Source of the DNA: Antedon mediterranea
Taxonomy: Eukaryota > Echinodermata > Crinoidea > Comatulida > Antedonidae
Direction of reading: 5' to 3'
DNA length: 64,000 bases
NCBI RefSeq assembly: GCF_964355755.1
Contig: NC_092673.1
Location: 16,871,001 to 16,935,000, forward strand
Shown: one piece after another, positions 1 through 64,000 of the stretch
How the letters are laid out: each line of letters begins with the position of its first letter
How positions within the stretch are numbered: the stretch's first letter is position 1
The notes under the pieces: generated by a model
Told to the model about the DNA's origin: nothing
The model's input: only the letters and a program-made list of their open reading frames with translations
Databases searched by the model: none
Position numbers and translations under genes: made by a program

Positions 1-101
1 CTGTAACAAAATATTTTGTCAGAATTCAATTGGAAATGTCATTTTGAGCTATGACCCATCGTTTTGCATATAATAGCAATTAATAATCTATAAAAAGAGA
101 T

Positions 102-359
102 CGAGAGAGGGGAGGGGGTTGGGGTGGATGGAGAGACACATATTTTTGTTACATGTTACACAAATGTTAAACTCTGTCTACACTATAACATTTTTATGCG
201 ACAAAAAAATGTGATGTGCCCATATATGGACACGATGAATGACATATCACTACCATATTTGGGCACATCACACCTTTTTTGTTAAACTAGTTTATAGTGT
301 AGACAAACATGTAAAAAATATGTTTCTCTCCATCACCCCAACCACCTCCCCCTCTCTCG
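102..359. mobile_element. small foldback MITE
   Basis: The two halves are imperfect inverted copies. The left half starts CGAGAGAGGGGAGGGGGTTG and the right half ends with its complement. The match continues inward through the ACACTATAA word and GTGATGTGCCCAWATATGG near the centre. It has no coding capacity. Length and structure fit a non-autonomous DNA transposon. I could not fix a target-site duplication, so the superfamily is open. Confidence 0.7.
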
Positions 360-423
360 CTTTTCCAATGCTACTGCATGCATCTATACACATCAAAATG
401 ACCGGAATTGTACTGGAAAGTTT

Positions 424-740
424 TTAGCTACATTTGAAAATAAGTCCCAGAGGATGGGTGTATTGTAATGTTATCAGAATTATGGCAATTGTTTGTAGTG
501 GGAAAGTTTTAAAACTACATTTGAAATATTTGCTAATAATATCACATGCTATTAAAGATATACTTATTTTCCCCCTGACAAAAGTAATTTTGACAAATAT
601 TTTGGTTGAATATGCAATTTTAATGTCACACATAATAGTTTCACCAAAAATTGGATTGAAAAAAAATGATATAGTGCATACCCAAAAAAACTGTAATTCA
701 AAGCAAAAAATAGGCTGGAAGTCAATAGTGGGGTTCACAT
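424..740. repeat. dispersed repeat, related to 62285-62395
   Basis: The part around 620-720 resembles 62285-62395 in the last third of the window. Both share a TAATGT...ACATAATAGTT stretch, CAAAAATTGGAT followed by an A-run, and GTAATT(C/T)AAAGCAAAAAAT. Two overlapping ORFs of about 105 codons on opposite strands here have low complexity and no recognisable motif. I treat this as an old interspersed repeat of unknown class. Confidence 0.45.
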
Positions 741-1390
741 GGAACTATGTCTAGAAGAAGTGGATTTAACAATTTTCTACTAACTGGACTAACCTTGACA
801 AATCCCGTTCTTTGGTACAATTACCGGTATGTCTAGTTAATTAAATTTCATAAAATCCTGGTATTGGAGATTTTAAATGCTATTTTATGTAAAAAAAAAA
901 TCATCTATTTCTTTTATTTATCCCGATGTTGTTTACTTTTAACTTCTGATTACAAACAATTGGTCATTTTACTTTCTGTGTTAAATTTTGTATTCTATTT
1001 TTCAGTATAGTAAATATTTTAGGCCTACCATCTTCTAATATCTATTAGACCTCTGTCCTCGTCAGACATAGTTCATTTAATTTTTTAGGACATTTTATGG
1101 GGTACACAATGAAGAATGACCATATTCTTTGCAATTCAAATGTTAAATATGAAAATGAAATGGGTTAAAAAATTCTTCAATTTCATTGGTGCAAATGAGG
1201 CTAAAGGCCACCCGCTGGGTTGTTAATTGGATTACCCTCATAAAATAACTGGCTATCCTTGGATTTACTTCTAAATCCAAGCAGCAATAATTGTCCAGAA
1301 AAAAAACATCATCCGGACATAATTGAGCGTTCACATCCAAATTATGGTGAGATCATGTAGATAATCTACTTAAATTAACTAGCCATAGTT
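741..1390. other. no gene recognised
   Basis: AT-rich sequence without a convincing coding signal. A 65-codon minus-strand ORF at 1143-1340 has fairly ordinary amino-acid composition but matches nothing I know. It lies just outside the palindrome. It could be a remnant of the same kind of LINE seen at 8690-9290, but I could not align it convincingly. Confidence 0.5.
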
Positions 1391-1419
1391 TATGGCAAGC
1401 CTCAGCTGTCTGAAGTATT

Positions 1420-1750
1420 CAAAATATTATATTATTATATCATTTTTTTATTATATTATATATTGTATTGTAATGAATTATACGTTTTGCATTATATTAC
1501 TTGGTTTTAGCATTATATTATATCTATTTCTAATATATTATGTGAAAAATGTAACAAATTATTGACTTTTTGTATTATATTATTTGGTTTTAGCATTATA
1601 TTATGAACATTTAATATTATATTATTAATAAAATACATTATATTATAATATAATTGTATTATATTAAACGCATTTACTTTACTTTATAACATACAACATT
1701 ATTATATTATACGGATTCGTTAGTTATATTATTATTTTGTATGATGTTTA
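1420..1750. repeat. ATTATATT-rich low-complexity tract
   Basis: Irregular tandem repeats of words such as TTTTAGCATTATATTAT and AATATTATATTA. The same tract lies inverted at about 8275-8605 as part of the opposite palindrome arm. Confidence 0.8.
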
Positions 1751-2138
1751 TTATACGTCACGGCTTATTTCAGTTCTTCTAACTCTTTCTCTCCCTCCCC
1801 CTGTTCACTAGCAATCAGCGGCCGGCAGAATCTGAATTGTGTGACTGTTGAAGAATAACTACGTACTAGGCCTACTAGGGGATCTAGACAAGTGACCAAG
1901 GATCACCGGACAGCTACAACTAATACTACAATACAATAATACTACTACAATAACTACTACTGCTACTACCTAGGCCTAGCTAGTGAGTAGTAGGTAGCTA
2001 CTACTAGGCTCTAGGGCGTATGTATGATGTTAACTACCTAGGGCCTAGGCTAGGCCTAGTAGAGGCCTACTAGTACTAGGCTAGGCCTAGACTTAAGTTG
2101 TAGTAGGCTAGGGCCGGGCCTGCTGCCTTAGGCTAGGC

Positions 2139-2163
2139 TACTACTACTACTACTACTACTACT
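2139..2163. repeat. (CTA)n microsatellite
   Basis: About eight CTA triplets, following a stretch rich in TAGGCCTA words. The mirror copy at 7852-7884 is a longer TAG run, so the two arms have diverged in repeat number. Confidence 0.9.
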
Positions 2164-2759
2164 AGGCAGCCCATGATGGGTACGAGTAAGCCAAAATTTT
2201 GGATATATGTAAACCAAAATTTGGGTACGAGCGTGTTGGCATGGCATGGGTACGGGTTGACCTGTATCCTTCTAGCTAATCGTACTATGCCTAGGCCTCA
2301 ATTAAGTCTACGCTACCCAGTCCGGCTACAGTATGGTCTATTTTGTTTTATAGCTTTATTGATAGCTTGGTTCAAATCTGGGTTGGGACGGCTTTTTCTC
2401 ATTCTAAAACAGATTTCCTTATCATAATAAAATAATATATGAATTTATTTGTAATATTGTAATGTATACATAATATAAGTAATTGCCATTGCCTTTATTA
2501 CTATTAATTATGTATTATACGGTTACCCCTTAATTATACTATAGTATAATTTCCTTGTTATATTTTACAATATTTTCTTCCTAATTCTACAATTTTGTCT
2601 TTCACAGCACAAATTTATCATACTGAATCATCACACACCAAGTCTCATAAATCTCTACTGTATTTGTCCAAGCTACTCCAGCTACATGGTATTGCCTTGA
2701 GGCTAAACTACACGGTATACTGGCACTACCATCATTCCTGGCTCGTCAACCTGTACCAC

Positions 2760-2880
2760 ATAAGCACAGTTTCAGTTTCAGTTTATTTACCATTTCAATT
2801 TCTGAACATAAGAGATGAACAACTTATATGGATGGATAACCGTAAGAGCGAAGCTCGTTTACCGGTCACCCTTTAGTGCA
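2760..2880 (-). mobile_element. retroelement 3'-tail-like segment inside the arm
   Basis: Read on the minus strand, this ends AAATAAACTGAAACTGAAACTG, a simple-repeat tail of the type that closes some LINEs and SINEs. It is preceded by an inverted pair of words around GGTGACCGGTAAACGAGC. The mirror copy is at about 7140-7260 on the plus strand. Assignment to a retroelement is by analogy only. Confidence 0.4.
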
Positions 2881-4910
2881 GTGACATTACAGAAAACATA
2901 AAGACAGGACAAAGGTGCAATACTTAACAAGACATGTGAACACTTGTGTTTGCAACCCCTTGGATAAAATAATATATTTATATAAAGGAGAAAGTTAGAT
3001 ATTATAATATTTCTTTTTGATCATACAATGATAATTTTTAAATTACTTCTTAAGAAGTCATACTACTGATTCAAAATAGTGACTTACACCCTGTGGTCAA
3101 GGCTTTCTTTGCTCTTATGCTTATTTCCTCCAACATACAGAGTACATAGGACTTTTTTTATTCATAACTGTTGAATTGTTTCCCAATACATAGTACCTAT
3201 TGGTATTATATCTAAAAATACAAATGCGACTAACACAGATAGTTCCATATATACAGTACTCTTTTATAAATAAATGTATCTCTCCAAACTACTCCCAACT
3301 ACCTAATCTAATAATAGTACTATTAGCATACTACTATACACTTTGTAGACAAGAAATAAGTTGTATACACTACTAGAGGACTTATGGTAGTACAGTCGAT
3401 CGCCCTCTCACTGGTCCGGTCAACATAATCTATACCTAGATTATTACAGTAATTAAAGTACATTATTACAGAGTTTTTTTTTTTTTGCAGAAATCAAAGT
3501 TATGTGTATAGAAAGCAGTACTCGTATTAAAAACTAAGCAGGTTGCAGGTCTTGAACGCAAACTGACAGGATATTTTGAATATTTTTTGTTGTTGAAATG
3601 ATGGAATTCTAACTTCAATTTCCACGAACTGGAGACGAAGACATATTATGACCCTTTTATTTAAATTTATTTGAATAGACCTCCATGTAAACTCATTAAA
3701 GGCTACATGATTGTTTTATATTTTAATATGTGATAGTAGAAAATCATTGTGTATAATGAGGACTATGAATCTGATATTTACTTGCATTCTTATCTTTTTA
3801 AAATATTATTTATAATGCCGGTAATGAGTTTAAAATTTAATTATATTGACTATTTTTTATAATCATCATGTCCTTATAAATTCATTTATACTTTTTTTGT
3901 GTAATATAGTTCATATATTATGTATTAAATAAATTGGTAAGGCCCTATACTGTTATTTTTTAAGAAAAGTTTATATACACTATTATTTTATGCCTACCAA
4001 TATTAGTATTAATTGTTTATGTAAATATTTTGTCTAATTACCTTGATTTTTGTATAGGCCAATGGCATCAATGTTTTTCTCAAAGCAAATTAGCCTAATA
4101 ATGCCACATTTAGACACATGATTCATTGATTTCTGATATTCTGTACTTGTGTATGCATTACTAAAATAGTAGTTAATATATTTCATTTATAATGTATGTA
4201 GAAACATATATTCATATTTTGTTTAACATTTTTAAATTTAAAAATTATTACAATACCTATCTACCTTTCTGATATTGTTACTATTATATAATATTTTTTG
4301 AGGCAGCAATAAAAAAAAATTAAAAAATTTATTTGACTTATACTGCACTATGTTAGTTCAGGAGATGAAGTGTGTGTGGGCAGAAACTAGTGTGTTGGAG
4401 GTTGGTGGTGTGAGGTGTATAGTTGTCACTTTAAGACCTAAATTAGATGTTTTCTGAAGAAAAGAAGTAAGCGGATACGCTTTCAAACAACTCCAAGAAG
4501 ATTCACACAAAAATAATTACTTTCCAATAAAATAGTATAACAGTGTATATTACAGTACATTGAATAAACTCGAGCGGAATAATAACGCACATAAAAAACA
4601 TTCATTTTCTTGTCGAAAAGTGCCCTCTCTAGTTTTCTATTAATTTATTAATAATTATTATCAATTAATGAGTAATATAAACATATTTTTAACATTTAAT
4701 GCTTGAAACTGTATCTACTCCTAACAAAGTTTCATATCTCCAAATTTCATCAACGTATTCAAAGCACTTAAATAAATTACATTTAACATTACAAATTCAG
4801 GTTTTGGATATAATTTTGCTTAAAAACATATACAAAAAACATCGATAAAAAATACTTTTCGTATTCAAAAACATTTGATACTTGGTATAAATGTTCAATA
4901 TAGGTTGCTC

Positions 4911-5094
4911 CATCCATATTGCAAACAAAAAGTAACTATCAAGCCATATCACTGATTTTTTAAATTTACGTTTTTACAAAATGTACACTTATGAAAGACC
5001 ATACAATTCCAACTCATTTTTTTCAATCTAATAACTATTTTGAAAAAACAAACCAACAAAAAACGTTCATGAATGCAATTTATTTCTGTGAATA
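4911..5094. other. 184-bp centre of the palindrome
   Basis: Unique AT-rich sequence between the two inner arm ends. No ORF, hairpin or promoter motif stands out. An arm pair this long and similar, with so short a spacer, would be expected to extrude or recombine. Confidence 0.8.
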
Positions 5095-7851
5095 GAGCAA
5101 CCTATAGTGAACATTTATACCAAGTATCAAATGTTTTTGAATACGAAAAGTATTTTTTATCGATGTTTTTTGTATATGTTTTTAAGCAAAATTCTATCCA
5201 AAACCCGAATTTTTATGTTAAATGTGATATTTAATATTGAAGTGCTTTGAATACGTTAATGAAATTTGGAGATATGAAACTTTGTTAGGAGTAGAACCAG
5301 CTTCCAGCATTGAATGTTAAAAATATGTTCATATTACTCATTAATTAATAATAATTATTAATAAATTAATAGAAAACTAGAGAGGGCACTTTTCGAAAAG
5401 AAAATGAATGTTTTTTTATGTGCGTTATTATTCCGCTCGAGTTTATTCAATGTACTGTAATATACACTGTTATACTACTTTATTGGAAAGTAATTATTTT
5501 TGTGTGAATCTTCTTGGAGTTGTTTGAAAGCGTATGCGCTTACTTCTTTTCTTCAGAAAACATCTAATTTAGGTCTTAAAGTGACAACTATACACCTCAC
5601 ACCACCAACCTCCAACACACTAGTTTCTGCTCACACACACTTCATCTCCTGAACTAACATAGTACAGTATAAGTCAAATTAATTGTTCTAATTTTTTTTT
5701 TTATTGCTGCCTCAAAGAATATTATATAATAGTAACAATATCAGAAAGGTAGATAGGTATTGTAATAATCTTTAAATTTAAAAATGTTAAACAAAATATG
5801 AATATATGTTTATACATACATTATAAATGAAATATATTAACTACTATTTTAGTAATGCATACACAAGTACAGAATATCAGAAATCAATGAATCATGTGTC
5901 TAAATGTGGCATTATTAGGCTAATTTGCTTTGAGAAAAACATTGATGCCATTGGCCTATACAAAAAAATTAAGGCAATTAGACAAAATATTTACATAAAC
6001 AATTAATACTAATATTGGTAGGCATAAAATAATAGTGTATATAAACTTTCCTTAAATAATAACAGTATAGGGCCTTACCAATTTATTTAATACATAATAT
6101 ATGAACTATATTACAAAAAAAAACTATAAATGAATTTATAAGGACATGATGATTATCAAAAATAGTCAATATAATTAAATTTTAAACTCATTACCGGCAT
6201 TATAAATAATATTTTAAAAAGATAAGAATGCAAGTAAATATCAGATTCATAGTCCTCATTATACACAATGATTTTCTACTATCACATATTAAAATATAAA
6301 ACAATCATGTAGCCTTTAATTACTTTCAATGGAGGTCTATTCAAATAAATTTAAATAAAAGGGTCATAATATGTCTTCGTCTCCAGTTCGTGGAAATTGA
6401 AGTTAGGATTCCATCATTTCAACAACAAAAAATATTCAAAATATCCTGTCAGTTTGCGTTCAAGACCTGCAACCTGCTTAGTTTTTAATACGAGTACTGC
6501 TTTCTATACACATAACTTTGATTTCTGCAAAAAAAAAAAAACTCTGTAATAATGTACTTTAATTACTGTAATAATCTAGGTATAGATTATGTTGACCGGA
6601 CCAGTGAGAGGGCGATCGACTGTACTACCATAAGTCCTCTAGTAGTGTATACAACTTATTTCTTGTCTACAAAGTGTATAGTAGTATGCTAATAGTACTA
6701 TTATAAGATTAGGTAGTTGGCAGTAGTTTGGAGAGATACATTTATTTATAAAAGAGTACTATATGGAACTATCTGTGTTAGCCGCCTTTGTATTTTTAGA
6801 TATAATACCAATAGGTACTATGTATTGGGAAACAATTCAACAGTTATGAATAAAAAAAGTCCTATGTACTGTACTCTGTATGTTGGAGGAAATAAGCATA
6901 AGAGCAAAGAAAGCCTTGACCACAGGGTGTAAGTCACTATTTTGAATCAGTAGTATGACTTCTTAAGAAGTAATTTAAAAATTATCATTGTATGATCAAA
7001 AAGAAATATTATAATATCTAACTTTCTCCTTTATGTAAATATATTATTTTATCCAAGGGGTTGCAAACACAAGTGTTCACATGTCTTGTTAAGTATTGCA
7101 CCTTTGTCCTGTCTATATGTTTTCTGTAATGTCACTGCACTAACGGGTGACCGGTAAACGAGCTTCGCTCTTACGGTTATCCATCCATATAAGTTGTTCA
7201 TCTCTTATGTTCAGAAATTGAAATGGTAAATAAACTGAAACTGAAACTGTGCTTATGTGGTACAGGTTGACGAGCCAGGAATGATGGTAGTGCCAGTATA
7301 CCGTGTAGTTTAGCCTCAAGGCAATACCATGTAGCTGGAGTAGCTTGGACAAATACAGTAGAGATTTATGAGACTTGGTTTGTGATGATTCAGTATGATA
7401 AATTTGTGCTGTGAAAGACAAAATTTTAGAATTAGGAAGAAAATATTGTAAAATATAACAAGGAAATTATACTATAGTATAATTAAGGGGTAACCGTATA
7501 ATACATAATTAATAGTAATAAAGGCAATGGTAATTACTTATATTATGTATACATTACAATATAACAAATAAATTCATATATTATTTTATTATAAGGAAAT
7601 CTGTTTTAGAATGAGAAAAAGCCGTCCCAACACAGATTTGAACCCAGCTATCAATAAAGCTATAAAACAAAATAGACCATATTGTAGCCGGACTGGGTAG
7701 CGTAGACTTACTTGAGGCCTAGGCATATTACGATTAGCTAGAAGGATACAGGTCAACCCGTACCCATGCCATGCCAACACGCTCGTACCAAAATTTTGGT
7801 TTACATATTATATCCAACATTTTGGCTTACTCGTACCCATCATGGGCTGCC

Positions 7852-7884
<33 letters not shown>

Positions 7885-8637
7885 CCTAGCCTAAGGCAGC
7901 AGGCCCGGCCCTAGCCTACTACAACTTAAGTCTAGGCCTAGCCTAGTACTAGTAGGCCTCTAGGCCTAGCCTAGGCCCTAGTAGTTAACTACGCCCTAGA
8001 GCCTAGTAGTAGCTACCTACTACTCACTAGCTAGGCTTAGGTAGTAGCAGTAGTAGTTATTGTAGTAGTATTATTGTATTGTAGTATTAGTTGTAGCTGT
8101 CCGATGATCCTTGGTCACTTGTCTAGATCCCCTAGTAGGCCTAGCCTAGGCCTAGTACGTAGTTATTCTTCAACAATCAACAGTCACACAATTCAGATTC
8201 TGCCGGCCGCTGATTGCTAGTGAACAGGGGGAGGGAGAGAAAGAGTTAGAAGAACTGAAATAAGCCGTGACGTATGATAAACATCATACAAAATAATAAT
8301 ATAACTAACGAATCCGTATAATATAATAATGTTGTATGTTATAAAGTAAGGTAAGTGCGTTTAATATAATACAAATATATTATAATATAATGTATTTTAT
8401 TAATAATATAATATTAAATGTTCATAATATAATGCTAAAACCAAATAATATAATACAAAAAGTCAATAATTTGTTACATTTTTCACATAATATATTAGAA
8501 ATAGATAAAATATAATGCTAAAACCAAGTAATATAATGCAAAACGTATAATTCATTACAATACAATATATAATATAATAAAAAAATGATATAATAATATA
8601 ATATTTTGAATACTTCAGACAGCTGAGGCTTGCCATA
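5095..8637 (-). repeat. right arm of giant palindrome
   Basis: Reverse complement of 1391-4910, similar over its whole length but not identical. For example, the left arm lacks some TAG triplets present here, and single-base changes recur throughout. The arms can therefore be told apart, which argues against a simple read-through assembly artefact. No coding region is supported. Confidence 0.92.
7852..7884. repeat. (TAG)n microsatellite
   Basis: About eleven TAG triplets, the mirror of the CTA run at 2139-2163 but longer. Confidence 0.9.
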
Positions 8638-8689
8638 ATAGTTCGATGTGAACGCCACTACTGTTTATTTTGTCTTTAAAGTGATATTT

Positions 8690-9290
8690 ACTCTATTTTT
8701 TAGATTAGCTCTTTGATTAAACACCTCTTCCAATGCAGTGAAGATCTTAAGTGTCGCCTTACTAATCTTCCTTAACTTCTCTTTGAACGATCGTAATCAA
8801 TATTTGTTGAGGTATAATATTTCCCTCTAATATGGTAATGCCTGTTTTATTGAGTCAAATGCTTTCTGATAATCTCTAAATCAAAGATTTGGTGATATTC
8901 ATTTCCTTTTTATTTTAGTTGATTGACAAACTGTATAAGATGGTACTGTATAAAGCCTTATATATTGGTTTATTTACTTCTAGTCGGTCTCTGATTTTGT
9001 TTTTTGATTACTTTTGTAAATTATGTGTGTACATGTGATAATGTTCGTTTGGTCGGTAATGGTTGATGTCAGTTTTGTCATGTTTTTGTGGATTAAAGTA
9101 TAATTATCATTGCTTCTCTTAATTTCTTCTGGTTTCAAAGATTTTGTTGTATAGTGTTATGAGCTGGATGTGTTATTGCCTCATCAAGCCAAGATGGTAA
9201 TTTTGACTGCTCACTGGTTTGTTTTCCTTTTATATTCCACTACAGTATGTTCTTGAAAAGAAATCAGTTTTGTAATTAATTTGTCTTTGA
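8690..9290 (-). pseudogene. decayed LINE reverse transcriptase (RTE-like)
   Basis: On the minus strand, broken reading frames carry pieces typical of a non-LTR reverse transcriptase. Upstream pieces near 9060-9110 read like the HKNxDKTDINHY region before motif 1. Near 8960-9000 there is IKNKIRDRLEVNKP, close to the LExNxP motif. At about 8845-8880 there is DYQKAFDSIKQ, which fits catalytic motif A (xDYxKAFDSI). Near 8700-8740 there is FTALEEVFNQ, resembling the segment before motif C. Stops and frameshifts interrupt it throughout, so it is dead. The clade (RTE/BovB-like) is inferred from motif style only. The relic stops close to the palindrome edge at 8637. Confidence 0.65.
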
Positions 9291-9701
9291 TCCTTTTCAG
9301 ATTTCTAATATTTTAAACATATGTTTTTCTTTTCTTCGCTTTTTCCTCACTGTTTAAACATTTTATTTTTTCAGCATACTTCAAGCAATTAATTGATAAT
9401 TAGGTCATATGTTTTATGAGTATCAAATCACATTGGTTAATTATTCTTTTCTTTCTTTAAGATCCTGATTTTCTTTCTTTTTTTAAAATGTTATTTAAGT
9501 TTTAAGTTTATCTAATTTTTTGTTGATATTAAGTGTTGCTCTTACGGTGTAGGCCTACCATGCGATGGAATTATATATTGAAATTAAATTAAACATTAAG
9601 TTTTAAGAAAATTGTAAAAGGCTAAATAGGATATTGAATGTAGTTCTGGTCCATTAAATCTATATTTTAGGTATATTATTATAAGTATGACACACGCACG
9701 C
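9291..9701. other. no gene recognised
   Basis: T-rich stretch, possibly the eroded 5' part of the LINE relic. No motif or ORF can be supported. Confidence 0.5.
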
Positions 9702-10335
9702 TTAAAGCCCCATTCCCTACGTTTTTTAGATCTAATTTAAGATCACAAACTATATTTAATGTAAAAATAATACTATATGGTCCTATTGCAATAACTTTTT
9801 TCGTTTTTAAACGGTTAAAAATGTGAAAAATAAATCGATTCTAATAATTATAGCGGCCCGCTATAAATCCCAAAATGCATTGCGCGCGGATTGATATTTT
9901 TGTTTTTCACCTGTAATTCGCCCACTTTTCGATCGATCGTGAAGCCAAAACAAATGGAAGACTCCTAACTTTTCAGCGAAAATACCGGGTTTTCCCCAAT
10001 TTGTATCAACGGAGTCTGGCAAAAATAGAAAGACAATTAATGCAGCAACTATACAACGTCAGGCTAGGTATATAGCTAGCGTACGATGTTCGTATGTTAT
10101 CGATGTTTACCAGCTAGGCCTACAAAACTAAGCCTAGCTAGGCTAGGCCTAAGACCGTCCACGAGAGGTCGATCGCCGCGAGCTATTTAGGTAGTGCATT
10201 GTTTCTCACTTTTTATCATAATTTACCATAAAACGTACATTTAAGACAAGGAATGACATGGTTTAATGTTTTTAAAGTGATATATATGTATTATTTTTCA
10301 AAAAACGTCCAAAATTGCAGGGAAGGGGTCTTTAA
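9702..10335. mobile_element. TTAA-flanked MITE
   Basis: The left end is TTAAAGCCCCATTCCCTAC. The right end, read inverted, is TTAAAGACCCCTTCCCTGC. The TTAA at both tips is the target duplication expected for piggyBac-type elements, and the inner 12-15 bp form imperfect terminal inverted repeats. It is about 630 bp long with no coding capacity. The interior has a CATTGCGCGCGG patch and TAGCTAGGCTAGGCCTA words. TTAA plus TIR is also seen in a few other superfamilies, so piggyBac is the best guess, not proven. Confidence 0.65.
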
Positions 10336-10339
10336 CAGT

Positions 10340-10935
10340 ATATCCTGGTCATACCTCAAACTGGCATTTCCAGTAAAAATATGATAACATCTTCTATTAG
10401 AGCTAATATAAATGTTTACATTTTGAACATTTTGACACCAAATTGAACTTTTTATGACATTTGGTTACAGAGATACAGACATATTTAAACATTAAAGGTC
10501 AAAGGTCAGTAAATGACATTTCCTGTGGATTTGGAAGAACATGTTTAATTAGAGTATATATAAATATGTATGCTCTTAACAATTTGAAACAAATTTCAAG
10601 AAATTTTGACCAGTAGTTATTGAGATATAGTAAGCCGAGGTCAAAGGTCAAAACATTGAGAAATTACATTTCCGGTCGTTTTTTTGAAAAAAGTTCTATT
10701 AGAGCGAATATAAATATGTACCCTCTGATCTATTTGACATCAATATCATTTCAATTGTCAAACCCGTTGCGGAGATATGGCTGTTTAAAATAGAAATATA
10801 AAAATTGAGGTCAGAGGTCACAGAGGTCAAATCAGATTTCCAGTAACTTTGTTTTGGTATCTCCATATCATGTTCTATCAACATGCCAAAGGGCACACTT
10901 GTATCCACTATGGTAACATCATTTCCCCTTAGGGA
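10340..10935. repeat. degenerate ~155-bp tandem repeat with AGGTCA half-sites
   Basis: Three to four diverged units repeat the order: CATTTCC(A/T/G)GT, then TCTATTAGAGC(T/G)AATATAAATATGTA, an AAATTTGACA-like stretch, a GAGATA(C/T)AG word, then an AGGTCA pair. The AGGTCA pairs are AAAGGTCAAAGGTCA near 10494, GAGGTCAAAGGTCA near 10637 and GAGGTCAGAGGTCA near 10810. No ORF is credible here. Confidence 0.7.
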
Positions 10936-11787
10936 CTGGACTATATATCTACAACTCATCACCTTCCAGAATATGTAAGTAAAAAAAAGTTTACCTCGTA
11001 GTTTAGAATCTATGATTGTTTAAAAAAAGGCATAATTTTGACGAATTTTTGAATTATTTCTTTAAAAACACACACAAATTGTATAATTCGACGTGCTCGT
11101 ATGACGTAATTTTAAGTCTAAATTGTTTTAAAATTTGATAAAAATACTATAAAAGGCTGGAAAGACATAATTCACGCAAAAAAAGATGTTTTTAGCGCTA
11201 CGTGTGGACCACGCGCGTAAAATTGTACGCGCGTGGGAATTTTTGACATGCTCAAAATGTCATGATCAGCGTAGAAAGTTGATTAGAAATTAATTTTGCG
11301 CATTTTAAATTTTAAATGCGCGTGCGCGTAACTTCGTTTAAAAAATGCCATTTTTAGTGCACAAAAAGTTAGCGCAAGATATAAATTAAACTTTTGCTAA
11401 GTTTCAACTTACATAGTTATATGGTTTTCAAAATAGAGGAGAAATGCGCGTGCGCGCGTAACGTCTTGTAAAACATGGCATTTTTAATCCACAAAAAGTT
11501 TGCCCTTGATATGACTTAAATTTTCAGAAAGTGTCAAAATAAAATTATGCTTGGTTTTTAGCCTATGATCAATCATAAAAAATCATAAAATCGCACGTAA
11601 GTCACATTGCGCAACTCTGACGTCATTCAAAATAGGAGGTTCACAACTTCACGTAAATTCCCATATGTTGACAAAGTTATGAAATGTTATGTTTACAAGT
11701 TTTTGAGATACGCGAGACACAAAAATGGAGGAGAAAGAAAGAAGAATAATATAAAGAAAAAAAAAAGATCCAGGACGATTACAAGGA

Positions 11788-11811
11788 GTTATCCGCTACT
11801 AAGCGGATAAC
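11788..11811. repeat. perfect hairpin GTTATCCGCT/AGCGGATAAC
   Basis: Ten-base-pair perfect stem with a 4-nt loop (ACTA), directly after an A-rich tract and the leader ACAAGGA. It is one of many copies in the satellite domain. Confidence 0.9.
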
Positions 11812-11889
11812 TAATAAAGAAAAAAAAAAGAAAAGATCCTTACAATAACAAGGGCTTATCCGCTTGAGGCGGATAACCAACTAGATTTG

Positions 11890-11910
11890 AACTCGTCACT
11901 TTGACGAGTT
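11890..11910. repeat. perfect hairpin AACTCGTCA/TGACGAGTT
   Basis: Nine-base-pair stem with a 3-nt loop (CTT), preceded by CTAGATTTG and followed by a GGTTATCCGCGC half-site. The same arrangement recurs near 13047, 20240, 21875 and, shortened, at 14905 and 17590. Confidence 0.9.
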
Positions 11911-14254
11911 CAGGTTATCCGCGCAAACGCAATATGCACATACTTAACCATATGAACCTCGACAATTATTATGCCATCCTATGACATGAAATACATGTTT
12001 ACAGTACTGAATTGTACCTATTATATAGCATACATTATATTACAGTATTTTACAGAATAAACTGTATATGTTATATACAGTGTAGCATAGACAAAATTAC
12101 GAGACCCATCTTTTAAATCCAATTATTAACACGATGACGTCATCAAATTGACATATAAAGATAACAATTTTAGAAGATAATTATCTAATTAATTACATTA
12201 AAACAAATTTGAAAAATTTTGGCCACGTAAAAGTGAGATGCGCTCTATTTAATGTGATGAGCAATAACGAAAGAGTAAAACATCCTATATTTTACATTCG
12301 TGTGGCCATACGATGACGTCATAACATCCGAGGGGTAAATATTCTGCATGAATTCATATCTACAACAAATCTGCTTACATATCAAATTAAAAAAATTGGG
12401 GGTCATGGATGATCCTGAGGAGCTATAATAGATTTAAAAAAAGCATAATTTTGACAATATTTTGTCACTTTTGCAACTAAAATGCGCGCAAATTGTCTAA
12501 ATCAACGTGTTCGTATGACGTCATTTTAATTTGAAATGATGTCAATCTTTTTTAAAATGACTAGGAAAGGCTGTAAAATTATAATTCAAGAGAAAAACAC
12601 ACGATTTTTATGCTCCGTGCGCACCTTACGCGTAATTTTTTTCGCGCGCGTGGGAATTTTTGACATGCTCAAAATGTCATGATCAGCGTAGAAAGTTGAT
12701 TAGAAATTAATTTTGCGCATTTTGAAATTTTAAATGCGCGTGCGCGCGTAACTTTTTGTGAAACATGCCATTTTTAATCCATAGAAAGTTTGCTCTTGAT
12801 ATGACTTAAATTTTCACCAAGCGTCAATATTAAATGACTTTTGGTTTTTAATCTATGATCAATCATTGAAATTCATAAAATTGCGCGTAACTTACGCTGC
12901 GCGACTCTAAAGTAAAAAAACGAAATGTCCTGCACTTCTACAGTTAAAGGTCAATCTTCTGACAAAATTATACGATGTAATGTTGATAAGAATTTGAGAT
13001 ACACGTGACACAAAATTCTGGGAAAGAAAGAAGAACTAGACATGAAACTCGTCACTTTGACGAGTTAGTTATCCGCACGACAAACGCCACGTGCACGTCA
13101 TACGTTGGGATATTGGACACAGAAAAAGATTATGGCATTATGACCTGAACTGAAGAATATGATATGTTGTTATTACTGAATTCTGTTATTTTGTGTCATA
13201 TAGTATACACAGTACAATCTGTATACATATCACATACAGTGTAGAATAGATGAAATTGCGGGACCTGCTATTTATTCCAATTTTTAAAATGTTGACGGTT
13301 TCAAAATGAAACGTGAATGTAGCAATTTCGGAAGGAAATTATCTCAGCAGAAACATATTAACGTGTAGAAGAAATTTGAATACGTGAAATATTAATGCGC
13401 GCTCTTTTAAATGTAATGAACTATAACGCAAAAGATGAAAATATGACTTTGTTTATTTAACTGGCCATATGTTGACGTCACAACATCTGATTGGCAAAAA
13501 GTTCACATGATTTTGTATCTACAATACAATAGCTTCCTGAAAACGTTTTAATCGTGATTATCACATTTTATTCTTACGAGCTATAACAGATTAAAATTTA
13601 CTGTAAAGATGAAATTAATGACCAACGTAATTTAAATTTTTAGGCATGATGACGTTAAAAAAATTAAAAAAATTTTAATTCATGCAAAAGATAGTTGATT
13701 GACCAAGATTATATTAAAATCGGGGTGAAAATGGACAACGAATAAGTGGAGATGTGCTCTATTAAATGTGATGAGCAATAACGAAAGAGACAAAAATCCT
13801 ATATTTTACATTCGTGTGGCCATACGATGACGTCACAATGTCCGGTTAGCCATATTAATGCATGATCCGATATCTACAACTCATCAACTTCCAGAATATG
13901 TAATTTAAAAAAAAGTTCTGTTTAAAAATAGGCATAATTTTGACGAATTTTTGAACTTTTTCATAAAAAAAGCACGTAAAGTATCCAATTCAACGTGCCC
14001 GTATGACGTAATTGTAAGTCGAAATTGTTTTAAAATTGGTAAAATTACTATAAAAGGCTGGAAAAACATAATTCAATAAAAAAAAATACTTTTAGCGCTA
14101 CGTGCGCACCACGCGCATACAATTGTTCGCGTGCGTGAGAAATTTTGACATGCTCAAAATGTCATGATCAGCGTAGAAAGTTGATAAAAAATTAATTTTG
14201 CGCATTTTGAATTTTAAATGCGCGTGCGCGCGTAACTTTGTGTAAAACACGCAA

Positions 14255-14835
14255 TTTTTTTTCCACAGAAAGTTAGCGCATGATATAAATTAAACTTTTG
14301 CTAAGTTTCAATTTAAATTGTTATATGGTTTTCAATCTATGTTAAATACGCGAAATTCATAAAATCGCGCGTAAGTCACGTTGCGCATTTCTGACGTCAT
14401 TCACAATAGGAGATGCACAACTTCACGTGAATGGCCATATGTTGACAAAGTTATGCAATGTTATGTTTACACGTTTTTGAGATACGCGAGACACAAAAGT
14501 AGAGGAGAAATGCGCGTGCGCGCGTAACGTCTTGTAAAACATGGCATTTTTAATCCACAAAAAGTTTGCCCTTGATATGACTTAAATTTTCACAAAGTGT
14601 CAAAACAAATTTATGCTTGGTTTTTAGTCTATGATCAATCATAAAAAATCATAAAATCGCACGTAAGTCACGTTGCGCAACTCTGACGTCATTCAAAAAT
14701 AGGAGGTGCACAACTTCACGTAAATGCCCATATGTTGACAAAGTTATGAAATGTTATGTTTACAAGTTTTTGAGATACGTGAGGCACAAAAATGAGGGAG
14801 AAAGAAATAAGAAAAAAAAAAAAAAAAAAAAAAAA
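14255..14835 (+). repeat. satellite block, tandem copy 1
   Basis: Nearly identical to 15334-15912 at an offset of 1079 bp. It starts at TTTTTTCCACAGAAAGTTAG and ends in a poly-A run of different length. The near identity implies a very recent tandem duplication. Confidence 0.9.
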
Positions 14836-14836
14836 A

Positions 14837-15333
14837 AGTAACAGGACGATTACAAGGAGTTATCCGCTACTAAGCGGATAACTAATAAGATAGAAAAACT
14901 AGATTTGAACTCGTCGAGTTCGGGTTATCCGCGCATACGCAACATGCACATACTTTAAACTATATGAACCTCGACAATTATTATGCCATCCTATGACATG
15001 AAATAAATATTTTTACAGTGCTGAATTGTACCTATTTTGTAGCATACATCATGTTACAGTATTTACAGAATACACTGTATGTTATATACAGTGTAGCATA
15101 GACGGAATTTCGAGACCCATCTTTTAAATCCAATTATTAACACGATGACATCATCAAATTGACATAAAAATAACAATTTTAGAAGATAATTATCTAATTA
15201 ATTACATTAATACAAATTTAAAGAATTTTGGTCACGTAAAAGTGAGATGCGCTCTCGTTTAAACGCAATGAACTTTTACGCAAGAGGTGAAAATATGACT
15301 TTTTGAATTCAACTGGCCATATGATGACGTCAC
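14837..15333 (+). repeat. satellite block B, copy 1
   Basis: Runs from GTAACAGGACGATTACAAGG to the GATGACGTCACA word. Nearly identical copies start at 17524 and, with a different hairpin head, at 20225. It contains GTATGTTATATACAGTGTAG and a weak TATACAGT palindrome. Confidence 0.85.
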
Positions 15334-15912
15334 ATTTTTTTCCACAGAAAGTTAGCGCATGATATAAATTAAACTTTTGCTAAGTTTCAATTTAAATTGT
15401 TATATGGTTTTCAATCTATGTTAAATACGCGAAATTCATAAAATCGCGCGTAAGTCACGTTGCGCATTTCTGACGTCATTCACAATAGGATATGCACAAC
15501 TTCACGTGAATGGCCATATGTTGACAAAGTTATGCAATGTTATGTTTACACGTTTTTGAGATACGCGAGACACAAAAGTAGAGGAGAAATGCGCGTGCGC
15601 GCGTAACGTCTTGTAAAACATGGCATTTTTAATCCACAAAAAGTTTGCCCTTGATATGACTTAAATTTTCACAAAGTGTCAAAACAAATTTATGCTTGGT
15701 TTTTAGTCTATGATCAATCATAAAAAATCATAAAATCGCACGTAAGTCACGTTGCGCAACTCTGACGTCATTCAAAAATAGGAGGTGCACAACTTCACGT
15801 AAATGCCCATATGTTGACAAAGTTATGAAATGTTATGTTTACAAGTTTTTGAGATACGTGAGGCACAAAAATGAGGGAGAAAGAAATAAGAAAAAAAAAA
15901 AAAAAAAAAAAA
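15334..15912 (+). repeat. satellite block, tandem copy 2
   Basis: Second copy of 14255-14835, differing by only a few bases. Confidence 0.9.
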
Positions 15913-17523
15913 CTAGACATGAAACTTGTCACATTGACGAGTTAGTTATCCGCACCACGACAAACGCCACGTGCACGTCATAAGTTGGAATATTGCACAC
16001 AGATAAAGATTATGGAATTATGACAAGAACTGAAGAATATGATATGCTGTTAGTGCTGAATTCTGTCAGTTTTGTGTCATATAGTATATACGGTACATGC
16101 AAACAGTATAATCTGTATACATATTACATACAGTGTAGAATAGGTGAAATTACGGGACCCGCCATTTATTGCAATTTTTAACATGGCGACGGTATCAAAA
16201 TGAAACACTTAGATAACAATTTCAGAAGGAAATAATCTCAGGAACAACATATTAACGTGTAGAAGAAATTTGAATACGTAAAATATAGATGCGCACCCTT
16301 TTAAATGTGATGAACTATTACGCAAAATATGAAAATATGACTTTTTTTATTCAACTGGCAATATGATGACGTCACAACATCCGATTGGCAAAATGTTTAC
16401 ATGAATTCGTATCTACAATCCTATAGCTTCCAGAAAACGTTTTAATCGTGATTATCACATTTTATTCTGATGAGCTATAACAGATTAAAATTTACTGTAA
16501 AGATAAATATAAGTGACCCACGTTATTTACATTTTTAGACATGATGACGTCATAAAAATTAAAAAATTTTTACTCTTGCGTAAGATAGTTGATTGACCTA
16601 GAAAATTTCAAAATCTGGGTTAAAATGGAATACGGTTAAGTGGAGAGGCGCTCTATTAAATGAGATGCGCTATGACGAAAGATACAAAAATCCTATATTT
16701 TATATTCGCGTGGCCACACGATGACGTCACAATGTCCGGTTTGCCATATCAATGCATGATTCCTTATCTACAACTTATCATCTTCCTGGATATGTAATTT
16801 AAACAAAGTTCACCTCGTAGTTTAGAATCTATGATTGTTTAAAAAAAGGTATAATTTTGACAAATTTTTGAACTTTTTCCTAAAAAACGCACATAAATTA
16901 TCCAATTCGACGTGCCCGTATGACGTAATTTGAAGTCGAAATTGTTTCAAAGTTGGTAAAATTACTTAATAAAAGGCTTGAAAACATAAATCACGAGAGA
17001 AAAATTGTTTTCAACGCTACGTTCGCACCGCGCGCGTAAAAAAAAGCGCGCGCGTGGGAATTTTTTACATGCTTAAAATGACATGAAACGAGTAGAAAGT
17101 TGATTAGAAATTGATTTTTCGCAATTTGAAATTTTAAACGCGCGTGCGCGCGTAACTTCGTGTGAAACATGCCATTTTTTCCCCATAGTCAGTTAACGCA
17201 AGATATAACTTAAACTTTTTTTCAGTTTCAATTTAAATAGTTATATTGTTTTCGATCTATGTTAAAAACGCGAAATTCGGAAAAACGCGCGCAAGTCATG
17301 TTGCGCAACTCTGACGTCTTTCAAAAATAGGAGGTGCACAATTTCAGGTAAATGCCCACATGTTGACAAAGTTATGAAATGTTATGTTTACACATTTTTG
17401 AGTTACGCGAGACACAAAAATGACAGAAAGAAAGAAGAATACAGAAAAAAAAAAAAAAAAAAAAGATGATGAAACAGGACAGTTACAAGGAGTTATCCGC
17501 TCAATGCGGATAACTAAAAAGTA

Positions 17524-18016
17524 ACAGGACGATTACAAGGAGTTATCCGCTACCAAGCGGATAACTAATAAGATAGAAAAACTAGATTTGAACTCGTCGA
17601 GTTCGGGTTATCCGCGCATACGCAACATGCACATACTTTAAACTATATGAACCTCGACAATTATTATGCCATCCTATGACATGAAATAAATATTTTTACA
17701 GTGCTGAATTGTACCTATTTTGTAGCATACATCATGTTACAGTATTTACAGAATACACTGTATGTTATATACAGTGTAGCATAGACGGAATTTCGAGACC
17801 CATCTTTTAAATCCAATTATTAACACGATGACATCATCAAATTGACATAAAAATAACAATTTTAGAAGATAATTATCTAATTGATTACATTAATACAAAT
17901 TTAAAGAATTTTGGTCACGTAAAAGTGAGATGCGCTCTCGTTTAAACGCAATGAACTTTTACGCAAGAGGTGAAAATATGACTTTTTGAATTCAACTGGC
18001 CATATGATGACGTCAC
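17524..18016 (+). repeat. satellite block B, copy 2
   Basis: Near-identical to 14837-15333. It is also the front of a longer segment (to about 19240) repeated at 20225-21870. Confidence 0.85.
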
Positions 18017-19240
18017 AACATCTGATTGACAAACTATTCACATGAATTCGTATCTACAATCCAATAGCTTCAAGAAAACGTTTTAATAATGATTATCACT
18101 TATAACTCTGACGAGCTATAACCGATTGAAATTTACTGTAAAGATAAAAATAAGTGACCCACGTTATTTACATTTTTAGACATGATGACGTCATAAAAAT
18201 TAAAATATTTTTAACTCATGCGAGAGATAGTTGATTGACCTAGACAGTATTAAAATATATGAGGAAATGGAATACGTATAAGCGATATGCGCTCTATTTA
18301 ATGTAATGAGCAATAACGAAACAGTAAAAAAACCAATATTTTACATTTGTGTGGCCATACGATGATGTCATAACATCCGAGGGGTAAAGATTCTGCATGA
18401 ATTCATATCTACAACATATCTGCTTACATATTAAATTTAAAAAAATGGGGGAAACGGTTGATCCTGAGGAGCTATAATAGATTCAAAGTAGGCATAATTT
18501 TGACAATATTTTGTCTTTTTTGCAACTAAAACGCACGCAAATTGTCTAAATCAACGTGTTCGTATGACGTCATTTTAATTTGAAATGATGTCAATCTTTT
18601 TTAAAATGACTAGGAAAGGCTGGAAAATCATAATTCAAGAGAAAAAAACATGATTTTCATGCACCGTGCGCACCATACGCGTAAATTTTTTCGCACGCGC
18701 GGGAATTTTTGACATGCTCAAACTGTCATGATCAGCGTAGAAAGTTGATTAGAAATTAATTTTGCGCATTTTGAAATTTTAAATGCGTGTGCGCGCGTAA
18801 CTTCTTGTAAAACATGTCATTTTTAATCCATAGAAAATTGACCCATGATATGAATTATAATTTTATTAAGTTTCATGAAACAATATTTGTTGGTTCTAAA
18901 GTTATGATCAGTTATAGAAATTCATAAAGCTTGGCTGCACATCTACCCTTCAATGTCAATCTTTTTACCAAGTTATACAAAGTTATGTTCACAAGCAATA
19001 GAGATATGCTGGTCACAAAATCCGGGAAAGAAAGAATAACAAAGAAGATGAAAAAAAAAGATATTTACAATCACATGGGTTATCCTGCAACTAAGTTGCG
19101 GATAACCAAAAAAAAGATATTTACAATCACATGGGTTATCCTGCAACTAAGTTGCGGATAACCAAAAAGAAGATGAAACAGGACAGTTACAAGGAGTTAT
19201 CCGCTGAATGCGGATAACTAACTAGAACTTAAACTCGTCA
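18017..19240 (+). repeat. satellite segment C, copy 1
   Basis: Nearly identical to 20676-21870. This copy lacks about 50 bp before AAGCTTGGCTGCACATC (near 18928) that the other copy keeps. It then carries two tandem ATATTTACAATCACATGG hairpin units instead of one. Confidence 0.85.
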
Positions 19241-20224
19241 CTATACACTATATACTGTATACGTACTACATACAGTGCAGAATAGGTGAAAATAAGTGAC
19301 CAAAGTTATTGACGCTTTTAAACATGATGACGTCATAACAATTTTAAATATTTTAACTCATGCGAAAGATAATTTATTGACCTAGACAATATAAAAAAAT
19401 TGAGTGAAATGGAATACGGATAAGTAGAGATGCGCTCTATTAAATTTGACGAGCTATGGCGAAAGAGAAAAAAATCCTATTTTTATATTTGGGTGGCCAT
19501 ACGATGACGTCACAATGTCCGGTTAGCAATATCAATGCATGATTCGATATCTACAACTCATCATCTTCCAGAATATGTAATTTTAAAAAAGTTCACCACA
19601 TAGTTTAGAATTTATGACTGTTTAAAAAAATGTCTAATTTTGACGAATTTTTGAAGTTTTTCATCAAAAACGTGCCTAAATTGTTCAATTCTACGTGCTC
19701 GTATGACGTGATTTTAAGTCGAAATTGATTGAAAATTGGTAAATTTACTAGAAAAGGCTGAAATAACAAAAATCAAGCAAAAAAAAGACGTTTTTGCGCT
19801 ACGTGCGTACGCGCGCGTAAAAAAATTGCGAACGCGTGGGAATTTTTGAAATGCTCAAAATGACATGAAACGCGTAGAAAGTTGATTAGAAATTGAATTT
19901 TCGCATTTTGAAATTTTAAACGCGCGTGCGCGCGTAACCTTTTGTGAAACATGCCATTTTTAGTCCATAGAAAGTTGGCGCATGATATGACTTAAATTTT
20001 CACAAAGTTTCAACACAAAATGACTTTTTGTTTTTAATCTATGATCAATCAATGAAATTCATAAAATCGCGCGTAACTTACGCTGCGCAACTCCGAAATC
20101 ATCCAAAAGCTTGGCTGCACATCTACAGCTATCGGTCAATCTTATGACAAAGTTATACAATCTTATGTTGGCCAAAATTAAAGATATGCGACCAACAAAA
20201 TTCGTGGAAAGAAAGAAGAACATA

Positions 20225-20675
20225 GAAAAACTAGATTTGAACTCGTCACTTTGACGAGTTCGGGTTATCCGCGCATACGCAACATGCACATACTTTAAAC
20301 TATATGAACCTCGACAATTATTATGCCATCCTATGACATGAAATAAATATGTTTACAGTGCTGAATTGTACCTATTTTGTAGCATACATCATGTTACAGT
20401 ATTTACAGAATACACTGTATGTTATATACAGTGTAGCATAGACGGAATTTCGAGACCCATCTTTTAAATCCAATTATTAACACGATGACATCATCAAATT
20501 GACATAAAAATAACAATTTTAGAAGATAATTATCTAATTAATTACATTAATACAAATTTAAAGAATTTTGGTCACGTAAAAGTGAGATGCGCTCTCGTTT
20601 AAACGCAATGAACTTTTACGTAAGAGGTGAAAATATGACTTTTTGAATTCAACTGGCCATATGATGACGTCACAA
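20225..20675 (+). repeat. satellite block B, copy 3
   Basis: Third near-identical copy of block B. Its hairpin head has the full AACTCGTCACTTTGACGAGTT, while copies 1 and 2 have the shortened AACTCGTCGAGTT. Confidence 0.85.
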
Positions 20676-21870
20676 CATCTGATTGACAAAATATTCACAT
20701 GAATTCGTATCTACAATCCAATAGCTTCAAGAAAACGTTTTAATAATGATTATCACTTATAACTCTGACGAGCTATAACCGATTGAAATTTACTGTAAAG
20801 ATAAAAATAAGTGACCCACGTTATTTACATTTTTAGACATGATGACGTCATAAAAATTAAAATATATTTAACCCATGCGAGAGATAGTTAATTGACCTAG
20901 ACAGTATTAAAATATATGAGGAAATGGAATACGTATAAGCGATATGCGCTCTATTTAATGTAATGAGCAATAACGAAACAGTAAAAAATCCAATATTTTA
21001 CATTTGTGTGGCCATACGATGACGTCATAACATCCGAGGGGTAAAGATTCTGCATGAATTCATATCTACAACATATCTGCTTACATATTAAATTTTAAAA
21101 AATGGGGGTAACGGTTGATCCTGAGGAGCTATAATAGATTCAAAGTAGGCATAATTTTGACAATATTTTGTCTTTTTTTGCAACTAAAACGCACGCAAAT
21201 TGTCTAAATCAACGTGTTCGTATGACGTCATTTTAATTTGAAATGATGTCAATCTTTTTTAAAATGACTAGGAAAGGCTGGAAAATCATAATTCAAGAGA
21301 AAAAAACATGATTTTCATGCACCGTGCGCACCATACGCGTAAATTTTTTCGCACGCGCGGGAATTTTTGACATGCTCAAAATGTCATGATCAGCGTAGAA
21401 AGTTGATTAGAAATTAATTTTGCGCATTTTGAAACTTTAAATGCGCGTGCGCGCGTAACTTCTTGTAAAACATGTCATTTTTAATCCATAGAAAATTGAC
21501 CCATGATATGAATTATAATTTTATTAAGTTTCATGAAACAATATTTGTTGGTTCTAAAGTTATGATCAGTTATAGAAATTCATAAAATCGCGCGTAACTT
21601 ACGCAACGCGTATCTGACATCGTCCAAAAGCTTGGCTGCACATCTACCCTTCAATGTCAATCTTTTTACCAAGTTATACAAAGTTATGTTCACAAGCAAT
21701 AGAGATATGCTGGTCACAAAATCCGGGAAAGAAAGATTAACAAAGAAGATGAAAAAAAAAGATATTTACAATCACATGGGTTATCCTGCAACTAAGTTGC
21801 GGATAACCAAAAAAAAAAAGATCCTTACAATAACAAGGGGTTATACGCCAAGTGCGGATAACCAACTAGA
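20676..21870 (+). repeat. satellite segment C, copy 2
   Basis: Partner of 18017-19240 at an offset of roughly 2.65-2.7 kb, which defines a higher-order period in this part of the domain. Confidence 0.85.
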
Positions 21871-24011
21871 TTTGAACTCGTCACTTTGACTAGTTCGGGT
21901 TATCCGCGCAAACGCAACCATGCACATACTTAACCATTTGAACCTCGACAATTATTATGCCATCCTATGACATGAAATAAATATGTTTACAGTGCTGAAT
22001 TGTACCTATTATGTAGCATATCATATTACAGTATTTTACAGAATAAACTGTATATGTTATATACAGTGTAGCATAGACGAAATTACGAGACCCATCTTTT
22101 AAATCCAATTATTAACACAATGACGTCATCAAATTGAAATTTTAAACGTGCGTGCACGCGTAACTTTTTGTGAAACATGCCATTTTTAATCCATAGAAAG
22201 TTTGCTCTTGATATGACTTAAATTTTCACCAAGCGTCAATATAAAATGACTTTTGGTTTTTAATCTATGATCAATCATTGAAATTCATAAAATTGCGCGT
22301 AACTTACGCTGCGCGACTCTAAAGTAAAAAAACGAAATGTCCTGCACTTCTACAGTTAAAGGTCAATCTTCTGACAAAATTATACGATGTAATGTTGATA
22401 AGAATTTGAGATACACGTGACACAAAATTTTGGGAAAGAAAGAAGAACTAGACATGTAACTCGTCACTATGACGAGTTAGTTATCCGCACGACAAACGCC
22501 ACGTGCACGTCATACGTTGGAATATTCCACACAGAAAAAGATTATGGCATTATGACCTGAACTGATGAATATGATGTGTTGTTAGTGCTGAATTCTGTCA
22601 ATTTTGTGTCATATAGTATATAGTACTTGAAACGGTATAATCTGTATACATATTACATACAGTGTAAAATAGGTGAAATTACGGGACCCCCGTTTATTCC
22701 TATTTTTAACATGGCGACGGTATCAAAATGAAACACTAAGATAGCAATTTCGGAAGGATATTATCTCAGTAATAACATATTAACATGTAGAAGAAATTAG
22801 AATACGTAAAATATAGATGCGCGCTCTTTTAAATGTGATGAACTATGACGCAAAAGATGAAAATACGACTTTTTTTATTCAACTGGCCATATGATGACGT
22901 CACAACGTCGGATTGGAAAAATGTTGACATGAATTTGTATTTACAATACAATAGCTTCCAGAAAACGTTTTAATCATGATTACCGCTTTTTATTCTGACG
23001 AGCTATAACAGATTGAAAGTTACTGTAAAGATGAAAATAAGTGACCCACGTTATTTACATTTTTAGACATGATGACGTCAAAAAAATTAAAATATTTTTA
23101 ACCCATGCGAAAGGTAGTTGATTGACCTAAAAAATATCAAAATCTGGGTTAAAATGAAAAAAGGGTAAGGGGAGATGCGCTCTATTAAATGTGATGCTCT
23201 ATGACGAAAGATACAAAAATCCTATATTTTATATTCGCATGGCCATACGATCACGTCAAAATATCCTGTTAGCAATATTGATGCATGATACGATATCTAC
23301 AACTCATCATCTTCCAGAATACGTAATAAAAATAACTTTTACCGTTTAGTTTAGAAACTAAGACTGTTTTAAAAAAGGTATAATTTTGACAAATTTTAAG
23401 GAATTTTTGAACTTTTTCATCAAAAACGTACGTAAATTATCCAATTCGACGTGCTCGTATGACGTTAATTTTAAGTCAAAATTGTTTAAAAGTTGGTAAA
23501 AGTACTTGAAAAGGCTGGAAAAACATAAATCACGAGAACAAAATTGTTTTCAACGCTACGTGCGCACAGCGCGCGTAAAAATATGCGCTCGTGTGGGAAT
23601 TTTTGACATGCTTAAAATGACATAAAACGCGTAGAAAGTTGATTAGAAATTGATTTTTCGCACTTTGAAATTTTAAACGCGCGTGCGCGCGTAACTTCGT
23701 GTGAAACATGCCATTTTTTTCCCACAGTCAGTTAGCGCAAGATATAACTTAAAGTTTTTCTAAGTTTCAAATTAAAATGTTATATGGTTTTCGATCTATG
23801 TTAAATACGCGAAATTCATAAAAACGCGCGTAAGTCACGTTGCGCAACTCTGACGTCATTCACAATAGCAGGTGCACAAATTCACGTGAATGCCCACATG
23901 TTGACAAAGTTATAAAATGTTATGTTTTTGAGTTACGCGTGACACAAAAATGACAGAAAGAAAGAAGAATACAGAAAAAAAAAAGATGATGAAACAGGAC
24001 AGTTACAAGGA

Positions 24012-24313
24012 GTTATCCGCTGAATGCGGATAACTAATAACATAGAAAAAAAAAAAAAAAAAAAAAAAGATCCTGACAATAACAAGAGGTTATCCGCCAA
24101 GTGCGGATAACCAAAAAAAAAAAAAAGATCCTTACAATAACAAGGGGTTATCCGCCAAGTGCGGATAACCAAAAAGATGATGATGATGATTTCGTACAAT
24201 CACAAGGAGTTATCCTGCAACTTTGTTGCGGATAACTAACAAAGAAGATGATGAAGAAAAAAAAAGATATTTACAATCACATGGGTTATCCTGCAACTAA
24301 GTTGCGGATAACC
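24012..24313. repeat. cluster of five GTTATCC hairpins
   Basis: Five stem-loops lie at 24012-24034, 24088-24112, 24146-24170, 24209-24236 and 24284-24313. Four stems are 9-10 bp and perfect or nearly so (GGTTATCCGC/GCGGATAACC), with 5-nt loops such as CAAGT or TGAAT. The last two have the longer TCCTGCAAC/GTTGCGGA form. Each follows an A-run and a leader ending ACAAGG or ACATGG, so the unit is roughly 60-75 bp. The cluster marks the right edge of the satellite domain. Confidence 0.9.
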
Positions 24314-25371
24314 AATTAAAAACCTGCTCCCTCCCTTACCTTACAAAAAATGCTTCTGTCAGTCTATCCACCTAATTATGAACATGGCCTTAAAGAAATC
24401 CTTTTCCAACCTAGGGTCTTTTTGTGCAAACATTTTGCCACAAAATGAAGAGAAATGTAAACAATGTTTTGTTAGTTTTCAAAATCTAAATTGTTTGAGT
24501 AATGCAATTTAAAAAAGAAAGGTAATATGAAATTATTCTTTTCAAACTGAATGCTTTTAAGAAAAGTTCCGTCTTTTATCTTATGACTTTTTTGGAAAAA
24601 TGATTTCTCGTTAAAATATAATATACTAGTAAGTGCTCACAGATGCTTCTCGAATACATAAACTTTGGTAAATAACTGAAAATTGCACTGTACACAAGGC
24701 AAATGAATACAGATATGATGGAATTTATGTAGTCAAATATAATTGTCATCCTGAGAATTACCTTAATGTTGTTTATTACATGGTATTGTTCACCAAATTC
24801 CTGTCTTGGTACATTTGATGATGGGATGGTATCAGGCTTCATGATATCATATGATTTTCATCGAGGCAATATGGTTCAAACTAAATTTGTTATCGTTAAT
24901 ATCTAACTTAACTTAATTATGATATTGGTTTCATTGGGTGTTAAAAATCAGTACTGAAAGTATTTACCAACTTTCTCTACCATTGAGTATAAATTCTAGA
25001 AGTTGCACTTAATTTACTGAAATTTCCCATTACCTAAATTTATATGTAAATTCATTATACTGTACTGCTTATTGGCCTCATATTTTTAACATCTAAACAT
25101 TTGTTTGTACAATTTTATGTAATATGTATTTTATTAAGGTTTACATTTTGTGATTGATATTGTACAGTAAGTAGATTTTAATGATTACTTACATTAAGTA
25201 ATAGGCTAACAATTACTAGATCTGATCCATGGTAATATATTATATTTGTTTTCATTTATCAATAGTTAACAATTAGGATTATTTACCACATTATTTACAG
25301 CAGCAAAAAACAAACAGTTCACATAATGTCTGTTGTCAGTATTTATAAACTTCATTATGATTCCTTTCCAG

Positions 25372-25482
25372 GATGGTGACACTCTATTACATTCATATCT
25401 GGGGAATGAATATACACCTATTACCTTAGAGATAGTGATGTGTCTCATTCAGCATGGGGCACCAGTAGCATTGCAAAATAAG
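25372..25482 (+). CDS. ankyrin cassette exon 1
   Basis: 111 nt, 37 residues, from DGDTLLHSYLGNEY to PVALQNK. It is bounded by TTCCTTTCCAG and GTAAATGT, phase 0 at both ends. It fits one ankyrin repeat: the DGDTxLH turn and first helix, then LEIVMCLIQHGA for the second helix and loop. At 37 residues it is longer than the usual 33; the extra residues sit between the two helices (NEYTPI). It is the first cassette in the window. No upstream coding exon was found in the satellite domain to its left. Confidence 0.85.
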
Positions 25483-25559
25483 GTAAATGTACAGGGATTT
25501 GCTAGTGTAATAAGCTAACATTCTATAGATATGCTGAAGTAAACCATTTAATGAGAGAA

Positions 25560-27249
25560 AAAAGTAAGCACATTAACAAAAATCAAATTTGATGTAAACA
25601 AACCAAATAAAAAAATAACTCAATAGTTTATATGATTTATGATAACAAACAAATTTAAAGTATACAGTTACCTATCACATAACATACATCTTTAATTTTC
25701 TTAATGAACAAAAAAATCTACTTTTTTTATATGTTCAGGTGAATCAGTATAATTTTGTTTACATATTTTTGACCGTAAAACAAATATAAATTGCTCATAT
25801 GTAGCTGTAAAGATAGCAATGATTGACAATGGTCTAAACAACTAAAAATGTTTATGTTAAAAAAATTAATAGAATCTGATTTTAATAAAAAATAATTATT
25901 AATTAAAAACCTGCTCCCTCCCTTACCTTACAAAAAATGCTTCTGTCAGTCTATCCAGCTAATTATAAACATGGCCTTAAACTACATCTGGAGATCCGTT
26001 TCCAACCAGGATCTTTTTGTGAAAACATTTTGCCACAAAAGGAAGAGAAATGTAAATAATGTTTAGCCTTTAGTTTGTGGTTTCCAAAATGCAATTTAAA
26101 AAAGAGAGCTAAAATGAAATTATTCTTTTCAAACTGAATGCTTTAAGAACAGTTCCGTCTCTTATCTTATGACTTTTCGGGGAAAAATGACATTATTAAA
26201 GTTGATATATAAAATTTGATACTAGTAAGTGTCAATAGATGGTTCTTAAATACATGACCTTTGGTAAATAACTGAAAATTGTTTAAGTACAAAGCAAATA
26301 AATACAGATATGTTGGAATTTATGTATAGATTATTAATTGTTAATAACCTGCTCCCGCCCTTTACTTACTTTACAATAAAATACTTCTGTCAGTCTTATC
26401 ACATACAGCCAGTATGAATATGGCCTTAAAGAGATCCTTTTCCAAACAAACATTTTGCACAAAAGGAAGAGAAATGTAAATAATGTTTAGTTTAGTAAAA
26501 ATGTTTGAGCAATGCAATTTCAAAAAGAAATTTAATATGAAATTATTCTTTTCAAACAGTGCCGTATCTTATCTTTTGTCTTTTTGGAAAAAAATTATTC
26601 TATTAAAGTTGCCAGTTAAAATTTGATATACTGGTAATTAAGTGCCCACAGATGGTTCTTTCGAATACATAAACTTTGGTAAATAACTGAAAATTGTCTA
26701 AGTCGCACTGTACACAAAGCAAATAAATACAGATATGATGGAATTTATGTATTCAAATATAATTGTCATCCTGAGAATTACCTTAATTTTGTTTATAACA
26801 TGGTATTGTTCAACAAATTCCTGTCTTGGTACATTTGATGATGGGATGGTATCGGGCTTCATGATATGATATGATTTTCATCGAGGCAAATGATTTAAAC
26901 TAAATTTGTTATCGTTAATATCTAACTTAGCTTAATTTACTGAAATTTCCCATTACCTAAATTTATATGTAAATTCATTAAACTGCTTATTGGCCTCATA
27001 TTGTTAACATCTAAACATTTGTTTGTACAATTTTATAAAATACGTATTTTATTAATGTTCACATTTTGTGATTGATATTATACAGTAAGTAGATTTTAAT
27101 GATTACTTACATTAAGTAATAGGCTAACAATCACTAGATCTGCTCCATATTATATTTTGTTTTCATTTATCAATAATGATAATTAGGATTTTATCACATT
27201 ATTTAGCAGTAATTGTTGTTGTTTGTATTAACAAAAAAACAATTTCACA
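25560..27249 (+). repeat. array unit remnants between cassettes 1 and 2
   Basis: Contains intron of cassette 1, a diverged unit piece from about 25905 (CCTGCTCCCTCCC), and another from about 26345 (CCTGCTCCCGCCC). The exon belonging to one of these is missing, so a cassette seems to have been lost here. No gene other than the cassette array is seen. Confidence 0.6.
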
Positions 27250-27939
27250 AGGCCATGTAAAAAAAAAATTGTTGATCATCCTTTTTTTTTTAAAAAAAGT
27301 CAGGAGGAAGGGAGGCTTTTTTTTTTTTTTTTTTTTATTATTATCTTTAATTTTTTATTATTATCGACTCAGCTTAGACTGGGCCGATACTTTGATCATA
27401 CCATCTCCCTTTCCGGGCTTCCTATCACTGGCGTACACTGTAGGCAACGTAGGCTTATCGCCCACGACGGATTCACCGTCGAACTTCCTCGTGTACAATT
27501 CAACATACAACTCTGATAATGTTACAACAGCCGTAACTTCGCAGCCAAACCAATCTTTAATCGGCGAACTACTACCCTCGCGGGTAATAGAAAGTACCAC
27601 AAAAGACATTTAAGCTGCATAAATACGTATCAATAAAGATCTATTGTTCGCAAATCACGTGTAAAAAGAACCCACGCTGTACAGCAGGCCAGCGAAAAAA
27701 ATAAACAAAATCAAGCTAGATACCCGTATCTTGCACATGCGCATATTGATACTATCAATAGAGGGCCAGATAATCGCGATGAATTTCTGAATTTTGTGAT
27801 CGCGACGACTGATCTGAGGTTGAAAAACGGGATTTTCATCCGGATTTTCACGGTTTAAAAAAAAAAAATAAATAAATGAGGCGGGCCGATTTTCGATGTC
27901 GGGCGAGGACGATCAACAACCTTTTTTTTTACATGGCCT
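27250..27939. mobile_element. TIR element AGGCCATGTAAAAAAAA
   Basis: Inserted just upstream of cassette 2, splitting a sequence that is continuous in other units (AATTTCACATAATGTCTG). The left end is AGGCCATGTAAAAAAAAA followed by TTGTTGATCATCC. The right end is the inverse (GGACGATCAACAACC, then T-run, then ACATGGCCT), giving terminal inverted repeats of about 30 bp. The interior is more GC-rich than its surroundings and carries an 82-codon ORF on the minus strand. The superfamily was not determined because I could not read a clear target duplication. Confidence 0.7.
27361..27609 (-). CDS. unrecognised 82-residue ORF in TIR element
   Basis: The reading frame starts MSFVVLSITREGS and ends near GMIKVSAQSKLSR before a TAA stop. 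It has balanced amino-acid use and a GC content well above the AT-rich neighbourhood. The stop is followed by AATAATAAAAAATTAAAG and a long A-run, which looks like a polyadenylated transcript copied back into DNA. I do not recognise the family. It may be a processed gene fragment or host exon captured by the element at 27250-27939. It could also be chance, since it is short. Confidence 0.4.
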   Translation of the reverse strand: MSFVVLSITREGSSSPIKDWFGCEVTAVVTLSELYVELYTRKFDGESVVGDKPTLPTVYASDRKPGKGDGMIKVSAQSKLSR

Positions 27940-27989
27940 AATGTCTGTTGTCAGTATTTATAAACTTAATGATTATTATTCCTTTCCAG

Positions 27990-28100
27990 AATGGTGACAC
28001 TCCATTACATTCATATCTGGGGAGTATATATATTGCACCTACCTTAGAAATAGTGACATGTCTCATTCAGCATGGGGCACCAGTAGCATTGCAAAATAAG
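27990..28100 (+). CDS. ankyrin cassette exon 2
   Basis: 111 nt, 37 residues, NGDTPLHSYLGSIYIAP then TLEIVTCLIQHGA, phase 0-0, with intact CCTTTCCAG acceptor and GTAAATG donor. It has the classical TPLH motif. The element at 27250-27939 sits only 50 bp upstream of the exon. The branch-point region is therefore close to foreign sequence, and splicing efficiency may differ from the other cassettes. Confidence 0.85.
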
Positions 28101-28860
28101 GTAAATGTACAGGGATTTGCTAGTGTAATAAGCTAACATTCTATAGATCTGCTGAAGTAAACCATTTAATGAGAGAAAAAAGTAAGCACATTAACAAAAA
28201 TGAATTTTGATTAAAACAAACCAAATAAAAAAATAACTAAATAGTTATATATGATTTATGATAACTGATTAAAAGTGTACAGTTACCTATCATATAACAT
28301 AAATCTTTAATTTTCTTAATGAACAAAAAAATCTATTTTTTTTATATATTCAGTTATTAATTAACAATTATTGACAATGGTCTAATTAATTGTAAATATG
28401 AAATAAAATGTGACAACTACTAAACAACTAAAAAATGTTTATGATAAAAAAATTAATAGAATCTGATTTTAATAAAAAATGATTATTAATTAATAATGTG
28501 CTCCTTCCCTTATCTTACAAAAAAATGCTTCTGTCAGTCTATCCAGCTAATTATGAACATGGCCTTAAAGAAATCCTTTTCCAACCTAGGATCTTTTTGT
28601 GCAAACATTTTGCCACAAAATGAAGAGAAATGTACACAATGTTTTGTTAGTTTTCAAAATCTAAATTGTTTGAGTTATGCAATTTAAAAAAGAAAGGTAA
28701 TATGAAATTATTCTTTTCAAACTGAATGCTTTTAAGAAAAGTTCCGTCTCTTATCTTATGACTTTTTTGGAAAAATTATTTCTTGTTAAAATATAATATA
28801 CTAGTAAGTGCTCACAGATGCTTCTCGAATACATAAACTTTTGTAAATAACTGAAAATTG

Positions 28861-30640
28861 CCGACACTAAGTACTTGAGTCACAGCCCCACCATGGTTGG
28901 GGCTTTGGCGAAGCGATTTTTGGTAATTTACCCCCTAGATGGCTGGAAATGGTACTCTCGCACATAACATTTATGTTGAATGACACCTCTGGTTTGGCCG
29001 GAAATAACACTTATAGCGCGCTAGCAAACAACAAAACGATCGTAGCCAACTTTTTCCGCCGGTAAACATACGCGAAGAAACATTTTTTGCGTTCATTACG
29101 AACGTCAGGGGGAAGCCCCAATGAAAAAAATAGGCCTAATCTATTAGCCTACTCATCAGTAGGACAACTCTAGTTGGCCGGAAACGAAACTTTATAGCGC
29201 ACTAGCAAACAGTAAAACCATCGTAGCATACTTTTTCCGCCAGTAAACATACGCGATAAAAAAATGTTTTTGCGTTCAATACGAACGTCAAGGGGAATTC
29301 CCCGATGAAATAAAACTAGGCCTACTCATGAGTAGAACAACTCTGTAGTTGGCCGGAAAGACACTTCATAGCGCGCTAGCAAACCGCACGATCGTAGCCT
29401 GCTTTTTCCGCCGGTAAACATACGCGATAAGAAACATTTTTTGCGTTCATTACGAACGTCAAGGGGAATTCCCCGATGAAATAAAAAATGCCTACTCATC
29501 AGTAGGACAACTCTGTAGTTGGCCGGAAAGGACACTTCATAGCGCGCTAGCAAACAGCCCGATTGAGCCTACTTTTGCGCAGGTAAACATACTGTACGCG
29601 ATATATGAAAAAAAAATATGCCTCATCAGTAGGCAACTGTAGTTAGCCGGAAACGACACCTCATAGCGCGTTAGCAAACATTAAAAACGATCGTAGCCTA
29701 CTTTTTTTTTCGCCGGCGGGTAAACATATGCGATAAAAAAACATTTTTTGCGTTCAAATACAAATATCGGGGGCAAGTCCCGATGAAATAAAACTAGGCT
29801 TACTCATTAGTAAGACACCTCAAGTTGCCCGGAAATAAGACTTCATAGCGCACAAGGAAATAGGAAAACATTCGAAAGAGAGACATGGCAGTAACAAAAC
29901 ACGTGCTTACATCTCTCGGCGGCGGCCGGTGAAAGCACCATGTGACATACAGTATCGCAGTACTGATATCACAATACCATGTGACATCCCTTGTCACTCG
30001 ACTTTCTCACGAAGTAGGGCCTAAAACATTCTAGCACCGATGTACAAATGTACCTTAAGTTAAGTGAAATAAGACTTTAGCACACTAGCAAATAGGAAAA
30101 CGATCGTAGCCTTCTTGAATGTATTATACGATCAAAGCAGCTAGCATTGAATTGCGCCTAGAAATCATTTGATGACGTCATCGATATTTATTTTTAATAC
30201 ACATAACATTTTTACAAGAAAAACAATACAATCAATCATTTACTTTATTTACAATATACAAGTTACTACACTTTAGACAACAGCCAAATACTAGAGATCG
30301 AAAGAGAGACATGGCAGTAACAAAACACGTGTTTACATCTCTCGGCGGCGGCGGCCGGTGAAAGCGAGTCTCAGTTGTTTAACACTTTGTTACGCAGTCT
30401 TTTGTTTTTCGTCTAGTGGTCATGTCACGTGTCTCGTATGCATTAGGCTCTTTATGCATGCCGCGCCTCAGCTCTAGAAAAGTACCGTACCTGCCTGTTA
30501 ATCTATTTTTAGATTGTTGTGGTTGATATTTTTAAGCGTCACGGATAAGGTTTTAAGCGTCACGGCCGACCGTAAAGCGTCACGGTAGAGAACCCAAGCG
30601 TCACGGTACCGTGATGCTTCAAAGGCCTGGGGAGAACACT
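28861..30640. mobile_element. 1.8-kb insertion with ~175-bp tandem repeats
   Basis: Replaces part of the cassette-2 intron, breaking at GAAAATTG and resuming at CTGGTTTTCATTAGG. From about 28985 to 29830 it holds five to six copies of a unit of about 175 bp: TTGGCCGGAAA, CATAGCGCGCTAGCAAAC, CGATCGTAGCC, CCGCCGGTAAACATACGCG, CATTTTTTGCGTTC, then GGGGAATTCCCCGATGAAA. A further block has a repeated AGAGACATGGCAGTAACAAA (29879 and 30306). Near the right end AAGCGTCACGG recurs four times (30534-30605). No ORF with a known motif was found. Class unknown. Confidence 0.6.
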
Positions 30641-31100
30641 GCTGGTTTTCATTAGGTGTTAAAAATTAGTACCGAAAGTATGTACCAACTTTCTCTACCA
30701 TTGGGTAAAAATTATAGAAGTTGCACTTAATTTACTGAAATTTCCCATTACGTAAATTTGTAAATTCATTAAACTGCTTATTGGCCTCATATTTTTAATA
30801 TCTGAACATTTGTTTGTACAATTTTATGAAATATGTATTTTATAACGTTCAAATTTTGTGATTGATATTGTACAGTAATTAGATTTTGATGATTACTTAC
30901 ATTAAGTAATAGACTAACAATCACTGAATCTGATCCATGGTAATATATTATATTTTGTTTTCATTTATCAATAATGATAATTAGGATTTTATCACATTAT
31001 TTAGCAGTAATTGTTGTTGTTTGTATTAACAAAAAAACCCAATTTCACATAATGTCTGTTGTCAGTATTTATAAACTTCATGATTATGATTCCTTTCCAG

Positions 31101-31211
31101 TATGGTAACACTCTATTACATTCATATCTGAGGAATGTATATACTGCACCTACCTTAGAAATAGTGACGTGTCTCAAGCAGCATGGGGCACCAGTAGCAT
31201 TGCAAAATAAG
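31101..31211 (+). CDS. ankyrin cassette exon 3
   Basis: 111 nt, 37 residues, YGNTLLHSYLRNVYTAP then TLEIVTCLKQHGA, phase 0-0 with conserved splice sites. It pairs with cassette 6, which shares LRNVYTAP. The CLKQ (not CLIQ) change puts a lysine in the second helix. Confidence 0.85.
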
Positions 31212-32672
31212 GTAAATGTACAGGGATTTGCTAGTGTAATAGGCTAACATTATATAGATCTGCTGAAGTAAACCATTTAATGAGAGAAAAAAGTAAGCAC
31301 ATTAACAAAAATCAAATTTGATTAAAACAAACCAAATAAAAAAATAACTAAATAGTTATATATGATTTATGATCTGATTTAAAGTGTACAGTTACCTATC
31401 ATATAACATAAATCTTTAATTTTCTTAATGAACAAAAAAATCTATTTTTAAAATATATTCAGTTATTAATTAACAATTATTGACAATGGTCTAATTAATT
31501 GTAAATATGAAATAAAATGCGACAACTACTAAACAACTAAAAATGTTTATTAAAAAAAATAATAGAATCTGATTTTAATAAAAAATAATTATAAATTAAA
31601 AACCTGCTCCCTCCCTTACCTTACAAAAAATGCTTCTGTCAGTCTATCCAGCTAATTATGAACATGGCCTTAAAGAAATCCTTTTCCAACCTAGGATCTT
31701 TTTGTGCAAACATTTTGCCACAAAATGAAGAGAAATGTAAACAATGTTTTGTTAGTTTTCAAAATCTAAATTGTTTGAGTAATGCAATTTTAAAAAGAAA
31801 GTTAATATGAAATTATTCTTTTCAAACTGAATGCTTTTAAGAAAAGTTCCGTCTTTTATCTTATGACTTTTTTGAAAAAATGAATTCTCCTTAAAATATA
31901 ATAAACTAGTAAGTGCTCACAGATGCTTCTCGAATACAAGAACTTTGGTAAATAACTGAAAATTGTCTAAGTCACAGTGTACACAAAGCAAATGAATACA
32001 GATATGTTGGAATTTATGTAGTCAAATATAATTGTCATCCTGAGAATTACCTTAATTTTGTTTATTGCATGGTATTGTTCACCAAATTCCTGTCTTGGTA
32101 TATTTGATGATGGGATGGTATTAGGCTTCATGATATGATATGATTTTCATTGAGGCAATATGGTTTAAACTAAATTTGTTATCGTTAATATCTAAATTAG
32201 CTTAATTATGACATTGGTTTCATTGGGTGTTAAAAATCAGTACCGAAAGTATGTACCAACTTTCTCTACCATTGTGTAAAAATTCTAGAAGTTGCACTTA
32301 ATTTACTGAAATTTCCCATTACCTAATTTTAAATTTATATGTAAATTCATTTAACTGCTTATTGGCCTCATATTGTTAACATCTAAACATTTGTTTGTAC
32401 AATTTTATGAAATATGTATTTTATTAATGTTCAAATTTTGTGATTGATATTGTACAGTAAGTAGATTTTAATGATTACTTACATTAAGTAATAGGCTAAC
32501 AAAATCACTAGATCTGATCCATGGTAATATATTTCATTTATCAATAATGATAATTAGGATTTTATCACATTATTTAGCAGTAATTGTTGTTGTTTGTATT
32601 AACAAACAAAAAACAATTTAACATAATGTCTGTTGTCAGTATTTATATTGCTTCATTATGATTCCTTTCCAG

Positions 32673-32780
32673 TTTGGTGACACTCCATTACATTCATATC
32701 TGGGGAGTAGATATACACCTACCTTAGAAATACTGACGTTTCTCATTCAGCATGGGGCACCAGTAGCATTGCAAAATAAG
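32673..32780 (+). CDS. ankyrin cassette exon 4
   Basis: 108 nt, 36 residues, FGDTPLHSYLGSRYTP then TLEILTFLIQHGA, phase 0-0, AG/GT boundaries intact. It pairs with cassette 7, sharing LEILTFL. Its first residue is Phe where ankyrin repeats usually have Asp or Asn. Confidence 0.85.
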
Positions 32781-33511
32781 GTAAATGTACAGGAATTTGC
32801 TAGTGTAATAGGATAACATTATATAGATCTGTTGAAGTAAACCATTTAATGAGAGAAAAAAGTAAGCACATTAACAAAAATCAAATTTGATTAAAACAAA
32901 CCAAATAAAAAAATAACTAAATAGTTATATATGATTTATGATCTGATTTAAAGTGTACAGTTACCTATCATATAACATAAATCTTTAATTTTCTTAATGA
33001 ACAAATAATCTTTTTTTTTTATATATTCAGTTATTAATTAACAATTATTGACAATGGTCTAAATTAATTGTAAATATGAAATAAAATGCGACACCTACTA
33101 AACAACTAAAAATGTTTATGTTAAAAAAATTAATAGAATCTGATTTTAATAAAAAATAATTATTAATTAATAACCTACTCCCTCCCTTACCTTACAAAAA
33201 ATGCTTCTGTCAGTCTATCCAGCTAATTATAAACATGGCCTTAAACTACATCTGGAGATCCTTTTCCAACCTAGGATATTTTTGTGCAAACATTTTGCCA
33301 CAAAAGGAAGAGAAATGTAAATAATATTTAGCCTTTTAGTTAGTGGTTTCCAAAATTTAAAATGTTTGAGCAATGCAATTTAAAAAAGAAAGCTAATATG
33401 AAATTATTCTTTTCAAACTGAATGCTTTAAGAACAGTTCCGTCTCTTATCTATGACTTTTCTGGGAAAAATGACATTATTAAAGTTGCTATATAAAATTT
33501 GATACTAGTAA

Positions 33512-34552
33512 GACCCCATTTACACTTCATCGACGATTTCTTAGCCGGCCCGAAGTCGGCCCGACGCCGGCTTTCTTTTTAGCCCGCAATGTGTTTACAC
33601 TTACCCAAAAAGCCGGCCTCGGGCCCTTACTATTGTGTTTACACTTGCTCTCGCGGAAGAGTGCTCGATGATACGATTTCGCTACATTCACGTCATATCC
33701 GCTCATGTGCGTCTTAAAAAGTTAATATTATAAGCGTTGTCGATCTACACTAGGCCTAGGCCTATCAACTTTATCAAAAAAGAATCAAATAACGGTATTT
33801 AATATGGATCAAAACAATTGTATTATTGCTTTACTACTAATGTTTGCGTCTCGTTTTCTAAAGAATAGTAGTAGATCATACGCCTTTTTCACGAAACGGA
33901 AGACATCTTCGATCGATGACGACACAAACAATGCCGTTCAACGAAGCGTAACCAACAGAAATAACATAGCGTTTTCAGCCTATTTTCGGAGGACAAGTTA
34001 CTTAAAAATTCGTAAACGCCTCAACGGACAGTCGTATGGACAAAATTTTTACTGTAAAATGTTCTTTAAAGATTAGCCTATAGAACTGTGTGATTAAAAA
34101 AAATTATAATTTTTTTTTCACTTCTTAAGTCCATCGAAAAAAACTCCACAGTTTATAAGCATAGGCGATGGTGTCCTGAAATCCCCTGAAAACGCTATGT
34201 TATTTATGTTGGTTACGCTTCGTTGCACGGCATTGTTTGTCATAGATCGTGAAAAAGGCGTATACATCTTCACCAATTTAATTTCAATGAAGAATTTCCG
34301 ATTCATCAGCAATAAGTTTCGTAAACTTAAAGCTATAGTTGACCCAGAACGTTCATTTTATGACCGCGAGTGTTTGCACTATACGAAGTGCCGGCCCGAA
34401 GCCCGCAATTGCCGGCCCGAAGCCTACTCTAGACTAGGCTCAAAATTGAGCCGGCTCGAGGCCGGCTCGGTTGTTCCCAGAGTGTTTACACTTGTGCACT
34501 TTTGGCTCGAGCCGGCCTCGGGCTCGCTAAAAGCTGAAGTGTAAATGGGGTC
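33512..34552. mobile_element. Harbinger-like element with TAA duplications
   Basis: The left tip is GACCCCATTTACACTTCA and the right tip is its inverse, flanked by TAA at 33509-33511 and 34553-34555. A 3-bp TAA/TTA target and such tips fit PIF/Harbinger. The corresponding interval between cassettes 7 and 8 is empty (CTAGTAAGTGTCAATAG), which confirms both the insertion and its boundaries. The interior is GC-rich near the ends (GCCGGC repeats). It contains a second inverted pair (about 33885-33990 against 34140-34255). ORFs of 64-115 codons lie in that inverted pair and are not convincing, so it is a non-autonomous element. Confidence 0.8.
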
Positions 34553-35335
34553 TAAGTGTCAATAGATGGTTCTTAAATACATGACCTTTGGTAAATAACT
34601 GAAAATTGCACTGTACACAAGGCAAATAAATACAGATATGATGGAATTTATGTAGTCAAATATAATTGTCATCCTGAGAATTACCTTAATTTTGTTTATT
34701 GCATGGCATTGTTCACCAAATTCCTGTCTTGGTACAATTGATGATGGGATGGTATAAGGCTTCATGATATGATATGATCTTCATCGAGTCATGATATGAT
34801 ATGATCTTCATCGAGGCAAATGGTTTAAACTAAATTTGTTATCGTTAATATCTAACTTAAATTAATTATGATATTGGTTTCATTGGGTTTTAAAAATCAG
34901 TACCGAAAGTATGTACCAACTTTCTCTACCATTGAGTATAAATTCTAGAAGTTGCACTTAATTTACTGAAATTTCTCATTACCTAAATTTATATGTAAAT
35001 TCATTAAACTGCTTATTGGCCTCATATTGTTAACATCTAAACATTTGTTTGTACAATTTTATGAAATATGTATTTTATTAATGTTCAAATTTTGTGATTG
35101 ATATTGTACAGTAAGTAGATTTTAATGATTACTTACATTAAGTAATAGCCTAACAATCACTAGATCTGATCCATGGTAATATATTATATTTTGTTTTCAT
35201 TTATCAATAATGATATAATTAGGATTTTATCACATTATTTAGCAGTAATTGTTGTTGTTTGCATTAACAAAAAATACCAATTTCACATAATGTCTGTTGT
35301 CAGTATTTATAAACTTCATTATGATTCCTTTCCAG

Positions 35336-35443
35336 GATGGTTACACTCCATTAAATTCATATCTGGGGAGTGTATATACACCTACCTTGGAAATAGTGAC
35401 GTGTCTCATTCAGCATGGGGCACCAGTATCATTGCAAAATGAG
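35336..35443 (+). CDS. ankyrin cassette exon 5
   Basis: 108 nt, 36 residues, DGYTPLNSYLGSVYTP then TLEIVTCLIQHGA, ending VSLQNE, phase 0-0. TPLN replaces the near-invariant TPLH (also in cassette 8). The last codon is GAG, so the donor context is GAG/GTAAATG. Confidence 0.85.
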
Positions 35444-36869
35444 GTAAATGTACAGGGATTTGCTAGTGTAATAAGCTAACATTATATAGATCTGCTGAAG
35501 TAAACCATTCAATGAGAGAAGCACATTAACAAAAATCAAATTTGATTAAAACAAACCAAATAAAAAAATAACTAAATAGTTATATATGATTTATGATAAC
35601 TGATTTAAAGTGTACAGTTACCTATCATATAACATAAATCTTTAATTTTCTTAATGAACTAAAAAATCTATTTTTTTTATATATTTATTAATTAACAATT
35701 ATTGACAATGGTCTAATTAATTGTAAATATGAAATAAAATGTGACAACTACTAAACAACTAAAAAATGTTTATGTTAAAAAAATTAATAGAATCTGATTT
35801 TAATAAAAAATGATTATTAATTAATAATGTGCTCCTTCCCTTATCTTACAAAAAAATGCTTCTGTCAGTCTATCCAGCTAATTATGAACATGGCCTTAAA
35901 GAAATCCTTTTCCAACCTAGGATCTTTTTGTGCAAACATTTTGCCACAAAATGAAGAGAAATGTACACAATTTTTTGTTAGTTTTCAAAATCTAAATTGT
36001 TTGAGTTATGCAATTTAAAAAAGAAAGGTAATATGAAATTATTCTTTTCAAACTGAATGCTTTTAAGAAAAGTTCCGTCTCTTATCTTATGACTTTTTTG
36101 GAAAAATTATTTCTTGTTAAAATATAATATACTAGTAAGTGCTCACAGATGCTTCTCGAATACATAAACTTTGGTAAATAACTGAAAATTGCACTGTACA
36201 CAAGGCAAATAAATACAGATATGATGGAATTTATGTAGTCAAATATAATTGTCATCCTGAGAATTACCTCAATTTTGTTTATTGCATGGTATTGTTCACC
36301 AAATTCCTGTCTTGGTACATTTGATGATGGGATGGTATAAGGCTTCATGATATGATATGATCTTCATCGAGGCAAATGATAAATTTGTTTTGATCGTCAA
36401 TATAGTACACTGGTTTTCATTAGGTGTTAAAAATTAATAGCGAAAGTATGTACCAACTTTCTCTACCATTGGGTAAAAATTATAGAAGTTGCACTTAATT
36501 TACTGAAATTTCCCATTACGTAAATTTATATATAAATTCATTAAACTGCTTATTGGCCTCATATTTTTAATATCTGAACATTTGTTTGTACAATTTTATG
36601 AAATATGTATTTTATAACGTTCAAATTTTGTGATTGATATTGTACAGTAATTAGATTTTAATGATTACTTACATTAAGTAATAGGCTAACAATCACTAGG
36701 TCTGATCCATGGTAATATATTATATTTTGTTTTCATTTATCAATAATGATAATTAGGATTTTATCACATTATTTAGCAGTAATTGTTGTTTGTATTAACA
36801 AAAAAACCCAATTTCACATAACGTCTGTTGTCAGTATTTATAAACTTCATGATTATGATTCCTTTCCAG

Positions 36870-36980
36870 TCTGGTAACACTCTATTACATTCATATCTGA
36901 GGAATGTATATACTGCACCTACCTTAGGAATAGTGATGTGTCTCATTCAGCATGGGGCACCAGTAGCATTGCAAAATAAG
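36870..36980 (+). CDS. ankyrin cassette exon 6
   Basis: 111 nt, 37 residues, SGNTLLHSYLRNVYTAP then TLGIVMCLIQHGA, phase 0-0, splice sites intact. Closest to cassette 3. The acidic residue of LEIV is changed to Gly (LGIV). Confidence 0.85.
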
Positions 36981-38432
36981 GTAAATGTACAGGGATTTGC
37001 TAGTGTAATAGGCTAACATTATATAGATCTGCTGAAGTAAACCATTTAATGAGAGAAAAAAGTAAGCACATTAACAAAAATCAAATTTGATTAAAACAAA
37101 CCAAATAAAAAAATAACTAAATAGTTATATATGATTTATGATCTGATTTAAAGTGTACAGTTACCTATCATATAACATAAATCTTTAATTTTCTTAATGA
37201 ACAAAAAAATCTATTTTTAAAATATATTCAGTTATTAATTAACAATTATTGACAATGGTCTAATTAATTGTAAATATGAAATAAAATGCGACAACTACTA
37301 AACAACTAAAAATATTTATTTAAAAAAATAATAGAATCTGATTTTAATAAAAAATTATTATAAATTAAAAACCTGCTCCCTCTCTTACCTTACAAAAAAT
37401 GCTTCTGTCAGTCTATCCAGCTAATTATGAACATGGCCTTTAAAGAAATCCTTTTCCAACCTAGGATCTTTTTGTGCAAACATTTTGCCACAAAATGAAG
37501 AGAAATGTAAACAATGTTTTGTTAGTTTTCAAAATCTAAATTGTTTGAGTAATGCAATTTTAAAAAGAAAGTTAATATGAAATTATTCTTTTCAAACTGA
37601 ATGCTTTTAAGAAAAGTTCCGTCTTTTATCTTATGACTTTTTTGAAAAAATGAATTCTCGTTAAAATATAATAAACTAGTAAGTGCTCACAGAACTTTGG
37701 TAAATAACTGAAAATTGTCTAAGTCACAGTGTACACAAAGCAAATGAATACAGATATGTTGGAATTTATGTAGTCAAATATAATTGTCATCCTGAGAATT
37801 ACCTTAATTTTGTTTATTACATGGTATTGTTCACCAAATTCCTGTCTTGGTATATTTGATGATGGGATGGTATTAGGCTTCATGATATGATATGATTTTC
37901 ATTGAGGCAATATGGTTTAAACTAAATTTGTTATCGTTAATATCTAAATTAGCTTAATTATGACATTGGTTTCATTGGGTGTTAAAAATCAGTACTGAAA
38001 GTATGTACCAACTTTCTCTACCATTGAGTATAAATTCTAGAAGTTGCACTTAATTTACTGAAATTTCTCATTACCTCAATTTATATGTAAATTCATTTAA
38101 CTGCTTATTGGCCTCATATTGTTAACATCTAAACATTTGTTTGTACAATTTTATGAAATATGTATTTTATTAATGTTCAAATTTTGTGATTGATATTGTA
38201 CAGTAAGTAGATTTTAATGATTACTTACATTAAGTAATAGCCTAACAATCACTAGATCTGATCCATGGTAATATATTATATTTTGTTTTCATTTATCGAT
38301 AATGATAATTAGGATTTTATCACATTATTTAGCAGTAATTGTTGTTGTTTGTATTAACAAAAAAAAAACAATTTGATTTCACATAATGTCTGTTGTCAGT
38401 ATTTATATTACTTCATTATGATTCCTTTCCAG

Positions 38433-38540
38433 TATGGTGACACTCCATTACATTCATATCTGGGGAGTGGATATACACCTACCTTAGAAATACTGACGTT
38501 TCTCATTCAGCATGGGGCACCAGTAGCATTGCAAAATAAG
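38433..38540 (+). CDS. ankyrin cassette exon 7
   Basis: 108 nt, 36 residues, YGDTPLHSYLGSGYTP then TLEILTFLIQHGA, phase 0-0. It differs from cassette 4 at only two residues. Its downstream intron lacks a segment around GCACATTAACAAAAATC that other units keep. Confidence 0.85.
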
Positions 38541-39980
38541 GTAAATGTACAGGAATTTGCTAGTGTAATAGGATAACATTATATAGATCTGCTGAAGTAA
38601 ACCATTTAATGCGAGAACAAACCAAATAAAAAAATAACTAAATAGTTTATATGATTTATGATAACTGATTAAAAGTGTACAGTTAGCTATTATATAACAT
38701 AAATCTTTAATTTTCTTAATGAACAAATAATCAATTTTTTTTATATATTCAGTTATTAATTAACAATTATTGACAATGGTCTACTTCATTGTAAATATGA
38801 AAAAAAATGCGACAACTACTAAACAACTAAAAATGTTTATGTTAAAAAAATTAATAGAATCTGATTTTAATAAAAATTAATTATTAATTAATAACCTACT
38901 CCCTCCCTTACCTTATTACAAAAAATGCTTCTGTCAGTCTATCCAGCTAATTATAAACATGACCTTAAACTACATCTTGAGATCCTTTTCCAACCTAGGA
39001 TATTTTTGTGCAAACATTTTGCCACAAAAGGAAGAGAAATGTAAATAATATTTAGCCTTTTAGTTAGTGGTTTCCAAAATTTAAAATGTTTGAGCAATGC
39101 AATTTAAAAAAGAAAGCTAATATGAAATTATTCTTTTCAAACTGAATGCTTTAAGAACAGTTCCGTCTCTTATCTTATGACTTTTCGGGGAAAAATGACA
39201 TTATTAAAGTTGCTATATAAAATTTGATACTAGTAAGTGTCAATAGATGGTTCTTAAATACATGACCTTTGGTAAATAACTGAAAATTGCACTGTACACA
39301 AGGCAAATAAATACAGATATGATGGAATTTATGTAGTCAAATATAATTGTCATCCTGAGAATTACCTTAATTTTGTTTATTGCATGGTATTGTTCACCAA
39401 ATTCCTGTCTTGGTACAATTGATGATGGGATGGTATAAGGCTTCATGATATGATATGATCTTCATCGAGGCAAATGGTTTTTAAACTAAATTTGTTATCG
39501 TTAATATCTAACTTAACTTAATTATGATATTGGTTTCATTGGGTGTTAAAAATCAGTACCGAAAGTATGTACCAACTTTCTCTACCATTGAGTATAAATT
39601 CTAGAAGTTGCACTTAATTTACTGAAATTTCTCATTACCTAAATTTATATGTAAATTCATTAAACTGCTTATTGGCCTCATATTGTTAACATCTAAACAT
39701 TTGTTTGTACAATTTTTATGTATTTTATTAATGTTTACATTTTGTGATTGATATTGTACAGTAAGTAGATTTTAATGATTACTTACATTAAGTAATAGCC
39801 TAACAATCACTAGATCTGATCCATGGTAATATATTATATTTTGTTTTCATTTATCAATAATGATAATTAGGATTTTATCACATTATTTAGCAGTAATTGT
39901 TGTTTGTATTAACAAAAAAACCCAATTTCACATAATGTCTGTTGTCAGTATTTATAAACTTCATTATGATTCCTTTCCAG

Positions 39981-40088
39981 GATGGTGACACTCCATTAAA
40001 TTCATATCTGGGGAGTGTATATACACCTACCTTAGAAATAGTGACGTGTCTCATTCAGCATGGGGCACCAGTAGCATTGCAAAATAAG
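39981..40088 (+). CDS. ankyrin cassette exon 8
   Basis: 108 nt, 36 residues, DGDTPLNSYLGSVYTP then TLEIVTCLIQHGA, phase 0-0. Pairs with cassette 5 (shared TPLN). Splice sites are conserved. Confidence 0.85.
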
Positions 40089-41092
40089 GTAAATGTACAG
40101 GGATTTGCTAGTGTAATAAGCTAACATTATATAGATATGCTGTGGTAAACCATTCAATGAGAGAAGCACATTAACAAAAATCAAATTTGATTAAAACAAA
40201 CCAAATAAAAAAATAACTAAATAGTTATATATGATTTATGATAACTGATTTAAAGTGTACAGTTACCTATCATATAACATAAATCTTTAATTTTCTTAAT
40301 GAACAATAAAATCTTTTTTTTTTTATATATTCAGTTATTAATTAACAATTATTGACAATGGTCTAATTAATTGTAAATATGAAATAAAATGGGACAACTA
40401 CTAAACAACTAAAAAATGTTTATGATAAAAAAAATTAAAAGAATCTGATTTTAATAAAAAATGATTATTAATTAATAATGTGCTCCTTCCCTTATCTTAC
40501 AAAAAAAATGCTTCTGTCAGTCTATCTAGCTAATTATGAACATGGCCTTAAACTACATCTGGAGATCCTTTTCCAACCTATGATCTTTTTGTGCAAACAT
40601 TTTGCCACAAAATGAAGAGAAATGTACACAATGTTTTGTTAGTTTTCAAAATCTAAATTGTTTGAGTAATGCAATTTAAAAAGAAAGGTAATATGAAATT
40701 ATTCTTTTCAAACTGAATGCTTTTAAGAAAAGTTCCGTCTCTTATCTTATGACTTTTTTGAAAAAATGATTTCTTGTTAAAATATAATATACTAGTAAGT
40801 GCTCACAGATGCTTTTTGAATACATGAACTTTGGTAAATAACTGAAAATTGCACTGTACATGCCTTAAGGCATATAAATACAGATATGATGGAATTTATG
40901 TAGTCAAATATAATTGTCATCCTGAGAATTACCTTAATTTTGTTTATTGCATGGTATTGTTCACCAAATTCCTGTCTTGGTACAATTGATGATGGGATGG
41001 TACTGTATCAGGCTTCATGATATGATATGATCTTAATCGAGGCAAATGATAAATTTGTTTTGATCGTCAATATAGTACACTGGTTTTCATTA

Positions 41093-42707
41093 CCGTATAT
41101 TTCGGTATATAAGTCGCACTTTTGACACGCAAATTTGACCTCTAAATTAAGGGTGCGTCTTATACACCGAACATAAATGCCTCACCACACAGTGTACATA
41201 TCGTCACCTCGTTGGCTAGGCTAGGCCTAGCTACAGTGTACTAACGTAACGGCAACCTGCTTCTGCCTAGTTTTCAAGGCATTTTAGCGTGATGTTATAC
41301 TAAATATGATGAAAAGATTTGTTTATTATGGAGCTGTTTTAGGCGCTCCGAGAAAATTTCATTTGTAAACGTTTACGATTGGAATAGATAGTATTTATTT
41401 ATAGTTATACGCACGATCGCCGACCGCCGTACCCCCAGCGCAAGCCCTTCTTGGCGGCCACATGTTGTACGGTATTCGACTAGTATATTCTCCAGGTGAT
41501 TATAGCATGGACCTAGCGTACACACTTCTCGGATACATAGATACTAATCGAATACGATTGTCCGTGAAAACGTGCGCCCTCTTGAAATGATCGAGCGAGG
41601 CTAGCCCACACACGTGCGTGTTACACACACGGTCATGCACTCGATGTTGCGGGTGCGAAACTCATGAATAACAAGTTAGAAACAACTTGTTGAGGCTGGC
41701 CGCGGCCGAGCCTAGGTAAGAAAAAACCTAAATAAAGGACGCCGTTGTAGATATAACAAAATATATTATTACAATAAGATTGATTCCGGGATTGATTACA
41801 ATATAAAAAAAACATTGTTTTGATGAAATATAAGGTGCGTCTTATACATCGACGATACAAAAAACACCGTGGTTAGGATTCCGGCACCGGAACCCAACTG
41901 CCCAGCGTTAGGGAATCCGACACGCTATTGCGCATGCCCAGAGCGAGGTAATCGGCGACTCTATACTATACCAATTCTTTGACTATACAGCGATGGATCA
42001 TTTCATAGCTACGCCACACGGCGAACTAGCCTAGATGCCTACTAATGCGGGATCCACTAATCTAGGCTAGGGCTACCAGTTAGACGTGACCAGTGGGCCT
42101 ATTTATTTTGTAATTAAAAAATGGTTGCTTCATTCATATATAAACTTTTCATATCATTATGAATTATATAATTACATGACTAGTTTTATGATTTTTCATA
42201 ACGCATTTAATATACTGTACATAACATGCAATCACAAGTTGATTTGTTGACGGCAGCCACCGCGTGGATGTGAAAAAACTGTTCGGGAATTCGGGGTCGC
42301 AACGTTAAAAACAGCATTACGATTCTTAGATAGATACTGATTCTTATTAATATCATTATAATTATTTTAACGCGTGGCGTAGTCGTATTTTAATTATTAA
42401 TTCATGTATGGCATAGGCCAAGTTTCATCCATCTCTCGCTCGCGCAACGACTCGACTATCTAGGCTACAGTAAATCCCTATAACACTCCGACTCTCGGTG
42501 GTGTGGTGTGTGGCACTATTAGTGCAAGCTATAATTCACTTCCCAGAGCTCTGGGCATGCGCAATATCGTGTCGGATTCCCTAACGGTGGGCAGTTGAGT
42601 TCCGGTGCCGGAATCCTAACCACGGCGTACAAAAAATACCGATATTTTACTCTCAGTTAGGGGGTGCGTCTTATACACAGGTGCGACTTATACACCGAAA
42701 TATACGG
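41093..42707. mobile_element. TA-flanked mariner-type element, copy 1
   Basis: The terminal inverted repeats begin CCGTATATTTCGGTRTATAA and continue GTCGCAC, with TA on both sides (41091-41092, 42708-42709). TA is the Tc1/mariner target. The other cassette units run straight through this point (TTTTCATTAGGTG). No transposase is present. A second copy lies at 47645-48493. After removing the nested insertion at 41865-42627, both copies are about 845 bp. Confidence 0.85.
41865..42627. mobile_element. nested TIR element with 9-bp target duplication
   Basis: Sits inside the mariner-type element and is absent from that element's other copy. It is flanked by a perfect 9-bp direct repeat TACAAAAAA (41856-41864 and 42628-42636). 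Terminal inverted repeats of roughly 80 bp begin C(A/G)CCGTGGTTAGGATTCCGG. A 9-bp duplication with long TIRs fits the Mutator-like group, which is an inference. No transposase ORF. Confidence 0.85.
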
Positions 42708-43162
42708 TAGGTGTTAAAAATTAGTACCGAAAGTATGTACCAACTTTCTCTTCCATTGAGTAAAAATTCTAGAAGTTGCACTTAATTTACTGAAATTTCC
42801 CATTACCTAAATTTATATGTAAATTCATTTAACTGCTTATTGGCCTCATACATTATGTTAACATCTAAACATTTGTTTGTACAATTTTATGAAATATGTA
42901 TTTTATTAATGTCAAAATTTTGTGATTTGATATTGTACAGTAAGTAGATTTTAATGATTACTTACATTAAGTAATAGGCTAACAATCACTAGATCTGATC
43001 CATGGTAATATATTATATTTTGTTTTCATTTATCGATAATGATATTTAGGATTTTATCACATTATTTAGCAGTAATTGTTGTTGTTTGTATTAACAAAAA
43101 ATACCAATTTCACATAATGTCTGTTGTCAGTATTTATAAACTTCATTATGATTCCTTTCCAG

Positions 43163-43267
43163 TCTGGTGACACTCTATTACATTCATATCTGGGGCGTGG
43201 AGACCCTACCTTAGAAATAGTGACGTGTCTCATTCAGCATGGGGTACCAGTAGCATTGCAAAATAAG
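43163..43267 (+). CDS. ankyrin cassette exon 9
   Basis: 105 nt, 35 residues, SGDTLLHSYLGRGDP then TLEIVTCLIQHGV, phase 0-0. It is the shortest intact cassette: the loop between helices is cut to RGDP by an in-frame loss, and HGA is HGV. Reading frame and splice sites remain intact. Confidence 0.83.
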
Positions 43268-44089
43268 GTAAATGTACAGGGATTTGCTAGTGTAATAGGC
43301 TAACATTATATAGATCTGCTGAAGTAAACCATTTAATGAGAGAAAAAAGTAAACACATTAACAAAAATCAAATTTGATTAAAACAAACCAAATAAAAATA
43401 ATAACTAAATAGTTATATATGATTTATGATAACTGATTTAAAGTGTACAGTTATCATATAACATAAATCTTTAATTTTCTTAATGAACAAAAAAATCTAT
43501 TTTTAAAATATATTCAGTTATTAATTAACAATTATTGACAATGGTCTAATTAATTGTAAATATGAAATAAATGCGATAACTACTAAACAACTAAAAATGT
43601 TTATTAAAAAAATTAATACAATCTGATTTTAATAAAAAATAATTATTAATTAAAAACCTGCTCCCTCCCTTACCTTACAAAAAATGCTTCTGTCAGACTA
43701 TCCAGCTAATTATGAAAATGGCCTTAAAGAAATCCTTTTCCAACCTAGGATCTTTTTGTGCAAACATTTTGCCACAAAATGAAAAGAAATGTAAACAATG
43801 TTTTGTTAGTTTTCAAAATCTAAATTGTTTGAGTAATGCAATTTAAAAAAGAAAGGTAATATGAAATTATTCTTTTCAAACTGAATGCTTTTAAGAAAAG
43901 TTCCGTCTCTTATCTTATGACTTTTTTGGAAAAATGATTTCTCGTTAAAATATAATATACTAGTAAGTGCTCACAGATGCTTTTTGAATACATGAACTTT
44001 GGTAAATAACTGAAAATTGCACTGTACACAAGGCAAATAAATACAGATATGATGGAATTTATGTAGTCAAATATAATTGTCATCTTGAG

Positions 44090-44290
44090 AATCTATATAT
44101 AAATTTACGTAAGGGCAAAATTCGGTAAATCGCGCCTTACTTCTAGAATTTTTACTCGATGGTATATAAAGTTGGTTCGTACTTTCGGTACTGATTTTAA
44201 CCACCTGATGTAACCCTGTTTACTAATTAAATTAAGTTAGATAATTAGTTATTGACGATTTAAACGAATTTAGGTTCAACGATTTGCCCC
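44090..44290 (-). repeat. inverted, diverged fragment of the cassette unit
   Basis: The words CTTCTAGAATTTTTACTC, ATAAAGTTGGT and CGTACTTTCGGTACTGATTTT are the reverse complement of unit intron sequence seen, for example, at 34890-34960. It is much more diverged than the forward units. This is the only inverted unit piece I see in the array. Confidence 0.7.
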
Positions 44291-45370
44291 AAATAGGGGT
44301 GTTTTCCGATCGGGGTATACACTGTCTAATGGATGTCCATCTTGATAAATACCCGCCACAAAAATGCGAGGAGGCTTCGCATTTTCCTATCTCCTCCTAC
44401 GATAATTGTTTTTAATAGCTGAAAACTGGTTGAACAGCTAGAGTACAGCATCATAATGTTGAAGACAGGCCGATTTTCTTTAAAAAATACTATTTTGATA
44501 GATTTAATATACGATTATACAAATGTATTGATTTGCGATGAATGGAACATCCCAATCTCTCAGTCTGCCAGAGTTTGGTTTAACACAAGTAGGTAGATTT
44601 ATGAGCCCTTGGTTTAACACATACGGTAGGTAAATATATGGGCCCTTTGAGAATAAACTTGAGCAATACTGTAAATACCTATTAACTATTTTTTTTTTTT
44701 TTTTTCTTACTGTGAATGTTCGTACTGTTGGATGTAATATAAAAATATATACAAATAAACGTTATTACTGAGATTGTGGATAGGCTCTACTGTTAGATAT
44801 ATAAACACATTATTATATACACATAAACTTTATACTGACAGTTCTTTCTCAACGTTTGTATTAATTAATAATTACCAACAATATAAACGTCGTAGTGGTG
44901 TATCGTGACATGTACTTTAATATTTCAATCGATTATGACAGTGACAGTTTTAACAAAGTATTAAATCGCAAATGTTTTACTGTATTTAGAGGTATATTAT
45001 TTATAGGCGTATAAAACATGAAAAAAATATTTCGTTACTGAGTGGATAAAGAATATATTTAAAAATTGTTCCTCTTTGCACCTATCCGCTTTCCCATCCC
45101 TCAACCCTAATGTTACATAAAAAACACAAATTGGGTTTCTTTAAATGAGTCCAAATCAAAAATTTGGACTCATTTTGTGATAAGTTTCTCCTTCGGAAGT
45201 AATTCCCAGGGTGCTAATTTTAGTTGACTACATAAATCATTGTGTCTATTTATACGTTTCTGTATACGACAATTATAGTATTATAGTCCTGCGGAACGTA
45301 CTTTGAAATCGCCAGTTTTGTTACGCTGAAGTTTCTGTGTATTCGAGAACCATCTGTACCATCTAGTTAC
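44291..45370. other. non-array insertion, no gene recognised
   Basis: Interrupts the intron after cassette 9. Forward unit sequence resumes at about 45370 (CCTTAATTTTGTTTATTATATGG). It contains a poly-T run and a 14-bp perfect hairpin at 45143-45175. No ORF or element ends could be defined. Confidence 0.5.
45143..45175. repeat. perfect 14-bp hairpin
   Basis: AAATGAGTCCAAAT, 5-nt loop CAAAA, then ATTTGGACTCATTT. No run of T follows that would suggest a terminator. It may be the end of an unidentified element. Confidence 0.8.
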
Positions 45371-45972
45371 CTTAATTTTGTTTATTATATGGTATTGTTC
45401 ACCAGTTCCTGTCTTGGTACATTTGATGATGGGATGGTATGGCTTCATGATATGATATGATCTTCATCGAGGCAAATGATAAATTTGTTTTGATCGTCAA
45501 TATAGTACACTGGTTTTCATTAGGTGTTAAAAATTAGTACCGAAAGTATGTACCAACTTTCTCTACCATTGGGTAAAAATTATAGAAGTTGCACTTAATT
45601 TACTGAAATTTAATTCCCATTACGTAAATTTATATATAAATTCATTAAACTGCTTATTGGCCTCATATTTTTAATATCTGAACATTTGTTTGTACAATTT
45701 TATGCAATATGTATTTTATAACGTTCAAATTTTGTGATTGATATTGTACAGTAATTAGATTTTGATGATTACTTACATTAAGTAATAGGCTAACAATCAC
45801 TAGATCTGATCCATGGTAATATATTATATTTTGTTTTCATTTATCAATAATGATAATTAGGATTTTATCACTTTATTTAGCAGTAATTGTTGTTGTTTGT
45901 ATTAACATAAAAAACAATTTCACATAATGTCTGTTGTCAGTATTTATAAACTTCATTATGATTCCTTTCCAG

Positions 45973-46009
45973 AATGGTGACACTCTATTACATTTATATG
46001 TGAGGAGTT
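45973..46009 (+). pseudogene. ankyrin cassette exon 10, truncated
   Basis: The acceptor is intact and the exon begins NGDTLLHLYVRS. After about 36 nt it is fused to intron sequence of another unit (TTTTCATTGGGTGTTAAAAAT), losing the second helix and the donor. The break fits unequal recombination between units. Confidence 0.8.
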
Positions 46010-46424
46010 TTCATTGGGTGTTAAAAATCAGTACCGAAAGTATTTACCAACTTTCTCTACCATTGAGTAAAAAATTCTAGAAGTTGCACTTAATTTACTG
46101 AAATTTCCCATTGCCTAAAATTCATTAAACTGTTTATTGGCCTCATATTTTTATTTGCTGAACATTTGTTTGTACAATTTTATGAAATATGTATTTTATT
46201 AATGTTCAAATTTTGTGATTGATATTGTACAGTAAGTAGATTTTAATGATTACTTACATTAAGTAAATAACAATCACTAGATCTGCTCAATGCTAAGATA
46301 TTCTATTTTGTTCTCATTTATCAATAGTCGACAATTATGATTATTGACCACATTATTTAGCAGTAATTTTTGCTATGGTTTGGGTTGACAAAGAAAACCC
46401 AAATTCACATAATGTTTGTTGTCA

Positions 46425-46465
46425 GTATTATACACCAGCAACATTGCAAATAAGGTAATGTACAG
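46425..46465 (+). pseudogene. ankyrin cassette exon 11, remnant
   Basis: The upstream landmark TGTCAGTATT is joined directly to ACACCAGCAACATTGCAAATAAGG, the end of a cassette exon. Almost all of the exon is deleted. Downstream comes GTAATGTACAGGG, a decayed donor region. It marks the right end of the array. Confidence 0.7.
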
Positions 46466-46951
46466 GGATTATACAGGGATATTTCATTTGTTTCTGGATA
46501 GTATCCAAATATTATTTGCTTTGAAAGTTTATATTAAAACTATTTGTTGTTTTATATTATGGCTCAAACATTTTAACACATCTACCTACTGTTCCAAAGT
46601 AAACTTTTATTCAATTTATCTCTCTCTCTCTCTTCCATCTTTCAATGTTGAAGGAGGTAGGCTTAAACAGTAACACTCAAGTTTTTGTTTGGATACAGGA
46701 GTTATAATTGGCGCACTGTACAAGTTGATGTCATTTATTGGCAAATAGTAATTTCTATTCACGTCCTAATTTATGTTAAAAAATAGTAAATCTATGTGTT
46801 ATCACGTGATGCTCTTTCATCCAATCTCTAGATGGTAAATGTTTGAGCCATGACATAATACTGTATGTATGTGATGCGTAATTAAAGTGTGTTATATTGT
46901 ATATCAATAATTTCTCAAAACTACTAATAACTAAACCCATTTTTTTAATAG

Positions 46952-47036
46952 GATGGAAATACACCTGTCTCAGTTTTAGAAAATAACGGGTGGATAAGGG
47001 ACCAGGGTAAAACTGAAATTTTAAACTTCTTTAAAA
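46952..47036 (+). CDS. ROCO gene, terminal half-ankyrin exon
   Basis: Starts DGNTPVSVLENNG in phase 0, so it accepts any cassette directly, and ends ILNFFK plus one base (phase 1). It keeps the ankyrin opening but diverges after the first helix. It is not part of the amplified units, since its flanks are unique. Confidence 0.8.
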
Positions 47037-50000
47037 GTAAGTGAAATTTTAATTATTAAAATTTTGGAATCAACTAGTTTTCATTACAAACGATAAAGAT
47101 TTGATTTCTTGTCCCAAATGAAGAAGAATGCCCATATCAAAACTAGAAAATTAGCATTTATGATATCATTCACATGTTCAGATGGCAATAGATTAAATAA
47201 TCCACTGGGATTGTAGTATACATGGAAGTTGTGATATGTTGCAAGATGTAAAAACCTTATTTTTTATGATTTGAAAATTGCAAATAAATTAGAAAAATTA
47301 TTTTGCCATTACGATAAAAATACACAAAAATGCAAACTTTAAAATTCCTTTGAATTAACAATATTGAATAAATTAGGCCACACTTTTTTTTTTATGGAAC
47401 GTCATTTTTCACATCAAATCAATCTCTTTATTCATCAATACATCAAAACAATTATACATAAACAAAATAAAGATGTGAAGATGAAAGGGACCTCCAAGAA
47501 ACCCAAAGGGACTTGTGATACAAGGCCCACTATAAGCTAGTTACAAAAAAGACATACAAAAAATAAATTAATAAAATTAATAAAAAATCCAGTATAGACA
47601 AATACACGGGATGCGCATTGTTAAGGAATATTTGAACTTTATTACCGTATATTTCGGTGTATAAGTCGCACTTTTGACACGCAAATTTGACCTCCAAATT
47701 AAGGGTGCGTCTTATACACCGAACATATGCCTCACCACACAGATTGTACATAAGGCCTAGGCTATCGTCACCTCGTTTGCTAGGCCTGAGTAGGCTAGGC
47801 CTATAGCTACAGTAACTAACTAACGTAACGGCAACCTGCTTCTGCCTAGGCCTAGTTTTCAAGTCATTTTAGCATGATGTTATACTAAATATGATGAAAA
47901 GATTTGTTCATTATGGCGCTCCGATAAAATTTCATTTGTAAACGTTTACGTCGTACGATTGGAATAGTATTTATTTATACAGTAGTTATACGCACGATCG
48001 CCGTACCCCAAGCGCGAGCCCTTCTTTTGGTGGCACATGGTGTGCGGTATTCGACTAGTATATTCTCCAGGTGATTATAGCATGGACCTAGCGTACACAC
48101 TTCTCGGATACATAGATACTAATCGAATACGATTGTCTGTGAAAACGTGCGCCCTCTCGAAATGATCGAGCGAGGCTAGCCCACACACGTGCGTGTTACA
48201 CACACGGTCATGCACTCGATGTTGCGGCGAAACTCATGAATAACAAGTGAGAAAGAACTTGTTGAGGCTGGGCGCGGCCGAGCCTAGGTAAGAAAAAACC
48301 TAAATAAAGGACGCCGTTGTAGATATAACAAAATATATTATCACAATAATATTGATTACAATTTAAAAAAACATTGTTTTGATGAAATATAAGGTGCGTC
48401 TTATACATCGACGATATAAAAAATACCGATATTTTACTCTCAGTTGGGGGTGCGTCTTATACACAGGTGCGACTTATACACCGAAATATACGGTAATTGC
48501 ATATAAATGTAAATGTATATTTTTTTTTTAATGTAATCTATTTTATATATACCGTAATGGTAATATTTAAAATATGTATTCGCAATCGAGGCAAACAATT
48601 TACGATAGGAGGAGATAAATATTGAATTTAACAAGGCCATATAGATGGCTGCAGTCGCTTGCTCAAGTTAGTGTTTACCAACCGACCGACATTGTGAGTT
48701 GTAGAGTGGCGTTGCACATGACTAAAAATCTAATTTTCTTGTTAATCCCATTTTTTGTTTCCACAATGAATGAATTTTCTTCACATACTTTTAAGCCAGA
48801 TTAAGAATACTATTTCTCTGTATGTAAAATTAAGCATCATACATAATGTATTTTACCTTGGCTCCTATAATTGTATTATCTTACGACTTACCTCCCATGC
48901 AAATAGGCACAAAATAATAAGTAATATTTGAGCATAAACGCTTAAATAATTGTAAAAGTTGTTATAAATTAATGAGCTTTCAGTAGAGTACTTACACACA
49001 GAATAATAGAATATAAAGTTTTATACTTATAAGGTTTCCTTCCACACATACTATGTTTTATTAATTATTATCTTACATGTTTATATAATTATTATTATAT
49101 GTATTTTTAATATGTGTGGAGAATATTTATTCAATATCTATTGAATATTGCATAAACAAATTGAATTGAATTGCAAATATTTATCCTTGGCTTGGTGTAG
49201 GCCTACTAAAAAAGGTTGAGAATACAGAACCAAAACTGATAGTAATGTATGACAAAGTGAACAAACTTTTATAGTCTAAGGAACTTTCTTAGCCAATACA
49301 TACAAGATTAAACCATTAGGTAAGAGTTCAAAATCTATTTCAAAGACCCATCCCTATAATTTTCGACTTTTTGTAAAAATAATGCAATATTACTTTAAAA
49401 ACATTAAACCAGGTTATTCCTTGTCTTAGATGTACGTTTTATGGTAAATTATGATAAAATGAAAGAAACAATGCACTACCTAAGTAGCTCGCAGTTTATT
49501 TATTATTATAAAGTTGATTAAAATCATTAATAAACTTATATTAGTTTTCAACTTTCTGATCGTACCAGACGTAGCCATAGCCAGTGGAACAAAGCAAATC
49601 ATTAACTTGTTTAGCCCAACAATGTTCATTTCTATTAGTTTTTCTTAGTTGAAACATGTAACGTTTAAAAGGAAATCTATTTTGATCCATTTCAATGATT
49701 TGTAACCAATAATGAATAATAGAAATAAAGCAATCAATGTTTAAGGATAGTCTGCCTAATTCTGATTTGACAGCCACGCTGGATGCGCTGTTTCCAATGC
49801 CTAAAATAAATCTTGAAAAACGTGTCCGTAAATGATCAATTGGTGATAAATTCGAAAATCCCCATGTCTCCCGTAAATTAAAATTGGTAAAACTTTGTCA
49901 AAAATGTGTTTCCATATATTCTCTGGTAGGTATTTTGTTTTGCTATTAATTGATTGTAAATAGTTACCATACGTTGTTTGCTTTTTGACAATTGTGTTCA

Positions 50001-53000
50001 ATTGTGTTATTCCACTGACCATTTGAATTGAAAACCACTTCCAAGTAAGTATACGATTTAACAACTTCCATTTTAATGTTTATGTAATACCATTTTTCAT
50101 ATTTCCTTAATTTTTCACCTTTTTTAAATACCATTATTTTTTATTTGTTTACATTTACACTAAGACCCCATATGTCACAAAATATTTCCAATATAATTAT
50201 TAAATTTTGTAAGCCTTTACTGTGTCTGCAAATAGTAATAAATCAGCAGCATATAGCAGATGGTTTATAAAGCAATCCGGCTCGAGTTATCTTTATTGTG
50301 TTTTGACAAACAGGTATAAAAACAAAATTGATTTCTGGTCATAAAACAGAATATAAATAAAAACATTCAAAAAGTTCAAAGCATATTGAAAACTTACGAT
50401 AGATGTTTTTAATCGCATTTCCTACTGCCTAATTCTGAATCATACCAGTTATTCATTTCAGAATTACTTTATTTGCACTTTACCCATTGAAACCATGCTA
50501 ATCAACCATATGTTGCTATAATTTCAACGATTTAGATTCAGGATCGCTGTCAAAAAATGTTGCATTTACGTCTATATGTTTGGATGAGTTTGAGTTCCAC
50601 AATTTTTTTTGGACATAATTTAAATTAATAACTGTAGTTGTTAACTGTATACATTGTAGTTAAAAATATACATTATTATTATAGTATATTTAGAATGAAT
50701 GATTGCTTGTACACAGTCACCCACAAGTGTTTGTAAGGCTTTGTATCACACAGAGCCTTATATAACCTTATACCATTGAAAAAAAAAAGCTATGACTTTT
50801 AATATAGTGTTTTTTATGAAAATATATAATATGTAATATTTTTGTTTTGTGCATTTTTTTAGATTTACCAAGTACTGTTGATGAGCAATTTCAAACACAA
50901 TTTCAGAAACAGACAAGTGACGAACAGAAAACAAAACTTCTTAAGCCAGAGAGTGGTAAGTTTAAGAATAAGAGCTGCTGTATGTTTTATGATTGTATCT
51001 ATATATAATTTAACAGAATTGTGATTAAAATGGGATTTCAGTAAAGAGAGAATTAGACGCTAATGTTATTTAAAAAATCATTTCTGAGCAGTACTGTAAA
51101 AAGGCGAAAAAGGGTGCAACTGATAACAAATAACAAATGGAGAGATTTTATTTATCATAAATAACAGTTGATTGTTTCCATTTAAAATACTGTAATAATG
51201 GAATGAAGCTAGTTTGCAGATTTATGTGGCATGCTTGCTTGATTTTTGCTTGATTGTTGATTTTTAGGTTATAATTATGCATTATCATGCGATCACGCGA
51301 TCTACGCGCGATTTAATGAAATCACGTTTGTAATCTTCACAAGCATGAATCACTTTTTTAAACAAAATTTGGTACTCATAAATTTCAGGTCATTATTTCA
51401 TCATATGACAATACAATTACGTGCGTAGCGCATATAACGCATGCGTACGCGCGCTTAAAATTTCCAAAATCGTCAACATTTATTTTCGATGAAATTAGAC
51501 ACTGCTTGTTAAACGTTAATGCGCACTCTTTTTTGTCCGATTTCTGTTGTACAACCTTTCTTTATATAATATCATCATATTTTATTCACTTTTCAACTCG
51601 AATTTGCGTTTTCTTACGAGCATGTCAAAAGTGACAGGCTACGCACGTGTAAGTTAACAAAATGGTGAAAATATGCTAAATTTAAAAAATAATATAGATC
51701 GTAAGAATGCTCGGGAACACATATTTTTTATTTCATTTTCTTGAAGTGTATGTATCATATGTATGATTTATTATGAAATTAAGAGTACAAAAGTTGATAA
51801 AGTCATCATTAATTGCATTTTAAATTAAAAAAAATTTATTTCGACAATCAAAAATTTATGACATTTTCTTAGGCCGAAATAACAAACTTTAACTTTCTTC
51901 CTTCAAAATAAAAGTTCATATATTAAAGTTAAAAGTATATAGAATACAATGTGGTTAATGATATTATACGCAGAGGGATCTTTAATCGGATTGTGATACC
52001 GGCTATTGTATTCGCGTTAGCAAGATCCTATATTATAAATAATTAAAGATTCTGAGAAAATCAATCAATCAATATATCTTTTAAAAATCAATTATCTTTA
52101 TTTAAATCAATGCATATAACCTAATTCTAGTTTTTTTTTACTTTATTTACTCCAGATGTTTAAAAAATCTATTAAAATCTTGATTCAATTTTCAGATATT
52201 GCTGCACGTGAATTAGATTTTCAGAAAGCATACAATGAAGCCTTGAAAGATGGATCCGTTCCAGTCAATCTTGGAATGCTTAAAGTGATTGGGCAAGAAG
52301 GAGTGGGTAAAACATGCCTCATCAATGCATGTCTTGGAAAAGAGTAAGTAGTAGTAGTAGGACAGTGAAATGAACATTACAAAATATTTGTGAGTCAACT
52401 AAGAATTACAAACCAGCCAACTTTATTGATTTGTTTTTGATAAACTACCACTTTTTAAATATTGCAGTGATAGATAACAATAGTTGAATAAAAACGTCTA
52501 TAAATATATAAATCGGTTTCTACATTAATCATAACACCATCAAATTTTCTATTGATTATAGAATTTACTTTTAGGCTTGTATTTAAAAAAAAGATCATAC
52601 GAATGGTCGGATAACTTGACTTCCTAAATGTATAATTAATGAATATATTAAAATGGTTTTGAAGTAAAAGGAGAAAAGTGCATGTTTTACAATACCTGTA
52701 CTTAAAATGACTGAAGTTCATAATTGGTTTCAAATATTTTTGCCAGATTTGAGGAAAAGCATGTAGTTACAGATGGCATAGCGGTAATAAGAACAGCAAG
52801 CACAACATGGACAGAGGCTAAAGCTGATAGTGGTAAACATGAATACATTTAGCATATTACTCTTCCCACCATCATACGTTATGTAACAATATTATCAATA
52901 ATAATTATTATCATAGACACAGACAAGTTCACAATGAAATGGAGACATAGAATTGAATTCAATGCATACAACTGTAGTATGTGTCACATACATTACAATT

Positions 53001-56000
53001 GTTACTCTATGATCCCTTTATAACGCGCAAGTTACTGTATGTTACATTTTATGATGATGTACTGTAATTGTAATTTTACATTGACAGTGGTAAAATATCC
53101 AAAGTATAGTCACATATGAACGTATCTACTGAAATAATATGTACACACTTTCTCTTTCTCTACAGGTAATACAATACAACAGTATACAAAAATGGTCACT
53201 GACAAATTGAGAAAAAAGAAAACTGTAAACGTATGTCAGTAATAGTGTAATGAAAACGGGTCTAGGACAACTACCCCCTGGACAGCTACCACCCGGACAA
53301 TCACCCTCCTAGGACAACTACCCTCTTAGGACAACTACCCTCTTAGGACAATTACCCTCTTAGGACAATTACCCCTAGGACAACTACCCCCTAGGACAAC
53401 TACTAACTTCAAAACATAGGGAGAGAGATTGATCTTAAATGAAAGACTGTTTGATTGACTGGTGCAGCTAGGAAAACTGTATGTTCCTAGATTTATATAC
53501 GGCATCTTCATGTCACACAAGAATAAAATAAGCCACCCCTTTATTTTTCAAGATTGGAATACATTTTAATAATTTTATCAATTCTCGTTTAATGTAAAAT
53601 AACTGCTGACGATACGCATATTAAAAAATTGAAAAGCTTTCATATAAGATCAATCTCTCTCCCTCTGTTTTGAAGTTCAGTAAGTTTTACAAGATCGTAA
53701 TTATAACCTACGGTGTAGGTGTCATGATATAGGTGTGGCTGTTCAGAGGGTGTTGTTTTCCTAGTAGACCGGCAGCCCAGAGACATTTGGTTAGATGAGC
53801 TAGGTACCAATATCTGACTATTTGAGTGTGTTGGGGGTCACTTGAAGTGAATGAAAATGGGAGTCTGCCGGGTACCCCCTGCTGCGTCTAGACCGGGGGG
53901 ACCCCGAAACGTGCTAAAAAATCGGCACAGGTTAGATGAGAGAGATACCACCTAATTTTACCACCATGGGATGCCCATTGGCATCCTTATAACAGTATCA
54001 CAAACGACAGACTTTTTCTCTGCTGCAAAAGGCCCGCCAGACCCCCCGAGGGAGGGCCTAAAATGGGGTTAGCATAGATGAGTGAGGTACCACTCAAAAT
54101 CAATTCCAAACGAACAAGTTGTGTTCATACAATACTAAATGGATAACAACAGACTAATTGTCTGCTGCACCGCAAGTGCCAGACACCCTAAAGTTAGGCC
54201 CCCCTTCCCCCAACTAACCCAGCTTAGATATTGTAGATACCACCAGCAACCAATGTTATATGATTTAGCACATGTAGGCAATACCAAATGACCTATAATT
54301 ACAGACTATCTGAACACTGCCCTGGCCCTGGCAGACCCCTCTAAAGTTAGACTAGAGACCCCTCTTTCCCCAACTAGCCCAGCTTAGATATTGTAGATAC
54401 CACCAGCAACCAATGTTATATGATTTAGCACATTGTAAGCAATCACCAAATGACCTATTACAAACTATCTGTACACTGCCTTGGCCCTGGCAGACCCCTC
54501 TAAAGTTCGACTAGAGACTCCATTCCCCCAACTGGCCTAGCTTAGATATTGTAGATACCACCAGCAACCAATGTTATAATTATGATTTAGCACATTGTAA
54601 GCAATATCAAATGACCTATAACAGACTATCTGTACACTGCCTTGGCACTGGCAGACCCCTCTAAAGTTCCCCCATTTACCCCAAGTATATCCTTAGATAT
54701 TGTAGATACCAACAAAAAAACCACACAAAACAACATATTTAATTGAATAAAGTTTAACTTTAATCGAACTAACACAAAACAATTGAAAATATATCACATC
54801 AATGACGATAAAATGACCATTACCATTTTAAAGGGAAAAATAGTTTAAGAGTTTCACTTCAAACTTATATAAGCCAAATATAAACAAGTACGGATTCGAG
54901 TAAATTTAGCATTCCTGCTAAGAATTGTGAGGATCTGGAATTCCTTGCCTTTGAATGTCAAAGATACATTCGTCTGTAACTCTTGCAACCTATTTTAAGA
55001 GAAAGCTTAGTAATCACCTTAATCAAATTCAGGATTGTAGTAACTTAATCAAAAGTGATTTGATTAATTAATAGTTGGTAATTTTAAATGCTGTATATTA
55101 TAATCTTAATCCTCTATATATATTTATATATATAAATCCAAAGGCAAATAACTGAAAAAATGACAATGCTGTGGGTATCAGTGGCTGAATCTCAATAAAG
55201 ATACAAAAAAAAAGTGAAAAGCTAAATCAAAAGGCTAAAGTAAAACAGCCAGAAACGTTAGCAGAGCTTTCGGGCAACACTAGCCCTTCATCATTGCAAG
55301 TGAAGGATAAGAGCTGGCAAGTGCTGCCTGGGTGGACAGGAATAAAAGAAATACAACAAAAGGAGACAGGGTGGAGTCTGAATAAGAGTAGAAAACAAAG
55401 AAGGTAGCTTGGTAGAGATACAGTATAAACAATTTTGGAATGAAACTAAACACGGCCAACAGCCATAAGTCGCGTGCTAAAACGCATAGTGATACCGGAC
55501 CGACAGACAGACCGACAGACCGACCGACCGCCGACATAGTGAACTATAGAGTCGCGTCCACGCGACTAAAAACAGCTTAAATGGTGGTTAATATTGATAC
55601 TTAAATTTAGGTAGACAATGGAATAATTTTACCAACCTGGGAGTATGTTTCTAATGTTAAGTACAAAAGGTTTTGTGGTTTTAAGTTGTAATTCCCAGTG
55701 GTTTTCCTTGTCTTTGCAAGTTTTGTCGCTCCATTTGACACATGGAATATTGCAATAACTCTGAAATTTGTTATCGAGTGACCAGATGAATTAAAATGTT
55801 CGGCTACAGGTTGAACAAGCTTTAATGTGTTGATAGCTGATCTGTGTTGTGTCATTCTCATACGGAGAGTGTTTTTGGTTTCTCCGACGTACTGTTTGCC
55901 ACAAATATTACAGTATATGAGATAAATGACGTTTTTGGTTAGACAATTAATTGATTGTCTTATCCGAAAAATGTGGCCAGTTTGGTTACTCTTAAATTTT

Positions 56001-59000
56001 TCAGTAGAATCAACCAATGAACAAGTTTTGCAAGATTTGCCGCAAAGGTGACTGCCCAAATTTTGACTGTCATGAGAGTTAATTTCACTCTTACATTTGG
56101 ATCTGACTAATATATCACGAAGGTTGGGAGGTCTACGAAATGCAATAATGGGTGGTTCCGGAAAAACAGTCTTGAGACGTTCTGTGGACTGTAGAATGGG
56201 CATATGTTTCTCAATAAATTAATAGCCCCGTAATGGAGGCAACCTAGGTTGATAGGTTTGTAATTTCTATTCCGGAGATGTCCGGTTAGTTCTTCGGTAC
56301 GATTCTGAAAATCTAAATCTGAAGAACAGATACGTCTGATAGGTAATGCTTTACTGTTCGGTATGTTTTTAGTACAATGTTGGGGATGACAACTGCTAGG
56401 GAGCAGGTACATATTTTTATCAGTGGGTTTACGGAATAGGTCAGTTTTGAGAGTACCATTTTCTATGGTCACTATAGTGTCCACAAAATCAACGCTACTA
56501 GTGGATTTGGTAACTGTAAATCTTAGGATCGATGGAGTGTTTTTTTTTACCATCACAGAAACAGATTTTGCCACCTTATCCGCAATTTCCGGGGTGGGTT
56601 CCGTTGTGAGTTTACGATATATAATGAAGCTGTCTTAAGGATTCCTCTTAATAAAATTTGATGTCCATAGCAACAGTGGCAGAACCTTTATCAGCGGGTT
56701 TAATGATGATATCATTACGCTGACGCAATTTGGCAATGGCCTGCCTCTCTTGTTTTGAGATTGTCACGTTTATCTGGACTCGGGACGTAGTTTTGTACAT
56801 CCTCCTCAATAGCCTGGATAAATGTTTCTAAAGCTGGACAACGATTTTTAGGTGGATTCCAGGAACTTTTTGGTTTAAATTTGTTAACGTTGCCTTCGTT
56901 TTGCGTGGTGCTGCTGTCTGAATCAGCAAAATATTCACGTAATCGTAATCTTCTAGAAAAAGACTCTATATCCAAAGATAGTTGTTGTGCGCCGACCTGC
57001 CTTGGTTTTGGGCAGAATTTAAGTCCTCGGGAAGGAAGTTTTTTCTCTCCTTCGGAAAGTCGACAATTTCAACAACTGAATCAGAGGTGTTGCTCTGATT
57101 CTTGTTATATGTCCCAACGAACCTTCTGCAGGGTTTCCTAAAAGCCCTGAAGTCATCCGAAGGTAGAGTCATTTGTGTTGAAATGACCAAGTCTGCATGG
57201 TAGACCAAATTTGTGATGTTCCCTTCGGGCCATTATCGTTGATTGTTTACGGCAGTCATTGGCGATAATCCTGAGTTTGTTTTGAAACTAGGATGCAGGA
57301 AGTTCTCTTTTCAACTTCTTAGTTCTAGAGTGAATTTCAACGTCAAACTCAGTGAGGATTTTGCGGCAATTGTCAATTTGGATCTCATTGAGATCTCTAA
57401 TTTTGTTCAAATACCTTTTTTAATAGATACAGTACTACATATCTACATAAATAAAGTACATAAAAAAAAATTATATATATTTATAATTTTTTTTTTAAAT
57501 ATTTTTTTCGATCGAGATACGGTATTGTTCAGTCTATCTGAAGATCGTTTAACGTGAAACACCGTGTAGTAGACGTCCGTGTTCCATCTACTTTATAAAA
57601 ATATATATTCGCTCTTGATTCCAATTGAGCACGTTTGCAGCCTCAACGCATCTATATAAGACTTGCACTGATGAAGGGCTAGTGTTGCGCGAAAGCTCTG
57701 CTAACTTTTCTGGCTGTTTACTTTATCGTTTTGATTTAGCTTTTCGCTTTTTTTTTGTATCTCCATTGAGATCCAGCCACTGATACCCACAGCATTGTCA
57801 TTTTTTCAGTAATTTGCCTTTGGATTTATAAATATATATATATACATATGAATACAGGATTAAGATTATAATATACAGCATTTAAAATTACCCACTATTA
57901 ATTAATCAAATCACTTTAGATTAAGTTACTACCATCCTGAATTTGATTAGGGTGATTACTAAGCTTTCTCTCAAAATATGTCCAAGAGTTACAGACGGAT
58001 GTATCTTTGACATCCAAAGGCAAGGAATGCTAAATTTACCCGAATCCATACTTGTTATATATATTTGGCTTATAATTATATAAGTTTTAATTGAAACTCT
58101 TAAACTATTTTCCCCTTTAGAATGGTAATGGTCATTTTATCGTCATTGATATATTTTCAATTGTTTTGTGTTAGTTCGATTAAAGTTAAACTTTATTCAA
58201 TTAAACATGTTGTTTTGGGTGGTTATTTTTTTGCTGCTGGTGGTATCTACAATATCTAAGGTAGGCTATATACTTGGGGTAAATGGGGGAACTTTAGAGG
58301 GGTCTGCCAGTGCCAAGGCAGTGTACAGATAGTCTGTTATAGGTCATTTTGTATTGCTTACAATGTGCTAAATCATAATTATAACATTGGTTGCTGGTGG
58401 TATCAACAATATCTAAGCTAGGCCAGTTGGGGGAATGGAGTCTCTAGTCGAACTTTAGAGGGGTCTGCCAGGGTCAAGGCAGTGTACAGATAGTTTGTAA
58501 TAGGTCATTTGGTGATTGCTTACAATGTGCTAAATCATAACATTGGTTGCTGGTGGTATCTACAATATCTAAGCTGGGCTAGTTGGGGAAAGAGGGTTTC
58601 TAGTCTAACTTTAGAGGGGTCTGCCAGGGCCAGGGCAGTGTTCAGATAGTCTGTAATAGGTCATTTGGTATTGCTTACAATGTGCTAAATCATATAACAT
58701 TGGTTGCTGGTGGTATCTACAATATCTAAGCTGGGTTAGTTGGGGGAAGGGGGGCCTCTAGTCTAACTTTGGGGTGTCTGGCACTTGCGGTGCAGCAGAC
58801 AATTAGTCTGTTGTTATCCATTTAGTATTGTATGAACACAACTTGTTCGTTTGGAATTGATTTTGAGTGGTACCTCACTCATCTATGCTAACCCCATTTT
58901 AGGCCCTCCCTCGGGGGGTCTGGCGGGCCTTTTGCAGCAGAGAAAAAGTCTGTCGTTTGTGATACTGTTTTAAGGATGCCAATGGGCATCCCATGGTGGT

Positions 59001-62000
59001 AAAATTGGGTGGTATCTCTCTCATCTAACCTGTGCCGATTTTTTAGCACGTTTCGGGGTCCCCCCGGTCTAGACGCAGCAGGGGGTACCCGGCAGACTCC
59101 CATTTTCATTCACTTCAAGTGACCCCCAACACACTCAAATAGTCAGATATTGGTACCTAGCTCATCTAACCAAATGTCTCTGGGCTGCCGGTCTATAGGG
59201 GAATAGCAGTTGGATTAGAGGGTAGTTGTCCTAGTAGGGTAGTTGTCCTAGGGGGTAGTTGTCCTAGGGGGTAGTTGTCCTAGGGGGTAGTTGTCCTAGG
59301 GGGTAGTTGTCCTAGGGGGTAGTTGTCCTAGGGGGTAGTTGTCCTAGGTGGGAGTTGTCCTAGGTGGGAGTTGTCCGGGTGGGAGTTGTCCTAGTGGGAG
59401 TTGTCCTAGGGGGTAGTTGTCCTAGGGGTAGTTGTCCTAGGGGGTAGTTGTCCTAGGGGGTAGTTGTACTAGGGGGTAGTTGTACTAGGGGGTAGTTGTA
59501 CTAGGGGGTAGTTGTCCGGGTGGGAGTTGTCCTAAGGGGTAATTGTCCGGGTGGTAATTGTCCGGGTGGTAATTGTCCGGGGGTAGTTGTCCTAGGGTGG
59601 TAGTTGTCCGGGCGGTAGTTGTCCGGGGTAAAGTTGTCCGGGCGGTAGTTGTCCGGGCGGTAGTTGTCCGGGCGGTAGTTGTCCGGGCGGTAGTTGTCCG
59701 GGCGGTTGTTGTCCGGGCGGTAGTTGTCCGGGCTGTAGTTGTCCGGGCGGTAGTTGTCCGGGCGGTAGTTGTCCAGGGGATAGTTGTCCTAGGGGGTAGT
59801 TGTCCGGGTGGAAGTTGTCCTAAGGGGTAATTGTCCGGATGGTAGTTGTCCTAGGGGGTAGTTGTCCTAGGGGGTAGTTGTCCTAAGGGGTAATTGTCCG
59901 GATGGTAGTTGTCCTAGGGGGATACTTGTCCGGATGTTAGTTGTCCTAGAGGGATCATTGTCTGGGTGGTAGTTGTCTGGGTGTTTGTTGTCCGGGTGTT
60001 TGTTGTCCGGGTGTTAATTGTCCGGGTGGTAGTTGTCCGGGTGGTAATTGTCCGGGTGGTAATTGTCCAGGGTGGTAATTGTCCAGGGTGGTAATTGTCC
60101 GGGCGGTAGTTGTCCGGGCGGTAGTTGTCCGGGCGGTAGTTGTCCGGGCGGTAGTTGTCCAGGGGGTAGTTGTCCGGGGGTAGTTGTCCGGGCGGTAGTT
60201 GTCCGGGCGGTAGTTGTCCGGGCGGTAGTTGTCCGGGCGGTAGTTGTCCAGGGGGTAGTTGTCCAGGGGATAGTTGTCCAGGGGATAGTTGTCCAGGGGG
60301 TAGTTGTCCAGGTGGTAGTTGTCCAGGTGGTAGTTGTGCAGGGGGTAGTTGTGCAGGGGGTGATTGTCCAGGGGGTAGTTGTCCTAGGGTGGTAGTTGTC
60401 CTAGGGTGGTAGTTGTCCAGGGGGTAATTGTCCTAGGGGGTAGTTGTCCTAGGGGGTAGTTGTCCGGGTGCTAGTTGTCCTAGGGGCTAGTTGTCCGGGG
60501 GTTAGTTGTCCGGGGGTTAGTTGTCCGGGTGGTAGTTGTCCGGGTGGTAGTTGTCCGGGTGGTAGTTGTCCGGGTGGTAGTTGTCCGGGTGGTAGTTGTC
60601 CGGGTGGTAGTTGTCCAGGGGGTAATTGTTCCGATACGAATGAAAACATAAAATGAATAAAGTAGTACCTACAGGACTATTGCAAACCAGTCACTTAGGC
60701 TTTCTTTCTAAATGAATCAATGATGCATTTATGAGCGGCTATTTCATTTTTTTTTTTGCTTCAATCCTTTTAAAATTTACTCCAAAAATTAATTTGGTTT
60801 TGCTTTTGAGAGTAAATAATATTAGTTTTTCTTATATTAAATTGTAAACAATACTGTATTTAACTTTGAATAAACATTTATTTCATTTTTATATCCATAT
60901 ATTGTTTTTGTTTTATGTGTCAGATTGACATGAAACCACTTACAGATGATGATGATGATGATGAGGATGGTATTGTTGTTGACTACAATAACGATGGCAA
61001 CAATGATGGTATGTAACTTTCCCTTAAATTTTAATTATAATTACACAAGACAAAAACATTCTAATTATTCTTACATTTTTGTAGTAAAAGCATTAATAAA
61101 TAAGTTTAACATGGCAGCGGCCATCCCACTCCTAGACAGTCCAACTTATACAACGTAATTTTGAAAACTACAACCATTTTTCTATATACATACAACGTAC
61201 ATTTCTAGTTGAACAAAAACATTTTTCTAAACTTTCTATTATTTAAAAGTCGAAGATAGCCAGGTCTCGGGTCCATTCTATTGTCGCCACAGATTGATAT
61301 CTTCATCAGTACTTCTATAAATGGATGATTAGGTGGGAACACGAACGCTAGTTGATCATACCCAGTACCGTTTTGATCGTACGATTAATCGGGAAACCAC
61401 CTCACGACATAGTCGAAAGACGCTGTACATGCAGGCTTGATGGGCATGTTTCCTAGTTAGCAAAGTTAAACAAAGATGAACTAAAACACTTAATTAAAAC
61501 CTTAAAAGGGCCTTACAAAGATGCTTATTTTTTTGTATGAATCTAGAAGAATCAAAGTGAATTCACAGTCTACACCTACTATATAATATACATAAATATA
61601 TACTGGGCTTATACAAATGTGCAGATTAATAGTTTGTACATATTAAAGTATCCTTTCATATCTACCATCCCCTTTCACTTACCTTCCCCTTTCACTTACC
61701 TTCCCCTTTCACTTACCTTCCCGGTGCGAAAGCTCATATGATGATAATGAAGACAACTATACTCATAGTAACTTTTTAACTGACTGATTAAATATGATGA
61801 ATTGAAATTTTTGAAATAAAATTATGCTTGTTACGTCGTTTGTGGAATGACCAAAAAATTTGTTTCCACTACAGGTACTGATACAGCTACTCAAGCTGTT
61901 CCATTTGATACAGATCAACAATTAGATAAGGATGTAATCAAGAAAGTTGAGGAAAATAAGGAGGAGACTTTGGAAGAAACATTCAACATCTGGGACCATG

Positions 62001-63972
62001 GGGGACAATTAATATACCATGGTCTACATCGGGTAAGTAGGTTTCTGTATAGACTAACATGATTGTATGGCCAAGGTATAGTTGGTCTCCCGTCGTGCTG
62101 ATCTGGTAGGCGCTTCACTGCTGGCTGCTGTTGGTCAGTGTCAGTGGTCAAGCTCACTTTTCAGTTAAGCTTGAGGACAACTATTAATACCTTTACCTTT
62201 TACCTTTATGAAAGTCTTTATTATATTAATATGTATTGTCCCCTGAAAAAATAATTCTTAAATATTTTTTTTTTAATATTCCATTTTAATGTAACATAAT
62301 AGTTATCCACTTTGACCACAAATTGGATCGAAAAAAAAAATGTATATACCTGAAAAAATGTAATTTAAAGCAAAAAATTGTCAAATTGGCTACCAGCCAA
62401 TGGATTTTTATATTTTGTCAATTTATAAGTGAAAACATTATTTTTTTCGTTTTTTTTTTCAATGGAAGTGATTAACTTTATTAAAACTACAAAATAAATA
62501 TTCAAATTCTGATTTAATTAATCTTCATTTTTCATGTTTTTGGGGGACAATACATCTTTAAGGTCCACATACAATTAAAAATAATATTTGTTCATATGTT
62601 GTCAAAAGGCCTTCAAGAATATTAATCAGTCAATATTTAAATATTTTTGCAGATGTTCATGACACTTCAAGCACTATATATTGTTGTGTTTGATCTCAGT
62701 AAACCCTTGGATGATCTTGCTACTTTCATTGATTCATCTGGAGTAAGTATTTCTAGAGCATGGCAGCAGTAAGGTATTGTGATTGAACAAGTCTTTTATA
62801 AGAACAGTTTTTAAAAACTAAGCATTTCAAGTTTAACTGTGGTTAATTGTTCTGTAATTCTTTTTCAGAGGAAATTTCAACATCATTGGACCAATCTCCA
62901 GTTCATATTATCTTACATGCTGTCAGTTTATTCTCATAGTCGTATTGTGGAAGAAGACGAGGAGAATGAAGTTGACAAACCAACTATCCTTATTGTGGGT
63001 ACACATAAGGGTAAGCTTGGTAAGACAGAAAAACAGCAAAATGATGAGGTTAATACTTCTTTTGTTTCTATATTATTATAAATAGCCACAACCAAAGATA
63101 CATTGCAGTTGTAACTGTTTTTAAATATTACTTTAAATAAATTACAAAATTGACACATTCTTATTATGCGTAAACTGTTATTAAAATTATATACAAACAG
63201 GCAGAAAAGGTGTTTAAAATTATTCAAGATGTGCTTAAAACTAAACCATATGGAAATCATGTCTACCACAAATATTTTGCCATTGAAAACAGCCAACCAA
63301 CTACAGATAAGAGCTTTAGTGATCTCAAACAAGTTATTGATACGCTTATGAATGCTTTAGAACAGCCTTTTCCTTTAAAGTGGATGCGTTTTCGATGTGA
63401 TCTACATGATCTAAGAGGAAAAAAACAGCCCTCCTTTTCTTTGTGTTCTTTAAAAGAGGTAAATGTTATTTGTTTTGTTTACATTTTTTGAAATATTAAG
63501 TCGCAAGTATCTATCAAGTATCTAAAAAAAAAAATTTACGTTTCTAAATATAAGTACCCTTTAATTAAAAAATGTCCATAGACTAGCCAATTAGATTACA
63601 ATATCCAAAATCAAATTTTCATCTCAGATATTTGCTGCCATTGTTTTATTTATAAATTGTTTGTTTGAAAATACTGAGGTAATTAGCCATTGAAATTGAA
63701 TATTTCAAACTATTTTTTCATGTAATACCCACATTTTTTATTTAATTCTGAATAATACTAATTATTGTTTCTTTTAGATAAAAATTCTGACAAGTAAGAA
63801 TGGTATTGTTGAAGAAAAAAACAAATCAGTCCTGCTTAACTACTTGTACGATATTGGTGAAATTGTTTACATGCCTGACAACAAATTATTAAGAGATAAA
63901 GTCGTGCTAGATCCGATGAGGCTGGTTGAAATTGTCACCAAATTTGTAACTGTGGTTCCCCCAAAATATCCC
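46952..63972 (+). CDS. ankyrin-Roc-COR (ROCO family) protein, partial; 11 exons
   Basis: Eleven exons with AG/GT borders join without a phase conflict into 481 codons: 46952-47036, 50863-50955, 52196-52343, 52747-52832, 53166-53230, 60924-61008, 61875-62032, 62653-62742, 62869-63048, 63201-63458 and 63778-63972. Residues 1-28 are a final half ankyrin repeat, 29-90 a polar linker, about 86-400 a Roc GTPase domain, and about 400-481 the start of COR. GTPase motifs are G1 GQEGVGKT (92-99), G3 WDHGGQ (227-232) and a G4-like GTHKG (314-318). In Roc proteins such as DAPK1 and LRRK1, this module couples GTP binding and dimerisation to signalling. Ankyrin cassettes upstream splice in at phase 0. The N-terminus was not found, and the C-terminal effector domain is past the window. 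The G4 aspartate is Gly. Confidence 0.88.
47405..47640 (-). mobile_element. LINE 3' end fragment
   Basis: Read on the minus strand, it carries CAAGTCCCTTTGGGTTTC and then GATGAATAAAGAGATTGATT, the type of 3' tail found on CR1/L2-like LINEs. It is truncated, and its upstream side is cut by the TA-flanked element at 47645. Confidence 0.5.
47645..48493. mobile_element. TA-flanked mariner-type element, copy 2
   Basis: Same ends (CCGTATATTTCGGTGTATAA / inverse) and nearly the same interior as 41093-42707, without the nested insertion. TA at 47643-47644 and 48494-48495. ORFs on the minus strand here are also found in copy 1 and show no transposase motif. Confidence 0.85.
48496..49539. other. intron, nothing further recognised
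   Basis: AT-rich intron of the ROCO gene. A 60-codon plus ORF at 48622-48804 has no recognisable feature or suitable splice partners. Confidence 0.5.
49540..50300 (-). pseudogene. decayed LINE ORF2 (RT C-terminal part)
   Basis: On the minus strand, near 50220-50250 is DLLLFADT, corresponding to the catalytic FADD region with the second Asp lost. It is followed by a CDIWGLSVNVNK segment (RT motif D/E style) and YTYLEVVFNSNGQW. Then come a VAVKSELGRLSL block and a final TGYGYVWYDQKVEN, which resemble the C-terminal region of Jockey/CR1-type LINE proteins. In-frame stops and frameshifts break it. It lies in the intron between ROCO exons 1 and 2, in the opposite orientation. Confidence 0.7.
50301..50862. 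other. intron, no element resolved
   Basis: AT-rich. It probably holds more of the eroded LINE in its first part. It ends in the GCATTTTTTTAG acceptor of exon 2. Confidence 0.5.
50863..50955 (+). CDS. ROCO gene, linker exon
   Basis: 93 nt, phase 1 in and phase 1 out. It encodes the polar, Gln/Lys-rich segment LPSTVDEQFQTQFQKQTSDE and on to LLKPES. No domain recognised. It connects the ankyrin part to Roc. Confidence 0.78.
50956..52195. other. intron with a CG-rich, satellite-like patch
   Basis: Around 51280-51660 the intron contains words such as TACGCGCGC, GCATGCGTACGCGC and TACGCACGTGTAAG, unlike its AT-rich flanks. They resemble, inverted, the CGCGCGTAA blocks of 10936-24310. The relation is suggestive only. 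Nothing coding is seen. Confidence 0.4.
52196..52343 (+). CDS. ROCO gene, P-loop exon
   Basis: 148 nt, phase 1 in and 2 out. It encodes DIAARELDFQKAYNEALKDG then the strand MLKVIGQEGVGKTCLINACL. GxxxxGKT is the phosphate-binding G1 motif of P-loop GTPases, with the following INAxLG typical of Roc domains. Confidence 0.88.
52344..52746. other. intron, nothing recognised
   Basis: AT-rich, no repeat or ORF of note. Begins with a short TAG triplet run after the donor. Confidence 0.5.
52747..52832 (+). CDS. ROCO gene, switch I region exon
   Basis: 86 nt, phase 2 in and 1 out, encoding FEEKHVVTDGIAVIRTASTTW then TEAKADS. Its place right after G1 and the T-D-G-I pattern match the segment of Roc domains that precedes the switch I threonine. 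Which Thr plays that role cannot be fixed here. Confidence 0.8.
53166..53230 (+). CDS. ROCO gene, short Lys-rich exon
   Basis: 65 nt, phase 1 in and 0 out, encoding NTIQQYTKMVTDKLRKKKTVN. Two donors are possible, at 53225 (GTAAAC) and 53231 (GTATGT). Both keep the frame, giving a difference of two residues. Confidence 0.72.
53262..53406. repeat. GACAACTACC minisatellite, left array
   Basis: About nine units of around 16 bp of the type TAGGACAACTACCCCC. It is the same family as 59215-60635 but on the opposite strand. It begins about 30 bp after the exon at 53166-53230, inside the intron. Confidence 0.9.
53407..53764. other. intron segment between minisatellite and inverted arm
   Basis: Unique sequence without a partner on the other side of the palindromic structure. 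It contains ATAGGGAGAGAGATTGATCT and, near 53655, the related inverted AGATCAATCTCTCTCCCTCT. No gene seen. Confidence 0.5.
53765..55301 (+). repeat. left 1.5-kb inverted arm of Penelope-like element
   Basis: Reverse complement of 57661-59195, nearly the same length (1537 against 1535 bp) and highly similar. It begins TAGACCGGCAGCCCAGAGAC. It contains three to four diverged repeats of about 180 bp with TTAGATATTGTAGATACCAC and CTGGCAGACCCCTCTAAAGTT. Its inner end carries a hammerhead-like motif. Penelope-like elements commonly have long terminal repeats in either orientation, and this arm is read as such. Confidence 0.88.
55258..55295 (-). ncRNA. hammerhead-ribozyme-like motif, minus strand
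   Basis: On the minus strand the sequence reads ATGATGA, A, GGGC-TAGTGTT-GCCC, GAAA, GC-TCT-GC, TA(A). This matches the order of a minimal hammerhead: core 1, stem II, GAAA, short stem III and a CUA cleavage triplet. Stem II is a perfect 4-bp helix. The first core base is A where C is required, so this copy is probably inactive. Stem I pairing is not evident. Hammerhead motifs are known in the terminal repeats of Penelope-like elements. Confidence 0.6.
55302..55606. other. 3' region of the Penelope-like element
   Basis: Non-coding sequence between the arm and the end of the coding relic. It contains a short GACCGACAGAC tandem run (about 55498-55530). Confidence 0.5.
55607..57420 (-). pseudogene. 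Penelope-like retroelement, RT core deleted, GIY-YIG retained
   Basis: Coding relic on the minus strand. The N-terminal part (57420-56640) has the basic RTKKLKRELP stretch, then NFLPEDLNSAQNQ, FSRRLRLREYF and IIIKPADKGSATVAMD, a Penelope RT motif. It continues YRKLTTEPTPEIADKV, then near 56545 jumps to the RT thumb (VDFVDTIVTIENGTLKTDLF, FRKPTDKNMYLLPSSCHP). The catalytic RT motifs with the YADD aspartates are missing, so reverse transcription by this copy is impossible. The C-terminal part (56203-55607) has a CGKSCKTC cluster and a GIY-YIG endonuclease: LIYCNICGKQYVGETKNTLR. Stops and frameshifts also interrupt it. It sits antisense in a ROCO intron. Confidence 0.85.
57421..57660. other. 5' region of the Penelope-like element
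   Basis: AT-rich, with an A/T run and CGATCGAGATACGG. No ORF in the element's sense. Confidence 0.5.
57661..59195 (-). repeat. right 1.5-kb inverted arm of Penelope-like element
   Basis: Inverse of 53765-55301. It holds the same internal repeats of about 180 bp and ends in CTGCCGGTCTA. A 73-codon ORF at 58888-59109 lies in both arms and shows no family match. Confidence 0.88.
57668..57704 (+). ncRNA. hammerhead-ribozyme-like motif, plus strand
   Basis: CTGATGA, A, GGGC-TAGTGTT-GCGC, GAAA, GC-TCT-GC, TAA. The two conserved core boxes (CTGATGA, GAAA) are intact here, but stem II has one mismatch. Stem III has two pairs plus the A-U step, and the cleavage triplet would be CUA. It is inverted relative to the copy at 55258-55295, as the arms are. 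Confidence 0.62.
59215..60635. repeat. GGTAGTTGTCC minisatellite, right array
   Basis: About 90 units in two main versions: 16-bp GGGGGTAGTTGTCCTA at the left and 15-bp GGCGGTAGTTGTCCG further right, with mixed variants. Because 15 is divisible by three, long repetitive ORFs (GSCPG, VVVRA, GQLPP) appear in several frames. They are by-products of the repeat. This is the complement of the short array at 53262-53406. It lies in the same intron, upstream of the exon at 60924. Confidence 0.95.
60636..60923. other. intron, nothing recognised
   Basis: AT-rich. It ends with a pyrimidine-poor acceptor (TTTTATGTGTCAG). Confidence 0.5.
60924..61008 (+). CDS. ROCO gene, acidic exon
   Basis: 85 nt, phase 0 in and 1 out: IDMKPLTDDDDDDEDGIVVD then YNNDGNND. 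Six Asp codons in a row come from a pure GAT microsatellite. It is placed between G1 and G3 of the Roc domain, where it forms an acidic insertion. Support is from phase, borders and ORF. The residues themselves match no motif, so this is the least certain exon together with 53166-53230. Confidence 0.68.
61009..61874. other. intron with a 17-bp minisatellite
   Basis: At 61669-61723 the unit CCCCTTTCACTTACCTT occurs three times in tandem. No other element was resolved. Confidence 0.6.
61875..62032 (+). CDS. ROCO gene, G3/switch II exon
   Basis: 158 nt, phase 1 in and 0 out. It has an acidic stretch (KKVEENKEETLEETF) followed by NIWDHGGQLIYHGLHR. DxxGQ is the G3 motif; WDxGGQ followed by xYxxLHR is characteristic of Roc domains, with Gln at the position often catalytic in Ras. 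Confidence 0.9.
62033..62652. repeat. intron holding the 424-740-type repeat
   Basis: The part at 62285-62395 is the second copy of the dispersed repeat found at 620-720. At 62075-62215 a more GC-rich piece ends in ACCTTT-type repeats and might be a SINE, but I could not find RNA polymerase III boxes. Confidence 0.45.
62653..62742 (+). CDS. ROCO gene, Roc exon after switch II
   Basis: 90 nt, phase 0-0: MFMTLQALYIVVFDLSKPLD then DLATFIDSSG. The strand YIVVFDLSK is the beta strand after switch II in Roc domains (xYLVVFDLSxxL). Confidence 0.9.
62869..63048 (+). CDS. ROCO gene, G4 exon
   Basis: 180 nt, phase 0-0. It includes HHWTNLQFILSYMLSVYSHS, an acidic loop, then PTILIVGTHKGKLGK. VGTHK is the Roc version of the G4 guanine-recognition motif, normally followed by Asp; here it is Gly. 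An earlier GTAAGC donor at 63011 exists. With the normal acceptor it would hit a stop, so the donor at 63049 (GTTAAT) is preferred. Confidence 0.85.
63201..63458 (+). CDS. ROCO gene, Roc-COR junction exon
   Basis: 258 nt, phase 0-0. It has EKVFKIIQDVLKTKPYGNHV, then HKYFAIENSQPT, ending with PFPLKWMRFRCDLHDLRG. The last block corresponds to the Roc-to-COR boundary (P-L-x-W-x-x-F) in ROCO proteins. Confidence 0.88.
63778..63972 (+). CDS. ROCO gene, COR domain exon
   Basis: 195 nt, phase 0-0, encoding LLNYLYDIGEIVYMPDNKLL and RDKVVLDPMRLVEIVTKFVT. The L-x-x-L-x-x-G-x-I and VxLDPxxL patterns are COR signatures. A GTAAGTAG donor follows, so the gene continues beyond the window. Confidence 0.9.
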
Positions 63973-64000
63973 GTAAGTAGACTCATGTAATGTCTTGCAT

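Follow-up and report, generated by a model that had tools for sequence, protein, structure and literature searches.

A clustered crinoid gene family with arrays of single-ankyrin exons ahead of a Roc-COR GTPase: candidate intracellular receptors diversified in the germline

Introduction

The protein DAPK1 is ordered as ankyrin repeats, then Roc-COR, then a death-fold tail; members of the DAPK family have a protein kinase domain at the N-terminus and a death domain at the C-terminus. In arthropod Dscam, one domain is encoded by tandem exons of which each excludes the others. Among known systems, the one closest in design to the crinoid locus described here is the LRR-ROCO family of the brown algae Ectocarpus and Saccharina, in which each LRR is encoded by one 72-bp exon in phase 2 (PMC11378527). 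The exons of these genes are described as shuffled and as giving several splice forms, with diversifying selection acting on what is presumed to be the ligand face, and the proteins are proposed as immune receptors (PMC11378527). The ANK, TPR and WD repeats of fungal NLRs are described as near identical, changing in number and evolving in concert, with positive selection on the ankyrin repeats mostly on the concave face (PMC4986451). Expansions of DED/TRADD-N receptors in bivalves, Branchiostoma and Amphimedon combine a death-fold domain with variable repeats that include ankyrins (PMC8195603). DARPins bind through randomised positions of their concave surface, as a review states (PMC8229355).

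The locus of the comatulid crinoid Antedon mediterranea shares features with each of these. As in the brown-algal genes, a ROC-COR GTPase is joined to a solenoid with one symmetric exon per repeat, in tandem. The crinoid repeats, unlike the brown-algal ones, are ankyrins (Pfam Ank) on exons mostly of 105-111 nt in phase 0, and the crinoid genes have a DED-like tail, whereas only LRR-ROC-COR is reported for the brown algae. The two families are most likely convergent, because their lineages are unrelated. The order of ankyrin repeats, Roc-COR and death-fold tail is that of DAPK1; the crinoid tail is death-effector-like rather than a death domain, the exons read contain no kinase, and there are dozens of genes with hypervariable repeats. 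Dscam likewise has tandem near-homologous exons within one gene, but each crinoid exon adds a repeat, and any number stays in frame. Near-identical repeats, changes in repeat number, concerted evolution and apparent positive selection are shared with the fungal NLRs, whose switch is a NACHT or NB-ARC ATPase in place of the Roc-COR GTPase; one repeat per exon is a crinoid feature, with no such description in the available text on the fungal genes (PMC4986451). In the bivalve, Branchiostoma and Amphimedon proteins the DED precedes the variable C-terminal region, whereas the crinoid DED-like exon is C-terminal to COR (PMC8195603).

Among the sources considered, repeat receptors with shufflable exons are described for brown algae and, without the exon structure, for fungi. 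If an animal lineage had arrived independently at such a design on this GTPase chassis, convergence would be cleanly exemplified, and the locus bears on how echinoderms, which are without antibodies, could diversify intracellular sensing. Listings from searches of the open-licence PMC literature contained no paper on this crinoid family, and none on an animal Roc-COR gene with arrays of single-ankyrin exons.

Results and Discussion

Nine ankyrin exons in one array

The window is the whole stretch of 64,000 nucleotides that was analysed (C4:16871001-16935000), and the genome searched comprises 354 Mb in 18 contigs. Coordinates are collected in Table 1. The original prediction recognised nine intact exons of 105-111 nt, in phase 0 at both ends and with intact splice sites, and exon reads together with Pfam Ank matches bear this out. 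Each intact unit of the array contains one ankyrin exon (n=9 intact), and intron stretches of the units include copies that are up to 100% identical. All nine cassettes are 105, 108 or 111 nt long, open and in phase 0 at both ends, and all have the acceptor CTTTCCAG and the donor GTAAAT. Four of the nine (exons 1, 2, 8 and 9) were scanned with Pfam, and all four match Ank with E-values of 0.0003-0.018, one of the four being above the Pfam cut-off; the match covers positions 1-33 of the 33 in the profile in three of them and 2-33 in the fourth. A regular expression for canonical ankyrins found no match in the window because the helix-1 sequence of the cassettes (LHSYL) is unusual.

The 15 bases 5' of eight of the nine cassettes are ATGATTCCTTTCCAG, in frame, and ATTATTCC occurs at the second cassette. 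Those eight therefore have a potential start codon, and one NCBI gene model, P0011, starts at such a codon ahead of a cassette. The start of P0011 is untrustworthy, since its first five residues are a read-through of the acceptor. The 15-base element is probably simply the acceptor tract rather than an internal start.

Table 1. Features of the window gene. Positions are those of the window unless a contig is given; aa, amino acids.
Feature	Position	Strand	Remark
Array of tandem repeat units, ~1.55 kb each	24310..46320	+	Repeat families D1-D20; start as in the original prediction
Ankyrin cassette exon 1, 37 aa	25372..25482	+	Pfam Ank match
Ankyrin cassette exon 2, 37 aa	27990..28100	+	Pfam Ank match
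Ankyrin cassette exon 3, 37 aa	31101..31211	+	
Ankyrin cassette exon 4, 36 aa	32673..32780	+	
Ankyrin cassette exon 5, 36 aa	35336..35443	+	
Ankyrin cassette exon 6, 37 aa	36870..36980	+	
Ankyrin cassette exon 7, 36 aa	38433..38540	+	
Ankyrin cassette exon 8, 36 aa	39981..40088	+	Pfam Ank match
Ankyrin cassette exon 9, 35 aa	43163..43267	+	Pfam Ank match
Broken tenth cassette: ~14 first codons, then repeat-unit intron	45973..46014	+	
C-cap exon, last degenerate ankyrin repeat; in phase 0, out phase 1	46952..47036	+	In-phase join
Linker exon, ankyrin domain to Roc	50863..50955	+	Also in locus L032 and NCBI model P0011
Roc exon, P-loop GQEGVGKT	52196..52343	+	
Roc exon, G2 motif TDGI	52747..52832	+	
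Roc exon (NTIQQYTKMVTDKLRKKKTVN)	53166..53230	+	
Roc exon, acidic insert	60924..61008	+	Frame breaks if left out
Roc exon, WDHGGQ (G3)	61875..62032	+	
Roc exon	62653..62742	+	
Roc exon, VGTHKG (G4 position)	62869..63048	+	
Roc end / COR start exon	63201..63458	+	
COR-A exon	63778..63972	+	Gene goes on past the window
DED-like exon, after further COR exons, 3' of the window	C4:16941278 (locus L046:6278-6868)		

The gene 3' of the array

From the first cassette to position 63972, 20 exons with AG/GT borders join into 808 codons with no stop, which agrees with the predicted in-phase connection between the cassettes and a Roc-COR gene. The exons are the nine cassettes, the C-cap, the linker, seven Roc exons, one at the Roc/COR border and one of COR-A. 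The gene is a ROCO GTPase, with a Roc domain whose G motifs (GQEGVGKT, TDGI, WDHGGQ and THKG) were read directly and a COR domain after it. An earlier version of 19 exons (774 aa) matched Pfam Ank_4 (1e-36), Roc (1.3e-14) and COR-A (1.4e-8). The Roc match of that version scored 54.9 bits against a cut-off of 27; that of COR-A scored 35.2 bits, just under its cut-off of 35.3, and the gene leaves the window at position 83 of the 143 in this profile. The gene extends beyond the 3' end of the window and probably beyond its 5' end as well. A GC donor at 52795 in the first Roc model was rejected, since sister loci place the donor at 52832 and add the exon at 53166-53230.

Pfam matched no kinase domain among the window exons from the array onward, and neither NACHT nor NB-ARC among the window exons; the switch domain is Roc. 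The one exon read 3' of the window (L046:6278-6868) does not match the Death domain and matches DED instead (E 6e-6), with 26.8 bits, below the Pfam cut-off of 35.9. A PDB sequence search with this exon gave one match, at E 0.34, and a protein search with a 151-residue COR piece gave none.

Other elements lie in and around the gene. A minisatellite of ~92 copies of a 15-base unit occupies 59220-60629 inside a Roc intron. Open frames of up to 203 codons on the minus strand at 55610-57068 look, from a motif, like a putative broken Penelope-like retroelement. A large imperfect palindrome extends from 1390 to 8638, with arms at 1390-4598 and 5412-8638 that are 93-99% complementary in six segments.

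A cluster of related loci

The peptide of exon 2 has at least 150 scored matches in the genome (519 candidates), with 72-100% identity among the matches listed. All 150 listed matches are on C4 between 15.97 and 19.66 Mb, a cluster of ~3.7 Mb. Adding 16 cassettes from an exon scan of 20 fetched loci and the window brings the cluster to at least 166, in support of the amplified bank of single-ankyrin exons that had been proposed for this locus. The 150 matches form 25 arrays when the single match at 18051665 is merged with the array at 18038216, and 26 when it is counted apart. Counted over the window and 18 of the 20 fetched array loci, 127 of 134 copies of the exon's 3' core lie in open exons with splice sites; the exon at L036:372, included in the 127, is cut off at its end. 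Given the matches across the cluster and the open exons around these cores, the cassette pattern is not due to chance.

Genome-wide, 76 matches to the Roc P-loop exon were obtained, and in 14 the protein is identical to the query; 40 stop-free copies are in the cluster, three further cluster matches with stop codons being excluded from this number. Matches to the COR exon number 117 and are spread over several chromosomes. The cluster contains 39 of these, and the cluster counts take in no COR or DED matches from other parts of the genome. In compact sister loci the exons are spaced ~270-330 nt apart. A near-identical copy of the window array is found 1.79 Mb away. These two copies, and the broken cassette of the window, are what might be expected from an assembly artefact or a cluster of relic pseudogenes, but frames, splice sites and phases are intact over 20 exons and many loci, and the two array copies differ by insertions and flank bases, so this explanation is scarcely credible. 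The array is real, in frame and part of a large family, with an excess of amino-acid changes where binding is expected.

Two loci have runs of near-identical cassettes. Four near-identical cassettes stand in a row at L032:3060-3980, all NGDTLLHSYLWSVRTP, and another four at L044:8561-9537, distant from L032, of which three are NGDTLLHSYLWSVRTP and one is DGNTLLHSYLWSVRTP. Both runs are probably fresh unit amplification. Lengthened loops are seen at L035:6075 and L040:8332 (minus strand), in cassettes of 40 and 41 residues.

Gene order within the cluster

Of the 20 fetched loci, nine (one of them partially) have an N-cap exon (KHLVEALSRNDLKTIKQICKTQPDLLKSINE) ahead of the array, with its end in phase 0, and nine have a C-cap exon 3' of the array, as does the window. 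The N-cap has 41 matches in the genome, 39 in the cluster; the counts of array neighbours do not include the ones at C4 13.99 Mb and C9. Among the matches listed, none of the 25 arrays is without a same-strand N-cap in the 60 kb upstream. Within 60 kb downstream there is one at 13 of the 25, the nearest at 34 kb, as expected for the next gene. An upstream N-cap together with a Roc P-loop within 40 kb downstream is found for 18 of the 25; the remaining seven are without a P-loop over that distance, and some of them may be incomplete or relic. For the window gene itself, the N-cap candidate is weak (69% identity) and 56 kb upstream, and its 5' end is therefore uncertain; the 10 kb that adjoin the window on this side contain none.

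A COR exon lies within 25 kb downstream of 39 of the 40 cluster P-loop exons and within 25 kb upstream of 7. Within 15 kb of the 39 COR exons, a DED-like exon follows in at least 16 and precedes in at least 3, among the matches listed. In NCBI model P0016, COR is connected to a homologue of the DED-like exon, and NCBI annotates protein P0013 of Anneissia japonica with Roc, COR-A and DED. That the DED-like exon might be the N-terminal part of the next gene was considered and rejected, since the 16 against 3 of 39 and P0016 place it C-terminal to COR.

At the other end, two array exons (the last two of locus L043) are joined in P0011 with the C-cap, the linker and Roc. Modelled with AlphaFold2, this protein has helix pairs for two stacked repeats and the C-cap, with pLDDT of 70-85 in this block; its mean pLDDT is 41, and it is confident for the ankyrin part only. 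The model of P0016 has a mean pLDDT of 57 and low confidence in the DED region (44-67).

Substitution among the cassettes

Comparisons between cassettes used a set of 124 exons, obtained from 135 found by removing eight of the duplicate array, one of low score, one at a locus edge and one without the motif. The position table rests on 101 distinct repeat proteins from an earlier set of 120 exons, from which too strict a search pattern had excluded five, window exons 4 and 7 among them. The positions of greatest entropy are 1, 11 and 12 and those of the loop after 12, followed by 3, 8, 34, 21, 5 and 36, and the other alignment columns are near invariant. In the P0011 model, helix 1 of the second repeat comprises positions 5-11 and helix 2 positions 17-25. 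With the repeat register, this model would place most of the variation on the hairpin, helix 1 and the loop between the helices. The variation falls mainly at positions that correspond to those randomised in designed ankyrin binders, and for this reason the arrays are a candidate natural library of binders.

Amino-acid-changing differences exceed silent ones. In 33 disjoint pairs whose introns are less than 2% diverged, pN is 0.074 and pS 0.028, a ratio of 2.67 (bootstrap 2.18-3.55); these are simple pair counts that ignore recombination inside exons. All pairs of the 124 cassettes give a ratio of 2.06, and 1.06 on the conserved codons alone. Where introns are 1-2% diverged (25 pairs, 1.2%), the hot codons have 41% amino-acid-changing and 11% silent divergence, and the amino-acid-changing divergence of the remaining codons is 4.4%. 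The 10 pairs with introns 0.1-1% diverged have 83 amino-acid-changing and seven silent changes, and the 11 pairs with identical introns have two exon changes altogether; at the scale of these most recent copies diversification is not visible. Window exons 3 and 6 differ by five amino-acid changes and no silent change, while their introns differ at 6 of 297 bases upstream and 0 of 300 downstream. The cassettes thus vary in the manner of a recognition domain, as was originally proposed, with changes concentrated at hairpin, helix-1 and loop positions, and the pN/pS counts indicate diversifying selection of the brown-algal type at the presumed ligand-face positions.

The P-loop exon of 18 array-linked genes served as a control and has a pN of 0.047, a pS of 0.195 and a ratio of 0.24 (153 pairs); nine disjoint nearest pairs of the same exon give 0.62 (20 against 10 changes). 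A first Roc control, on seven of eight best-hit loci (L010 left out), was discarded, its pN being 0 by construction as the loci had been picked for identity. The control of 18 genes supports the recognition reading more weakly than the first one did, in the same direction. The COR exon has a pN of 0.013 and a pS of 0.050 in seven of eight best-hit loci, a sample biased to conservation (L024 was left out for a codon indel). The caps also lean to amino-acid change, with pN 0.101 against pS 0.058 for C-cap exons (n=10) and 0.037 against 0 for N-cap exons (n=6), both from all pairs, which are not independent. The excess is therefore not strictly confined to the cassettes.

These values bear on whether the family is an ordinary tandem expansion of a structural ankyrin protein, produced by unequal crossover and drift with no part in recognition. 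Tandem units with nearly identical introns, the presence of recent identical copies and an all-pairs ratio of 1.06 at the conserved cassette codons, no departure from neutrality, fit such an origin. It is nevertheless improbable, as amino-acid-changing differences outnumber silent ones ~2.7-fold and cluster at few codons while the P-loop exon stands at 0.24, and as 127 of the 134 exon cores remain in open exons.

Exon and intron histories

Distances between exons are uncorrelated with distances between their flanking introns (Spearman 0.005 over 7,626 non-independent pairs), and exons and introns therefore have separate histories. The nearest exon neighbour is also the nearest intron neighbour in only 29 of 124 cassettes. 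For ten of the 124, a near-identical exon exists between introns that are clearly different, and the cassette nearest to them by intron carries a different exon. Comparison of these sequences suggests an exchange of units in which introns are homogenised and exon variants retained.

Variation packed into a small number of codons, next to others that hardly vary, would also be produced by hypermutation targeted to the cassette exons, in the germline or somatically. Against this, the window array and its recent duplicate differ at 1 of 876 exon bases (eight exons) and 11 of 6,396 flank bases, so that exons mutate no faster than their surroundings. Variation at codon positions 1, 2 and 3 is 0.47, 0.42 and 0.22 in the hot codons, as compared with 0.06, 0.03 and 0.04 in the core codons, and third positions of hot codons varying half as much as the others point to selection. 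Hypermutation is hence a very improbable source of the variation. A diversification targeted to adenine, as in DGRs, was rejected because the changes are not confined to A.

Stacking of the repeats and proposed function

The reading frame survives any number of cassettes, as predicted, since the exons are symmetric (0-0) and stand between caps that face the array in phase 0. The further suggestion of a Dscam-like bank, read as the use of one exon out of many, finds no support here: each exon adds a complete repeat between the phase-0 caps, as stacked repeats would require, and P0011 stacks two. Combinatorial splicing in a skip-or-include form, by which cassettes would be variably skipped or chosen and each locus would give many receptors, agrees with the nine symmetric window cassettes and with the phase of both caps toward the array. 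Multiple splice variants are reported for the brown-algal ROCO genes, in which each LRR has its own exon (PMC11378527). We consider such splicing unlikely for the crinoid genes, as the splice-site sequences are alike in the nine cassettes and none is marked as optional, and as P0011 does not pick one of the last two L043 array exons but has both, stacked, ahead of the C-cap. Phase, caps, the single repeat per exon and P0011 together argue for full stacking of the repeats.

We infer that the window gene probably belongs to a large crinoid family of intracellular receptors of the form N-cap-ANKn-C-cap-Roc-COR-DED-like, diversified in the germline and with stacked repeats. The diversity that these sequences demonstrate is in the germline, where the exons number at least 166 and the genes run to dozens. 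From its sequences the cluster looks like an animal-built toolkit of many sensor proteins made from interchangeable repeat exons. Self-contained repeat exons in phase 0 would let arrays grow, shrink and swap by unequal crossover or conversion with the frame intact. Selection would keep the repeat scaffold and the Roc-COR switch constant and diversify residues on the side expected to face the target. All exons of an array would most likely be spliced in together to form a solenoid, whose specificity would depend on which variants are stacked. A bound target could in turn act on the Roc-COR GTPase as a switch, so that the DED-like tail would become exposed for signalling in cell death or immunity. 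Ligand binding, GTPase switching and an immune role are suggested by the families to which the domains belong. A more far-reaching possibility, which we consider doubtful, is that single cells express different cassette stacks from the same loci through combinatorial splicing or somatic exchange of exons. If true, this would amount to an anticipatory intracellular receptor system on a GTPase-DED chassis.

Related genes elsewhere in the genome

More distant groups of Roc, COR and DED-like exons are located on C3 at 19-25 Mb and ~12 Mb, on C1 at 2.2-3.4 Mb and on C5 at 12-14 Mb. They may be other expansions in the same genome, and none of the 150 listed cassette matches falls in them. NCBI model P0024 of Antedon has the linker exon type, a precomputed match to Pfam PF00791 (ZU5) and a tail like the DED-like exon, without Roc, and is possibly a domain-swapped cousin of the family.
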